From Cristatella mucedo (taxonomy: Eukaryota; Bryozoa; Phylactolaemata; Cristatellidae): a stretch of DNA of 64,000 nucleotides. The stretch is taken from NCBI GenBank assembly GCA_009760855.2, contig WPIO01000001.1, positions 12,571,501 through 12,635,500 of the forward strand, in the 5' to 3' direction. This document shows positions 1-64,000 of the stretch, one piece after another. The translations under genes were made by a program, and so were the position numbers. How positions within the stretch are numbered: the stretch's first letter is position 1; every line of letters begins with the position of its first letter. The notes beneath the pieces were generated by a model. The model saw only the letters and a list, made by a program, of their open reading frames with translations, searched no databases and was not told where the DNA came from.

Positions 1-1180
1 CCCACAGTATGGGAAAGGCGCTCATGAAAAGCTGGCTAGCATTGACCGCCGACACGGCGTCAGAGTGTGGACTGAAGGCTTCGGTAGTCCTGGTGCAATC
101 GTTCAACAATAAACCAGACCAGCTGACACGAGCTGCTCAGAAGTGGATGAGGGTGAAAGCAAGATGTCGTGTGGTTCCAGAGTAGTCATCTTCAGAGGCG
201 GTCGTCGTCGACTTAAAGAGTTTCCACAGCTTTCGCCACTTTGTTGTAGACAGGACCATTTACCTCGCCAGATTGTGCCACCTGGAAGCTGTTATCCGGG
301 GAAAGGACATCAAAGCCTTCGTGAAGGCTTGCCTTCGTTTCAAGTCCGTCGATCCTGCACCAGTCGCATGGACTTCACAAGTGCTGAATGTGAGCGACAA
401 CTAGTAGTGCCTGAGCCGCGATGTAGTACATTTTAAGGGCCAAAAATATTTGACCATGGTAGATTGTGGGCTGAGCCGTTTCGCAATTTGGAGGCGAATA
501 CCTGACGAAAAAGAAGACTCTTTTGTTCAAACTCTTGGCGAACTTCTTAGCGAGCGAGGCCCTCGACTGAAGTTGCTCGTGGATAACGGCTCAAGTTTTC
601 ATCAACAGCTTTTCGCGGCCTTTCCGATCGCTGGGCCGTAGAGCCCATCTACCGTTGCGCCTATAAACTCTCCGGCAACGGCATCTTTGAGCAAAATTAG
701 GCGACCATCAAGGGAATGGCAGCTCGCACGGGATAGGACGTTCTCGTGATGTATCAATACAACGTCTAGCCAACGGCAGGTTTGCACGAAAAATCGGTGC
801 CCAGCGTTAGGTGTTCTCCGATGAGTGGAAAAGGCCCCTCCTCAGGGTATAGACGAATCAGGGCCTGATGACGGCTCATTACGCGACCGGCCTGCGAATT
901 TTCATGAGGCCGCCCTACGGCACTCGTTCCACGACCGACTCGCCCGAGAGCACGGTGACCAACGACTGCCAGGGCGTTGGAATCGAGATCAAAGATGTAC
1001 GTCGCCACATGTACGACCTGAATCTCATACCAGGGCAGGAAGAGGCGCCCCCTCCACCTGAAGGCGACAGAAATGAACCAGGACAGCTTTCCGAGCGTGC
1101 TGCGACACTTCCTAAGCGTCACCATGACAATGTTTTTACCGGATAGCTTGCCAATGATGCTGATCCTTGAGATCAGGGTG
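1..1180 (+). pseudogene. Family-B LTR retrotransposon relic B0: RNase H tail and integrase
   Basis: This is the 3' part of a decayed LTR element whose 5' part lies before the window. It starts in the RNase H tail and runs through integrase, matching the integrase of the better preserved element at 13183-14058 but broken by many stops and frameshifts. The end of the integrase tail is at about 1143. The stretch is near-identical to 18351-19530, the same part of relic B1, so it belongs to the tandem unit. Open frames at 143-436, 450-641 and 868-1146 are fragments of this relic, not separate genes. Confidence 0.85.
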
Positions 1181-1557
1181 TGTATTTCGTGTTTCTCTGT
1201 ATGCATTATTCGATTATAGACACCGGGTTCGCCGGGATACTGCCGGTGCACGGAAATCGGTAATGCCCTAAAACACCTAAGGGTCAGAATCTGGTGGCTA
1301 TCGCCGAGGGTCAGGCAAGTGCGGAGCTGTGGTCAGGCGGCTGTTGTTCATCTCCAGGCCGGCTTTGTCCTACAGCCCACTCACGGGAAGAGTTGTGGCT
1401 GGGAGCGAGGGGGAGAAAGACCACGAACATGGGAGAGAATAGCTGTGTTTGGGGGAGCGCTGCAGGCACAAGCGAGAATACACGTTCCGGCGAACCGACT
1501 TTGGTGTTCTGCCTGATTCCGCTTGCGTACCCAGTTGGGAGAGCATTATTAAGTTCA
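1181..1557 (+). repeat. 3' LTR of relic B0
   Basis: This 377-bp LTR starts TGTATTTCG and ends AGTTCA. It aligns along its length with the 5' LTRs of family B (for example 15424-15861), and its copy at 19533-19909 has the same length. It lies only 322 bp upstream of FEM1 copy A. The next five bases, CGCTT, may be the remains of the target duplication, since the left flank of the element reads TACTT. Confidence 0.8.
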
Positions 1558-1879
1558 CGCTTGAGATTGTTCGAGTTGGAATTAAATGCCGCCTCAATTA
1601 CCAGCCTGCTTGTTTTTTTCTTGGATTTGACGCGGAATCGTTGGCGCTAACTCAAATTATTATTGAAGGCTGCACGAGTATCCGCCCATCTATGTAGCGA
1701 GTCCATTGCGAACGTTTGGTATTGTTCGTTCTGGAACCGTCTCCACGAGCTTTCAGTCGTTCTTCGCTCGCAGCCGAACCACCTTCATCGCTCACTTGCT
1801 GACGGTATAAGAACTTTCGTTATCCCATAACATCACTATCAGCAGAAGTTTTGAGCATAGCCGTATTGCTAGCGGGACA
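1558..1879 (+). promoter_or_regulatory. Upstream region of FEM1 copy A
   Basis: This short non-LTR stretch lies between the family-B LTR and the FEM1 start codon. A TATA-like GGTATAA is at 1804-1810, about 70 bp before the ATG. The start context at 1880 is favourable (A at -3, G at +4). The same stretch precedes copies B and C, and its last part (from GAGTCCATTGCG) precedes copy D. Promoter function is inferred from position only. Confidence 0.4.
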
Positions 1880-4002
1880 ATGGAAGAAGGAAAAGAAGCG
1901 CCGGATTTCTCAGCCAGTCTCCTCGCCCTGGATCCAACTGGCAAGGAAGAAGCACTCAAAGAGTTCTGCGAGGAGGTATTCATTGCTGCTGTAAATGGAC
2001 AGCTTGCAGCGCTGAATCGTCTCCTCAGCTCATGTACGCAAGAGTATCGAGACGCTGCTCTGCGTTTCTCCAAGAAGGCTGGCCTCGAGACACTTACTCC
2101 TCTTGTAGCAGCAGCTAAGATAGGTCGTCTAAAGATTGTTGAAGCTCTTGTAACAGACTTTAATGTTGATATTGATCAGCCAGCGTCAGTAATGATAGAC
2201 AAAACCATAAATGCCGATGCTACCGCTCTTTGGTGTGCGGCAGCATGGGGCCACTTCGACGTCGTCAAAGTGCTCGTAGCCGCTGGCGCCCGTGTTAATC
2301 ATGCGAGTGGTACAAGGTTTACGCCACTTAGGGCTGCTTGCTGCCTAGGCTACATGGATCTCATCCGTTACTTGATAAGTAATGGCGCCGACGTCAACTT
2401 GGTCGACGATCGTGGTTGCACGTGCCTCATGCTTGCATCCTTTCACGGCTTCGTTGACGTGGTTCGCTGTCTTGTTGAACACGGAGCGAATATAGATCCT
2501 AGTCATGATTGCGCTACATCTGCTTTGCATTTGGCAGCCGAGGAAGGAAAAATTGCCATAGTGACCTATCTAATCTCACGAAATGCTTCCGTGTCGAAGA
2601 ACGAGCATGGCCTGACCCCCATTATGGCAGCAGCAGCCAACGGCAGAGTGGACATAGTGGAATGGTTGGCTGCGAAACTGTCCTGTGGTCCCAAGGATCG
2701 CGTAGAAGCATACGAGCTTATTGCTGCTTCGCTCGCCAATTCCGGTAAGAATGTAAACTTGTCATTAAGCTTCAATTACATGCATGCCGCAATGCTAGAG
2801 CGTAACCTATGTGGGCTAACGAAAAGTCCCGTGGAGACCCTGGAGGATTACGACTTTCTGAAGGAGTGCTGCTCGCTCGCCGAACTCGTGGCAATCAAGG
2901 CTGACGACGCCAGACTTGGGCTGGAAGCCCTGCTAATGCAGGAGAGAATTCTAGGCCTCCAGCACCCAGCAGTGGCTTACCACTTGGAATATCGAGCTGC
3001 TCGGCTTGCAGAAGCCGGAGAGTGCAGCCGTGGCCTTAGACTTTTATTGCGTGCCGCCCGGGCAAAGTTGAGTTATGAGTGCTGTATTGCTTATGAACTG
3101 TTGCGAATCACCAAATCTTTTGGTTCCATGTTCGAGGCAGGGGAGCCAATACCTTGCACTCTACTGAAGAGGGCAATGGAGCTGCTGTGTCTAGACATTG
3201 GTGCTGTTCGTGTACAGAATGACGACATAGCTAAACTGGTGAGAATCTTGCAGTTTCTTTTTGTTTGCGCCGCCATGCATCCGATCATCAGGCTGAAGCA
3301 GCTTGCGGCACCTGCTGTCGTCGTTGTAACTGGCCTGATTTCGATTTTGATTCCCTTTCGATGCCATCGCTTTGCGCTCGTCGGTCAGGTCTGACACTTT
3401 TTGGTCGTATTCACTGCCATTCGCATTTGTAGGCTGTGGAAATCGACATGGAGTCGATGCTGAGTTTGGTTGCATTTGCTACCCAATCTCAGCTCTCCGA
3501 AGTGGAAAGCTTTGACCTCCGCCGTGTCACATATCGTTTCTGCAAGATGGATGTTCGACTGCCCATCGGTTTTAGTCTCCTGCACATGGCCGTGAGCCTC
3601 TGGACGGGTGCTGATTTAGACATGGGCGATGAGTTCAACTTTCCCAGCAGTGATGTTGCAGGCTGGCTGCTCGATTGCGGGCACAGCATCGACTGCCGCG
3701 ATCGTAATGGCAACACTCCACTTCACATTGCCGTCCAGCTCGGCCATCGGATGAACGATTTCACAAAGCTGCACGACATAATCATGCTTATCTCCAAGTA
3801 CGGCGGCCATCTAGACTGCACAAATGTGCGTGGCAAAACGGCCCTGCAGTGCTGTGCCACCAGGGTGGCCAAGGATATCCTCAGGCTGCAAATTAAACCG
3901 CGACTGATGTGCTTAGCGGCTAGGGCTGTCAAACGAACCGGCTCAGGCACCTACGAGGGCGTGCTGCCGAAAGACCTTCTGGACTTCGTGAACCTGCACT
4001 GA
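1880..4002 (+). CDS. FEM1: FEM1 homologue, copy A (CUL2 E3 ligase substrate receptor)
   Basis: There are two exons, 1880-3238 and 3433-4002, with a 194-bp phase-0 GT..AG intron. Together they encode 642 residues, close to animal FEM1 proteins (about 617-627). Residues 30-267 hold about seven ankyrin repeats with FEM1-like motifs (TALWCAAAWGHFDVV at 115-129, CTCLMLASFHG at 180-190). A helical TPR-like middle contains LLMQERILGLQHP at 351-363. Exon 2 carries the C-terminal ankyrins (FSLLHMAV at 500-507, NTPLHIAV near 547-554) and a VHL/BC-box-like LMCLAARAV at 611-619, followed by LPKDLLDFVNLH at the end. In animals FEM1 recruits substrates, often through C-terminal degrons, to CUL2-RBX1 via elongin B/C. 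That role is inferred here from family membership. By eye, copy B differs at about three coding positions, one changing an amino acid (Glu/Asp near the C-terminus). Confidence 0.9.
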
Positions 4003-4429
4003 CAGTTGTGGGATTAAGTTACGGTGGCCACTGCCACCACTCCGTGCTAGCCTGTGACCTAAGCTGTCGTATCATTGCTTTCGTGTGGTGCTGCAGTCTC
4101 CCCTCTGGTCTTTAACCACCGAGCCGATTTCGCCTCGGCTGCTTGCGAGCACTCAACGGTGCTCCTGTTTTTTAATTTGTTGCTTTTGGCACTCACCTCT
4201 CGGGCTTGAAGAGCCGCGGGGGGGGGGGGCAGGTGGCAGGCACTGTGCGGTGGCATGTAGCAATAGATGGGCTGTCGTGTGCATGTCCGTAAGCTGACTC
4301 GTCGAGCCACTGACTGACATGAGAGACAGTTCTGCCGTGCTTCTTTTGAACACAACCGTGACATTGCATCTGAAGCGTCCGGCGTGCTGCATTCCGTTAT
4401 CGTGGCTGGGCACGGTGCAAATACCAACG

Positions 4430-4435
4430 AATAAA
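4430..4435 (+). terminator. Poly(A) signal of FEM1 copy A
   Basis: An AATAAA lies 428 bp past the stop codon and is kept at the same place after copies B and C. In the flank of copy D the sequence is changed and the signal is lost, which fits that copy being dead. Confidence 0.55.
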
Positions 4436-4443
4436 TAGAAACG

Positions 4444-4644
4444 TCATTCGAGCTTCAACTCGTGCGCTTTGCAGTATTCCAAAAGCTTCGCACGCCGCTC
4501 GGCCTTAGCGTGTGCTCGATGTGTATCTGAACGTTTCGTCCTAATACGGCTGCATCCCATACAGCCGAACAAGGAGTCTTGTTGCCGCTTCTTATTCGTA
4601 GTGGCCAGCCTTGCTATATACAGCACGAGTATTTGCATGTGCAT
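4444..4644 (-). CDS. Small antisense ORF, 66 aa, unknown
   Basis: This open frame on the minus strand begins just past the FEM1 poly(A) signal. It encodes a basic peptide with a Lys/Arg-rich middle and the end ELKLE. It stays open in the copies at 22798-22998 and 36112-36306 despite substitutions in the third unit, but is destroyed in the degraded fourth one. I recognise no domain. It also contains a 21-nt inverted repeat (4547-4567) that could be the real conserved element. It may be chance. Confidence 0.15.
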   Translation of the reverse strand: MHMQILVLYIARLATTNKKRQQDSLFGCMGCSRIRTKRSDTHRAHAKAERRAKLLEYCKAHELKLE

Positions 4645-5820
4645 GTATTCGGTCTCACATTTAGATTAGCAAGTAAACGGAATGATGCCAGCAGACAGGC
4701 TGTATCCAGCGGTTCGCTTCAACAGCCCGGCAGCTTTCGGCGCTCGTGGTCGAAACTCGTCATAAGTCAATCGTGAGTCTCAGACGCTACGGGAGGAAGC
4801 TCGAGGTTAACAAGCTAAGATATATAATTCGTTGGCGTAGCACCCAGGGAGAACGCTAGCTGATGACCTTGGTCGTTAGACGCGAGTATCATAGCCTTGA
4901 GACTGGTGGTGACCCATGCTATTTGTGGTCAGGTCATCTCAAGTTGCTCTCTTGTCGTCACTGGTACTGACCTCTATTGGTTATAAGCATGTGCACTTAG
5001 CAGCGTTGTGTAGACCTGGCTGACCTCACATACGATAACTTAAGGATGGGGTCACTAACCGTATGAGCTGCACAGTGCAAGCCGACCTATAGATAGCCGA
5101 ACAGCTACAGGGCAGTATAAATGATCCGTGGCTTTGAGCTTGTGATAAAGATTTCTGCCAGCAGCATTTTCCATCGACCACTGACTGACTTTCCAAGTTG
5201 CCATTCGAGGCGTTATCCAGGATTAAACTTTAGGTATCGTCTGATTTAGAGGTCAAAATTGACCTGCCTGCCCCAGTGTAGGTGGCATGATGTAACTATG
5301 TAGGCGATAGTACACTGGTTTCATTGAAAATAGCACACATGTTGAGGACTTCCAATTGCCCACCCATGTGTCAAAAGTAGACTGTAGTAGTAGACTGAAA
5401 ATGTATCGACTTTTTACTTACTCGGTCGTTGAAATTTGCAATATTCGACATCTATTGCAATCATTTTCTCTAGACCTTTAGACTTGAGACCTTGACGACA
5501 GCGCCAAATAGGCTATGGTTCGGTGCAGACTTTATAATGGCTAGGACTACTAAGCGAAAACTTGAAAACACGTGCAAATGATCGGGCCTTTTATTCGTCT
5601 ACTGGCTTACGAGGGCTATTTCAGGACGTACCGATTTGTCTTAGCTAAGTCTAGATTCAATATGAAGTTAGCTAAATCACAGACGCACAGCCCATAAATG
5701 CCGGCTGATGCAGACCGTGCAACATTCTAAGTGCTCCCTGGTCCTCTTTGCCTAGCGATCCTTGCAGTGATCTGGTAGATAGCTATTTCTAGTTTCTTTG
5801 TCGCTGATCACTTCGTAGCA
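4645..5820. other. Intergenic flank of unit 1, no gene seen
   Basis: I see no conserved reading frame and no RNA gene. It is near-identical to 22999-24165 and to 36307-37485. The part at about 5475-5770 is also found, diverged, at 53981-54270 in the rearranged fourth unit, so it may be part of an unrecognised repeat. Confidence 0.5.
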
Positions 5821-6348
5821 ACTCATTGTCTTCATGGTTCTGTCACTCACCTTTAGGTCCTTTCATTGCCTGGCTCCAGTCTACCTATCAGACCTACTAT
5901 TAAACCGGGATAGGCATGGAAGCACCCACTTTTCATAATCAAATCGCTTAGCTAGACCTCATAAGAGCCTAACGTTGTTTTGGAGACCGTCTCTTTATTT
6001 TGTATCCTACCAAAGCTTGAAATTCGCTCAGACTGAAGTCACAATATTCGCTGACTTGACAACATTTAAAAAGAAGCTAAAACGCATCGATTTATCGTAG
6101 CATTTATTGGGTCACTGTAAGTCGTCCTTTGCGGGCTTATGCTTGCAGATGCAGTGAGCATACTGCCACCAACTTGATTTGCATGTTGGCCCTCTGCATA
6201 TCACCTCCTAACGTGCTATGCTTGTTGGCATTGAGCATGCTACCACTGACCGTTCGATCATGCTTCTTTTGCAGTATTGGTAAAGCGCCTAGTTGAGACT
6301 AATTTCTCTGAGGACACCATACAAGTCTATTATTATTATTATTATTAT
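5821..6348 (+). pseudogene. LINE 3' end (CR1/L2-like ORF2 C-terminus) with (TAT)n tail
   Basis: Broken translation shows signatures typical of the end of CR1/L2-type ORF2: FHCLAPVYLSDLL from about 5862, a degraded GDR(A)F segment, then FADLTTFKKKLKRI near 6050-6090. A pure TAT run closes it (6328-6348), as expected for the 3' tail of such elements. No reverse-transcriptase core remains. Copies occur at 24175-24699 and 37490-38010, and a better preserved one at 53480-53980. The LINE family assignment rests on my recognition of the motifs. Confidence 0.55.
6328..6348. repeat. (TAT)7 microsatellite
   Basis: Seven TAT units end the LINE remnant. The matching tracts have six units in unit 2 (24682-24699) and about five in unit 3 (37996-38010), so the tract has changed length since the duplications. 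Confidence 0.85.
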
Positions 6349-9257
6349 CCTTTTACGCTTGCACCAATCGAATTTGAAAGTAAACCGAAATTTTTGAAAG
6401 GAATATTTGCAACGGACAAGATACCAATGGTCGTTTGGTGTGTGGAGGCCCTCAGCTCACTCTCAGGCTTCGACACTTACTGAGCAGCTACGTTGAGGGC
6501 TCGAGAAGACTTGAAAAATTATTATAGCTTGCTTAGTTCGCAGGCTCATCAGAGCTGCGATAACAGGACCTGAGCTGCTATCTTTACTCTTGCAGTGAGT
6601 GATATAGGATGGATTTTTGCACGACTTGTACCTACAAATTCCTTTGTTGCAGTACTCGAACCTACGTACTAGATAGCGAAGTGCAAGAATGCCCCTTGGC
6701 TAAGACCTTGGAGCTCGCTAGGCTTGTGAATGCAAAACTTAGTATTTTCAGCTGACTAATTGTTTGAGCTCCTACAAAAGCTGAAGCTAAGTTAATAAGA
6801 AGTGAGCTTTCAGAATGAAAAATATGTCTTTTCATTACTTGCCTGCTGAAAAGCGTAATTTTGTATAGGTACATTTCGCTGGGTGTCAGCTGCTATGTGG
6901 CTGTGGTTCCACCGGTAAGAAACGGGCCCGGGAGCAGGACGAACCTTGTCGTTGCTTGGCGAGACCTCTGTTTATTTAACTCCATTGTATGCTCATAACT
7001 CATCTTACGCTCAACGTAACTCAATGTAAATATCGCGTTCTGGATACTGGCGGGGGAGGATTTACTTGCTGTATTACAAATTATCAAGCGGCATAGCACC
7101 AGCACTTCGAAAAACCGTTTGACATAGCTTGTTTTTCTTAGCGGTGTACTATCATCGGTGACTTCAGTTTGAAGGTGTTCCGGAAACCAAACAAGTCCAA
7201 TTGCAAGTTCAATGGGTGGAGACAGCCCTCAGCATTCCCTGCCTGTGCTAATCTGAGTTTCTAATTTAACAATGGGACATCTGAAATGTTAGCTTGAGTT
7301 AATGAGCTGTTTAAAAGCTAATGTCCGCACCCATGGTCTTTTATCATCCGAATGCATCCGGAGTTTGAAGCCTAATCCCATCAGCAACCGATAAAGATGG
7401 TCAAGCGCAAATAAATAAATGAAGCTTCATAAACAGGAATGTCACCCATATCACTCTCAAAGTTAAGAATTAATAAATATAAATTCATATAAAACCTTAT
7501 AAAAACCGATTCTCTTTTGAGCGACTTTACTAAAGCCAGACAGGAATCGTGTTAATTGGTCATCTAAACTTGAAAACCTTCAAAATACAACGTAAGGACG
7601 ATTAAATCTGACTGAGCAAAGGCGGTCAGAATCTTGTAGTATGTTTGCTTCTTTTTTACTCTTTCCTAATTAGCAGAAGACATAAGTTCCAGGCTTTGGA
7701 ACCATAAGAACTGTAGGCTTAGCCCCGAGTTATTTGAAGTTCCTTGGGGGCACAGCCAAACGACCAGATTCAGAAGAGCAGGTGATGCCACGGGAGGTCT
7801 TAAAGAATTTTGCATAGGCCTATTTGATCAAAAAATAGAAGAAATTTATGGTTTTTTTTGACGATTACATTGGCAAGTTTGAGAGAGTAGGAATATTTTA
7901 ATGAAATAGACTGACAACCGATAATTGAGCACACCCTACTTTACCTGCTCAACAAATGAAGGCTGCCTGTTGACGTCAACTCTTTGAAATATTGCATTAA
8001 TATCGGATTAGAAACTCTGTATCACAGTGCCTGTGATATCTAGGGCTAGATGACAAGTGCTCTCGAGTGACTTGATGATCTATAGGATTACAAACTGCAA
8101 TTTAAGTGGATCGCTTGGTGTAGCTTTCGAGCGCAAGTGTCGATGGTCGGATTAGAGGATTTGTGTAAATAAAATAGACCGTTCCGATAAGTTAAACCTC
8201 ACCTGCCAGCGAACGCAGATAAACGTGGGTCGGCGTGTTTGAACAAATCTACAGCACGGTTACTTCTGATGCCTATCCTTCTGTGTAAAAATAGATATAG
8301 CGTCGTTTGAGAAGTTTCGTTTGAGTTGTAGCATCCGTTGGTAGTTATTGAAACCCTCCGTTCCAGTCAGAAAAACTGTTACTTTAATATCCCATTCCCC
8401 CGTTGTTGGGTTGACTTCTGTGTGCTCATTGTAGTAAATGTGTTGCAGCTAGTTGCTAGAAAGAGGCTTTGTTCTTGCTACGTGCTAATCAGTCACAAAT
8501 TCAACGAAGTATTTAAGATGCCTGATAAGCTGGCAACAATTGTCTCGTGCCGCCACCAACCACATAGCATCGTGCGGTGGCTGACAAAGCTTTGAGGCTT
8601 GGTCCGAACAGTCCAACCCCTTGCGCTCGCTATTTAGCCCCCCACCTGTTTGGCTTAACGTTGCTGTCAGTCAACGGTGGGCCGCCCCGGCGTACCCAGA
8701 ACCTAAACAACGTATATAGGCCGGCCGTAGGGCGACGCTGAGTCATACGGTCTCTGGAGCTACTGCTTGGCGCTCCGTTTACAATTAATACTGACTACTT
8801 TCAAACGTGTATTTCTCAGCGGCATTTCGCCTTAAGAGCTCCACAAATTGCGTCTGATAACGTTACTTCTTTAATCTTCACTGTTTCACATTACTTTCTA
8901 GTCTGGCGCTTTAATAGCCACGGCAAGAGAAGCAACGACCAACACTCGAGGAAACAGGCAATGTTTTCCGCTTTGGCAAGCGTGCAAAAGTATCTAAGTA
9001 CGACGTCTAGATAAGCATGTATTGCGCGCGCCTGCTGCAATTGAAATTAGAGCTAACTCCTTACCTTGGGTCACTGGTTAGGCAATTGACACCGCGAAGC
9101 GTCCTGTTACTAATGCGGGATATTCCCCAAAGCAGTTATATTCCTTAACTTAGGGACATTTCACATACTCTGCTATTACCCGAGTTCTCATATAATAAAT
9201 ATATAAATAAAAATGTACGTGTAGACATATAATACACGCACATATATGGATACATTC

Positions 9258-9258
<1 letters not shown>
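6349..9258. other. Intergenic stretch of unit 1, no gene recognised
   Basis: No supported gene. Short frames here (minus 6662-6874 and 6893-7105, plus 8338-8595) are not convincing: the minus pair is fused only in unit 2, by loss of one stop codon. The plus frame at 8338-8595 stays open in units 2 and 3 with several changes. A TATA-like GTATATAGG sits near 8710 in a GC-rich setting conserved in all three units and might be a promoter or an old LTR. Confidence 0.4.
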
Positions 9259-9353
<95 letters not shown>

Positions 9354-9510
9354 CTGTGTCTGTGCGTGTGTGCGTGTGTGCGTGCGTGCGTGCGCGTGTG
9401 TGTGTGTGCGTGCGTGCGTGCTCGTGTGTGTGCGAGTGTGTGCGAGTGTGAGCGTGTGTTCATGCGTGCGTGTGCGTGTGCGTGTGCGTGTGCGTGTGTG
9501 TGTGCTTGTA
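9259..9510. repeat. (TA)n then (TG/CG)n compound microsatellite
   Basis: About 80 bp of TA repeats, broken once by ACACA, passes into about 170 bp of TG-rich repeats with CGTG and CGAG variants. Frames reading YIYIYI or VCVCV here are repeat translations. The matching tract is shorter in unit 2 and has GATA units in unit 3. Confidence 0.95.
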
Positions 9511-10003
9511 TAAATAAGAAAACAAACATTTAGTAGTTAGTACCATCCAAGTCAACGCTTGCGCCTTCCGCGAGGCTACCTAGATCTGCAGCCGTTGGCG
9601 CCACGGTAACATAACACTTCCAACGCAAAAACGGCCACGACGATATTCACGGCCGCGGTTTAGTGGGACCAGGATAGATGTACGCACTCATTAAAGGAAA
9701 GGTAAGCAAAGCAAACTTGAGAACAGACAAGTCTGGTGGGTCACTTTATAACAGCACATCGCTCTTACCCTTAACCGCAACGTCCTTAGTCTCGCCGTGT
9801 GAAACAGCTCAGTAAGAAAATTCCCTCAGAAAGAGTAAATACCGTGGAGAATACGTGTCTTAAGCTTTTTTTGAATTCCATCTAATCGCAAGATAACAAA
9901 GCGACAGCCGGTAGGCGTTTCCTAGCGTAGGGTTCGCGGGCGGTCGGGATAATTTGTGCAAGCCCTACCACGCAGTAATTACATTTAAATCTTGCGGCTA
10001 TCC
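9511..10003. other. Unit 1 flank ending in target site of element A
   Basis: No gene seen. The last five bases, TATCC (9999-10003), are the left target-site duplication of the retrotransposon that follows. The same flank without insertion is found in units 2, 3 and 4. Confidence 0.7.
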
Positions 10004-10416
10004 TGTAGTTCGCATGTATGTATCGTATGCAGGCTCCTCTGATAAGCTACTGATGAGCTGTTAGAAGCACCACCGAGAGGGGCCGGTGCACAGCTGGATT
10101 CCGCCTGTGATGTGGTATGGACAGAGGCCAGTAACCAGCTCGTGGCCAGATGGTGGATTCACCATCAGGGTCGGCCAGTGCACTGCTGTTATCCGCCTTT
10201 GATGTGGCATGGACCAGCTGGTGGCCAGATGGTGGATTCACCATCAGGGTTGGCCGGTGCACAGTTGTGGTCGATGAGTCATCGGAGTCGACCAGGGGAG
10301 GGAAGTCGTGTGAGAGCAGGGGCCGAGGGGAGCCGTGCACTCTTCGGCTCCGTGCGTTAGTAATAAACTGTCGGTGTTGGGAATAGGCTGTCTCTCTGCT
10401 GTGCGAACAAACTACA
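10004..10416 (+). repeat. 5' LTR of element A (413 bp)
   Basis: It begins TGTAGTTCGC and ends AAACTACA. It contains a 92-bp and a 79-bp repeat unit (10081-10251) and an AATAAA at 10372-10377 near its end. The segment after AATAAA resembles the end of the family-C LTR (GGTGTTG, TCTGTG, ACTACA), pointing to common origin. The short frames in this region are LTR translations. Confidence 0.92.
10081..10251 (+). repeat. LTR minisatellite, 5' copy (units of 92 and 79 bp)
   Basis: Tandem units begin GGCCGGTG/GGCCAGTG and end GATTCACCATCAGGGT. There are two units plus the start of a third. The 3' LTR has one more 79-bp unit. Confidence 0.9.
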
Positions 10417-10437
10417 AGCTATTTCTCGGCGGGAGCG
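10417..10437 (+). other. Post-LTR segment, candidate primer-binding site
   Basis: The sequence directly after the LTR reads AGCTATTTCTCGGCGGG and has no TGG, the usual complement of tRNA CCA ends. The same segment follows the 5' LTRs of family B (15862), family C (57054, AGCTACTTCGGCAG) and the minus element at 46704 (AGCTATTTCCGGCGG). AGCTATTTCGGC is the exact complement of the first 12 nt of animal tRNA-Phe (GCCGAAAUAGCU). Use as a primer site is inference. Confidence 0.4.
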
Positions 10438-10457
10438 ACCGTGTGGTCCGTATAACG

Positions 10458-11189
10458 ATGAGTCTGAAAGTACAACTAATGGAAGGAAAAATTTCGCAAT
10501 TCGACGGCAGCGGAGACTTCGCTGAATGGCTAAATCGGTTCGAAAGATTGGCCAAGATGCAGGGGGTTGATGAATTGCAAAATTTCCTGCCGCTATTCCT
10601 TACACGTGTGGCATACGCCGTATACGATGGCGTCCCCGAGGCGGCTAAGGAAGACTACGCCACGGTAAGAAAAGCGCTGCTGGCAGCATTCTCGCCGAAT
10701 CGCTTCAATGCCTAGGAGGAATTCGCCTCGCGTCGCCTTGCTGAAGGTGAAAATGTGGATGGCTTTTAGGCGGACTTGAATCGGTTGGCTAGGCTGGTGG
10801 CCGGTGATTTTGTCAAATGCGCCTTTGTTGCTGGGCTGCCGGAGGCCGCAAAGAGGCACCTCCAAGCCTCATGCAACCTCGCGGAAATGCCTGCGGATGT
10901 TCTTGTCGAGAAGGCTCGGGTCGTAGTGAAGGCAAGCGTCAGCATTCCGAAGGCGGCAGAAAGTTGCTTCGCATCCGGTTCTCGTTCGGGATGGCCTCCC
11001 CAGGCACCGAATAACAGAGATGTTGTGTGTTTCCTATGCAAGGCGATCGGGCACGTACGCCGTGATTGTCCTTCTAAAGCGGCGCACCGCTGTCGCGGGA
11101 GGCACTGTTACGTCTGTGGGAGCATTCAACTTCTCGCTGCTAACTGCTCGGATCGGGCGGTCGTACCAAACTGGCAAAAAAACGAGTAG
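10458..11189 (+). pseudogene. gag: gag of element A (two in-frame TAG codons)
   Basis: The ATG at 10458 opens a gag-like protein starting MSLKVQLMEGKISQFDGSG. The frame stays aligned with gag of families B and C to the TAG at 11187-11189, a length of 243 codons. Stops at 10713-10715 and 10767-10769 interrupt it; sister copies read Tyr and Trp there. A CCHC knuckle (CFLCKAIGHVRRDC) is followed by a second, CYVCGSIQLLAANC, with Leu in place of His. Gag forms the particle and packages RNA. The reading frame ends just after a frameshift heptamer. Confidence 0.8.
11177..11183 (+). promoter_or_regulatory. -1 frameshift heptamer A-AAA-AAC at gag/pol border
   Basis: In gag frame the codons read CAA AAA AAC GAG TAG, a canonical X-XXY-YYZ slippery site 3 nt before the stop codon. 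Slipping back one base enters the protease frame, which is open from here. The related relics keep an equivalent run (A-AAA-AAA at about 16614 and 30200, A-AAA-AAG near 49060). Confidence 0.7.
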
Positions 11190-11756
11190 GGGAGAGCACG
11201 CATTACTGCGCCGGTGCTTTCCCCTCCATTATGGCGCGCCTTCCTTCGGTACGTGTCCTCATCGAAAACTCCGAGGCGTCTGCGCTCGTGGATACTGGGT
11301 GCTCGAGGTCCATCATTTCGGCGACGCTTGCGGACCCTGCGAGGGTGAGGCGAGCGTGCGAGGAAGTCGTAATGATGAATGGAGCCACGGCTGTCTGCAA
11401 GTCCACGTGCGTCGCTACGGTAGCCCTCTGCGGACGAACCATAGTGCTTGACTGCCTTGTGTCAAATGTTCTTCCTGGTTTCGGGTTACTACTCGGTATG
11501 GATGCCATTGAACTCCTAGGCGGCGTGATTATCGGTCCTTCCGCTGGTCATGTTGAGTTCATGTGCCAAAGGAGAGTTCCAGAGCCAGCACACCGTTCCG
11601 AGGCAGCAGTAGTGGCGTCTCCTAGTGTCAAACGTGCTGTAGCATCGTCGGCCGCTGACGTACTGATTGAGGACAAGGACTTTAAGGCAGTTTTCCATCG
11701 GGGGCGCTGGTCAGTCAAGTGGGAGTGGACGAATCGTTGTGTCGTCCCCCAATTGC
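11184..11756 (+). pseudogene. pol: Protease part of pol, element A
   Basis: Read in the -1 frame after gag, this contains the retropepsin motif ALVDTGCSRSII with the catalytic Asp codon at 11291. Beyond it lies a linker ending near VKWEW. Its frame is lost at about 11756, where one base is missing compared with family-B copies (TTGCG against TTGACG), so the natural protease-RT fusion is broken. The frame running on to 11875 is out of register. Confidence 0.8.
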
Positions 11757-14058
11757 GAACCATGTCGCTTCATATCATGTGGGAGAGGAAATTCGTGCCG
11801 ACTACGAAAATGAGGTGGAAGAGTGGATCAAGGAAGGCTGGTTGCAGCCGTTCGCTGGTCATTGTGGTGGCCTGATCCCTCTAATGGCCGTCGTACAGGC
11901 AAGTGAAGGCAAAGTGAGGCCCGTGATGGACTACCGAGAACTTAATCAGTTTATATCGAGTCACACGGCTGGTGGCGATGTGTGTAGCACCAAGCTCAGA
12001 GCGTGGCGACGGCTGGGCGAGAGCGTGAGCATAATTGACCTGAGAAAAGCATACTTGCAGGTGCATGTTGATCCCGCTCTCTGGCAATATCAGGTCGTGG
12101 AGTACAAAGGCCGTCGGTACTGCCTCACACGACTAGGTTTCGGACTTAATGTCGCCCCGAAAATAATGACCGCGATTCTGACAAAGGTCTTGTCCATGGA
12201 TGAGCGAGTTCGTGCTGGTACCGATTCGTTTGTCGACGATATTGTTGTCAATAACAGCGTTGTCTCGAATGGTGATGTAATCGACTTGCTACGAACATTT
12301 GGTTTGGAGGCTAAGCCGCCAGAAAGCCTCGCTTGCGGAAGGGTCCCTGGCCTTCGAGTATGCAGGCCAAACGAAGGTGAGGAGCTTCGTTGGCGCCGCG
12401 ATAACGTGGTGAGCGCATTGCCTAACGCCCCATTGCGACGCCAGCTGTTTTCGTGGTGCGGGCAGCTGATCGGGCATTTCCCAATCGCAGGCTGGCTTCG
12501 CCCGGCCTGCAGTTACCTAAAGCGAGCTGCTGGCGATGTCGGTTGGGACTCAGTCGTTGGTGAAAATGTCATAGCCATGGCGGGTGAGTTGATGCAGCGA
12601 TTGCATGCCAACGATCTAGTTTCAGGCATTTGGAATGTGCCGAATCTGGATAATGGCATCCTCTGGTGTGATGCCAGCAGCCTTGCTATCGGCACATGCC
12701 TGGATATAGGAGGAAGAATGGTCGAGGATGCCTCCTGGCTGCGAAAAGCGGACGACGTAGCCCACATCAATCTTGCGGAGCTGGAGGCTATCATCAAGGG
12801 CCTCAATCTGGCCATTGCTTGGTCATTACGGCAGGTGGAGATTCGGACAGATTCAGCAGCTGTTCACGGATGGCTACAGTCACTGCTGGTTGGAGATAAG
12901 CCTGTACGAGCCCACGGCATGGGAGAGGCGCTTATCAAACGCAGGCTAGCACTGATAGCCGACACGGTGTCAGAGTGTGGACTGAAGGCTTCCGTAGTCC
13001 TAGTGCGATCATCCAACAATAAAGCCAACCAGCTGACCCGCGTCTCTCAGAAATAGACGAGGGCGAATGTAAGCTGTCTCGCTGTTCCAGAGCAGGCGTC
13101 TTCGCCGGCGGTCGGCGTCGACCTAAAGAGTTTCCACAGCCTTCACCACTTTGGAGTTGACAGGACACTGTACCTTGCCAGAATGTGCCACCCGAAAGTT
13201 ACTATCCGGCGGAAGGACGTCGAAGCCGTCGTGAAGGCTTGCCCTCGTTGCAAGTCAATCGATCCTGCACCAGTCGCATGGAGTGCAGGCGTGCTGGATG
13301 TAAGCGAGAATTGGCAGCGCCTGGCCTGCGACGTAACGCATTTCAAGGGCCAAAAATATCTGACCGTGGTAGATTGTGGACCAAGCCGTTTCGCTATTTG
13401 GAGGCAAATACCCGAAGAGGGAGAAAACACATTGGTGCAAAATCTGGGAGAATTTTTTAGGGAGCGTGGCCCTCCGCAGCAGCTGCTCATAGACAACGGT
13501 GCGAGCTTTCGCTCAACAGCTCTTCGCAGTCTTTGCGACCGCTGGGCCGTGGAGCCCATATACCGTTGCGCCTATAAACCCTCCGGCAACGGCATCGTTG
13601 AGCGAAACCACAGGACCATCAAGGGAATGGCGGCTCGCACGGGCAAGAACGTCCTGATGATGGTGCATTGGTACAACATCTCGCCAACAGCCGGGTTGCA
13701 CGAGGAATCAGTGCCCTGCAGAAGGCTATTCTCCTATGAGTGGAAAAGCCCCCTCTTCAGAGCACAGACAGATCAGAGCCCGAGGACTACTCAATATGCT
13801 GTCGGCCAGCGAGTCTTTGTGAAGCCTGCCGGCGCTCGTTGTACGACCGAGTGGCCCGAGGGCACGGTAACAAGTGAGGGGCAGGGCGTGGGAATCGAGA
13901 TCGACGGTGTGCGTCGCCACGTGTCCGACTTGCGCCTCGTACCAGGGCAGCAAGAGGCGCCCCCTGCACCTGAAGGGGACAGAGCTGAACCAGTACAGCG
14001 GCCCAGGCGCGCTGTGACACTTCCCCGCCGGTACGACGATTATGTCCTGACCGGATAG
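11757..14058 (+). pseudogene. pol: RT-RNase H-integrase part of pol, element A (one TAG)
   Basis: One frame runs the whole way, broken only by TAG at 13054-13056, where relics have TGG. RT shows RPVMDYRELN, DLRKAYLQVH, LTRLGFGLNVAPK and an FVDD catalytic box at 12229-12240 in place of the usual YxDD. RNase H starts near WCDASS (about 12668). Integrase has an HHCC-like region (ACPRCKS) and the triad Asp 13330, Asp 13492, Glu 13600, with DD35E spacing. The ATG at 11719 is not a true start. The integrase style (SRFAIWR, GNGIVERNHR) is one I associate with a metazoan LTR lineage seen in worms and ticks; a close match to named clades cannot be shown here. Confidence 0.85.
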
Positions 14059-14110
14059 ACTTGCTCATTGCTGCTCTGTACCTTGCAGCTACATGTGTTG
14101 GTGCTGCAAA

Positions 14111-14211
14111 CTTGTGACCTTAAGGTCAAGGGTGCGTATAGTTCGTATGTACGTTTGTATGTATGTATTGTATGCCGGCTCCTGACTTGTGACCGTAAGG
14201 TCAAGGGAGCG
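14111..14211 (+). repeat. Partial duplication of polypurine tract and LTR start
   Basis: Just before the 3' LTR there is a diverged copy of the element's own border: ACTTGTGACCTTAAGGTCAAGGG, then a sequence matching the first roughly 50 bases of the LTR (ATAGTTCGTATGTACG to CCGGCTCCT), then the true polypurine tract and LTR. This looks like an older slippage or mis-integration product carried by the element. Confidence 0.7.
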
Positions 14212-14704
14212 TGTAGTTCGCATGTATGTATCGTATGCAGGCTCCTCTGATAAGCTACTGGTGAGCTGTTAGAAGCGCCACCGAGAGGGGCCGGTGCACA
14301 GCTGGGGTCCGCCTGTGATGTGGTATGGACAGAGGCCAGTAACCAGCTCGTGGCCAGATGGTGGATTCACCATCAGGGTCGGCCAGTGCACTGCTGTTAT
14401 CCGCCTTTGATGTGGCATGGACCAGCTGGTGGCCAGATGGTGGATTCACCATCAGGATCGGCCAGTGCACTGCTGTGATCCGCCTTTGATGTGGCATGGA
14501 CCAGCTGGTGGCCAGATGGTGGATTCACCATCAGGGTTTGGCCGGTGCACAGTTGTGGTCGATGAGTCATCGGAGTCGACCAGCGGAGGGAAGTCGTGTG
14601 AGAGCAGGGGCCGAGGGGAGCCGTGCGCTCCTCGGCTCCGTGCGTTAGTAATAAACTATCGGTGTTGGGAATAGGCTGTCTCTCTGCTGTGCGAACAAAC
14701 TACA
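14212..14704 (+). repeat. 3' LTR of element A (493 bp)
   Basis: It has the same ends as the 5' LTR but is 80 bp longer: one additional 79-bp unit (three units in 14289-14539) and one extra T. A purine-rich AAGGTCAAGGGAGCG, the likely polypurine tract, precedes it. The right target duplication TATCC follows at 14705-14709. Confidence 0.92.
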
Positions 14705-15423
14705 TATCCTTCAGCCTCTATGCTGCAAGTCTGACAGACGTTTCTGGCGTCTGCTACCGCGTGTAATGACTTTGAATATTTGATGCCCTGGCTAAACACG
14801 CTTCCCCTAAGCAGCCTGTCCCGTATATTGTCTTTTTTTCACGAGACGGTCAAGGGCGTCGCAACGTGATGCGTGATATGTGGGTACTTGTATATTTTTG
14901 TCTAAAAGCAAGACATCGTGCATGTCATTCACATGAAAGGTTCTTAGCGTGGTGAGTTGTCATCTACGTGAATATTTCTTCCTATTACCGAACGAGCATC
15001 CCTAAGAACATAGCTGCTAGGTAGAATCTATAAGAAAGATTTGCTGCGTTTGGTGATTTATTCCTGCTGACATGTTGCGGGTACCTTTTCTTCTGGGCAG
15101 GTATACCTTTACACAACGAGCCGAATCATTGTTCGCAGCTAAACTCAAGAAGAACATGAACGAAGTAGATTCATTTGGATCGATATCAGTTCCCTTTTTA
15201 CGGCTCGCCTCTCATCTCTTTTTCGAGTCACCCATCGCACTCAGTTGCTTTCTGGGAAAGTCACAGCAACAGACAATGCAAATGAACAAGCTTAAATGCT
15301 ATAATCATCAAGCTTCAGCAACAAGAACAATGATATTAAGACATTTGCAGTGCTCTCCCGAAAAACTAAATGACCTAGGCAATTTACACGAAGTCTAAGT
15401 ATTGTCTAGTGAAGTGGGTACTT
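14705..15423. other. Unit 1 flank between element A and relic B1
   Basis: No gene seen. The stretch resumes the tandem-unit sequence after the insertion and matches 28309-29027, 41527-42237 and, in part, 47222-47740. The open frame at 15072-15398 is not kept in the other units. Confidence 0.6.
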
Positions 15424-15861
15424 TGTGGCTTGTGTTTCACTGTATCTATGATCCGATTACAGACCCTAGGCTCGCCGGCACAATGCCGGTGCAGGCAGAC
15501 CGGTAATGCCCTAAACCACCCCACGGTCTAACAGCAGGTGGCTGTGGCGTAGGGACGGGCTTCTTCCCAGCTGTGGTCTGGCGGCCGTCGTCCATCATCA
15601 GGCTTGCTTTGTCCTCCAGACGGCTCACAGTATGAATGTGACTCGGATGGAGCTGGAGAAAGAGGAAAATCCAACCTGACAGTGACAAAGAGAGAGAGAG
15701 AGTGAGAGAGAGAGAGTGAGCAAGAGACGGTTGGATAGAAAACAGCTGCGTTTTTGGTAAGCGCAGCAGGCACGAACGAGAATACACGCTTCTGACAACC
15801 AGCTTCGGTGTTGTGCCTGCTTTCGCGCACGCACCTAGTTGGGAGAGCATTATTAACTACA
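15424..15861 (+). repeat. 5' LTR of relic B1 (438 bp)
   Basis: It starts TGTGGCTTG and ends TTAACTACA, and contains a GA-rich stretch at about 15690-15725. The post-LTR sequence AACTATTTCTCGGCGGG follows directly. Equivalent LTRs are at 29028-29447, 42238-42699 and about 47740-48293; they differ mainly in the length of the GA tract. Confidence 0.88.
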
Positions 15862-16624
15862 AACTATTTCTCGGCGGGATCAGCTGTGTGGCCCGTGTGT
15901 CTGAAAGTAAACCTAATGGTAGTACCAATTTCGCCATTCGACGGCAGCTGACTTTGCTGAATGGCTGAATAGGTCTGAAAGATTGGCCAGGACACAAGGA
16001 GCTAATGAGTTGCAAAATATTCTGTCGCTATTCCTTAGATGTGGGGCATACTACGTATATTAAGGCGTCCCTGATGCGTCTAAGGAAGATTATGCCCCGG
16101 TAAGAAAAGCACTGCTGGCAGCATTCTCGGTGAATTACTTTGATTTCTATGATGAATTCGCCTCCAGTCGCCTCGCTGAAGGCAAACGTGCTTGTTTTTT
16201 GGTCGGACTTAAATCAATGAATGGGCTGGCTGGGCTGGTGGCTGACGATTTTTTCAAATGTGCCTTCGTCGCTGGGCTGCCGGAGGCCGGAAAGAGGTAC
16301 ATCCAAGCCTCGTGCAACCTCGCTGACATGCCGAGGCATATTCTCGTCGAGAAGGCTCGCGTCGTAGTGAAGGCGAGCGGCACTCCAAAGGCGGCAGATA
16401 GGGGTTTCGCATCCGGTTCTCGTTCGGGATGGCGTACCCAGGCTCCGAATCGCTGGGATGTTGGGTGTTTCCCGTGCAAGGCCTCTTTGTGCATACGAGC
16501 CGTGCTTGTCCTTCTGAAGCAGCACCGTATTCGCGGGAAGCACAGTTATGTCTGTATGACCATTCAACATCTCGCTGCTGACTGCTCGGATCGGGCTGTC
16601 GTCCCAATTTGGCCAAAAAAATGA
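15862..16624 (+). pseudogene. gag relic of B1
   Basis: The first half is riddled with stops. An open part at 16130-16624 aligns with gag of element A (FKCAFVAGLPEAGKRYIQAS, then ILVEKARVVVKAS). The zinc knuckles are damaged (CFPCKASLCIRAV has lost the His and the last Cys). The frame ends CCA AAA AAA TGA, a slippery run like that of element A. Confidence 0.8.
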
Positions 16625-19498
16625 TAGGTCAGAATATGCATTACTTCCCCGGTGCTTTCCCTACCTTTACAGCCCACCTTCCTTCGGTCGGTGTTCTCAA
16701 CGAAAACTTCGAGTGGTCTTCGATAGTGAATTCCGGGTTCTCGAGGTCCATCATTTGGACTGCGTTTGCCAACCCTGTGAGTGTTGGACATGGGTTTGAG
16801 GAGGTCGTGATGCTGAATGGAGCCATCGCTGTCTGCAAGTCCACATGTGTCGCGACCGTAGCCCTTTTAGGACGAAAGATAGTGCTTGACTGATTTGTAT
16901 CACATGTCGTTCATGGTTTCGGGTTACTACTCGGTACGGATGCCATTTAATTTCTCGGTGGCCTGGTTATCGGTCCCTCTTCTTGGCAAATTGAGTTCTT
17001 GTGCCAAAGAGGAATTCCAGAGCCACACCAGTGCCGTTCCGATGCATCGGCGGTGGCGTCTGCTGGTGCCAAACAGGCTGTAGCATCTTCGACCGATGAC
17101 GTACTGATTGAGGACACGGACCTCAACGTCAGTATTCCATCGGGGACGCTGGCCAGTCAAGTGGTAGTAGACAAATCGTCATGTCGTTCTCCAATTGACA
17201 ATCCATATCGCTTAGTACCATGTCAAAGAGGAAATTCGTGCCGATTACGAAAAAAAAAACTGGGAAAGTTGATCAAGAAGGCTGGCTGCAGCTTTTCGCT
17301 GGTCATTGCGGTGGCCTCATCCCTCTAACAGCCGTCGTACAGGCAACCAAGTGCAAGCTGAGGCTCGTAACACACTACGGCGAACTAAATCGGCTTATTT
17401 TAAGTCACACGGCTGACGGTGATGTGTGTAGCGCTAAGCTCAAAGCATAGCGACGGCAGGGCAAGAGCGCGAGCATAATTGACCTGCGAAAAGCACACTT
17501 GCAGATGCATATTATTCCTGCTCTCTGACAATATCATGTCGTGGAGTACAAGGGCCGTCGATACTGCCTTAGTCGACAAGGTTTCGGACGTAATGTCGCC
17601 CCGAAAAGAATGATGGCGAGGCAGATAAAGGTCCGGTCCGTGAACGATTTCGTACTGGCACCGATTCGCTGGTTGATGATATTGTTGTAAACAACAGCGT
17701 CGTCTCAAATGCTGAGGCAATCGACTTGCTATGAACAATTAGTTTGGAGGCGACGTCGCCGGAAAGCCTTGTTGGCGGAAGGGTTCTTGGCCTATGCGTA
17801 TGCAGGCCGAAGGAAGGGTGATGAGCTTCTTTGGCACCACGATTATGTGGTGAGCCCATTTCCTGAAGTCTTATTGCCATGGCAGCTGTTTTCGTGGTTT
17901 GGGCAGCTGCTCGGGCATTTCCATGTCGTAGGCTGGCTTCCACCAGCCTGCACTTACTTAAAAAGATCCGCTGGCCACGTCGGTTAGGACCCAGTCTTTA
18001 GTTAAAATTTCTTAGCCATGGCGATCGAATTGCCGCTGCGATTTCGTGCCGACGATCGTATTTCAGTCAGTTGGAATGTACCGAATCTGGATAGTGGCAG
18101 CATCTGGTGTGACGCCAGTACCCTGGCCGTCGGCACACGCCTGGATATATGAAGAAGAATCGCAGAGGATACCTCGTGGCTGCTAAAAGCTGACGACATA
18201 GCTCACCTCAACATTGCTGACCTGGAGGCCATCACCAAAATCCTCAATCTGGTTAACGCTTAGTCGTTGCGGCAGCTAAATATTCGGACGACTCAGCAAC
18301 TGTCCACGAATGGCTACGATCACTGCTGGTTGGAGATAATTGTGTATGCACCCACAGTATGGGAAAGGCGCTCATGAAAAGCTGGCTAGCATTGACCGCC
18401 GACACGGCGTCAGAGTGTGGACTGAAGGCTTCGGTAGTCCTGGTGCAATCGTTCAACAATAAACCAGACCAGCTGACACGAGCTGCTCAGAAGTGGATGA
18501 GGGTGAAAGCAAGATGTCGTGTGGTTCCAGAGTAGTCATCTTCAGAGGCGGTCGTCGTCGACTTAAAGAGTTTCCACAGCTTTCGCCACTTTGTTGTAGA
18601 CAGGACCATTTACCTCGCCAGATTGTGCCACCTGGAAGCTGTTATCCGGGGAAAGGACATCAAAGCCTTCGTGAAGGCTTGCCTTCGTTTCAAGTCCGTC
18701 GATCCTGCACCAGTCGCATGGACTTCACAAGTGCTGAATGTGAGCGACAACTAGTAGTGCCTGAGCCGCGATGTAGTACATTTTAAGGGCCAAAAATATT
18801 TGACCATGGTAGATTGTGGGCTGAGCCGTTTCGCAATTTGGAGGCGAATACCTGACGAAAAAAAAAAACTCTTTTGTTCAAACTCTTGGCGAACTTCTTA
18901 GCGAGCGAGGCCCTCGACTGAAGTTGCTCGTGGATAACGGCTCAAGTTTTTCATCAACAGCTTTTCGCGGCCTTTCCGATCGCTGGGCCGTAGAGCCCAT
19001 CTACCGTTGCGCCTATAAACTCTCCGGCAACGGCATCTTTGAGCAAAATTAGGCGACCATCAAGGGAATGGCAGCTCACACGGGATAGGACGTTCTCGTG
19101 ATGTATCAATACAACGTCTAGCCAACGGCAGGTTTGCACGAAAAATCGGTGCCCAGCGTTAGGTGTTCTCCGATGAGTGGAAAAGGCCCCTCCTCAGGGT
19201 ATAGACGAATCAGGGCCTGATGACGGCTCATTACGCGACCGGCCTGCGAATTTTCATGAGGCCGCCCTACGGCACTCGTTCCACGACCGACTCGCCCGAG
19301 AGCACGGTGACCAACGACTGCCAGGGCGTTGGAATCGAGATCAAAGATGTACGTCGCCACATGTACGACCTGAATCTCATACCAGGGCAGGAAGAGGCGC
19401 CCCCTCCACCTGAAGGCGACAGAAATGAACCAGGACAGCTTTCCGAGCGTGCTGCGACACTTCCTAAGCGTCACCATGACAATGTTTTTACCGGATAG
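16609..19498 (+). pseudogene. pol relic of B1 (protease, RT, RNase H, integrase)
   Basis: Protease has NSGFSRSII where active relatives have DTGCSRSII, so the catalytic Asp is gone. RT (about 17225-17990), RNase H (about 18050-18480) and integrase (about 18560-19495) can be followed by alignment to element A through many stops and frameshifts. The part from 18351 on is near-identical to 1-1150. It cannot encode an active polymerase. Confidence 0.85.
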
Positions 19499-19532
19499 CT
19501 TGCCAATGATGCTGATCCTTGAGATCAAGGGG

Positions 19533-19909
19533 TGTATTTCGTGTTTCTCTGTATGCATTATTCGATTATAGACACCGGGTTCGCCGGGATACTGCCGGTG
19601 CACGGAAATCGGTAATGCCCTAAAACACCTAAGGGTCAGAATCTGGTGGCTATCGCCGAGGGTCAGGCAAGTGCGGAGCTGTGGTCAGGCGGCTGTTGTT
19701 CATCTCCAGGCCGGCTTTGTCCTACAGCCCACTCACGGGAAGAGTTGTGGCTGGGAGCGAGGGGGAGAAAGACCACGAACATGGGAGAGAATAGCTGTGT
19801 TTGGGGGAGCGCTGCAGGCACAAGCGAGAATACACGTTCCGGCGAACCGACTTTGGTGTTCTGCCTGATTCCGCTTGCGTACCCAGTTGGGAGAGCATTA
19901 TTAAGTTCA
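19533..19909 (+). repeat. 3' LTR of relic B1 (377 bp)
   Basis: It has the same length and ends as the LTR at 1181-1557. It lies 325 bp upstream of FEM1 copy B. Confidence 0.8.
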
Positions 19910-20234
19910 CGCTTGAGATTGTTCGAGTTGGAATTAAATGCCGCCTCAATTACCAGCCTGCTTGTTTTTTTTCTTGGATTTGATGCGGAATCGTTGGCGC
20001 TAACTCAAATTATTATTGAAGGCTGCACGAGTATCCGCCCATCTATGTAGCGAGTCCATTGCGAACGTTTGGTATTGTTCGTTCTGGAACCGTCTCCACG
20101 AGCTTTCAGTCGTTCTTCGCTCGCGCCGAACCACCACCTTCATCGCTCACTTGCTGACGGTATAAGAACTTTCGTTATCCCATAACATCACTATCAGCAG
20201 AAGTTTTGAGCATAGCCGTATTGCTAGCGGGACA

Positions 20235-22357
20235 ATGGAAGAAGGAAAAGAAGCGCCGGATTTCTCAGCCAGTCTCCTCGCCCTGGATCCAACTGGCAAG
20301 GAAGAAGCACTCAAAGAGTTCTGCGAGGAGGTATTCATTGCTGCTGTAAATGGACAGCTTGCAGCGCTGAATCGTCTCCTCAGCTCATGTACGCAAGAGT
20401 ATCGAGACGCTGCTCTGCGTTTCTCCAAGAAGGCTGGCCTCGAGACACTTACTCCTCTTGTAGCAGCAGCTAAGATAGGTCGTCTAAAGATTGTCGAAGC
20501 TCTTGTAACAGACTTTAATGTTGATATTGATCAGCCAGCGTCAGTAATGATAGACAAAACCATAAATGCCGATGCTACCGCTCTTTGGTGTGCGGCAGCA
20601 TGGGGCCACTTCGACGTCGTCAAAGTGCTCGTAGCCGCTGGCGCCCGTGTTAATCATGCGAGTGGTACAAGGTTTACGCCACTTAGGGCTGCTTGCTGCC
20701 TAGGCTACATGGATCTCATCCGTTACTTGATAAGTAATGGCGCCGACGTCAACTTGGTCGACGATCGTGGTTGCACGTGCCTCATGCTTGCATCCTTTCA
20801 CGGCTTCGTTGACGTGGTTCGCTGTCTTGTTGAACACGGAGCGAATATAGATCCTAGTCATGATTGCGCTACATCTGCTTTGCATTTGGCAGCCGAGGAA
20901 GGAAAAATTGCCATAGTGACCTATCTAATCTCACGAAATGCTTCCGTGTCGAAGAACGAGCATGGCCTGACCCCCATTATGGCAGCAGCAGCCAACGGCA
21001 GAGTGGACATAGTGGAATGGTTGGCTGCGAAACTGTCCTGTGGTCCCAAGGATCGCGTAGAAGCATACGAGCTTATTGCTGCTTCGCTCGCCAATTCCGG
21101 TAAGAATGTAAACTTGTCATTAAGCTTCAATTACATGCATGCCGCAATGCTAGAGCGTAACCTATGTGGGCTAACGAAAAGTCCCGTGGAGACCCTGGAG
21201 GATTACGACTTTCTGAAGGAGTGCTGCTCGCTCGCCGAACTCGTGGCAATCAAGGCTGACGACGCCAGACTTGGGCTGGAAGCCCTGCTAATGCAGGAGA
21301 GAATTCTAGGCCTCCAGCACCCAGCAGTGGCTTACCACTTGGAATATCGAGCTGCTCGGCTTGCAGAAGCCGGAGAGTGCAGCCGTGGCCTTAGACTTTT
21401 ATTGCGTGCCGCCCGGGCAAAGTTGAGTTATGAGTGCTGTATTGCTTATGAACTGTTGCGAATCACCAAATCTTTTGGTTCCATGTTCGAGGCAGGGGAG
21501 CCAATACCTTGCACTCTACTGAAGAGGGCAATGGAGCTGCTGTGTCTAGACATTGGTGCTGTTCGTGTACAGAATGACGACATAGCTAAACTGGTGAGAA
21601 TCTTGCAGTTTCTTTTTGTTTGCGCCGCCATGCATCCGATCATCAGGCTGAAGCAGCTTGCGGCACCTGCTGTCGTCGTTGTAACTGGCCTGATTTCGAT
21701 TTTGATTCCCTTTCGATGCCATCGCTTTGCGCTCGTCGGTCAGGTCTGACACTTTTTGGTCGTATTCACTGCCATTCGCATTTGTAGGCTGTGGAAATCG
21801 ACATGGAGTCGATGCTGAGTTTGGTTGCATTTGCTACCCAATCTCAGCTCTCCGAAGTGGAAAGCTTTGACCTCCGCCGTGTCACATATCGTTTCTGCAA
21901 GATGGATGTTCGACTGCCCATCGGTTTTAGTCTCCTGCACATGGCCGTGAGCCTCTGGACGGGTGCTGATTTAGACATGGGCGATGAGTTCAACTTTCCC
22001 AGCAGTGATGTTGCAGGCTGGCTGCTCGATTGCGGGCACAGCATCGACTGCCGCGATCGTAATGGCAACACTCCACTTCACATTGCCGTCCAGCTCGGCC
22101 ATCGGATGAACGATTTCACAAAGCTGCACGACATAATCATGCTTATCTCCAAGTACGGCGGCCATCTAGACTGCACAAATGTGCGTGGCAAAACGGCCCT
22201 GCAGTGCTGTGCCACCAGGGTGGCCAAGGATATCCTCAGGCTGCAAATTAAGCCGCGACTGATGTGCTTAGCGGCTAGGGCTGTCAAACGAACCGGCTCA
22301 GGCACCTACGACGGCGTGCTGCCGAAAGACCTTCTGGACTTCGTGAACCTGCACTGA
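20235..22357 (+). CDS. FEM1: FEM1 homologue, copy B
   Basis: Exons are 20235-21593 and 21788-22357, with the intron of copy A (194 bp, phase 0), giving 642 residues. Reading by eye, it differs from copy A by one synonymous change in exon 1 and two changes in exon 2, of which Glu to Asp (GTYDGVL) is the only protein change. All ankyrin repeats, the LMCLAARAV box and the C-terminal LDFVNLH are kept. The upstream TATA-like motif and start context are also the same. Such identity means a very recent duplication, gene conversion, or duplicated haplotypes in the assembly. Confidence 0.9.
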
Positions 22358-22783
22358 CAGTTGTGGGATTAAGTTACGGTGGCCACTGCCACCACTCCGT
22401 GCTAGCCTGTGACCTAAGCTGTCGTATCATTGCTTTCGTGTGGTGCTGCAGTCTCCCCTCTGGTCTTTAACCACCGAGCCGATTTCGCCTCGGCTGCTTG
22501 CGAGCACTCAACGGTGCTCCTGTTTTTTAATTTGTTGCTTTTGGCACTCACCTCTCGGGCTTGAAGAGCCGCGGGGGGGGGGGCAGGTGGCAGGCACTGT
22601 GCGGTGGCATGTAGCAATAGATGGGCTGTCGTGTGCATGTCCGTAAGCTGACTCGTCGAGCCACTGACTGACATGAGAGACAGTTCTGCCGTGCTTCTTT
22701 TGAACACAACCGTGACATTGCATCTGAAGCGTCCGGCGTGCTGCATTCCGTTATCGTGGCTGGGCACGGTGCAAATACCAACG

Positions 22784-22789
22784 AATAAA
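22784..22789 (+). terminator. Poly(A) signal of FEM1 copy B
   Basis: AATAAA lies at the place matching 4430-4435 of copy A. Confidence 0.55.
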
Positions 22790-22797
22790 TAGAAACG

Positions 22798-22998
22798 TCA
22801 TTCGAGCTTCAACTCGTGCGCTTTGCAGTATTCCAAAAGCTTCGCACGCCGCTCGGCCTTAGCGTGTGCTCGATGTGTATCTGAACGTTTCGTCCTAATA
22901 CGGCTGCATCCCATACAGCCGAACAAGGAGTCTTGTTGCCGCTTCTTATTCGTAGTGGCCAGCCTTGCTATATACAGCACGAGTATTTGCATGTGCAT
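22798..22998 (-). CDS. Small antisense ORF, copy in unit 2
   Basis: Identical 66-residue frame to that at 4444-4644; function unknown and possibly chance. Confidence 0.15.
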   Translation of the reverse strand: MHMQILVLYIARLATTNKKRQQDSLFGCMGCSRIRTKRSDTHRAHAKAERRAKLLEYCKAHELKLE

Positions 22999-24174
22999 GT
23001 ATTCGGTCTCACATTTAGATTAGCAAGTAAACGGAATTATGGCAGCAGACAGGCTGTATCCAGCGGTTCGCTTCAACAGCCCGGCAGCTTTCGGCGCTCG
23101 TGGTCGAAACTCGTCATAAGTCAATCGTGAGTCTCAGACGCTACGGGAGAAAGCTCGAGGTTAACAAGCTAAGATATATAATTCGTTGGCGTAGCACCCA
23201 AGGAGAACGCTAGCTGATGACCTTGGTCGTTAGATGCGAGTATCATAGCCTTGAGACTGGTGGTGACCCATGCTATTTGTGGTCAGGTCATCTCAAGTTG
23301 CTCTCTTGTCGTCACTGGTACTGACCTCTATTGGTTATAAGCATGTGCACTTAGCAGCGTTGTGTAGACCTGGCTGACCTCACATACGATAACTTAAGGA
23401 TGGGGTCACTAACCGTATGAGCTGCACAGTGCAAGCCGACCTATAGATAGCCGAACAGCTACAGGGCAGTATAAATGATCCGTGGCTTTGAGCTTGTGAT
23501 AATGATTTCTGCCAGCAGCATTTTCCATCGACCACTGACTGACTTTCCAAGTTGCCATTCGAGGCGTTATCCAGGATTAAACTTTAGGTATCGTCTGATT
23601 TAGAGGTCAAAATTGACCTGCCTGCCCCAGTGTAGGTGGCATGATGTAAATATGTAGGCGATAGTACACTGGTTTCATTGAAAATAGCACACATGTTGAG
23701 GACTTCCAATTGCCCACCCATGTGTCAAAAGTAGACTGTAGTAGTAGACTGAAAATGTATCGACTTTTTACTTACTCGGTCGTTGAAATTTGCAATATTC
23801 GACATCTATTGCAATCATTTTCTCTAGACCTTTAGACTTGAGACCTTGACGACAGCGCCAAATAGGCTATGGTTCGGTGCAGACTTTATAATGGCTAGGA
23901 CTACTAAGCGAAACCTTGAAAACACGTGCAAATGATCGGGCCTTTTATTCGTCTAATGGCTTACGAGGGCTATTTTTGGACGTACCGATCTGTCTTAGCT
24001 AAGTCTAGATTCAACATGAAGTTAGATGAATCACAGATGCACAGCCCATAAATGCCGGCTGATGCAGACCGTGCAACATTCTAAGTGCTCCCTGGTCCAC
24101 CTTGCCTAGCGATCCTTGCAGTGATCTGGTAGATGGCTATTTCTAGTTTCTTTGTCGCTGATCACTTCGTAGCA
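22999..24174. other. Intergenic flank of unit 2, no gene seen
   Basis: Near-identical to 4645-5820 of unit 1, with scattered substitutions and no conserved frame. Confidence 0.5.
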
Positions 24175-24699
24175 ACTCATTGTCTTCATGGTTCTATCAC
24201 TCACCTTTAGGTCCTTTCATTGCCTGGCTCAAGTCTACCTATCAGACCTCCTATTAAACCGGGATAGGCATGCAAACACCCACTTTTCATAATCAAATCG
24301 CTTAGCTAGACCTCATAAGAGCCTAACGTTGTTTTGGAGACCGTCTCTTTATTTTGTATCCTCCCAAAGCTTGAAATTCGCTAAGACTTAAGTCACAATA
24401 TTCGCTGACTTGACAACATTTAAAAAGAAGCTAAAACGCATCGATTTATCGTAGCATTTATTGGGTCACTGTAAGTCGTCCTTTGCGGGCTTATGCTTGC
24501 AGATGCAGTGAGCATACTGCCACCAACTTGATTTGCATGTTGGCCCTCTGCATATCACCTCCTAACGTGCTATGCTTGTTGGCATTGAGCATGCTACCAC
24601 TGACCGTTCGATCATGCTTCTTTTGCAGTATTGGTAAAGCGCCTAGTTGAGACTAATTTCTCTGAGGACACCATACAAATCTATTATTATTATTATTAT
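24175..24699 (+). pseudogene. LINE 3' end, unit 2 copy
   Basis: Same decayed ORF2 C-terminal remnant as in unit 1, ending in six TAT units (24682-24699). Confidence 0.5.
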
Positions 24700-27616
24700 C
24701 CTTTTACGCTTGCACCAATCGAATTTAAAAGTAAACCGAAATTTTTGAAGGGAATATTTGCAACGGACAAGATACCAATGGTCGTTTGGTGTGTGGAGGC
24801 CCTCAGCTCACTCTCAGGCTTCGACACTTACTGAGCAGCTACGTTGAGGGCTCGAGAAGACTTGAAAAAATATTATGGCTTGCTTAGTTAGCAGGCTCAT
24901 CCGAGCTGCGATAATAGGACCTGAGCTGCTATCTTTTCTCTTGCAGTGAGTGATAAAGGATGGATTTTTGCACGACTTGAACCTACAAATTCCTTTGTTG
25001 CAGTACTCGAACCTACGTACTAGATAGCGAAGTGCAAGAATGCCCCTTGGCTAAGACCTTGGAGCTCGCCAGGCTTGTGAATGCAAAACTTAGTATTTTC
25101 AGCTGACTAATTGTTTGAGCTCCTACAAAAGCTGAAGCTAAGTTAATAAGAAGTAAGCTTTCAGAATGGAAAATATGTCTTTTCGTTACTTGCCTGCTGA
25201 AAAGCGTAATTTTGTATAGGTACATTTCGCTGGGTGTCAGCTGCAATGTGGCTGTGGTTCCACCGGTAAAAAACGGGCCCGGGAGCAGGACGAACCTTGT
25301 CGTTGCTTGGCGAGACCTCTGTTTATTTAACTCCATTGTATGCTCATAACTCATCTTACGCTCAACGTAACTCAAAGTAAATATCGCGTTCTGGATACTG
25401 GCGGGGGAGGATTTACTTGCTGTATTACAAATTATCAAGCGGCATAGCACCAGCACTTTGAAAAATCGTTTGACATAGCTTGTTTTTCTTAGCGGTGTAC
25501 TATCATCGGTGACTTCAGTTTGAAGGTGTTCCGGAAACCAAACAAGTCCAATTGCAAGTTCAATGGGTGGAGACAGCCCTCAGCATTCCCTGCCTGTGCT
25601 AATCTGAGTTTCTAATTTAACAATGGGACATCTGAAATGTTAGCTTGAGTTAATGAGCTGTTTAAAAGCTAATGTCCGCACCATGGTCTTTTATCATCCG
25701 AATGCATCCGGACTTTGAAGCCTAATCCCATCAGCAACCGATAAAGATGGTCAAGCGCAAACAAATAAATGATGCTTCATAAGCAGGAATGTCACACATA
25801 TCACTCTGAAAGTTAAAAATTAATAAATATAAATTCATATAAAACCTTATGAAAACCGATTCTCTTTTGAGCGACTTTACTAAAGCCAGACAGGAATCGT
25901 GTTAATTGGTCATCTAAACTTGAAAACCTTCAAAATACAACGTAAGGACGATTAAATCTGACTGAGCAAAGGCGGTCAGAATCTTGTAGTATGTTTGCTT
26001 CTTTTTTACTCTTTCCTAATTAGCAGAAGACATAAGTTCCAGGCTTCGGAACCATAAGAACTGTAGGCTTAGCCCCGAGTTATTTGAAGTTCCTTGGGGG
26101 CACAGCCAAACGACCAGATTCAGAAGAGCAGGTGATGCCACGGGAGGTCTTAAAGAATTTTGCATAGGCCTATTTGATCAAAAAATAGAAGAAATTTACG
26201 GTTTTTTTTTACGATTACATTGGCAAGTTTGAGAGAGTAGGAATATTTTATTGAAATAGACTGACAACCGATAATTGAGCACACCCTACTTTACCTGCTC
26301 AACAAATGAAGGCTGCCTGTTGACATCAACTCTTTGAAATATTGCATTAATATCGGATTAGAAACTCTGTATCACAGTGCCTGTGATATCTAGGGCGAGA
26401 TGACAAGTGCTCACGAGTGACTTGATGATCTATAGGATTACAAACTGCAATTTAAGTGGATCGCTTGGTGTAGCTTTCGAGCGCAAGTGTCGATGGTCGG
26501 ATTAGAGGATTTGTGTAAATAAAATAGACCGTTCCGATAAGTTAAACCTCACCTGCCAGCGAACGCAGATAAACGTGGGTCGGCGTGTTTGAACAAATCT
26601 ACAGCACGGTTACTTCTGATGCCTATCCTTCTGTGTAAAAATAGATATAGCGTCGTTTGAGAAGTTTCGTTTGAGTTGTAGCATCCGTTGGTAGTTATTG
26701 AAACCCTCCGTTCCAGTCAGAAAAACTGTTACTTTAATATCCCATTCCCCCGTTGTTGGGTTGACTTCTGTGTGCTCATTGTAGTAAATGTGTTTCAGCT
26801 AGTTGCTAGAAAGAGGCTTTGTTCTTGCTACGTGCTAATCAGTCACAAATTCAACGAAGTATTTAAGATGCCTGATAAGCTGGCAACAATTGTCTCGTGC
26901 CGCCACCAACCACATAGCATCGTGCGGTGGCTGACAAAGCTTTGAGGCTTGGTCCGAACAGTCCAACCCCTTGCGCTCGCTATTTAGCCCCCCACCTGTT
27001 TGGCTTAACGTTGCTGTCAGTCAACGGTGGGCCGCCCCGGCGTACCCTGAACCTAAACAACGTATATAGGCCGGCCGTAGTGCGACGCTGAGTCATACGG
27101 TCTCTGGAGCTACTGCTTGGCGCTCTGTTTACAATTAAAACTGACTACTTTCAAACGCATATTTCTCAGCGGCATTTCGCCTTAAGAACTCCACAAATTG
27201 CGTCTGCTAACGTTACTACTTTAATTTTCACTGTTTCACATTACTTTCTAGTCTGGCGCTTTAATAGCCACGGCAAGAGAAGCAACGACCAACACTCGAG
27301 GAAACAGGCAATGTATTCCGCTTTGGCAAGCGTGCAAAAGTATCTAAGTACGACGTCTAGATAAGCATGTATTGCGCGCGCCTGCTGCAATTGAAATTAG
27401 AGCTAACTCCTTACCTTGGGTCACTGGTTAAGCAATTGACACCGCGAAGCGTCCTGCTACTAATGCGCGATATTCCCCAAAGCAGTTATATTCCTTAAAT
27501 TAGGGACATTTCACATACTCTGCTATTACCCGAGTTCTCATACAATAAATATATAAATAAAAATGTACGTGTATACATATATATAATACACGCACATATA
27601 TGGATACATTCATATG
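24700..27616. other. Intergenic stretch of unit 2, no gene recognised
   Basis: It matches 6349-9258. A 147-residue minus frame (25013-25456) is open only here because one TAG of the other units is TTG. It shows no domain and I do not call it a gene. Confidence 0.4.
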
Positions 27617-27661
<45 letters not shown>

Positions 27662-27820
27662 CTGTGTCTGTGCGTGTGTGCGTGTGTGCGTGTGTGCGTG
27701 CGTGCGTTCGTGCGCGTGTGTGTGCGTGCGTGCGTGCTCGTGTGTGTGCGAGTGTGTGCGAGTGTGAGCGTGTGTTCATGCGTGCGTGTGTGTGTGCGTG
27801 TGCGTGTGTGTGTGTTTGTA
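27617..27820. repeat. (TA)n(TG)n microsatellite, unit 2
   Basis: It matches the tract at 9259-9510 but its TA part is much shorter (about 25 bp). Confidence 0.95.
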
Positions 27821-29027
27821 TAAATAAGAAAACAAACATTTAGTAGTTAGTACCATCCAAGTCAACGCTTGCGCCTTCCGCGAGGCTACCTAGATGTGCA
27901 GCCGTTGGCGCCACGGTAAGATAACACTTCCGACGCAAAAACGGCCACGACGATATTCACGGCCGCGGTTTAGTGGGACCAGGATAGATATACGCACTCA
28001 TTAAAGGAAAGGTAAGCAAAGCAAACTTGAGAACAGACAAGTCTGGTGGGTCACTTTATAACAGCACATCGCTCTTACCCTTAACCGAAACGTCCTTAGT
28101 CTCGCCGTGTGAAACAGCTCAGTAAGAAAACTCTCTCAGAAAGAGTAAATACCATGGAGAATACGTGTCTTAAGCTTTTTTTGAATTCCATCTAATCACA
28201 AGATAACAAAGCGACAGCCGGTAGGCGTTTCCTAGCGTAGGGTTCGCGGGCGGTCGGGATAATTTGTGCAAGCCCTACCACGCAGTAATTACATTTAAAT
28301 CTTGCGGCTATACTTCAGCCGATATGCTGCAAGTCCGACAGACGTTTCTGGCGTCTGCTACCGTGTGTAATGACTTTGAATATTTAATGCCCTGGCTAAA
28401 CACGCTTCCCCTAAGCAGCCTTTCCCGTATATTGTCTTTTTTTCACGAGACGGTCAAGGGCGTCGCAACGTGATGCGTGATATGTGGGTACTTGTATTTT
28501 TTTTCTAAAAGCAAGACGTCGTGCATGTCATTCACATAAAAGGTTCTTAGCGTGGTGAGTTGTCATCTACGTGAATATTTCTTCCTATTACCGAACGAGC
28601 ATCCCTAAGAACATAGCTGCTAGGTAGAATCTATAAGAAAGATTTGCTGCGTTTGGTGATTTATTCCTGCTGACATGTTGCGGGTACCTTTTTTTCTGGG
28701 CAGGTATAACTTTACACAACGAGCCGAATCATTGTTCGCAGCTAAACTCGAGAAGAATATGAACGAAGTAGATTCATTTGGATCGATATCGGTTCTGTTT
28801 TTACGGCTCGCCTCTCATCTCTTGTTTCGAGTCATCCATCGCACTCAGTTGCTTTCTGGGCAAGTCACAGCAGCAGACAGTGCAAATGAACAGGCCTAAA
28901 TGCTGTCCTCATCGGGCTTCAGCAACAAGAACAATGATATTAAGACATTTGCAGTGCTCTCCCGAAAAACTAAATGGCCTAGGCAATTTACACGACGTCT
29001 AAGTATTGTCTAGTGAAGTGGGTACTT
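27821..29027. other. Unit 2 flank with the empty site of element A
   Basis: No gene seen. Around 28303-28318 the sequence reads straight through GCGGCTAT-ACTTCAGCC, the place where unit 1 holds the 4.7-kb element A. Confidence 0.6.
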
Positions 29028-29447
29028 TGTGGCTTGTGTTTCACTGTATCTATGATCCGATTACAGACCCTAGGCTCGTCGGCACAATGCCGGTGCAGGC
29101 AGACCGGTAATGCCCTAAACCACCCCACGGTCTAACAGCAGGTGGCTGTGGCGTAGGGACGGGCTTCTTCCCAGCTGTGGTCTGGCGGCCGTCGTCCATC
29201 ATCAGGCTTGCTTTGTCCTCCAGACGGCTCACAGTATGAATGTGACTCGGATGGAGCTGGAGAAAGATGAAAATCCAACCTGAGAGAGAAAAAGAGAGAG
29301 AAAGAGCAAGAGACAGTTGGAAAGAAAACAGCTGCGTTTTTGGTAAGCGCAGCAGGCACGAACGAGAATACACGCTTCTGACAACCAGCTTCGGTGTTGT
29401 GCCTGCTTTCGCGCACGCACCTAGTTGGGAGAGCATTATTAACTACA
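29028..29447 (+). repeat. 5' LTR of relic B2 (420 bp)
   Basis: Starts TGTGGCTTG, ends TTAACTACA; GA-rich tract shorter than in B1. Confidence 0.85.
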
Positions 29448-32400
29448 AACTATTTCTCGGCGGGATCAGCTGTGTGGCCCGTGGGTCTGAAAGTAACACT
29501 AATGGTAGTACCAATTTCGCCATTCGACGGCAGCTGACTTCGCTGAATGGCTGAATAGGTCTGAAAGATTGGCCAAGACACAAGGAGTTAATGAGTTGCA
29601 AAATATTCTGTCGCTATTCCTTAGATGTGGGGCATACTACGTATATTAAGGCGTCCCTGATGCGTCTAAGGAAGATTATGCCCCGGTAAGAAAAGCACTG
29701 CTGGCAGCATTCTCGTTGAATTACTTTGATCCCTATGATGAAATCACCTCCAGTCGCCTCGCTGAAGGCAAACGTGCTTGTTTTTTGGTCGGACTTAAAT
29801 CAATGAATCAAATGGCTGAGCTGGTGGCTGACGATTTTTTCAGATTTGCCTTCGTCGCTGGGCTGCCGGAGGCCGGAAAGAGGTACATCCAAGCCTCGTG
29901 CAACCTCGCTGACATGCCGAGGCATATTCTCGTCGAGAAGGCTCGCATCGTAGTGAAGGCGAGCGGCACTCCAAAGGCGGCAGATAGGGGTTTCGCATCC
30001 GGTTCTCGTTCGGGATGGCGTACCCAGGCTCCGAATCGCTGGGATGTTGGGTGTTTCCCGTGCAAGGCCTCTTTGTGCATTCGAGCCGTGATTGTCCTTC
30101 TGAAGCAGCACCGTATTCGCGGGAAGCACAGTTATGTCTGTATGACCATTCAACATCTCGCTGCTGACTGCTCGGATCGGGCTGTCGTCCCAATTTGGCC
30201 AAAAAAATGATAGGTCAGAATATGCATTACTTCCCCGGTGCTTTCCCTACCTTTACAGCCCACCTTCCTTCGGTCGGTGTTCTCAACGAAAACTTCGAGT
30301 CGTCTTCAATAGTGAATTCCGGGTTCTCGAGGTCCATCATTTGGACTGTGTTTGCCAACCCTGTGAGTGTTGGACATGGGTTTGAGGAGGTCGTGATGCT
30401 GAATGGAGCCATGGCTGTCGGCAAGTCCACATGTGTCGCGACCGTAGCCCTTTTAGGACGAAAGATAGTGCTTGACTGATTTGTATCAGATGTCGTTCAT
30501 GGTTTCGGGTTACTACTCGGTACGGATGCCATTTAATTTCTCGGTGGCCTGGTTATCGGTCCCTCTTCTTGGCAAATTGAGTTCTTGTGCCAAAGAGGAA
30601 TTCCAGAGCCACACCAGTGCCGTTCCGATGCATCGGCGGTGGCGTCTGCTGGTGCCAAACAGGCTGTAGCATCTTCGACCGATGACGTACTGATTGAGGA
30701 CACGGACCTCAACGTCAGTATTCCATCGGGGACGCAGGCCAGTCAAGTGGTTGTAGACAAATCGTCATGTCGTTCTCCAATTGACGAACCATATCGCTTA
30801 GTACCATGTCAAAGAGGAAATTCGTGCCGACTACGAAAAAACTGGGAAAGTTGATCAAGAAGGCTGGCTGCAGCTTTTCCCTGGTCATTGCGGTGGCCTG
30901 ATCCCTCTAACAGCCGTCGTACAGGCAAGCAAGTGCAAGCTGAGGCTCGTAACACACTACGGCGAACTAAATCGGCTTATTTTAAGTCACACGGCTGACG
31001 GTGATGTGTGTAGCACTAAGCTCAAAGCATAGCGACGGCAGGGCAAGAGCGCGAGCATAATTGGCCTGCGAAAAGCACACTTGCAGATGCATATTATTCC
31101 TGCTCTCTGACCATATCATGTCGTGGAGTACAAGGGCCGTCGATACTGCCTTAGTCGACAAGGTTTCGGACGTAATGTCGCCCCGAAAAGAATGACTGCG
31201 ATTCGGGCAAAGGTCCGGTCGGTGAATGAGTACGTACTGGTACTGATTTGTTTCTTGATGATATTTTCGTCAACAACAGAGTCGTCTCAAATGCTGAGGC
31301 AATCGACTTGCTATGAACAATCAGTTTGGAGGCGAAGTCGCCGGAAAGCCTTGTTGGCGGAAGGGTTCTTGGGCTATGCGTATGCAGGCCGAAGGAAGGG
31401 TGATGAGCTTCTTTAGCAATGAGATAATGTAGTGAGCCCATTTCCTGAAGTGCTATTGCCATGGTAGCTGTGTTTTGAAGTGGGCAGCTGATTGGGCATT
31501 TCCAAGTCGTAGGCTGGCTTCCACCAGCTTGCACTTACTTGAATAGATGCGCTGGCAACGTCGGTTGAGACTTAGTCGTTAGTTAAAATTTCTTAGCCAC
31601 GGCGATCGAATTTCTGCAGCGATTTCGTGCCGACGATTCAGTTTCAGTCAGTGGGAATGTACCGATTCTGGATAGTGGCATCATCTGGCGTGATGCCAGT
31701 ATCCTGGCCGTCGGAACATGACAGGATATATGAAGAAGAATCGAAGCTGATACCTCGTGGCTTCTACAAGCTGGCGACAAAGCTCACATCAACCTTGCTG
31801 ACCTGGAGGCCATCACCAAAATCCTTAATCTGGCTATTGCTTGGTCATTGCGGCAGCTAGAGATTCGGACTGACTCAGCAACTGTCCACGAATGGCTGCA
31901 ATCACTGCAGGTATGAAATATTTCTGTACGAGGCCACGGTATAGGAAAGGCGCTCACCAAAAGCAGTCCTGCAATAATCGCCGACACGGTGTCAGCGTGT
32001 GAACTGGAGGCTAACGTAGTCCTGGTGCGATCGTTCAAATATAAAGAAGACCAGCTGACAAGAGTTGCTCATAAATGGATGAGGGTGAATGCAATATGTC
32101 TTGCGCTTCCAGAGTAGGCATCTTCAAAGTCGGTCAGCGTTGACTTAAAGAGTTTCCAAAGCTTTCGCCACTTTGGGGTAGATAGGACACTTAACCTCGC
32201 CAGAATCTACCGCCCGGAAGCTGTTATCCGGTGAAAGGACATCAAAGCCTTCGTGAAGGCTTGCCTTCGTTTCAAGTCGGTCGATCCGGAACCAGTCGCA
32301 CGGAGTCCACACGTGCTGAATTTGAGCGAGAACTTGTAGCGCCTGGCCTGCAATGTAACACATTTTACGGGCCAAAAATATTTGACGATGGTTGATTGTG

Positions 32401-32825
32401 GACTGAGCCATTGCGTTATTTAAAGGCAAATACCTGACGAGGTAGAAAAATCATCGGTGCAAAATCTTGGCAAACTTCTTAAGGAGCCTGGCCCTCGACT
32501 GCAGTTGATCATGAATAACGGCTTAAATTTACATCAACAGCTTTTCGCGGTCTTTTCGACCGTTCGGCCGTGAAGCCAATCTACCGTTGCGCCTATAAAC
32601 TCTCCGGCAACGGCATCGTCGAGCTAAATCAGGCGACCATCAAGGAAATTACTGCTTGCACGGGTAAGGATCTTCTGATGATGTATCAATACAACATCTC
32701 GCCAACGGCAGGTTTGCACGAAGAATCGGTGCACAGCGTAAGGTGTTCTCCGATAAGTGGAAAAGCCCACTTCTCAGGGTATAGACGAATCAGGGCCTGA
32801 TGACGGCTCATTACATTATCATAAG

Positions 32826-33203
32826 TGGTGGTTCGTGTTTCTTGATATTTAGGATTCAATTATAGACACCGGGTTCGCCGGGACACTGCTGGTGTACGCA
32901 AACTGGTAACACCCTAAAACATCTAAGGGTCTAAAGCTGGTGGCTATGGCCTAGGGTCGGGCAAGTGTGGAGATGTGGTCAGGCGGCCGTCGTTCATCTC
33001 CAGGCCGGCTTTGTCCTCCAGCCCACTCATGGTAAGAGTTGTGGCTGGGAGCGAAGGGGAAAAGGACGGCGAACATGGGAGAGAATAGTTGTGTTTGGGA
33101 AAGCGCTGCAGGCACAAGCGAGAATACACGTTCCAGTGGACCGACTTTGGTGTTCTGCCTGATTCTGCTTCCGTACCCAGTTGGGAGAGCGTTATTAAGT
33201 ACA
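32826..33203 (+). repeat. 3' LTR of relic B2
   Basis: Matches 1181-1557, ending AAGTACA before CGCTTG. The left edge is uncertain by some bases. FEM1 copy C starts 330 bp downstream. Confidence 0.7.
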
Positions 33204-33532
33204 CGCTTGATATTGTTCAAGTTGGAACTAAATGCCACCTTGATTCCCATCCTGCTTCTTTTTTTCTTGCATTTGACGCGTAATTGTTGGCCTTTACTCA
33301 AATTATTTTTGAAGGCTGCACGAGTATCCGCCCATCTATGTAGCGAGTCCATTGCGAACGTTTGGTATTGTTCGTTCTGGAACAGTCTCCACGAGTTTTC
33401 AGGCGTTCTTTGCTCTCAGCCGAACCACCTTCATCGCTCACTAGCTGGCTAAGAACTTTCTAAGAACTTTCGTGATCCTATAACAACATTATCAGCATAA
33501 GTTTTGAGCATAGCCGTATTGCTAGCGGGACA

Positions 33533-35677
33533 ATGGAAGAAGGAAAAAAAGAGCCGGATTTCTCAGCCAGTCTCCTTGCCCTGGATCCAACTGGCAAGCA
33601 AGAAGCGCTTGAAGACTTTTACAAAGAGGTATTCATATCTGCTAGAGACGGATTGCTTGCAGAGCTGAATCGCCTCCTCTGTTCCTGTACGCAAGAGTAT
33701 CGAGCCGCTGCTACGCGTTTCTACACGAAGACTTGCCGCGAGAAACTAACACCACTTGTAGTAGCAGCTAAGACAGGTCATCTAAGGATTGTCGAAGCCC
33801 TTGTAACATACTTTAACGTTGATATTGATCAGCCAGCCTCCGTCATGATGGACGACATCTTAAATGCCGATGCTACCGCTCTTTGGTGTGCGGCAGCATG
33901 GGGCCACTTCGACGTCGTCAAAGTGCTCGTAGCCGCTGGCGCCCGTGTTAATCACGCGTGTGCTCCACTTGGTGCTGCTTGCTACATAGGCGACATAGAT
34001 ATCGTTCTTTACTTGATTATTAATGGCGCCGACGTCAACTCGGTCGACGATCATGGTTGCACGTGCCTCATGCTTGCATCCTTTCACGGCGATGACGACG
34101 TGGTTCGCTGTCTTGTTGAACACGGAGCGAATATAGATCCTAGTCATGATTGTGGTACATCAGCTTTGCATTTGGCAGCCGAGGAAGGATATTTTGATAT
34201 AGTGACCTATTTAATCTCACACAATGCCTCCGTGTCGAAGAACGAGCATGGCCTGACCCCCATTATGGCAGCAGCAGTCAACGGCAGAGTGGACATAGTG
34301 GAATTGTTGGCTGCAAAACTGTCCTGTGGGCCCAAGGATCTCGTGGAAGCATACGAGCTTATTGCTGCTTCGTTTGCAAATGCTGGTGAGAATGAAAACT
34401 TGACATTGAGCTTCAATTACATGCATGCCGCGATGCTAGAGCGTGACCGTTGTGGACTCACGAAAAGTCCCGTGGAGACCCTGGAGGATTACGACTTTCA
34501 GAGGGAGTGCTGCTCTCTCGCTGAGCTCGCGGTGATCGAGGCTGACGATGCCAGACTTGGGCTGGAAGCCCTGCTAATGCAGGAGCGAATTCTAGGCCTC
34601 CAGCACCCAGCAGTGGCTTACCATTTGGAATATCGAGCTGCTCGGCTTGCAGAAGCCGGCGACTGCCGCCGTGGCCTGAGACTTTCACTGCGTGCCGCCC
34701 AGGCAAAGTTGAATAAGGATATTTGTATTAGTAGTGAACTGTGGAAGATCACAAAATCGCTTAGTTCAATGCTCAAGGCAGGGGAGCCAATTCCTTGTAG
34801 TCTACTGAAAAGGTCAATGGAGCTGGTGTGTCTAGACATTAGCTCTGCTCGTGTACAGAATGACAAGGAAGCTGAACCGGTGAGAATCGTGCATTTGCTT
34901 GTTTGCCAGCCATGCATCCGATCGTCGGGTTGAAGCAGCTCGCGGCGCCTGCTGTCGTCGTGGTCGTATCTGGCCCGACTTCGTACGATTTCTTTGCAGT
35001 AAGCCGCAGCTGCTGCTCCTGGGCGATCCCTTGCGATGCGATTGCTTTGAGCTCGCCGGTCTGGTCTTACACTTTTTGATCATATCCACTGTAACTCGCA
35101 TTTGTAGGCTGTGTACACCGACATGCACTCGATGTTGAACTTAGTAGAATTTGCCACGAAGTCCCAACTCTCCGAAGTGGAAAGCTTTGACCTCCACCGT
35201 GTTACCTATCGTTTCTGCAAGATGGATGTTCGACTGGGCAACGGCTTTAGCCTCCTGCACATGGCTGTGGCCCGTTGGACGTTTGATGATCTTCACAGGG
35301 GCGATGAGTTCAACTTTCCCAGCACCAAAGTTGCAGGTTGGCTGCTCGAATGCGGGCACAGCATCGACTGCCGCGATAATCTGGGCAACACTCCACTTCA
35401 CTTTGCCGTCCAGCTCGGGCACCCGATGGACGACTTCACAGAGCTGCACGACATAATCATGCTTATCTCCAAGTACGGCGGCCATCTAGACTGCACAAAC
35501 GTGCATGGAAAAACGGCCCTGCAGTGCTGTGCCACCAGGGTGGCCAAGGATATCCTCAGGCTGCAAATTAAGCCGCGACTGATGTGCCTAGCGGCTAGGG
35601 CTGTCAAGCGAACCGGCTCAGGCACCTACGAGGGCGTGCTGCCGAAAGACCTTCTGGACTTTGTGAACCTGCACTGA
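33533..35677 (+). CDS. FEM1: FEM1 homologue, copy C (diverged paralogue)
   Basis: Exons are 33533-34879 and 35108-35677, with a 228-bp phase-0 GT..AG intron, giving 638 residues. It has the full FEM1 layout: N-terminal ankyrins, LLMQERILGLQHP, C-terminal ankyrins, LMCLAARAV and LDFVNLH. Compared with copy A, 26 of the first 100 residues differ by eye, and four residues are lost at the start of the fourth ankyrin repeat (near residue 143). Other blocks, such as TALWCAAAWGHFDVVKVLVA, are identical. The open frame with no stop or frameshift despite heavy change indicates constraint. Differences in the ankyrin face could alter which degrons are bound; this is inference. Confidence 0.88.
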
Positions 35678-36097
35678 GAGTTGTGGGATTAAGGTTCAGT
35701 GGCTACTGCAGCGACTTCGTGCTAGCGTGTGACCTAAACTGTCGTCTCATTGCTCTCGTGTGGTGCTGCAGTCTTCTCGCTGGTCTTTCACCACCGAGCC
35801 GATTTCGCCTCGGCTGCTTGCGAGCACTCAACGGTGCTCCTGTTTTTTAATTTGTTGCTTTTGGCACTCATCGCTCGGCCTTCAAGAGCCGCGGGGGCAG
35901 GTGGCAGGCGCTGTGTAGTGGCATGTAGCACTAGATATGCTGTCGTGTGCATGTGCGTAAGCTGACTCGTCGAGCCACTGACTGACATGAGAGAGCTAAA
36001 TGTCGTGCTTCTTCTGAACACAACCATGACATTGCATCTGAAGCGTCTCGCGTGCTGCATTTCGTTATGGTCACTGGGCCCGGCGCAAATACCAACG

Positions 36098-36103
36098 AAT
36101 AAA
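36098..36103 (+). terminator. Poly(A) signal of FEM1 copy C
   Basis: AATAAA lies at the place matching those of copies A and B. Confidence 0.5.
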
Positions 36104-36111
36104 TAGCTACG

Positions 36112-36306
36112 TCATTGGAGCTTTAACTCGTGCTCTATGCAGTATTCCAAAAGCTTCGCACACCGCTTGGCTTTAGCGTGTGCTCGATGTGTATCTGAAC
36201 GTTTCGTCCTAATACGGCTGTATCCCATACAGCCGAACAAGGAGTCTTGTTGCCGCTTCTTATTCGTAGTGGCCAGCCTTGCTATATACAGCACGAGTAT
36301 TTGCAT
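36112..36306 (-). CDS. Small antisense ORF, copy in unit 3
   Basis: A frame of 64 residues, two shorter at the start than in units 1 and 2 and with several amino acid changes. The inverted repeat inside it (36215-36235) is perfect here, CGGCTGTAT-CCC-ATACAGCCG. Confidence 0.15.
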   Translation of the reverse strand: MQILVLYIARLATTNKKRQQDSLFGCMGYSRIRTKRSDTHRAHAKAKRCAKLLEYCIEHELKLQ

Positions 36307-37489
36307 GTGTATCTATTCGTGCTAACATTTAGATTAGCAAGTAAACGGAATTATGGCAGCAGACAGGCTGCATCCAGCGGTTCGCTTCAACAGCCCGGCA
36401 GTTTCGGCACTCGTGGATCGAAACTCGCCATAAGTCAATCGTGATTCTCAGACGCTACGGGAGGAAGCTCAAGGTTAACAAGCTAAGATATATCATTCAT
36501 TGGTGTAGCACCCAAGGAGAACGCTAGCCGATGACCTTAGTCGTTAGATGCGAGTACCAGAGCCTTGAGACTGGTGGTGACCCATGCTATTTGTGGTCAG
36601 GTCATCTCAAGTTGCTCTCTTGTCGTCACTGGTACTGACCTCTATTGGTTATAAGCATGTGCACTTAGCAGCGTTGTGTAGACCTGGCTGACCTCACATA
36701 CGATAACTTAAGGATGGGGTCACTAACCGTATGAGCTGCACAGTGCAAGCCGACCGATAGATAGCCGAACAGCTACAGGGCAGTATAAATGATCTGTGGC
36801 TTTGAGCTTGTGATAATGATTTCTGCCAGCAGCATTTTCCATCGACCACTGACTGACTTTCCAAGTTGCCTTTCGAGGCGTTATCCAGGATTAAACTTTA
36901 GGTATCGTCTGATTTAGAGGTCAAAATTGACCTGCCTGCCCCAGTGTAGGTGGCATGATGTAACTATGTAGGCGATAGTACACTGGTTTCATTGAAAATA
37001 GCACACATGTTGAGGACTTCCAATTGCCCACCCATGTGTCAAAAGTAGACTGTAGTAGTAGACTGAAAATGTATCGACTTTTTACTTACTCGGTCGTTGA
37101 AATTTGAAATATTCGACATCTATTGCAATCATTTTCTTTAGACCTTTAGACTTGAGACCTCGACGACAGCGCCAAATAGGCTATGGTTCGGTGCAGACTT
37201 TATAATGGCTAGGACTACTAAGCGAAAACTTGAAAACACGTGCAAATGATCGGGCCTTCTGTTCGTCTACTGGCTTACGAGGGCTATATTTGGACGTACC
37301 GATCTGTCTTAGCTAAATCTAGATTCAATATGAAGTTAGCTGAATCACAGATGCACAGCCCAGAAATGCCGGCTGATGCAGACCGTGCAACTTTCAAAGG
37401 GCTCCCTGGTCCACCTTGCCTAGTGATCTTTGCAGTGATCTGGTAGATAGCTATTTCTAGCTTCTTTGTCGCTGATCACTTCGTAGCAA
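36307..37489. other. Intergenic flank of unit 3, no gene seen
   Basis: From about 36540 the match to units 1 and 2 rises sharply: I count about four differences in some 360 bases from 36598, against far more in the FEM1 copy next to it. Confidence 0.5.
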
Positions 37490-38010
37490 CTCATTGTCTT
37501 CATGGTTCTGTCACTCACCTTTAGGTCCTTTCATTGCCTGGCTCAAGTCTACCGATCAGACCTCCTATTAAACCGGGATAGGCATGGAAGCACCCACTTT
37601 TCATAATCAAATCGCTTAGCTAGACCTCATAAGAGCCTAACGTTGTTTTGGAGACCGTCTCTTTATTTTGTATCCTCCCAAAGCTTGAAATTCGCTCGGA
37701 CTGACGTCACAATATTCGCTGACTTGACAACATTTAAAAAGAAGCTAAAACGCATCGATTTATCGTAGCATTTATTGGGTCACTGTAAGTCGTCCTTTGC
37801 GTGCTTATGCTTGCAGATGCAGTGAGCATACTGCCACCAACTTGATTTGCATGTTGGCCCTCTGCATATCACCTCCTAACGTGCTATGCTTGTTGGCATT
37901 GAGCATGCTACCACTGACCGTTCGATCATGCTTCTTTTGCAGTATTGGTAAAGCGCCTAGTTGAGACTAATTTCTCTGAGGACATCATACAAATATATTA
38001 TTATTATTAT
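37490..38010 (+). pseudogene. LINE 3' end, unit 3 copy
   Basis: Same remnant as in units 1 and 2, with a (TAT)5 tail. Confidence 0.5.
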
Positions 38011-40926
38011 CCTTTTACGCTTGCACCAATCGAATTTAAAAGTAAACCGAAATTTTTGAAAGGAATATTTGCAACGGACAAGATACCAATGGTCGTTTGG
38101 TGTGTGGAGGCCCACCCTCACAGCTCACTCTCAGGCTTCGACACTTACTGAGCAGCTACGTTGAGGGCTCGAGAAGACTTGAAAAAATTTTTATGGCTTG
38201 CTTAGTTAGCAGGCTCATCCGAGCTGCGATAATAGGACCTGAGCTGCTATCTTTTCTCTTGCAGTGAGTGATAAAGGATGGATTTTTGCACGACTTGAAC
38301 CTACAAATTCCTTTGTTGCAGTACTCGAACCTACGTACTAGATAGCGAAGTGCAAGAATGCCCCTTGGCTAAGACCTTGGAGCTCGCTAGGCATGTGAAT
38401 GCAAAACTTAGTATTTTCAGCTGACTAATTGTTTGAGCTCCTACAAAAGCTGAAGCTAAGTTAATAAGAAGTAAGCTTTCAGAATGGAAAATATGTCTTT
38501 TCGTTACTTGCCTGCTGAAAAGCGTAATTTTGTATAGGTACATTTCGCTGGGTGTCAGCTGCTATGTGGCTGTGGTTCCACCGGTAAGAAACGGGCCCGG
38601 GAGCAGGACGAACCTTGTCGTTGCTTGGCGAGACCTCTGTTTATTTAACTCCATTGTATGCTCATAACTCATCTTACGCTCAACGTAACTCAAAGTAAAT
38701 ATCGCGTTCTGGATACTGGCGGGGGAGGATTTACTTGCCGTATTACAATCTATCAAGCGGCATAGCACCAGCACTTTGAAAAATCGTTTGACATAGCTTG
38801 TTTTTCTTAGCGGTGTACTATCATCGGTGACTTCAGTTTGAAGGTGTTCCTGAAACCAAACAAGTCCAATTGCAAGTTCAATGGGTGGAGACAGCCCTCA
38901 GCATTCCCTGCCTGTGCTAATCTGAGTTTCTAATTTAACAATGGGACATCTGAAATGTTAGCTTGAGGTAATGAGCTGTTTAAAAGCTAATGTCCGCACC
39001 ATGGTCTTTTATCATCCGAATGCATCCGGAGTTTGAAGCCTAATCCCATCAGCAACCGATAAAGATGGTCAAGCGCAAATAATTAAATGATGCTTCATAA
39101 GCAGGAATGTCACACATATCACTCTGAAAGTTAAAAATTAATAAATATAAATTCATATAAAACCTTATAAAAACCGATTCTCTTTTGAGCGACTTTACTA
39201 AAGCCAGACAGGAATCGTGTTAATTGGTCATCTAAACTTGAAAACCTTCAAAATACAACGTAAGGACGATTAAATCTGATTGAGAAAAGGCGGTCAGAAT
39301 CTTGTAGTGTTTTTGCTTCTTTTTTACTATTTCCTTATTAGCAGAAGTCATTAGTTTCAGCCTTCGGAACCATAAGAATTGTAGGCTTGGCCCCGAGTTA
39401 TTTGAAGTTCCTTGGGGGCACAGCCAAACGACCAGATTCAGAAGAGCAGGTGGTGCCACGGGAGGTCTGAAAGTATTTCGGATAGGCCTATTTGAGCAAA
39501 ACATGGTATGAGTTTAAGGTTTTTCTGACGATTACATCGGCAAGTTAGAGGGCGTAGGAGTTATTTAATGAAATGGACTGACAACCGATAATTAAACACA
39601 CCCTACTTTTCCTTCTCAACAAATGAAGGCTGCCTGTTGACATCAACTCTTTGAAATATTGCATTAATATCGGATTAGAAACTCTGTATCACAGTGCCTG
39701 TGATATCCAGGGCGAGATGACAAGTGCTCACGAGTGACTTGATGATCTATAGGATTACAAACTGCAATTTAAGTGGATCGCTTGGTGTAGCTTTCGAGCG
39801 CAAGTGTCGGTGGTCGGATTAGAGGATTTGTGTAAATAAAATAGACCGTTCCGATAAGTTAAACCTCACCTGCCAGCGAACGCAGATAAACGTGGGTCGG
39901 CGTGTTTGAACAAATCTACAGCACGGTTACTTCTGATGCCTATCTTTCTGTGCAAAAGTAGATATAGCGTCGTTTGAGAAGTTTCGTTTGAGTTGTAGCA
40001 TCCGTCGGTAGTTATTGAAGTCCTCCGTTCCAGTCATAAAAACATTCACCACAATATCCCATTCCTCAGTTGTTGGGATTGATCTCTGTGGGCTTATTCT
40101 AGTAGATATATTTCAGGTAGTTGCTGGAAACAGGCTTTGTTCTTGCCACGTGCTAATCAGTCAAAAGTTTAACGAAGTATTTAAGATTTCTGATAAGCTG
40201 GCAACAATTGCGTCGAGCCGCCACCTACAACACAGCATTATGCCGTGGCTGACGAAGCTTTGAGGTTCGGCCCGAACTGTCCAACCCCTTGCGCTTGCTA
40301 TTCAGCTCGCCCGTTTGGCTGAACGTTGCTGTCAGTCAACGGTGGGCCGCCCCGGCGTACCCAGAACCTAAACAACGTATATAGGCCGGCCATTGTCCGA
40401 CGCTGAGACATACAGTCTTAGGAGCTACTGCTTGGCGCTCTGTTCACAATTAAAACTGACTACTTTCAAACGTTTCTTTCTCAACAGCATTTCGCCTTTA
40501 GAGCTCCACAAATTGCGTCTGCTAGCATTACTACTTTAGTCTTCACTGTTTCACGTTACTTTCTAGTCGGGCGCTTCATTAGCCGCGGCAACAGAAGCAA
40601 CGACCAACACTCGAGAAACCACGCCATGGATTCCGCTTTGGCAAGCGTGCAAAAGTACCTAAATACGACATCTAGATAAGCATGTCTTGCGCGCGCCTCT
40701 GAAATTGAAATTAGAGCTAACTCCTTACCTTGGGTCACTGGTTAGGCAATTGACACCGCGAAGCGTCGTGCTACTAACACGGGATATTCCCCAAAGCACC
40801 TATTATCCTTGAATTTAGGGCATTTCACATAGTCTGCTATTACCCATGCTCTTATAAAAATAAATACATGAATAGAAATATATATGTATACATATATATA
40901 CAAGCACATATATGTATACATACATG

Positions 40927-40929
<3 letters not shown>
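38011..40929. other. Intergenic stretch of unit 3, no gene recognised
   Basis: Matches 6349-9258. Blocks near 38.0-39.2 kb and 39.65-39.95 kb are almost identical to units 1 and 2, while 39.25-39.6 and 39.97 kb onward are clearly more diverged. The frame at 40015-40263 corresponds to 8338-8595. Confidence 0.4.
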
Positions 40930-40966
<37 letters not shown>

Positions 40967-41032
40967 TAGATAGATAGATAGATATATGTGCGTGTGTGTG
41001 TGCGTGTGCGTGTGTGTGTATGTGTGTGTTTG
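40930..41032. repeat. (TA)n(GATA)n(TG)n microsatellite, unit 3
   Basis: Matches the tract at 9259-9510 but carries GATA units (about 40964-40985) and a short TG part. Confidence 0.95.
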
Positions 41033-42237
41033 TATAAATAAGAGAACAAACATTTAGTAGTTAGTACCATCCAAGTCAACGCTTGCGCCTTCCGCGAGGC
41101 TACCTAGATCTGCAGCCGTCGGCGCCCTGATAACATAACACTTCCAACGCTAAAACGGCCACGACGATGTTCACGGCCGCGGTTTTGTGGGACCAGGATA
41201 GATAGATATACGCACTCATAAATGGAAAGGTAAGCGAAGCAAACTTCAGAACAGACAAGTCTAGTGGGTCACTTTACAACAGCACGTCGCTCTTTCCTTA
41301 ACCGCGACGTCCTTAGTCTCGCCGTGTGAAACAGCTCAGAAAGAATATTCCCTCAGAAAGAGTAAATACCCTGGAGAACACGTGTTTTCAGCTTATTTTT
41401 AATTCCATCTAATCACAAAGCGACAGCCGGTAGGCGTTTCCTAGCATAGGGATCGCGGGTGGTCGGGATCCTTTCTGTGAGCCCTACCAGGCAGTAAATA
41501 CATTTAAATCTAGCGGCCATCCTTCAGCCTATATGCTGCAAGTCCGATAGTCGCTTCTGGCGTCTGCTACCGCGTGTACTGAATTTGAATATTTATACCC
41601 CTTGCTAAACCCGCTTCCCCTATGCAGCGTTTCCCGTATATTGTCTTTTATTCACGAGATGGTCCAGGGCGTCACGACGTGATCCGTGATATGTGCATAC
41701 TATTACTTTTTTGTCTGAAAGCAAAACATCGTGCATGTCATTCCCAAAAAAGGTTCTTAGCGTGGTGAGTTGTCATCTACGTGAATATTTCTTCCTATTA
41801 CCGAACGAGCATCCCTAAGAACATAGCTGCTAGGTAGAATCTATAAGAGAGATTTGCTGCGTTTAGTGATTTATTCCTGCTGACATGTTGCGGGTGCCTT
41901 TTCTTCTGGGCAGGTATAACTTTACACAACGAGCCGAATCATTGTTCGCAGCTAAACTCGAGAAGAATATGAACGAAGTAGATTTATTTGGATCGATATC
42001 GGTTCTGTTTTTACGGCTCGCCTCTCATCTCTTGTTTCGAGTCACCCATCGCACTCAGTTGCTTTCTGGGCAAGTCACAGCAACAGACAATGCAAATGAA
42101 CTGGCCTAAATGCTGTCCTCATCGGGCTTCAGCAACAAGAACAATGATATTAAGACATTTGCAGTGCTCTCCCGAAGAACTAAATGACCTAGTCACTTTA
42201 CACGAAGTCTAAGTATTGTCTAGTGAAGTGGGTACTT
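41033..42237. other. Unit 3 flank with the empty site of element A
   Basis: No gene seen. The uninterrupted site reads GCGGCCATCCTTCAGCC at about 41513-41529, which defines TATCC as the target duplication in unit 1. Confidence 0.6.
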
Positions 42238-42491
42238 TGTGGCCTGTGTTTCACTGTATCTATGATCCGATTACAGACCTTAGGCTCGCCGGCACAATGC
42301 CGGTGCAGGCAGACCGGTAATGCCCTAAACCACCCCACGGTCTAACAGCAGGTGGCTGTGGCGTAGGGACGGGCTGCTGCCTAGCTGAGGTCTGGCGGCC
42401 GTCGTCCATCTTCAGGCTTGCTTTGTCCTCCAGACGGCTCACAGTATGAATGTGGCTCGGATGGAGCTGGAGAAAGAGGAAAATCCAACCT

Positions 42492-42565
<74 letters not shown>

Positions 42566-42699
42566 CAGTTGGAAAGAAAACAGCTGAGTTTTTGGTAAGC
42601 GCAGCAGGCACGAACGAGAATACACGCTTCTGACAACCAGCTTCGGTGTTGTGCCTGCTTTCGCGCACGCACCTAGTTGGGAGAGCATTATTAACTACA
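42238..42699 (+). repeat. 5' LTR of relic B3 with expanded (GA)n
   Basis: 462 bp, the same LTR as B1 and B2, enlarged by a pure GA tract at about 42497-42558. Confidence 0.88.
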
Positions 42700-45600
42700 A
42701 ACTATTTCTTGGCGGGATCAGCTGTGTGGCCCGTGTGTCTGAAAGTAACACTAATGGTAGTACCAATTTCGCCATTCGACGGCAGCTGACTTTGCTGAAT
42801 GGCTGAATAGGTCTGAAAGATTGGCCAAGACACAAGGAGTTAATGAGTTGCAAAATATTCTGTCGCTATTCCTTAGATGTGGGGCATACTACGTATATTA
42901 AGGCGTCCCTGATGCGTCTAAGGAAGATTATGCCCCGGTAAGAAAAGCACTGCTGGCAGCATTCTCGTTGAATTACTTTGATCCCTATGATGAAATCGCC
43001 TCCAGTCGCCTCGCTGAAGGCAAACGTGCTTGTTTTTTGGTCGGACTTAAATCAATGAATGGGCTGGCTGAGCTGGTGGCTGACGATTTTTTCAGATGTG
43101 CCTTCGTCGCTGGGCTGCCCGAGGCCGGAAAGAGGTACATCCAAGCCTCGTGCAACCTCGCTGACATGCCGAGGCATATTCTCGTCGAGAAGGCTCGCGT
43201 CGTAGTGAAGGCGAGCGGCACTCCAAAGGCGGCAGATAGTGGTTTCGCATCCTGTTCTCGTTCGGGATGGCGTACCCAGGCTCCGAATCGCTGGGATGTT
43301 GGGTGTTTTCCGTGCAAGGCCTCTTTGTGCATTCGAGCCGTGATTGTCCTTCTGAAGCAGCACCGTATTCGCGGGAAGCACAGTTATGTCCGTATGACCA
43401 TTCAATATCTCGCTGCTGACTGCTCGGATCGGGCTGTCGTCCCAATTTGGCCAAAAAAATGATAGTGCTGTTCCTTTATAGTGCACCTTCCTTCAGTCGG
43501 TGCTTTCAACGAAAACTTCGAGTGGTCTTCGATTGGGAATTCTGGGTTCCCGAGGTCCATCATTTCGACTGTATTTGCTAACTCTATGAGGGTTAGAAAT
43601 CGGTACGAGGGGGTCGCGATGATGAATGAATCAATGGCTGTCTGCTAGTCCACGTGTGTTGTGATGGTGGCCCTTTTCGGACAAATGAAAGGTCTTGCCT
43701 GCCTCGTCTCAGATGTCATTCATGGTTTCGGGTTACTACTCGGTACGGATGCCATTTAATTTTTTCGGTGGCCTGGTTATCGGTCCCTCTTCTTGGCAAA
43801 TTGAGTTCTTGGGCCAACGAGGAATTCCAGAGCCACACCAGTGCCGTTCCGATGCCTCGGTGGTGGCGTCTGCTGGTGCCAAACAGGCTGTAGCATCATC
43901 GACCGCTGACATACTGGTTAAGGACACGGACCTCAACGGCAGTATTCCATCGGGGATGCTAGTCACTCGAGTGGTAGTAGACAAATCGCCGTGTCGTCCC
44001 CCATTTGACGAACCATATCGCTTTGTACCATGTGCAAGAGGAAATTCGTGCCGATCACGAAAAAACTGGGAGAGTCGATCAAGAAGACTGGCTGCAGTTA
44101 TTCGTTGGTCATTGTGATGGCCTGTTCCCTCTAACAGCCGTCGTACAGGCAAGCAAGTGCAAGGTGAGGCTCGTAACACACTATGGCGAACTAAATCGGT
44201 TTATTTTAAGTCACACGGCAGACGGCCTGTGTCTACCACTAAGCTCAAAGCGTAGCGACGGCTTGGCCTGAACGTGATCATAATTGTCCTGCGAAAAGCA
44301 TACTTGCAGATGCAGGTTAATGCTGCTACCTGACAATATCAGGTCGTGGAGTGCAAAGGCCGTCGCTATTGCCTCAGTCAACTAGGTTTCGTACTTGATG
44401 TCGCCCCGAAAAGAATGACCGCGACTCGGACAAAGGTCCTGTCCGTGAATGAGTATGTACATGTACTGATTTGTTTGCTGGTGAAATTGTCGTCAACAAC
44501 AGCGCCGTCTCAATTGCTGAGGCAATCGACTTGCTATGAACGGTTGGTTTGGAGGCGAAGCCGCCGGAAAGCATAGTGTGCGGAAGGGTTCTTGGCCAAT
44601 GGGTATGCAGGCCGTAGGAAGGTGAGGAGCTTCTTTAGCAATGATATAACGTAGTGAGCCTATTTCCTGGAGTCCTATTGCGAAGGCAGCGGTTTTCGTA
44701 GTGAGAGCAGCTGATCGGGCATTTCCAAGTCGTAGGCTGGCTTCCATCACCCTGCACTTACTAAAAAAGATCAGCTGGTGACGTCGGTTAGGGCTCAGTC
44801 GTTAGTTAAAATGTCTTAGCCAAGGCGATCGAATTGCCGCAACGATTTCGTGCCGACGATCCAGTTTCAGTCAGTTGGAATGTACCGAATCTGGATAGTG
44901 GCATCATCTGGCGTGACCCCAGTACCCTTGCTGTCGGCATATGCATGGATATATGAAGAAGAATCGTAGCTGATTCCTACTGGCTGCTAAAAGCTGACGA
45001 CATAGCTCACATCAACCTTGCTGACCTGGAGGCCGTCACCAAAAGCCTAAATTCTGGCTATTGCTTGGTCATTGTGGCAGCTAGAAAATCGGACTGACTC
45101 AGCAACTGTTCATGAATGGCTACAATTACTGCTCGTTGGAGATAATTCTGTACAAGCCAATGGTATAGGAAAGGCGCCTAAAAAATCAGTCTAGCATTGA
45201 TCGCCGACACGGTGTCAGAGTGTTGACTGAAGGATCGGTAGTCCTGGTGCAATCGTTCAACAATAAACCAGTTGACGCTAGTTTCTCAGAAATGGATGAG
45301 GGTGAATGTAAGATCTCTTGCGCTTCCAGAGTATGCATCTTTAAAGTCGGTCGGCGTAGACTTTAAGATTTTCGACAGCTTTCGCCTCTTTGGGGTAGAC
45401 AGGACACTTTACTTCGCCAGAATGTGCCACCCGGAAGGTTTTACCTGGCGAAAGGACATCAATGCCCTCGTGAAGGCTTGCCCTCGTTTCAAGTCGGTCG
45501 ATCCTGCACCAGTCGCATGGTGTCCACCCGTGCTGAAGATGAGTGAGAACTGGTAGCGCCTGGCCGGAGATGTAACACATTTTAAGGGCCAAAAATATTT

Positions 45601-46287
45601 GACCGTGGTAGATTGTGGGCCGAGTGGTTTGGCTATTTGGAGGCGAATACCTGACCTTGAAGAAAAATATTTGGTTCAAAATCTTGGCGAACTTCTTAGG
45701 GTGTGTCGCCCTCGACTGAAGTTGCTCATAGATAACGGCTCAAGTTTTCATCAACAGCTTTTTTCGCTCTTTCCGATCGTTGGGCCGGGAAGCCCATCTA
45801 CCGTTTCGCCTATAAATTCTCCGGCAAAGGCATCGATGAGCGAAATCAGGCGACCATCAGGGAAATTACAGCTCGCACTGGTAAGGACGTTCTGATGATG
45901 CATCAATACAACATCTCGCCAACGGCAGGTTTGCACCAAAAATTGATGCCCAGCGTAAGGTGTTCTCCGATGAGTGGAAAAGCCCCCTCCTCAGGGCATA
46001 GACGAATCTGGGCCTGAGGGTGGCTAATTAGGTGGTCGGCCTGCGATTTTTTATGAAGCCCCCGCCCACGGCACTCGTTCCACGACAGAGTCTCCTGAGG
46101 GCACGGTGACCAACGATTGCCAGGGCGTTTGAATCGAGACCGAAGGTTTGCGTCGCCATATCTACGACCTGCGTCTCATACCAGGGCAGGAAGAGGCGCC
46201 CCCTCCATCTGAAGGCGACAGAAATGAACCAGGGCAGCTTTCCGGGCATGCTGTGACTCTTCCTAACCGTCTCCATGACAATGTTTT
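42238..46287 (+). mobile_element. Family-B relic B3, 3' LTR missing
   Basis: Parts are: 5' LTR 42238-42699; gag relic 42700-43462 (open 42968-43462); then pol relic with RT (about 44040-44800), RNase H (about 44870-45290) and integrase (about 45370-46287). The integrase tail (GQEEAPPPSEGD) is readable, and the element stops right after it at a junction with FEM1 sequence. The 3' LTR and FEM1 upstream region were deleted here. Confidence 0.85.
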
Positions 46288-46310
46288 GACAATGGAAGAA
46301 GGAAAAGAAG
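46288..46310 (+). pseudogene. 23-bp vestige of a FEM1 start
   Basis: This short stretch equals positions 1877-1895 plus flank of copy A (GACAATGGAAGAAGG onward), covering the start codon and first codons MEEGKE. It is fused directly to the integrase end of B3 and followed by unrelated sequence. It looks like the left edge of a FEM1 unit otherwise lost. Confidence 0.6.
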
Positions 46311-46949
46311 TGTCCACACAGTGGCAGCCTGGTAAACCGTTGTTGCCCGGCACACCGTCAGCGATTGCTGATATTGCTTGTGGTCCTTTTGTCGCCGCCT
46401 TCTCTCCGACAAGCATTTGCTAGCTCAGCGCTCAGCAGTCGGGCGTTACCTACAGGGCTAGCCAGCGCTGTTACCAGAGCCTCGCGAAGCAGACGGTAGT
46501 CATCCTTGATTCCCTTTGGCATGTAAGAATACACATAGAAGGTGTTTCCTTCCCGGAAGAGAGGCAGTTGTTTGTGCCAGATAGTCGGATTGACACCGTA
46601 CAGCTCGAGCCGCAGCTCTGAGTCAAGCAGCCAAGTTGCGAAGTCGTCACCGACTTGAAAATGCTCAAGCAACATTGCTGTCACCGCCGCCGCCGGAAAT
46701 AGCTTGTATTCTGAATTATCGCCGTGAACGGCACCGAACACCAGCCGACGAGAAACTCCACCAGTTTATTCGCCCTACACATGGAGCAGAGTGAAGCACG
46801 ACTCTCCTCGCCCCTCTCGCCCACCGGAGTCCCCAGAGTCCATTGTCAAAACAAATACTAATAGCACGTCCGGGCTGCTTACCACATCGGGTGTCATAGC
46901 CCACTCGCACAGCGATTAGGGGCAGTGTCATCAATTAAATAAAACCACA
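46311..46949 (-). mobile_element. Minus-strand fragment of a family-C-like LTR element
   Basis: Read on the minus strand: a 245-bp LTR (46949-46705), the post-LTR motif AGCTATTTCCGGCGG, then a gag start (open 46741-46358, true start probably at about 46678). Nothing of pol remains. The LTR has the same length and clear similarity to those at 56809 and 60553, but the gag differs strongly from that of element C. Confidence 0.75.
46705..46949 (-). repeat. Family-C-like LTR, minus strand (245 bp)
   Basis: In its own direction it begins TGTGGTTTTATTTAATTG and ends ATTCAGAATACA. It contains an AATAAA before the terminal GGTG..TCGGCT block, as in element C. The frame at 46716-46934 is an LTR translation. 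Confidence 0.85.
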
Positions 46950-47175
<226 letters not shown>

Positions 47176-47740
47176 CTTCTGCGGGCCCTACCTTGCAGTA
47201 ATTAAATCAAAGTTTTGCGGCTATCCTTCTGCCTATGCGCTGTACGTCCGACAGTCACCTTTTGCGTCTGCTACCGCGTGTAATGAATTTGAATATTTAC
47301 CTTCCCTGCTTAATATGCTCCTGCTTAAGACAGCCATTCTTGAATACCGTCTTTTTTGTTCACGTCTGGCTTTCTTGCTTACTTGAGCTCTATTCAGTGC
47401 ATTTAGCTGACCAAAATGTCTTCAAACTGACAGTCCTGGGCGTCACGACGTGATGAGGGATGTGTGCGTGCTTTTTTTGCTTGTCTAAAAGCAAGACACC
47501 ATGTATGTCATTCATATGACAGGTGCTTAGTGTGGTGAGAAGTTCTCTACTTTAATGTTTCTTTCTATCACCGAAGCAGCATCCCTAAGAACATAGCTGC
47601 TATCCAGATTCTTTAGGAAAGATTAGCTGCGTTCGGTGATTTATTCCTGCTGTCTTGTTTCGATTCACCGATCGCACTCAGTTGCTTTCTGGGCAAGTTA
47701 CAGCAGCAGACAATGCAATTGAACATGCTTAGCTGTTCGC
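47176..47740. other. Unit flank resumed after deletion
   Basis: This matches the flank around the element-A target site (as at 28270-28860), including GCGGCTATCCTTCTGCC, but lacks the FEM1 gene and intergenic stretch that should precede it. Confidence 0.6.
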
Positions 47741-48056
47741 ATGATTGGAGTACAGACCCTAGGCTTGCCGGCACACTGCCGCTGCAGGCAGACCGGTAAT
47801 GCCCTGAACTACTTCATGGTCCAACAGCTGGTGGCTGGGACGTAGGGACGGGCCCGTGCCCAATTGTGGTCTGGCGGCTGTCGTTTATCTCCAGGCCGGC
47901 TCTGTCCTCCAGACAGCTCACAGGATGAGTTGTTGCTCGGACGGAGTTGGGGACAGAAGCGAATCCATCCTGAGAGAGAGAGAGTGACAGAGAGGGACAA
48001 AGAGAGAGAGTGCGAGAGTGAGACGAAGAGAGAGACAAAGAGAGAGAGATAGAGAA

Positions 48057-48089
<33 letters not shown>

Positions 48090-50513
48090 AAGAGAGAGAG
48101 GGCGATAGAGAGAGAGACAAAGAGAGAGATCGAGAAAAAGAGAGATAAAGAGAGAGAGAGAGACAAAAAGAGAACAGCTGCGTTTCGGCAGACCGCAGCT
48201 GGAACAAGCGAGAATACATGCTCCTGACAACAAACACCGGTGTTCTGCCTGCTTCCGCCTACATACTTAGTTGGGAGAACATTATCAACTACAAACTTTT
48301 TCTGGGCGGGATCAGCTGTGTGGCCCGTGTAAAGATGAGTGTGAAAGTAAAACTGATGGAAGTACCAATCTCTAAATTCAAACGCAGCTGACTTCGCTGA
48401 ATGTCTGAATCAGTTTAAAAGATTTGCCAAGACACAAGCAGTCAGTGAATTGCAAAATTTTCTCCCACTATTCCTTTAACGTGGGGAGTACGCCGTATAT
48501 GAAGGCGTCCCTGACGAGGCTAAGAAAGACTATGCCACGGTAAGAAAAACGTTGCTGGCAGCATTCTAGTTGAATTGCTTCGATGCATACGAAGAATTTG
48601 CCTCGAGTCGCCTTGCAGAAGGCGAAAACGGGGATGTTCTTTGGTCGGACTTGAATTGGTGAATTAGCTGGCTTGACTGGTGGCTGACAATTTCGTCAAA
48701 TTCGCCTCTGTCGCTGGGCTACTGGAGGCCGCCAAGGGGCACCTCCAAGCCTCATGCAACCTCCCTGATATGCCGATGAAAATTTTTGTCGACAACCCTC
48801 GCGTCATAGTGAAGGCGAGCGGCACACCGAATGCGGCAGATAGTGGATTCGCATCTGTTTCTCGTTCAGGATGGCGTACCCAGGCGCCCACTTGCAGGGA
48901 TGTTGTGTGTTTCCTGTACAAGGCCATCAGGCACTTGAGCCGTGATTGTCCTTCTGACGCAGGGCTTAATGGTCACGGGAAGCTCAATTGAATCTGTAGG
49001 AGCAATTACAATCTCACTGCTAACTGCTCGGATCGGGCCTATGTACCAAAATGGCCAAAAAAGAATAGGCATAGCATGCATTACTTCCCCGGTGCTTTCC
49101 CCTCCTTTACAGCACGCCTTCCCTCGGTAGGTGTTCTCAACGAAAACTTCGGGGTGTCTTCGATGGTGAATACTGGGTGCTCGAGGTCCATCATTTCGTC
49201 GGCTTTTGCTAACCCGGTGAGGGTAAGGCAAGGGTGCGAGGACGTTGTAATATTGAAGGAAGTCACCACTGTCTGCAAGTCCAAGTGCGTCGCGACGGTA
49301 GCCCTTTTCGGGCGAACTATAGTGCTTCACTGATTTGTATCAGATGTCGTTCCTGGTTTCGGGTTACTGCTCGGTATGGATGCCATTTAATTTCTAGGTA
49401 GCGTGGTTATCGGTTTCTCTTCTTGTCAAGTTGATTTCTTTGGCCAAAAAAGAATTCCAGAGCCACACCAATGCCGTTCCGATGCATCGGTGGTGGCGTC
49501 TGCTGGTGCCAAACGGGCTGTAGCATCTTCGACCGATGACGTACTGATTGAGGACACGGACCTCAACGGCAGTATTCCATCGGGGACGCTAGTCAGTCAA
49601 GTGGTAGTAGACACATCGTCGTGTGGTTCCCCAATTGACGAACCATATCGCTTAGTACCTTTTCAAAGAGGAAAGTCGGTTACGAAAAAAACTGGGAAAG
49701 TTTATCAAGAAAGCTGGCTGCAGCTTTTTCTTGGTCATTGTGATGGCCTGATCCCTCTAACAGTCGTCGTACAGGCAAGCAAGTGCAAGGTGAGGCTCGT
49801 AATACACTACGGCGAACTAAATCGGTTTATTTTAAGTCACACGGCAGACGGTCTGTGTCTACCACTAAGCTCAAAGCGTAGCGACGGCTTGGCCAGAACG
49901 TGAGCATAATTTACCTTCGAAAAGCATACTTGCAGATGCATGTTAATCCTGCTCTCAGAATATATCAGGTCATGGAGTACAAGGCCGTTCGTACTAGCTT
50001 AGTCGACTAGGTTTCGCACGTAATGACGCACCGAAAAAAATGAGGGCGACTCGCACAAAGGTCCTTTCCGTGAATGAGTACGTAGTGGTACTAAGTCGTT
50101 TGTTAATGATATTGTCGTTAAGAACAGCTTCGTCTCAAATGCTGATATAATCGACTTGCTATGAACGGTCAGTTTGGAGGCGAAGCCTCCGGAAAGCCTA
50201 GTTGGCCGAAGGATTCGAAGATCCGCTGGCCACGTCGGTTAGGACCCAGTCTTTAGTTAAAATTTCTTAGCCGTGGCGATCGAATTGCCACTGCGATTTC
50301 GTGCCGACGATCCTATTTCAGTCAGTTGGAATGTACCGAATCTGGATAGTGGCATCATCTGGCGTGACGCCAGTACCGTGGCCGTCGGAACATGCTAGGA
50401 TATATGAAGAAGAATCGAAGCTAATACCTACTGGCTGCTAAAAGCTGACGACACAGTTCACATGAACCTTGCAGACCGGGGGACCGTCGCCAAAAGCCTG
50501 GATCTGGCTACTG
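47741..50513 (+). mobile_element. Family-B relic B4, 3' truncated
   Basis: Parts are: 5' LTR about 47741-48293 with a long GA-rich tract (47970-48175); gag relic 48294-49065; protease with NTGCSRSII (about 49165); RT to about 50215, where it jumps to RNase H; it ends in RNase H at 50513. The gag and protease are less damaged than in B1-B3, so this copy does not simply share their history. Its end is fused to the FEM1 upstream region (GAGTCCATTGCG), with integrase and 3' LTR lost. Confidence 0.8.
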
Positions 50514-50695
50514 TGAGTCCATTGCGAACGTTTGGTATTGTTCGTTCTGGAACCGTCTCCACGAGCTTTCAGTCGTTCTTCGCTCGCAGCCGAACCACCT
50601 TCATCGCTCACTTGCTGACGGTATAAGAACTTTCGTTATCCCATAACATCATTATCAGCAGAAGTTTTGAGCATAGCCGTATTGCTAGCGGGACA

Positions 50696-52859
50696 ATGGA
50701 AGAAGGAAAAGAAGCGCCGGATTTCTCAGCCAGTCTCCTCGCCCTGGATCCTACTGGCAAGGAAGAAGCACTCAAAGAGTTCTGCGAGGAGGTATTCATT
50801 GCTGCTGTAAATGGACAGCTTGCAGCGCTGAATCGTCTCCTCAGCTCCTGTACGCAAGAGTATCGAGACGCTGCTCTGCGTTTCTCCAAGAAGGCTGGCC
50901 TCGAGACACTTACTCCTCTTGTAGCAGCAGCTAAGATAGGTCGTCTAAAGATTGTCGAAGCTCTTGTAACAGACTTTAATGTTGATATTGATCAACCAGC
51001 CTCACTAATGATAGACAAAACCATAAATGCCGATGCTACCGCTCTTTGGTGTGCGGCAGCATGGGGCCACTTCGACGTCGTCAAAGTGCTCGTAGCCGCT
51101 GGCGCCCGTGTTAATCATGCGAGTGGTACAAGGTTTACGCCACTTAGGGCTGCTTGCCGCCTAGGCTACATGGATCTCATCCGTTACTTGATAAGTAATG
51201 GCGCCGACGTCAACTCAGTCGACGATCGTGGTTGCACGTGCCTCATGCTTGCATCCTTTCTCGGCAACGTTGACGTGGTTCGCTGTCTTGTTGAACACGG
51301 AGCGAATATAGATCCTAGTCATGATTGCGCTACATCTGCTTTGCATTTGGCAGCCGAGAAAGGAAAAATTGATATAGTGACCTATCTAATCTCACGAAAT
51401 GCTTCTGTGTCGACGGCCAACCCCCATTATGGCAGCAGCAGCCAACGGCAGAGTGGACATAGTGGAATGGTTGGCTGCGAAACTGTCTTGTGGTCCCAAG
51501 GATCGTTTAGAAGCAGACGAGCTTATTGCTGCTTCGCTCGCCAATTCCGGTAAGAATGTAAACTTGTCGAGGTCAGCCTTGGGCTGGAAGCCCTGCTAAT
51601 GCAGGAGCGAATTCTAGGTCTCCAGCACCCAGCAGTGGCTTACCATTTGAAATATCGAGCTGCTCGGCTTGCAGAAGCCGGAGACTGCAGCCGCGGCCTC
51701 AGACTTTTATTACGTGCCGCCCAGGCAAAGCTGAATAATGAGTTTTGTATTACTAACCAACTGTCACGAATCACCTAATCTTTTGGTTTTATGAGTGTTG
51801 TATTGCTTACTGTTGCGAATCACAAAATCATTTGGTTCCATGTTCGAGGCAGGGGAGCCAATACCTTGCACTCTACTGAAAAGGGCAATGGAGCTGCTGT
51901 GTCTAGACATTAGCCATGCTCGTGTATAGAATAGCGACGGAGCTAAAATGGTGAGAACTGTTGCGAATCACAAAATCGTTTGGTTCCATGTTCAAGGCAG
52001 GGGAGCCAATACCTTGCACTCTACTGAAAAGGGCAATGGAGCTGCTGTGTCTAGACATTAGCCATGCTCGTGTATAGAATAGCGACGGAGCTAAAATGGT
52101 GAGAATCTTGCATTTTTTTTGACGCGCCATGCATCCGATCATCGGGCTCCAGCAGCTTGCGGCACCTTCTGTCGTCGTCGTTGTAACAGGCCTGATTTCG
52201 ATTTTGATTTCCTTTCAATGCGATCGCTTTGCGCTCGTCGGTCTGGTCTGACACTTGTTGGTCGTTTTTACTGCACTTCGCATTTGTAGGCTGTGGAATT
52301 CAACATAGAGGCGATGCTGAACTTCGTGGCATTTGCCACGCAGTCTCTGCTCTCCGAAGTGGAAATCTTTGACCTTCACCGTGTCACCTATCGTTTCTGC
52401 AAGATGGACGTTCGACTGGGCAACGGCTTGAGTCTCCTGCACATAGCTGTGAGCCACTGGACGGGTGCTGATTTTGACACGGGCGATGAGTTCAACTTTC
52501 CCATCAGTGATGTTGCAGGCTGGCTTCTCGAATGCGGGCATAGTGCCGACTGCCGTGATAGTAATGGCGACAATCCGCTTCACTTTGCCGTCCAGCTCCA
52601 CAACCCAATGAACGATTTCACAAAGCTGCACGACATAATCATGCTTATCTTCAAGTACGGCGGGCATCTAGACTGCGCAAACGTGCACGGCAAAACGGCC
52701 CTGCAGTGTTGTGCAACCGGCATCGCCGAGGTTATCCTCAGGCGGCAAATTAAGCCGCGACTGATGTGCTTAGCGGCTAGGGCTGTCAAGCGAACCGGTT
52801 CTAGCACCTACGAGGGTGTGCTGCCGAAAGACCTTCTGGACTTCGTGAACCTGCACTGA
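50696..52859 (+). pseudogene. FEM1: FEM1 copy D, broken mosaic
   Basis: The start and first 240 codons (50696 to about 51415) are very close to copy A. An 11-base net loss at about 51418-51430 then shifts the frame. A deletion of roughly 170 bases at about 51569 removes the segment around LSFNYMHAAM. Further stops follow, and the end of exon 1 is present twice (51811-52106). Exon 2 (52290-52859) is fully open, with LMCLAARAV and LDFVNLH, but diverged from copy A about as much as copy C is. No full-length protein can be made. A short peptide from exon 1 remains possible. Confidence 0.85.
51811..52106 (+). repeat. 148-bp tandem duplication at exon 1 end of FEM1 copy D
   Basis: Two near-identical 148-bp copies (51811-51958 and 51959-52106) span the end of exon 1 and the splice donor (ATGGTGAGAA). 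The duplication therefore gives two candidate donors. A more decayed partial copy precedes them. Confidence 0.85.
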
Positions 52860-53479
52860 GAGTTGTAGGAGTAAGCTTCGGCGGCCAGTGCCACCATTTC
52901 GTGCTCTCGTGTTACCTCAGCTGCCGTGTCATAGCACTCGTGTAGTGCTGCAGTCTCTCCTCTGGTCTCTCATCTCCGAGCCGACTTTTTCTCATCTGCT
53001 TTTGTGCACGCGACGTTGCTCTGTTTTTATTTGTTGCTGTTGGCATTCACCTCTCGGCCTTAAAGAGCCGTTGGGCAGGTGGCCGGCACTTTGCGTTGGG
53101 TGTACTAGTGGATACGCTGTCATGACCATATGCCTAAGCTGACTCGTTGAGCCGCTGCCTGACACGAGAGAGCTGCGCTTCTTTTGAAGACAGCCGTGAC
53201 ATTGCATCTGAAGCGTCCCTGCGGCTCCATTCTCCTATCGCAACATGGCACGGTGTAAAGAGCAACGTCATTCGAGCTTCGACTCAGTGCAATTTTCAGT
53301 ATTCCGAAAGCCTCGAGGGCAGCTCGGCCTTTGCTCGTGCTCGATGTGTATTTCTTGTAGCTTTTTCTCATTTGTAGCAGCAAGCCTTGAAATGTAGAGC
53401 ACGAGTACTTGCATGTGCATGTACTCGTGCTCACATTTAGATTACCAAGTAAACGGAATTATGGTAGCAGACAGGCTGT
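52860..53479. other. 3' flank of FEM1 copy D
   Basis: Homologous to 4003-4690 but much diverged. The AATAAA is lost and the small antisense frame is disrupted. Confidence 0.6.
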
Positions 53480-53980
53480 ATCCATCGGTTCGCTTCAAGG
53501 TGCGCCCTCGCCTTGAAGGCCTATGGTTTACCTCAGACATCAGACCAAGCATCGTACCACCCGCTCCTCGGAATCCATCAGTCTACAAATACCTCGTACA
53601 AATCTCAAATCCTTTGGAGACCGTGCATTTAGTTCGTATGCTCCCACAGCCTTGATATCCCTCTTGACTTGCGTCAGAACATCCCCTGACCTGACCACAT
53701 TTAAAAACACACCTATTTAGGACAGCATTTAGTCTGTCCCTGTGATTTGTCCTTCATGTGCATATGCGTGCTGACACTGTGAATACTGCCACTAACCACA
53801 TTTGCATGCTGACCCTGCGCATGTCACCTCTAACTATGTTATTCATTTTGTTCGTTTACCTAGCATGATATTACTTACCATTTAATTGCATTTCCCTTTG
53901 CAGCAAATGTAAAGAGCCCAGAGAGAGATTGAGTTCTCTCTTATGGTGCTTCTGCAAGTGCATGATTATTATTATTAATG
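53480..53980 (+). pseudogene. LINE 3' end (CR1/L2-like), better preserved copy
   Basis: Translation gives LKSFGDRAFSSYAPTAL followed by PDLTTFKNTPI (about 53605-53720), the classic end of CR1/L2-type ORF2. A short ATT repeat tail follows at about 53966-53979. It abuts the flank of FEM1 copy D directly, unlike in units 1-3. Confidence 0.65.
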
Positions 53981-54274
53981 CAATATTTTTGCTGGACCAA
54001 TAGACTTGAGACCTCTGCAGCTGTGCCAAATAGCCTATGGTTTGGTGCAGACCTTTTTTGGCTAGGACTACCAAACAAAAACTTGAAAACACATGCAAAT
54101 GATGACTTTTTGTTCGTCGACTGGCTTACGAGGGCTGTTTTGGGTCGTACCGGCCTGTCTTAGTCAAGTCTAGATTCAATATGAAGTTAGCTGAATCACA
54201 GATGCACAGACCAAAGATGCTGGCTGATGCAGACCGTCCAAAATCCTAAGCGCTCCCAGGTCCACCTTGCCTAC
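53981..54274. other. Displaced unit flank
   Basis: Homologous to 5475-5770 of unit 1, but here it follows the LINE tail instead of preceding it. No gene seen. Confidence 0.55.
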
Positions 54275-54625
54275 TGATCTGGCAGGGTCTGGTTGTGGTT
54301 TGATCCGCGAAGCAGAGCCAGCCGATGCCCAACAACAAACTGTTTGTTCCCGCGCAGTGCCTCGAGGTGCACCACCCTTCTCACCCTTGACTGCCCTCCC
54401 TCCATCGGCGTACCGTCCTCGCCCACTCCCTCCCAATCACAACTCATCCCGTGAGTTGGCTGGAGGACAAAGCCGGCCTGTGGATACACCACAGACGTCA
54501 GATCGCTGCTGACAGCCGGCTTGTCCTTATGCCACAGCCACCAGCTGTCAGACCCTGGGTAGGCTCCGGGAGCTACCAGTCTGCCTGCAGCTGCAGTTGC
54601 CGAGCGATACGAACCAACCAAATTC
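54275..54625 (-). repeat. Family-B-like LTR, minus strand
   Basis: It aligns on the minus strand with the family-B LTR core (CAGCTGGTGGCTG.., GGCCGGCTTTGTCCTCCAG). Both edges are uncertain. Confidence 0.55.
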
Positions 54626-56316
54626 CCCTCGATCTCAAGGATCAGCATCATTGGCATGCCATCCGGTCAAAACATAGTCATGGTATCGGTGAGGAAGTGT
54701 CACAGCCTGTCGGGGCCGCTGTCGTGGTTCAGCTCTGTAGCCTTCAGATGCTGGGGGCGCCTCCTCCTGCCCTGGTACTAGACACAAGTCGCAGACGTGG
54801 CAACGCACACCGTCGATCTCGATTCCAACACACTGGCCCTTGCTGGTCACCGTGCCCATGGGCCACTCGGTCGTGCAACGAGGGCCGGCGGGCTTCACAA
54901 AAACTCACTGGCCGATCGCGTATTGAGCATTTGTCGAGCTCTGATTTGTCTGTGACCCGAAGAGGGGGCATGTTCACCCATAGAAGTTTTGAGTAACTGC
55001 AGGCCGGGCGAAGCCAGCCTGCGACTTGGAAATGCCCGATCAGCTGCCAGCACTACGAAAACAGCTGCCGTCGCAATGGGGCATCGGGCAATGGGCTCAC
55101 CACGTTGTCGCGTTGCCAACGAAGCTCCTCATCTTCCTCCGGCCTGTATACGCGAAGCCGAAGAACCCCTTCCGCCAACTAGTCTTTCCGGCGGCTTCGC
55201 TTCCAAACCAAATGTTCGTAGCAAGTCGATTACTTAAGCATTTGAGACGACGCTATTATTGACAACAATATCGTCAACAAACAAATCAGTACCAGTATGA
55301 ACTCGTTCATTCATGGAGAGGACCTTTGTCAGAATCGTGGTCTTTATTGTCGGGGCGGCATTAAGCCCGAAAGCTAGTCGTGGTGAGGCAGTACCGACGG
55401 TCTTTGTACTCTACGACTTGATATTGTCCGAGAGCAGGATTACCATGCACCTGCAAGTATCCTTTTCGCAGTTGAATTGTGCTCACGCTCTCGCCCAGCC
55501 AGCACCATGCCCTGACCTTAGTGCTACACACATCGCCGCTTGCCGTGTGACTTGAGATAAACTGATTTAGTTATCGGTACTCCATTATGGGCCTTACTTT
55601 GCCCTTACTTTCCTGCACGACGGCTATTAAAGGGATCAGGCCACCACAATGACCAGCGAATGGCTGCAATCAGCCTTCCTTGATCCACTCTTCCACTTCC
55701 TTTTCGTAATCTGCACGAATTTTCTCTTCCACACGGTACTAAGTGATATGGTTCGTCTATTTGGGGACGGCACAACGATTTGTCCACTCTCACTTGACTG
55801 ACCTGCGCCCCTGATGGAATACTGCCTTGAAGTCGGTGTCCTCAATTAGTTCGTCAGCGGTCGGTGATGTTACAGCCCGTTTGACACCAGCAGACGCCAC
55901 TGCTACGGCCTCGGAACGGCACTGTACTGGCTATGGAATTCCCGTTTGGCACATGAATTTAACTTGGCCGCCGGAGGGACCGATAATCACTCCGCTTAGG
56001 AGTTCAATGGCATCCATACCGAGTAGTGACCCAAAACCAGGAACGACATCTGACACAAGGCAGTCCAGCACTATGGTTCGTACGCAGAGGGCTACCATCC
56101 CGACGCACGTGGACTAGCAGGCAGCGGTGGCTTCATTCATCATCACGACCTCCTCGCACGCTCGTCTAACCCTCGCAGAGCCTGCAAGCGTCACCGAAAT
56201 GACGGACCTCGAGCACCCAGTATCCACGAGCGCAGACGCCTCGGAGTTTTTGTTGAGGACACGTACCCAGGGAAAGTGTGTCAAAAAGGAGGGGAAAGCA
56301 CCGGCGCAGTAATGCA
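54275..56316 (-). mobile_element. Minus-strand A/B-like LTR element relic, internally deleted
   Basis: Read on the minus strand: protease with LVDTGCSRSVIS (about 56290-56100); protease-RT linker and RT (to about 54997) with frameshifts; a deletion taking out RNase H and most of integrase; integrase tail (CVGIEIDGVRCHVCDL, about 54840-54790); then a family-B-like LTR (about 54625-54275). Protease matches element A best, while the LTR matches family B. The 5' part is missing because another element starts at 56317. Confidence 0.8.
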
Positions 56317-56660
56317 TGTGTTGTGTGAGGCTGCTGCTTCCCGGCCGCTAGTACATGCCCCACCGCCTCTTTCCCCGCCTGCGGCGGGTGGTTGAACCAA
56401 GCAGCCTTTGACGTCAGCATGTGGCCCGCCACAGATACCCGCCTGCGGTGGGTGATTGAACCAAGCAGCCTTTGACGTCAGCATGGGCCCCACCAAAGAT
56501 GCACTCACGCATCTGTAGTGAGTCAGCCCCAGCTCGTATATGTACCCCACTGGGGAATAAAGAAGGAGAGTCTCGTTCACCGCTTACGTTCGCCCGCTCG
56601 TGTCTTCGTGTCTCCGTGAGACTCCACTAGCGCTGCAGCCGGAGACACAGTAACATAACA
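56317..56660 (+). repeat. 5' LTR of element G
   Basis: It ends CATAACA directly before the primer site. The left edge at TGTGTTGTG is the likely start. It contains two 64-bp repeats (56374-56437, 56438-56501), a TATA-like GTATATGTA near 56535 and AATAAA near 56558. Confidence 0.7.
56374..56501 (+). promoter_or_regulatory. Two 64-bp LTR repeats, each with TGACGTCA
   Basis: Each repeat starts CCCGCCTGCGG and carries the palindrome TGACGTCA (56409-56416 and 56473-56480), the CRE/ATF consensus. Duplicated sites upstream of the TATA-like motif suggest an LTR enhancer; this is inferred. Confidence 0.5.
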
Positions 56661-56677
56661 TTGGTAGCAGAGAATGG
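56661..56677 (+). other. Primer-binding site of element G
   Basis: TTGGTAGCAGAGAATGG follows the LTR by one base before TGG, the normal layout for a tRNA 3'-end primer, in contrast to elements A, B and C. The tRNA is not identified. Confidence 0.6.
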
Positions 56678-56681
56678 CTAC

Positions 56682-56808
56682 TTCATGCATCTTGTACGAG
56701 TAAGTTATAACCGTTTCTAACTGTCGAGGCGCTCGTCGTATATCTGGAACTGGAAAGCGAGAAGCGAACGATAAAAGAAGTCAAGGAAGCTTTAAAGGAG
56801 GCTTTCTC
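56682..56808 (+). pseudogene. gag of element G, 5' piece
   Basis: A helical, charged segment (LELESEKRTIKEVKEALK) runs up to the TTCTC where element C begins. It continues at 60798. Confidence 0.5.
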
Positions 56809-57053
56809 TGTGGTTTTATTTAATTGATGACACTGCCCCTGGTCGCTGTACGAGTGGGCTGTGACACTCCATGTGGTAAGCAACCCGGACATGCTATTAG
56901 TGTTTGTTTTGAAAAGGGAGTCGGGGGACTCCGGTGGGCGAAAGGGGCGAGAAGAGTTGTGCTTTGCCCTGCTCCGTGTCTAGGGACAATAAACTGGTGG
57001 TGTTGCCCGTCGGCTAGCGTTCTGTGTGGTTCGCGACGATAATTCAGACTACA
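56809..57053 (+). repeat. 5' LTR of element C
   Basis: 245 bp, with AATAAA near 56990. It is followed by AGCTACTTCGGCAG, the post-LTR motif shared with families A and B. Confidence 0.92.
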
Positions 57054-57069
57054 AGCTACTTCGGCAGTA

Positions 57070-57684
57070 ATGGACAACGTAAAGTTCAGCCACATCGTCA
57101 CTCAATTCAACTGCAGCGGAGACTTTGCGGGCTGTGTGGAAATGTTTGATCTGGTGGCAGAGATTCAAGGTATTGTCGCTGCCGACCGCCACAAATTCCT
57201 GCCCCTTTTTCTAACCGGCGGAGCGTTCGCCGTGTACCAAAGCATCGATGGACAGGCGAAGAAAAACTATACCATCGTAAAAGAGGCTCTTCTGGCTACA
57301 TTTTTGGCGGATAAATTTAAAGCTTATGAGGAGCTCACAACACAACGGCTCCAAGCTGGGGAACCAGTGGACGTATACGCATCGATTTTGGCCCGGCTGA
57401 CCGAATTGGTGAGTGCGGCGGCGAAGGATGACTTGACAAAATGCGCGTTCGTCACCGGCCTTCCAGAGGACATCCGAAAGCAGCTACGCGCGGCGTGTGA
57501 GCTCGACAAGATGGCGATTTCTGAGGTCGTTGAGAAGGCTCGAGCGCTTATGAGTTGCCAGGAGCTGAGCTACTCGGCCGCTGCTGAGGCACTAGGAGCT
57601 ACAGGCTCTCGCCCGACTCCACGGAAGCGCTTTTGTTTCTTCTGCAAAAAGGAACGGCACATAAGTCGCGACTGTCGTTCGTAG
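57070..57684 (+). CDS. gag: gag of element C, intact
   Basis: 204 residues from the ATG at 57070, the first ATG after the LTR, to TAG. It aligns with gag of element A (FAVYQSIDGQAKKNYTIVKE, AFVTGLPEDIRKQLRAA). One CCHC knuckle, CFFCKKERHISRDC, lies at the C-terminus; the second knuckle of element A is absent. No stop interrupts it. Pol follows in the -1 frame with a 52-nt overlap. The only slippery-like run there is C-AAA-AAG (57645-57651), which is not canonical. Confidence 0.8.
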   Translation: MDNVKFSHIVTQFNCSGDFAGCVEMFDLVAEIQGIVAADRHKFLPLFLTGGAFAVYQSIDGQAKKNYTIVKEALLATFLADKFKAYEELTTQRLQAGEPVDVYASILARLTELVSAAAKDDLTKCAFVTGLPEDIRKQLRAACELDKMAISEVVEKARALMSCQELSYSAAAEALGATGSRPTPRKRFCFFCKKERHISRDCRS

Positions 57685-58544
57685 CAAAGGCAGCGAAGGC
57701 TGTGTTTTGGAATCGGCGACGACCTAGCAACGATATGTCTGGAGCGTGCACAGCCAAAACACGAGTAAGGGGAGGCGCATGTTATAGCGCATTCCCCTGC
57801 TTGTCAACTCGATTGCCAACAATCAGTGTTCTCAACGGTGGTGGTCGTATTATGAAGGCGCTCCTTGATACTAGCTGCTCTCGGTCGATCGTGACTAAAT
57901 CTTATGTACTGCTTGCCACCTCGGCAAAGTCTTATCCCGTTAACGAGCCAGTAATTACGTTCAATGGAGCAGTCGCTCGTTGCCGGTCGGCGTGCCGCAT
58001 GACATGCTCTGTGCAGGGCATCGCCATAGAGCTGGACTGCCTCGTATCCGAGATCGTACCGGGGTATGATATGCTCCTTGGCATGGATGCTGTGCGACAG
58101 CTGGGAGGCGTGGTGATAGACCCTGAAGGCGGTGTAGTAACCTTCAATGGGCAGTGCAATGCAATTAGGGCACTGTCGAGCGACGTCAGTGTTTCCGACA
58201 GAGACTTTTCGGCGGTGTACCGTGGCGGAAAATGGGTCGTGAAGTGGCATTGGGCCGAAGGCGTGACTTCTCCCACCTTGCTAAACCTCGTCGAGGCTTA
58301 CCGCGTTCCCGCCGACTTGCAGGCCGACTACGATAAGGAGATCCAAGAGTGGATCCAACTCGGCTGGCTGAAGCCCTACGAAGGGGAGTGTGAAGGCCTC
58401 GTGCCGCTAATGGCAGTGTTCCAGAGTAATAAAGACAAAGTGCGGCCCGTTTTATACTACCTCGAGCTGAACCAATACGTTTCCAGCCACACTGCCAACG
58501 GTGACGTTTGCAGCGAGAAACTTTGGGCGCCGCATGGGAAGTAA
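57633..58544 (+). pseudogene. pol: Protease and RT start of pol, element C
   Basis: This -1 frame overlaps gag. Protease has ALLDTSCSRSIVT with the Asp codon at 57867; Ser replaces the Gly of the DTG motif. RT begins with ELNQYVSSHTANGDVC. The frame ends at a small deletion after GDVCSEKL (about 58525). Confidence 0.8.
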
Positions 58545-59590
58545 CGTCAACATTATCAACCTTTGCAAAGCGTATTTGCGGCTTCATGTCGACCCTTCCC
58601 TGTGGAGATACCAGGTTGTCACCTACCAGGGGAGGCGGTACTGCCTTACGCGGCTAGGCTTCAGATTAAATGTAGCGCCTAAGATGATGACCGCCGTATT
58701 AAATTAGGTGCTTTCTATGGACCCACGGGTTCGCGAAGGCACTGACTCATAGGTGGACGATATAATCGCCAACAATGACATTGTCACGAATGAGCGTGTT
58801 ATCTCTCTCTTACGACAGTTCGATCTCAAAGCTAAGCCCCCGGAAAAGTTGGTCGGAGGTCTCGTACTAGGGCTTCGCGTCACTGACCATGGAGGAAAGC
58901 TTAAGTGGGGCAGAGATAACGATGTTGAACCGCTACCTCAGTTCGCGACTCGCAGGCAGCTTTTCTCGTGGTGTGGACAATTAACGGGCCACTTTCCCGT
59001 TGCCGGATGGCTTCGACCAGCCTGCAGCTACGTAAAGAGAGCCACAAAAGACCTGCCGTGGGATGCCGAGGTTACGGAAGACGTCCTTCGGATGGCACAG
59101 GAGATCAGCCGACGCGTGATAAAAGAGGATCCAGTTTCAGGAGTGTGGAGTGTGCCGTCGTCACCCAGCGGACATGTATGGTTTGACGCAAGCAGCTTAG
59201 CGAAAGGCGCCTGCTTGCGAATTGGAGGGCAGACTGTCGAGGATGCCTCTTGGCTTAGAAAGCCAGATGACATTTAAATCTGGCCGAACTAGAGGCTGTC
59301 ATAAAGGGCCTAAACTTAGCCCCTGCCTGGGGCCGGCGAGAGATCGAATTGTTTACTGACTCGGCCACTGTGCACTCGTGGCTTCGATCGCTTGTCGAAG
59401 GTGATAAGCCAATCCGTACGTGAGGTCTAGGTGAGGCATTGACTCGACGGCGGACAGAAATAATGCGCGACGTAATTAAGGAGTACGACCTTCGGGTGAG
59501 AATACAGCTGTTGCGTTCGGCCGACAACAAAGCAGACCACTTAACAGCAGCCGTGGCTTAAGCCAATATCGATTCTCGCAGCTGCTGCTC
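58526..59590 (+). pseudogene. pol: RT and RNase H of pol, element C
   Basis: RT goes on in another frame (NLCKAYLRLHV, CLTRLGFRLNVAPK) with TAG at 58705-58707 and 58750-58752. The second TAG is right before VDDI, at the place of the aromatic residue of the catalytic box. RNase H (FDASSLAKG) follows. A small deletion at about 59274 shifts the frame, and TGA at 59421 and TAA at 59559 follow. Confidence 0.75.
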
Positions 59591-59607
59591 CAGCACAAGA
59601 TGTATAC

Positions 59608-60525
59608 GTGCGAGCGATCCACGTTTTGCATCACCTAGGGGTTGACCTTACATTGTACGTGGCCAGGCTCCGCTTCCCCGGCATCTCCGTAACGCAGGAG
59701 ATAGCGGAACGCGTTGTTAAATCGTGCATGCGTTGCCGGTCTGTGGATCCAGCGCCAGTGTCTTGGAGCCATGGACATTTGGACGTAGATTCCAACTGGC
59801 GCCGCCTGGCTATTGATGTTACTTTCTTCAACGGGGTCAATTATTTGACACTTGTCGATAGCAGCCCCAGCAGGTTTGCCATCTGGCGGCGTATACCCGA
59901 CGAGAGCGAGACCTCGGTGGTCCGACACTTGGACGAAATACTCACAGAAAAGGGCCCGCCGTGGCAGCTCTTAATGGACAATTCCGCCACTTTCCAATCG
60001 AACGCTGTTCGCCAACTTTGTGATCGTTGGGGGGTACACGCAATGTATCGCTGTGCCTACCGGTCCTCTGGAAACGGTATAGTAGAGCGAAACCACTTAA
60101 CAATAAAAGGAATGGCAGCCCGGAGTGGGTGGGACATATTGATGATGTTGTACTGGTACAATCTCTCTGCCACCACCGGATTGGACGACGGCTCATCGCC
60201 CTGCCGTCAGCTTTTCTCGTACGAATGGAAACCTCCGATGGCTCACGAGCCTCGCACAGAGAGCTCTGAAGGAAATGACTTGATTCACGGTCAGCGGGGT
60301 TTTTTAAAACCCCCTGGAGCCCGTTGCACTACTCAATGTCCTCAGGGGACAGTTACTGCCCCGGCGGAAGGAGTTGGCATTGAAATTGACGAGCCTGTCA
60401 GACAGCTACGGCCAAGATGTGGCCTGAGACCACCGGCGCGCTATGAGGACTATGTGGTTAAAGTTTGGCCTTCTCGTTGTCTAAGCAGTGGAGAAGAACA
60501 GCTGCTTGCTGCTCTGGCTGCGTAG
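59608..60525 (+). pseudogene. pol: Integrase of pol, element C (open frame)
   Basis: A 305-codon open frame, cut off from the rest of pol by the upstream lesions. It has a zinc-binding-like VKSCMRCRS, then the triad Asp 59815, Asp 59977, Glu 60085 with DD35E spacing. The C-terminal part (GARCTTQCPQGTV) matches the tail of element A integrase, but the last stretch is shortened. All catalytic residues are present, so this domain may be the last functional part of the element. Confidence 0.8.
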
Positions 60526-60552
60526 TTAATTGATCTCCAGATCAGGCGGGCA

Positions 60553-60797
60553 TGTGGTTTTATTTAATTGATGACACTGCCCCTGGTCGCTGTACGAGTG
60601 GGCTGTGACACTCGATGTGGTAGGCAGCCCGGACGTGCTATTAGTGTTTGTTTTGACAAGGGAGTCGGCGGACTCCAGTGGGCGACATGGGCGAGGAGAG
60701 TTGTGCTTTGCCCTGCTCCGTGTGTAGGGAGAATAAACTGGTGGTGTTGCTCGTCGGCTAGCGTTCTGTGCCGCTCGCGACGATAATTCAGACTACA
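60553..60797 (+). repeat. 3' LTR of element C
   Basis: Same 245-bp length as the 5' LTR, with scattered substitutions. The bases before it, GATCAGGCGGGCA, are weakly purine-rich. Confidence 0.92.
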
Positions 60798-61440
60798 TTC
60801 TCACCAGTGGAGTGTACCTCGGCGACTTTGAAGGCCGCGTCCTGCAGGACGCCGAGCCGGTGGGGAACTTGGTGTACGACCTGAAGCGCCTGCTCAGACG
60901 AGTAATGCCACACTTAAGAAGAATCGCTACTGTACCATCTTTTTTTTAATGGACTGCCGGACACTGTGGCCTCCACCATTAAGGCTTTGCCGGACTGTAA
61001 AACGTCGACGGCCTCTGTGAAGCCAGCCATGGTTCTAATAGCTATGCAACGAGGGCGTGCACACTTTACCGTAGCGTCCCTCGAGCCAGCCTGAGCGACG
61101 TATGCGAACGTCGTCGACAAGCTTACCGCCCGCCTGGCCACCTTACAGGCCGAGCTCCAGCGAATGCGAGTCGAAGCACCGGGCGAATCGGGAGAGCTCG
61201 GACGAGAGTCTGCAGAGGTGCTAGCGGGCTCAGCTCGCCACCGCGAGCGTAGGCAGACGGGAAACTTCTGCGGCCCTAAGAGAGCCCGAAACTTTACTAA
61301 CCGCAGGGCCACACCAAATACCAGACGGCCTCCGGGAAACGGGCGAGGCTCCGCGGCTGGCTGGGGGCCACGGGCCGAGTCTAGAGAGTCCCCTGTTCGG
61401 TATCGAAAAGGGGAACGGATCGCAAGCACGTTCGTCGTTC
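60798..61440 (+). pseudogene. gag of element G, 3' piece
   Basis: It starts with the TTCTC duplicate. It shows GDFEGRVLQDAEPVGNLV and, in another frame, NGLPDTVASTIKALPDC, as in Ty3/gypsy gag proteins. It ends in an Arg/Gly/Asn-rich tail. One frameshift (near the T-run at about 60942) and a TGA at about 61091 break it. No clear zinc knuckle is seen. Confidence 0.6.
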
Positions 61441-61730
61441 GTGACTGTCGTCTTCGGCGACAAAACTGTATTAGCATTGATCGACACAGGCTCATGCACG
61501 TCTCTAATTAAGGAAGAGGCTTCCCGCCGCTGTACGCCCCCACCGTACCGTCCAACCTGCACGACCTTAAAGACGGCAGCCAATCAGCCTTTTCGGGCCA
61601 TCGAACACTGCAACTAAACCTACGGTTGGTTATAGAGGGCAGATCTGTGTGCCATACTTTTCTCGTTACGAGAGACCTCATCGTTGACATGATCTTAGGC
61701 ACTGATTTGTTAACCTCACAGATGGCTTAA
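61436..61730 (+). pseudogene. Aspartic protease of element G
   Basis: The motif ALIDTGSCTSLI has its Asp codon at 61483. Further on, IVDMILGTDLL fits the second conserved protease block, but in a shifted frame, followed by TAA. Confidence 0.65.
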
Positions 61731-62101
61731 CTACAATTCCAGGAGCCCCCAAATGAAGGATTCCCTCAATTTAAATTGCAATGGCAGCATTGCACTACGG
61801 CGGCAGTGGCTAGCGTTGTGGAGCAGGACGCAGCATTCGAGCTCGATATGCGATGTTTGGTGCCACAGTTCGACATGGATGACGAAACTATAGATATGCC
61901 TTCAGCCCTTAGCCCTGCAGAGGACCGATCGACAGGTTTCGAGCTATCTTCCGGCACCGACCAGGTTCAACCAATATTGTCTATCACCATATTCCAACAG
62001 GTAAAAGCTCACCACCACAGCACGCATCCCTGCGAAACGAATTCCGATGCATCTTCGAGACAAGATCATGGCGCAGTTCAAGCCCGTGGCTGGCACCAGC
62101 T

Positions 62102-63476
62102 GTTTACACGCCCAAGAAAAATTGCAACGTGCGTATAACAGTAGACTATAGAGAGCTTAATAAACGTACTCCAAAGGACGCTTATCCCTTGCCGCTACCG
62201 GATGAAATTCAGGACCACCTCCATGGATCCAGCGTCTTCAGCACCCTAGACATGAATTCGGGATACTGGCAGGTACCCGTTCATTCCGATGATGTTCAAA
62301 AAACGACATTTACATCCGGGCCAGGACTTGGTGCATTCGCCTTCTTAAAAATGCTATTTGGATTATCCGGAGCTCCGGCCACATTCCAGCGATATATGGA
62401 CTCGGTTTTTCGCAATTTACCCTTCGTTTATAGTTATTTAGACGACGTGATGGTCCACAGCTGCAGCGAGGTGGAGCACATCAAGCATTTGAATATAGTG
62501 TTTTTCAGGCTGCAGAAGGCCGGTTTGACGCTGTCCGGTGGTAAATGCCATATTTTGCAGGCGGAGGTGAAATACTTGGGGCATGTCTTTAACAGAAACG
62601 GCATGCGCCCTGATCCGGAGAAAGTGCACCAAGTCACCGACAGGCCATCTCTGACTTCGGTGTCGGAGCTTCGTGGGTTTCTGGGCTTGGCGTCCTACTA
62701 TCGCCGGTTCATCCAGGGCTTTGCTGATTTGGCCACCCCTTTGCATGCACTGCTTGAGACTGAGACGCCAGACACTTGGGAGCTGACGCAGCAACAGCAA
62801 TTTGAACTACTGAAGGGGGCGCTGGCCATGGTCCCCGGTGCTTGCCTACCCGACGACTGCCGAGCCTTTCGTCGTCTCGACCGACGCCGTGACCAAAGTC
62901 CGGGTGAGATATTGGAGCAAGGAGGTCGAGTGCTGGCGTTCAAGAGCCGTGCCCTGTCTCCTAGTGAACGGAACTATGGCGCCATCCAAAAAGAGTGTCT
63001 GGCACTCATATACGCCTTGAAGGAGTTCAGACACTACCTACTCGGCCGAAAATTTGAGGCCAGAACCGATCATGATCCGCTTGTGTGGCTTAAGGGCCAG
63101 AAAGCTCAAAGGATTCTGGCACACTGGGCTGTCGCCTCGCAGGAATTCGAGTTTGACACCACATACAGGAGAGCGGAGCTCAACACTCACGCAGATGCTC
63201 TGTCGCGCCGACCAACTGAGGACCTGCCAGCGTGTCTCGTCGAGGTTCGGCCGGTGGAAGAGGTAAGCGACCTCACAGAGATGCAGCTGCGAGACCCGTT
63301 TTTAAAGGTCTTGGCAGAGGCACTGGAGGCCGGTTCAAGCCCAGCACCACGTTGGACCCGTCATCCATTACGTCTGTTCCGACAAATGTGGGGCCAGCTG
63401 AAACTGGTCGACGGCATCCTCTACCGCTACCGCCGACGTACGACCGACTACGAGACCACGTTTATTGGGTCAATAT
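62102..63476 (+). pseudogene. pol: RT and RNase H of element G
   Basis: A classic Ty3/gypsy RT: VDYRELNKRT, FSTLDMNSGYWQ, LPFVYSYLDDVMVH (YLDD at 62435-62446), RGFLGLASYYRRFI. RNase H follows (FVVSTDAV near 62870 in a shifted frame; then KSRALSPSERNYGAIQKECL, FEARTDHDPL). Two opposite small frameshifts between about 62836 and 62905 hide the first RNase H Asp, but the downstream frame is restored. Start codon use is unknown, since RT is normally cut from a polyprotein. Confidence 0.85.
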
Positions 63477-64000
63477 GAGCCGAGACGTCGTGCGATATTG
63501 TCGGTCATGTTAGGTATGCCAATCGGTTAAAGAAACACAGCTCGCTAACGCTCCGCTGGTACCGATACCTGTAGGACGGCCGTGGGACATGGTAGCCGTA
63601 GATATTTTGAAGGTTTCCATGTCAGCGAGCGGCTGCGAATACCTACTGGTATTGCAGGACACCTTCACGAAATGGCTCGAGGCCGCGCCTTTGCGAGACA
63701 CAGGCGGAGACAGTTCGAACGGCCCTGTTAAACATTTTCGTTCGTTTCGGTATGCCACGCTTTCTGCACTCCGACTAGGGCAGCAATTTCGAGGCGGAGG
63801 TAATTACTCCGCTCTGCAAGGCTTTCGGCATACACAGGACGCGAACGACGCCTTACCACCCACAAGGAAACGGCATGGTAGAAAGAGCCAACTGAACACT
63901 ACTTACCATGCTGCAAACCTCATGTCTACAATCAGCCGGGATGTGGGAGAGTAATCTTCCACTGCTTTTGCTCGCATATCGTACGGCTCGGCATCAAGCT
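63430..64000 (+). pseudogene. pol: Integrase of element G, truncated by window end
   Basis: The zinc-binding part ends with YWVNMSRDVVRYCRSC then TAG at 63511-63513. The core starts at WDMVAVDIL (first catalytic Asp codon at 63601). Beyond about 63715 the frame shifts; another frame shows a gypsy-type SD-GSNF block interrupted by TAG at about 63777, then a GNGMVERAN block near 63870 holding the Glu. The rest lies outside the window. Confidence 0.75.

Follow-up and report, generated by a model that had tools for sequence, protein, structure and literature searches.

A diverging tandem array of FEM1B-like genes in the bryozoan Cristatella mucedo

FEM1B is normally a conserved receptor. The expanding F-box receptor families of Caenorhabditis, which use a different cullin and a different adaptor, are far larger than the FEM1 array described here. 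They resemble it as substrate receptors whose copy number changes by species (PMC8665587). Human FEM1B (PDB IDs: 8wqa and 8ij1) has defined degron pockets, and its VHL box contacts Elongin C/CUL2 through L597, L600, P617, L620, F623, and V624 (PMC11053023). The array protein shows the same domain order and keeps these six named contacts, whereas most of the named degron contacts are replaced; 37 of 100 residues are identical in the aligned N-terminal stretch, and the array consists of tandem copies instead of one gene. A FEM1C-like gene in the same genome shares its superfamily and domain order with the array genes but is single-copy, has several exons with introns in other places, and conserves the degron-pocket stretch. 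A literature search for a known FEM1 expansion, with subscription journals mostly outside its coverage, found no report of such an array among the papers listed.

Within the window (the whole 64,000-nucleotide stretch of DNA analyzed), three intact FEM1 copies (A, 1880-4002; B, 20235-22357; and C, 33533-35677), one frame-broken copy (E, 50696-52859), and a 23-bp remnant in unit D lie in directly oriented repeat units of 13.2-13.6 kb each (Table 1). Open exons, the alignment of the units, and an exact 23-base match confirm the inventory of three complete genes, one broken gene, and one vestige made in the first-pass annotation. The FEM1 start-to-start distances are 18355, 13298, and 17163; the first is a unit length increased by the 4701-bp LTR element that sits in unit A, and the last includes unit D, whose FEM1 has been deleted. 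A 10-kb stretch within the window is repeated at 98.3% identity, and identity between units A and B is 98.3-98.7% along almost the whole unit. The array continues beyond the window with a unit without FEM1 (Z), a flank fragment (Y), and an inverted fifth FEM1 copy (X) about 212 kb upstream. Among the eight units and remnants, A, B, and C carry an intact FEM1, X carries one without an ATG at the usual position, and E a broken one, whereas in the other three (D, Z, and Y) FEM1 is lost or not visible; the array is both growing and shrinking. No tRNA genes and, at gathering scores, no Rfam families were detected in the window.

Table 1. Coordinates of repeat units, FEM1 copies, and LTR elements within the window
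Feature	Positions	Strand	Remarks
R2 3' part, unit A	1..1557	+	pol end, 3' LTR ~1189-1557; end placed by eye, by analogy with unit B
FEM1 copy A exon 1	1880..3238	+	453 codons; N-terminal ankyrin arm and TPR-like part
FEM1 copy A intron	3239..3432	+	GT-AG, phase 0, 194 bp
FEM1 copy A exon 2	3433..4002	+	C-terminal ankyrins and VHL box, stop included
R1, young LTR retrotransposon	10004..14704	+	unit A only; 4701 bp
Unit B	14705..28310	+	~13.6 kb; most similar to unit A
R2, old LTR element, unit B	15425..19909	+	ends approximate; LTR pair ~70-74% identical
FEM1 copy B exon 1	20235..21593	+	
FEM1 copy B exon 2	21788..22357	+	
Unit C	28309..41518	+	13.2 kb
FEM1 copy C exon 1	33533..34879	+	12-bp in-frame deletion within ankyrin region
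FEM1 copy C exon 2	35108..35677	+	preceded by intron 34880-35107
Unit D	41519..47176	+	R2 element present, FEM1 deleted
FEM1 vestige, start region, unit D	46288..46310	+	23 bp, directly 3' of pol end
Unit E	47177..54420	+	R2 without 3' end, FEM1 broken, 3' flank shortened
FEM1 copy E exon 1	50696..52098	+	frame-broken
FEM1 copy E exon 2	52290..52859	+	frame still open

Copies A, B, and C each consist of two open exons separated by a GT-AG, phase 0 intron of 194-228 bp, located after codon 453 (449 in C). The splice sites are retained in all five copies, although the intron length ranges from 191 to 228 bp. Exon 1 of copy E has accumulated deletions, an insertion or duplication, and stops, while copy X contains GTG at the position of the start codon. 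The vestige in unit D matches the start region of A, B, and E exactly; C differs inside these 23 bases. None of the FEM1C introns is present in the array gene, which possesses one intron of its own; this bears on a retrogene origin. A, B, E, and X share a TATA-like stretch about 70-90 bp 5' of the start, and in C it is altered; an LTR-driven promoter for FEM1 was considered and not adopted.

Each of the two exons finds human FEM1B among PDB entries (8ij1; E-values of 7.8e-74 for exon 1 and 1e-33 for exon 2), which excludes a chance resemblance. Among human proteins only, FEM1B is favored over FEM1C by both exon 1 (7.8e-74 vs 2.5e-60) and exon 2 (1e-33 vs 6.9e-20). In the whole-exon match lists, some ankyrins and designed ankyrin proteins, which match repeatedly, outrank FEM1B; FEM1B is the top match for the N-terminal part alone and for the TPR-like part alone. 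Pfam reports only ankyrin families for the array protein, and the FEM1B match extends over nearly its full length, in the order N-terminal ankyrins, TPR-like part, C-terminal ankyrins, and VHL box. By homology, all array copies are FEM1B-like. The copies were found in a single chromosome region of the 572-Mb assembly; the sole other FEM1 found is the FEM1C-like gene (matches at C549:319758-335221), which is matched better by FEM1C than by FEM1B. Because protein searches of the assembly found no conventional FEM1B, the array probably represents the FEM1B lineage of C. mucedo. A candidate for a hidden FEM1B on another contig (C343; 49% identity over 93 residues) was rejected, as it reads like generic ankyrin repeats and gave no exon-2 or TPR match. 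Elsewhere in the assembly, a mitochondrial contig (C688) translates well with AGR read as Ser; it carries, on one strand, genes recognized as ND1-ND6-CYTB-ND4L-ND4-ND5, which tentatively points to a lophotrochozoan.

The two functional surfaces differ in their conservation. Equivalents of all six VHL-box residues are present in each of the four aligned exon-2 sequences (A, C, E, and X). By contrast, of 16 named substrate contacts of human FEM1B, only two are identical in A, two in C, and four in X, so that none of these copies keeps the set that marks an Arg/Pro C-degron receptor. The contacts also vary among the copies: A, C, and X disagree at 10 of the 16, compared with 167 of 610 aligned sites (27%; hypergeometric P = 0.003), in a test of low power that uses three sequences and assumes that the human contacts hold for the array proteins. 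Residues corresponding to H185, F193, D356, V391, and Q394 are replaced alike in A, C, and X, which indicates that part of the pocket change predates these copies. The FEM1C-like gene retains TPLRAACFDG, the stretch holding the terminal-residue contacts. The first-pass suggestion that the expansion is perhaps tied to new substrates gains indirect support: the predicted proteins have lost most canonical contacts, at positions more variable than the average site, while keeping the VHL box. In the dimer patch (F549, V584, I587, and L588), F549 is present in A, C, E, and X, as is V584 except for Ile in E; L588 is Ile in all four, and I587 is Val in E and X and Asp in A, B, and C, where dimerization may therefore be affected.

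Copies A and B are near-identical, whereas A/B, C, and X are mutually 78-82% identical, with open frames; at the DNA level, divergence from A across the gene is about 5-20% for C, E, and X. In the five pairs among A, B, C, and X other than A-B, pairwise dN/dS amounts to 0.44-0.60 (0.34-0.49 in exon 2 and 0.62-0.91 in the ankyrin part), and the A-B value of 0.16 derives from very few changes. With dN/dS below 1 throughout, these values give no sign of positive selection. Contact loss and an ankyrin-part dN/dS of up to 0.91 are also compatible with relaxed constraint or ongoing pseudogenization. The units are mosaic in sequence: between B and C, identity is 95-99% in 14705-17454, reaches 97-99% in 10 of the 11 bins of 23205-25954, and is only 83-93% across FEM1, and E matches B at 95-99% across early FEM1, then at 86-90%. 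Diverged copies, past constraint, and confinement to one chromosome region uphold the tandem expansion claimed earlier, and the expansion is likely lineage-specific.

The reading preferred here, with a probability of roughly 0.55, is a birth-and-death expansion, through tandem duplication, deletion, and mosaic exchange, of FEM1B-type CUL2 receptors with altered specificity. The intact copies would be transcribed and spliced, would bind Elongin B/C-CUL2 via the VHL box, and would target substrates different from the Arg/Pro C-terminal degrons of human FEM1B, with specificities that may differ between A/B, C, and possibly X. The main rival, clearly less probable yet a serious one, is ordinary tandem duplication under relaxed constraint, in which redundant copies drift to loss and the pocket changes are functionless. 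Such decay would account for the broken FEM1 of E, the absence of FEM1 from D and Z, the missing usual ATG in X, the upper ankyrin-part dN/dS values, and the Asp that replaces I587 in A and C. However, the diverged copies keep full-length open frames, splice sites, and the VHL-box residues, and A, C, and X contain no internal stops, whereas a neutral simulation scaled to the A-X divergence gave 6.0 stops on average and zero in 0.2% of 2000 runs.

An assembly artefact, with alternative haplotypes placed in tandem, is rather improbable and concerns only A and B, whose identity over nearly the whole unit is within the reach of heterozygosity; the window contains zero N, and C, E, and X are too far from A in gene DNA to be good allele candidates. 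The notion that FEM1 spread as cargo of an LTR retrotransposon is rejected as highly improbable. It draws on the R2 copy or remnant found upstream of FEM1 in all five FEM1-bearing units, including the inverted unit X, but FEM1 lies about 320 bp downstream of R2, outside its LTR pair, and retains an intron. Moreover, the related complete element R1 contains LTRs (413 aligned bases, 97.8% identity) and a 5-bp target duplication (TATCC) on each side but no FEM1, and the unit-specific 3' flank is confined to the array region among the scored matches (40 of 7667 candidates). Under the birth-and-death expansion, R2 would have inserted 5' of FEM1 prior to the multiplication of the units and then been carried along; its repeats may have aided unequal exchange and deletion, with FEM1 not being its cargo.

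A further, more tentative possibility is that single-copy FEM1B has been replaced by a small rearranging family with a fixed ligase dock and copy-specific pockets, which might redirect CUL2 to new substrates specific to the lineage; germline or sex differentiation, or a conflict with selfish or foreign proteins, would be conceivable settings. If the copies are merely decaying, the locus is a case of ordinary tandem birth and death. Copies with a kept dock and a changed pocket would test the replacement of a conserved receptor by a changing family, and they would constitute a natural variant set for the evolution of degron specificity.

Self-comparison of the window (G000:C111:12571501-12635500 of a 572-Mb assembly) yields direct repeat units of about 13.2-13.6 kb, in agreement with the size of about 13.3 kb proposed in the first-pass annotation. 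Its inventory of three complete FEM1 genes, a broken one and a 23-bp vestige also stands: copies A, B and C are intact, unit D carries the vestige, and in unit E exon 1 is frame-broken and exon 2 open. A full unit consists of a 0.5-0.7 kb flank, a degenerate LTR element (R2), FEM1 and an AT-richer 3' flank of up to 6 kb. The larger A-B spacing is due to R1, an LTR element of 4701 bp within unit A that is bordered by TATCC on both sides; its LTRs share 97.8% identity across 413 aligned bases.

FEM1 copies and array parts (window positions, or positions on contig C111 where indicated)
Feature	State	Position	Location
FEM1 copy A	intact	1880-4002	window
FEM1 copy B	intact	20235-22357	window
FEM1 copy C	intact	33533-35677	window
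Unit D	FEM1 reduced to 23 bp	46288-46310	
Unit Z	R2 joined to 3' flank, FEM1 missing	about C111:12562128-12568002	upstream of window
Fragment Y	match to 3' flank only	C111:12559317-12561290	upstream of window
FEM1 copy X	both exons open	C111:12359468-12361622	inverted, ~212 kb upstream

Copy X has GTG in place of the ATG of the other copies and shares the upstream element of the array units. With 2 kb of 3' flank as query, and the best 40 of 7667 candidates scored, the unit-specific part matched A, B, C, E, X and Z and no other place. The query also contains a dispersed repeat of about 475 bp (5817-6293 of the window, with its equivalents in B, C, Z and Y), which has at least 33 further matches beyond the array (73-77% identity, same best 40 of 7667).

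R2 is common to the units and its LTR pair is only ~69-74% identical; the element is therefore older than the array. FEM1 is its neighbor rather than its cargo, since in unit A the FEM1 ATG lies ~320 bp beyond the 3' LTR, outside the element. No target duplication of R2 itself is recognizable. In the R1 pol frame (window 11686-13056), Pfam DUF7047 (PF23088; 81.5 bits, vs 27.4 bits for RVT_1, below cut-off) sits between the reverse transcriptase and RNase H matches. The window also holds R3, a separate LTR element (56809-60797; LTRs ~245 bp, 93.5% identical) with a pol distantly related to those of R1 and R2, an inverted solo-LTR-like copy of R3 (46696-46950), an inverted R1/R2 pol-family fragment adjoining the 3' side of unit E (54419-56318), and a further LTR-element type with a long open frame encoding reverse transcriptase and RNase H domains (61913-63478).

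In PDB searches, human FEM1B outscores FEM1C for both exons of the array gene. In whole-exon lists, summed repeats lift some ankyrins and designed ankyrin proteins over FEM1B; FEM1B is the top match when the N-terminal or the TPR-like part alone is the query. Pfam recognizes ankyrin families only. The GT-AG, phase-0 intron follows codon 453 in copy A, exactly at the 453/454 junction predicted earlier; its splice sites are kept in all five copies, and its length is 191-228 bp. The proposed genome-wide exon search (85 of 157 candidates scored for exon 1, 16/16 for exon 2 and 7/7 for a FEM1C-like TPR-region query) recovered, besides the array and X, a single multi-exon FEM1 gene (hits at C549:319758-335221). 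For two of its parts, human FEM1C (8pql; 9e-88 and 1.9e-50) is a better match than FEM1B (8wqa; 3.2e-58 and 4.6e-17), and no conventional FEM1B was found in this one assembly by these searches. Other exon-1 matches reach at most 56.6 bits among the 85 of 157 candidates scored; the one such place inspected, on contig C343, reads as generic ankyrin repeats. Exons of the FEM1C-like gene on C549 are separated by a CAG/CTG-type trinucleotide tract of some 700 bp (L016, about 3200-3960). Elsewhere in the assembly, the 21-kb mitochondrial contig C688 (L026, L027; 44% GC in the 20 kb read) carries one stretch three times (near 2537-3365, 11632-12460 and 13747-14575, one inverted), judging from identical frames; ND2 and COX2, assigned by recognition of frames, lie opposite in strand to the other recognized genes.

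Contact residues of human FEM1B, as named in the excerpt of PMC11053023, were mapped through PDB alignments (residues 33-436 to 8-414, and a separate match for exon 2). Up to residue 308 the offset is identical at the two ends of the printed segments, then shifts by 3; within 133-267, not printed against FEM1B, the mapping relies on end points. The VHL-box residues L597, L600, P617, L620, F623 and V624 from that excerpt are invariant in the four aligned exon-2 sequences (A, C, E and X). Of its 16 substrate contacts, W93 is kept in A, C and X alike; beyond that, A retains only R126, C only H502, and X only S122, Y163 and F501. Contacts vary among A, C and X at 10/16 sites vs 167/610 aligned sites (hypergeometric P = 0.003); an alternative list, with D131 and without W93, S122, Y153, I160 and H185, gives 8/12 (P = 0.005). 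The D131 equivalent is Leu, Ile and Ile in A, C and X. Our mapping aligns D131 with FEM1C Asp126, which binds the terminal arginine according to PMC10026218, where Arg126, unlike here, is the corresponding FEM1B residue. A, C and X share their changes at H185, F193, D356, V391 and Q394, so the pocket was already partly altered before these copies arose. C186, which has a role in FNIP1 binding, is retained.

The units are mosaics. Identity between B and C is 95-99% in 14705-17454 and 97-99% in all but one of the 11 bins of 23205-25954, but 83-93% across FEM1; E matches B at 95-99% up to ~21100 (B coordinates), then at 86-90% through the remaining FEM1. Between A and C, the exons (88-89%) exceed the intron (84%). 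The simplest account is that units exchanged sequence or took in older segments.

The main rival reading is that the copies are redundant and drift to loss. Protein identity has fallen to 81.8% (A-C), 81.0% (A-X) and 78.4% (C-X), and A, C and X contain no internal stops; neutral evolution simulated over the A-X distance produced 6.0 stops on average, and 0.2% of 2000 runs ended without one. Leaving out A-B, the remaining five pairs have a dN/dS of 0.44-0.60 (exon 2, 0.34-0.49; ankyrin part, 0.62-0.91). Open frames, dN/dS and simulation together indicate that constraint acted on the copies through much of their divergence; dN/dS does not demonstrate positive selection. A single residue of 642 separates the proteins of A and B, and haplotype misplacement could collapse these two into one, but would leave C, E and X in place. 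At a probability of 0.55, the favored reading of the array is a birth-and-death family of predicted CUL2 receptors with altered substrate preference.
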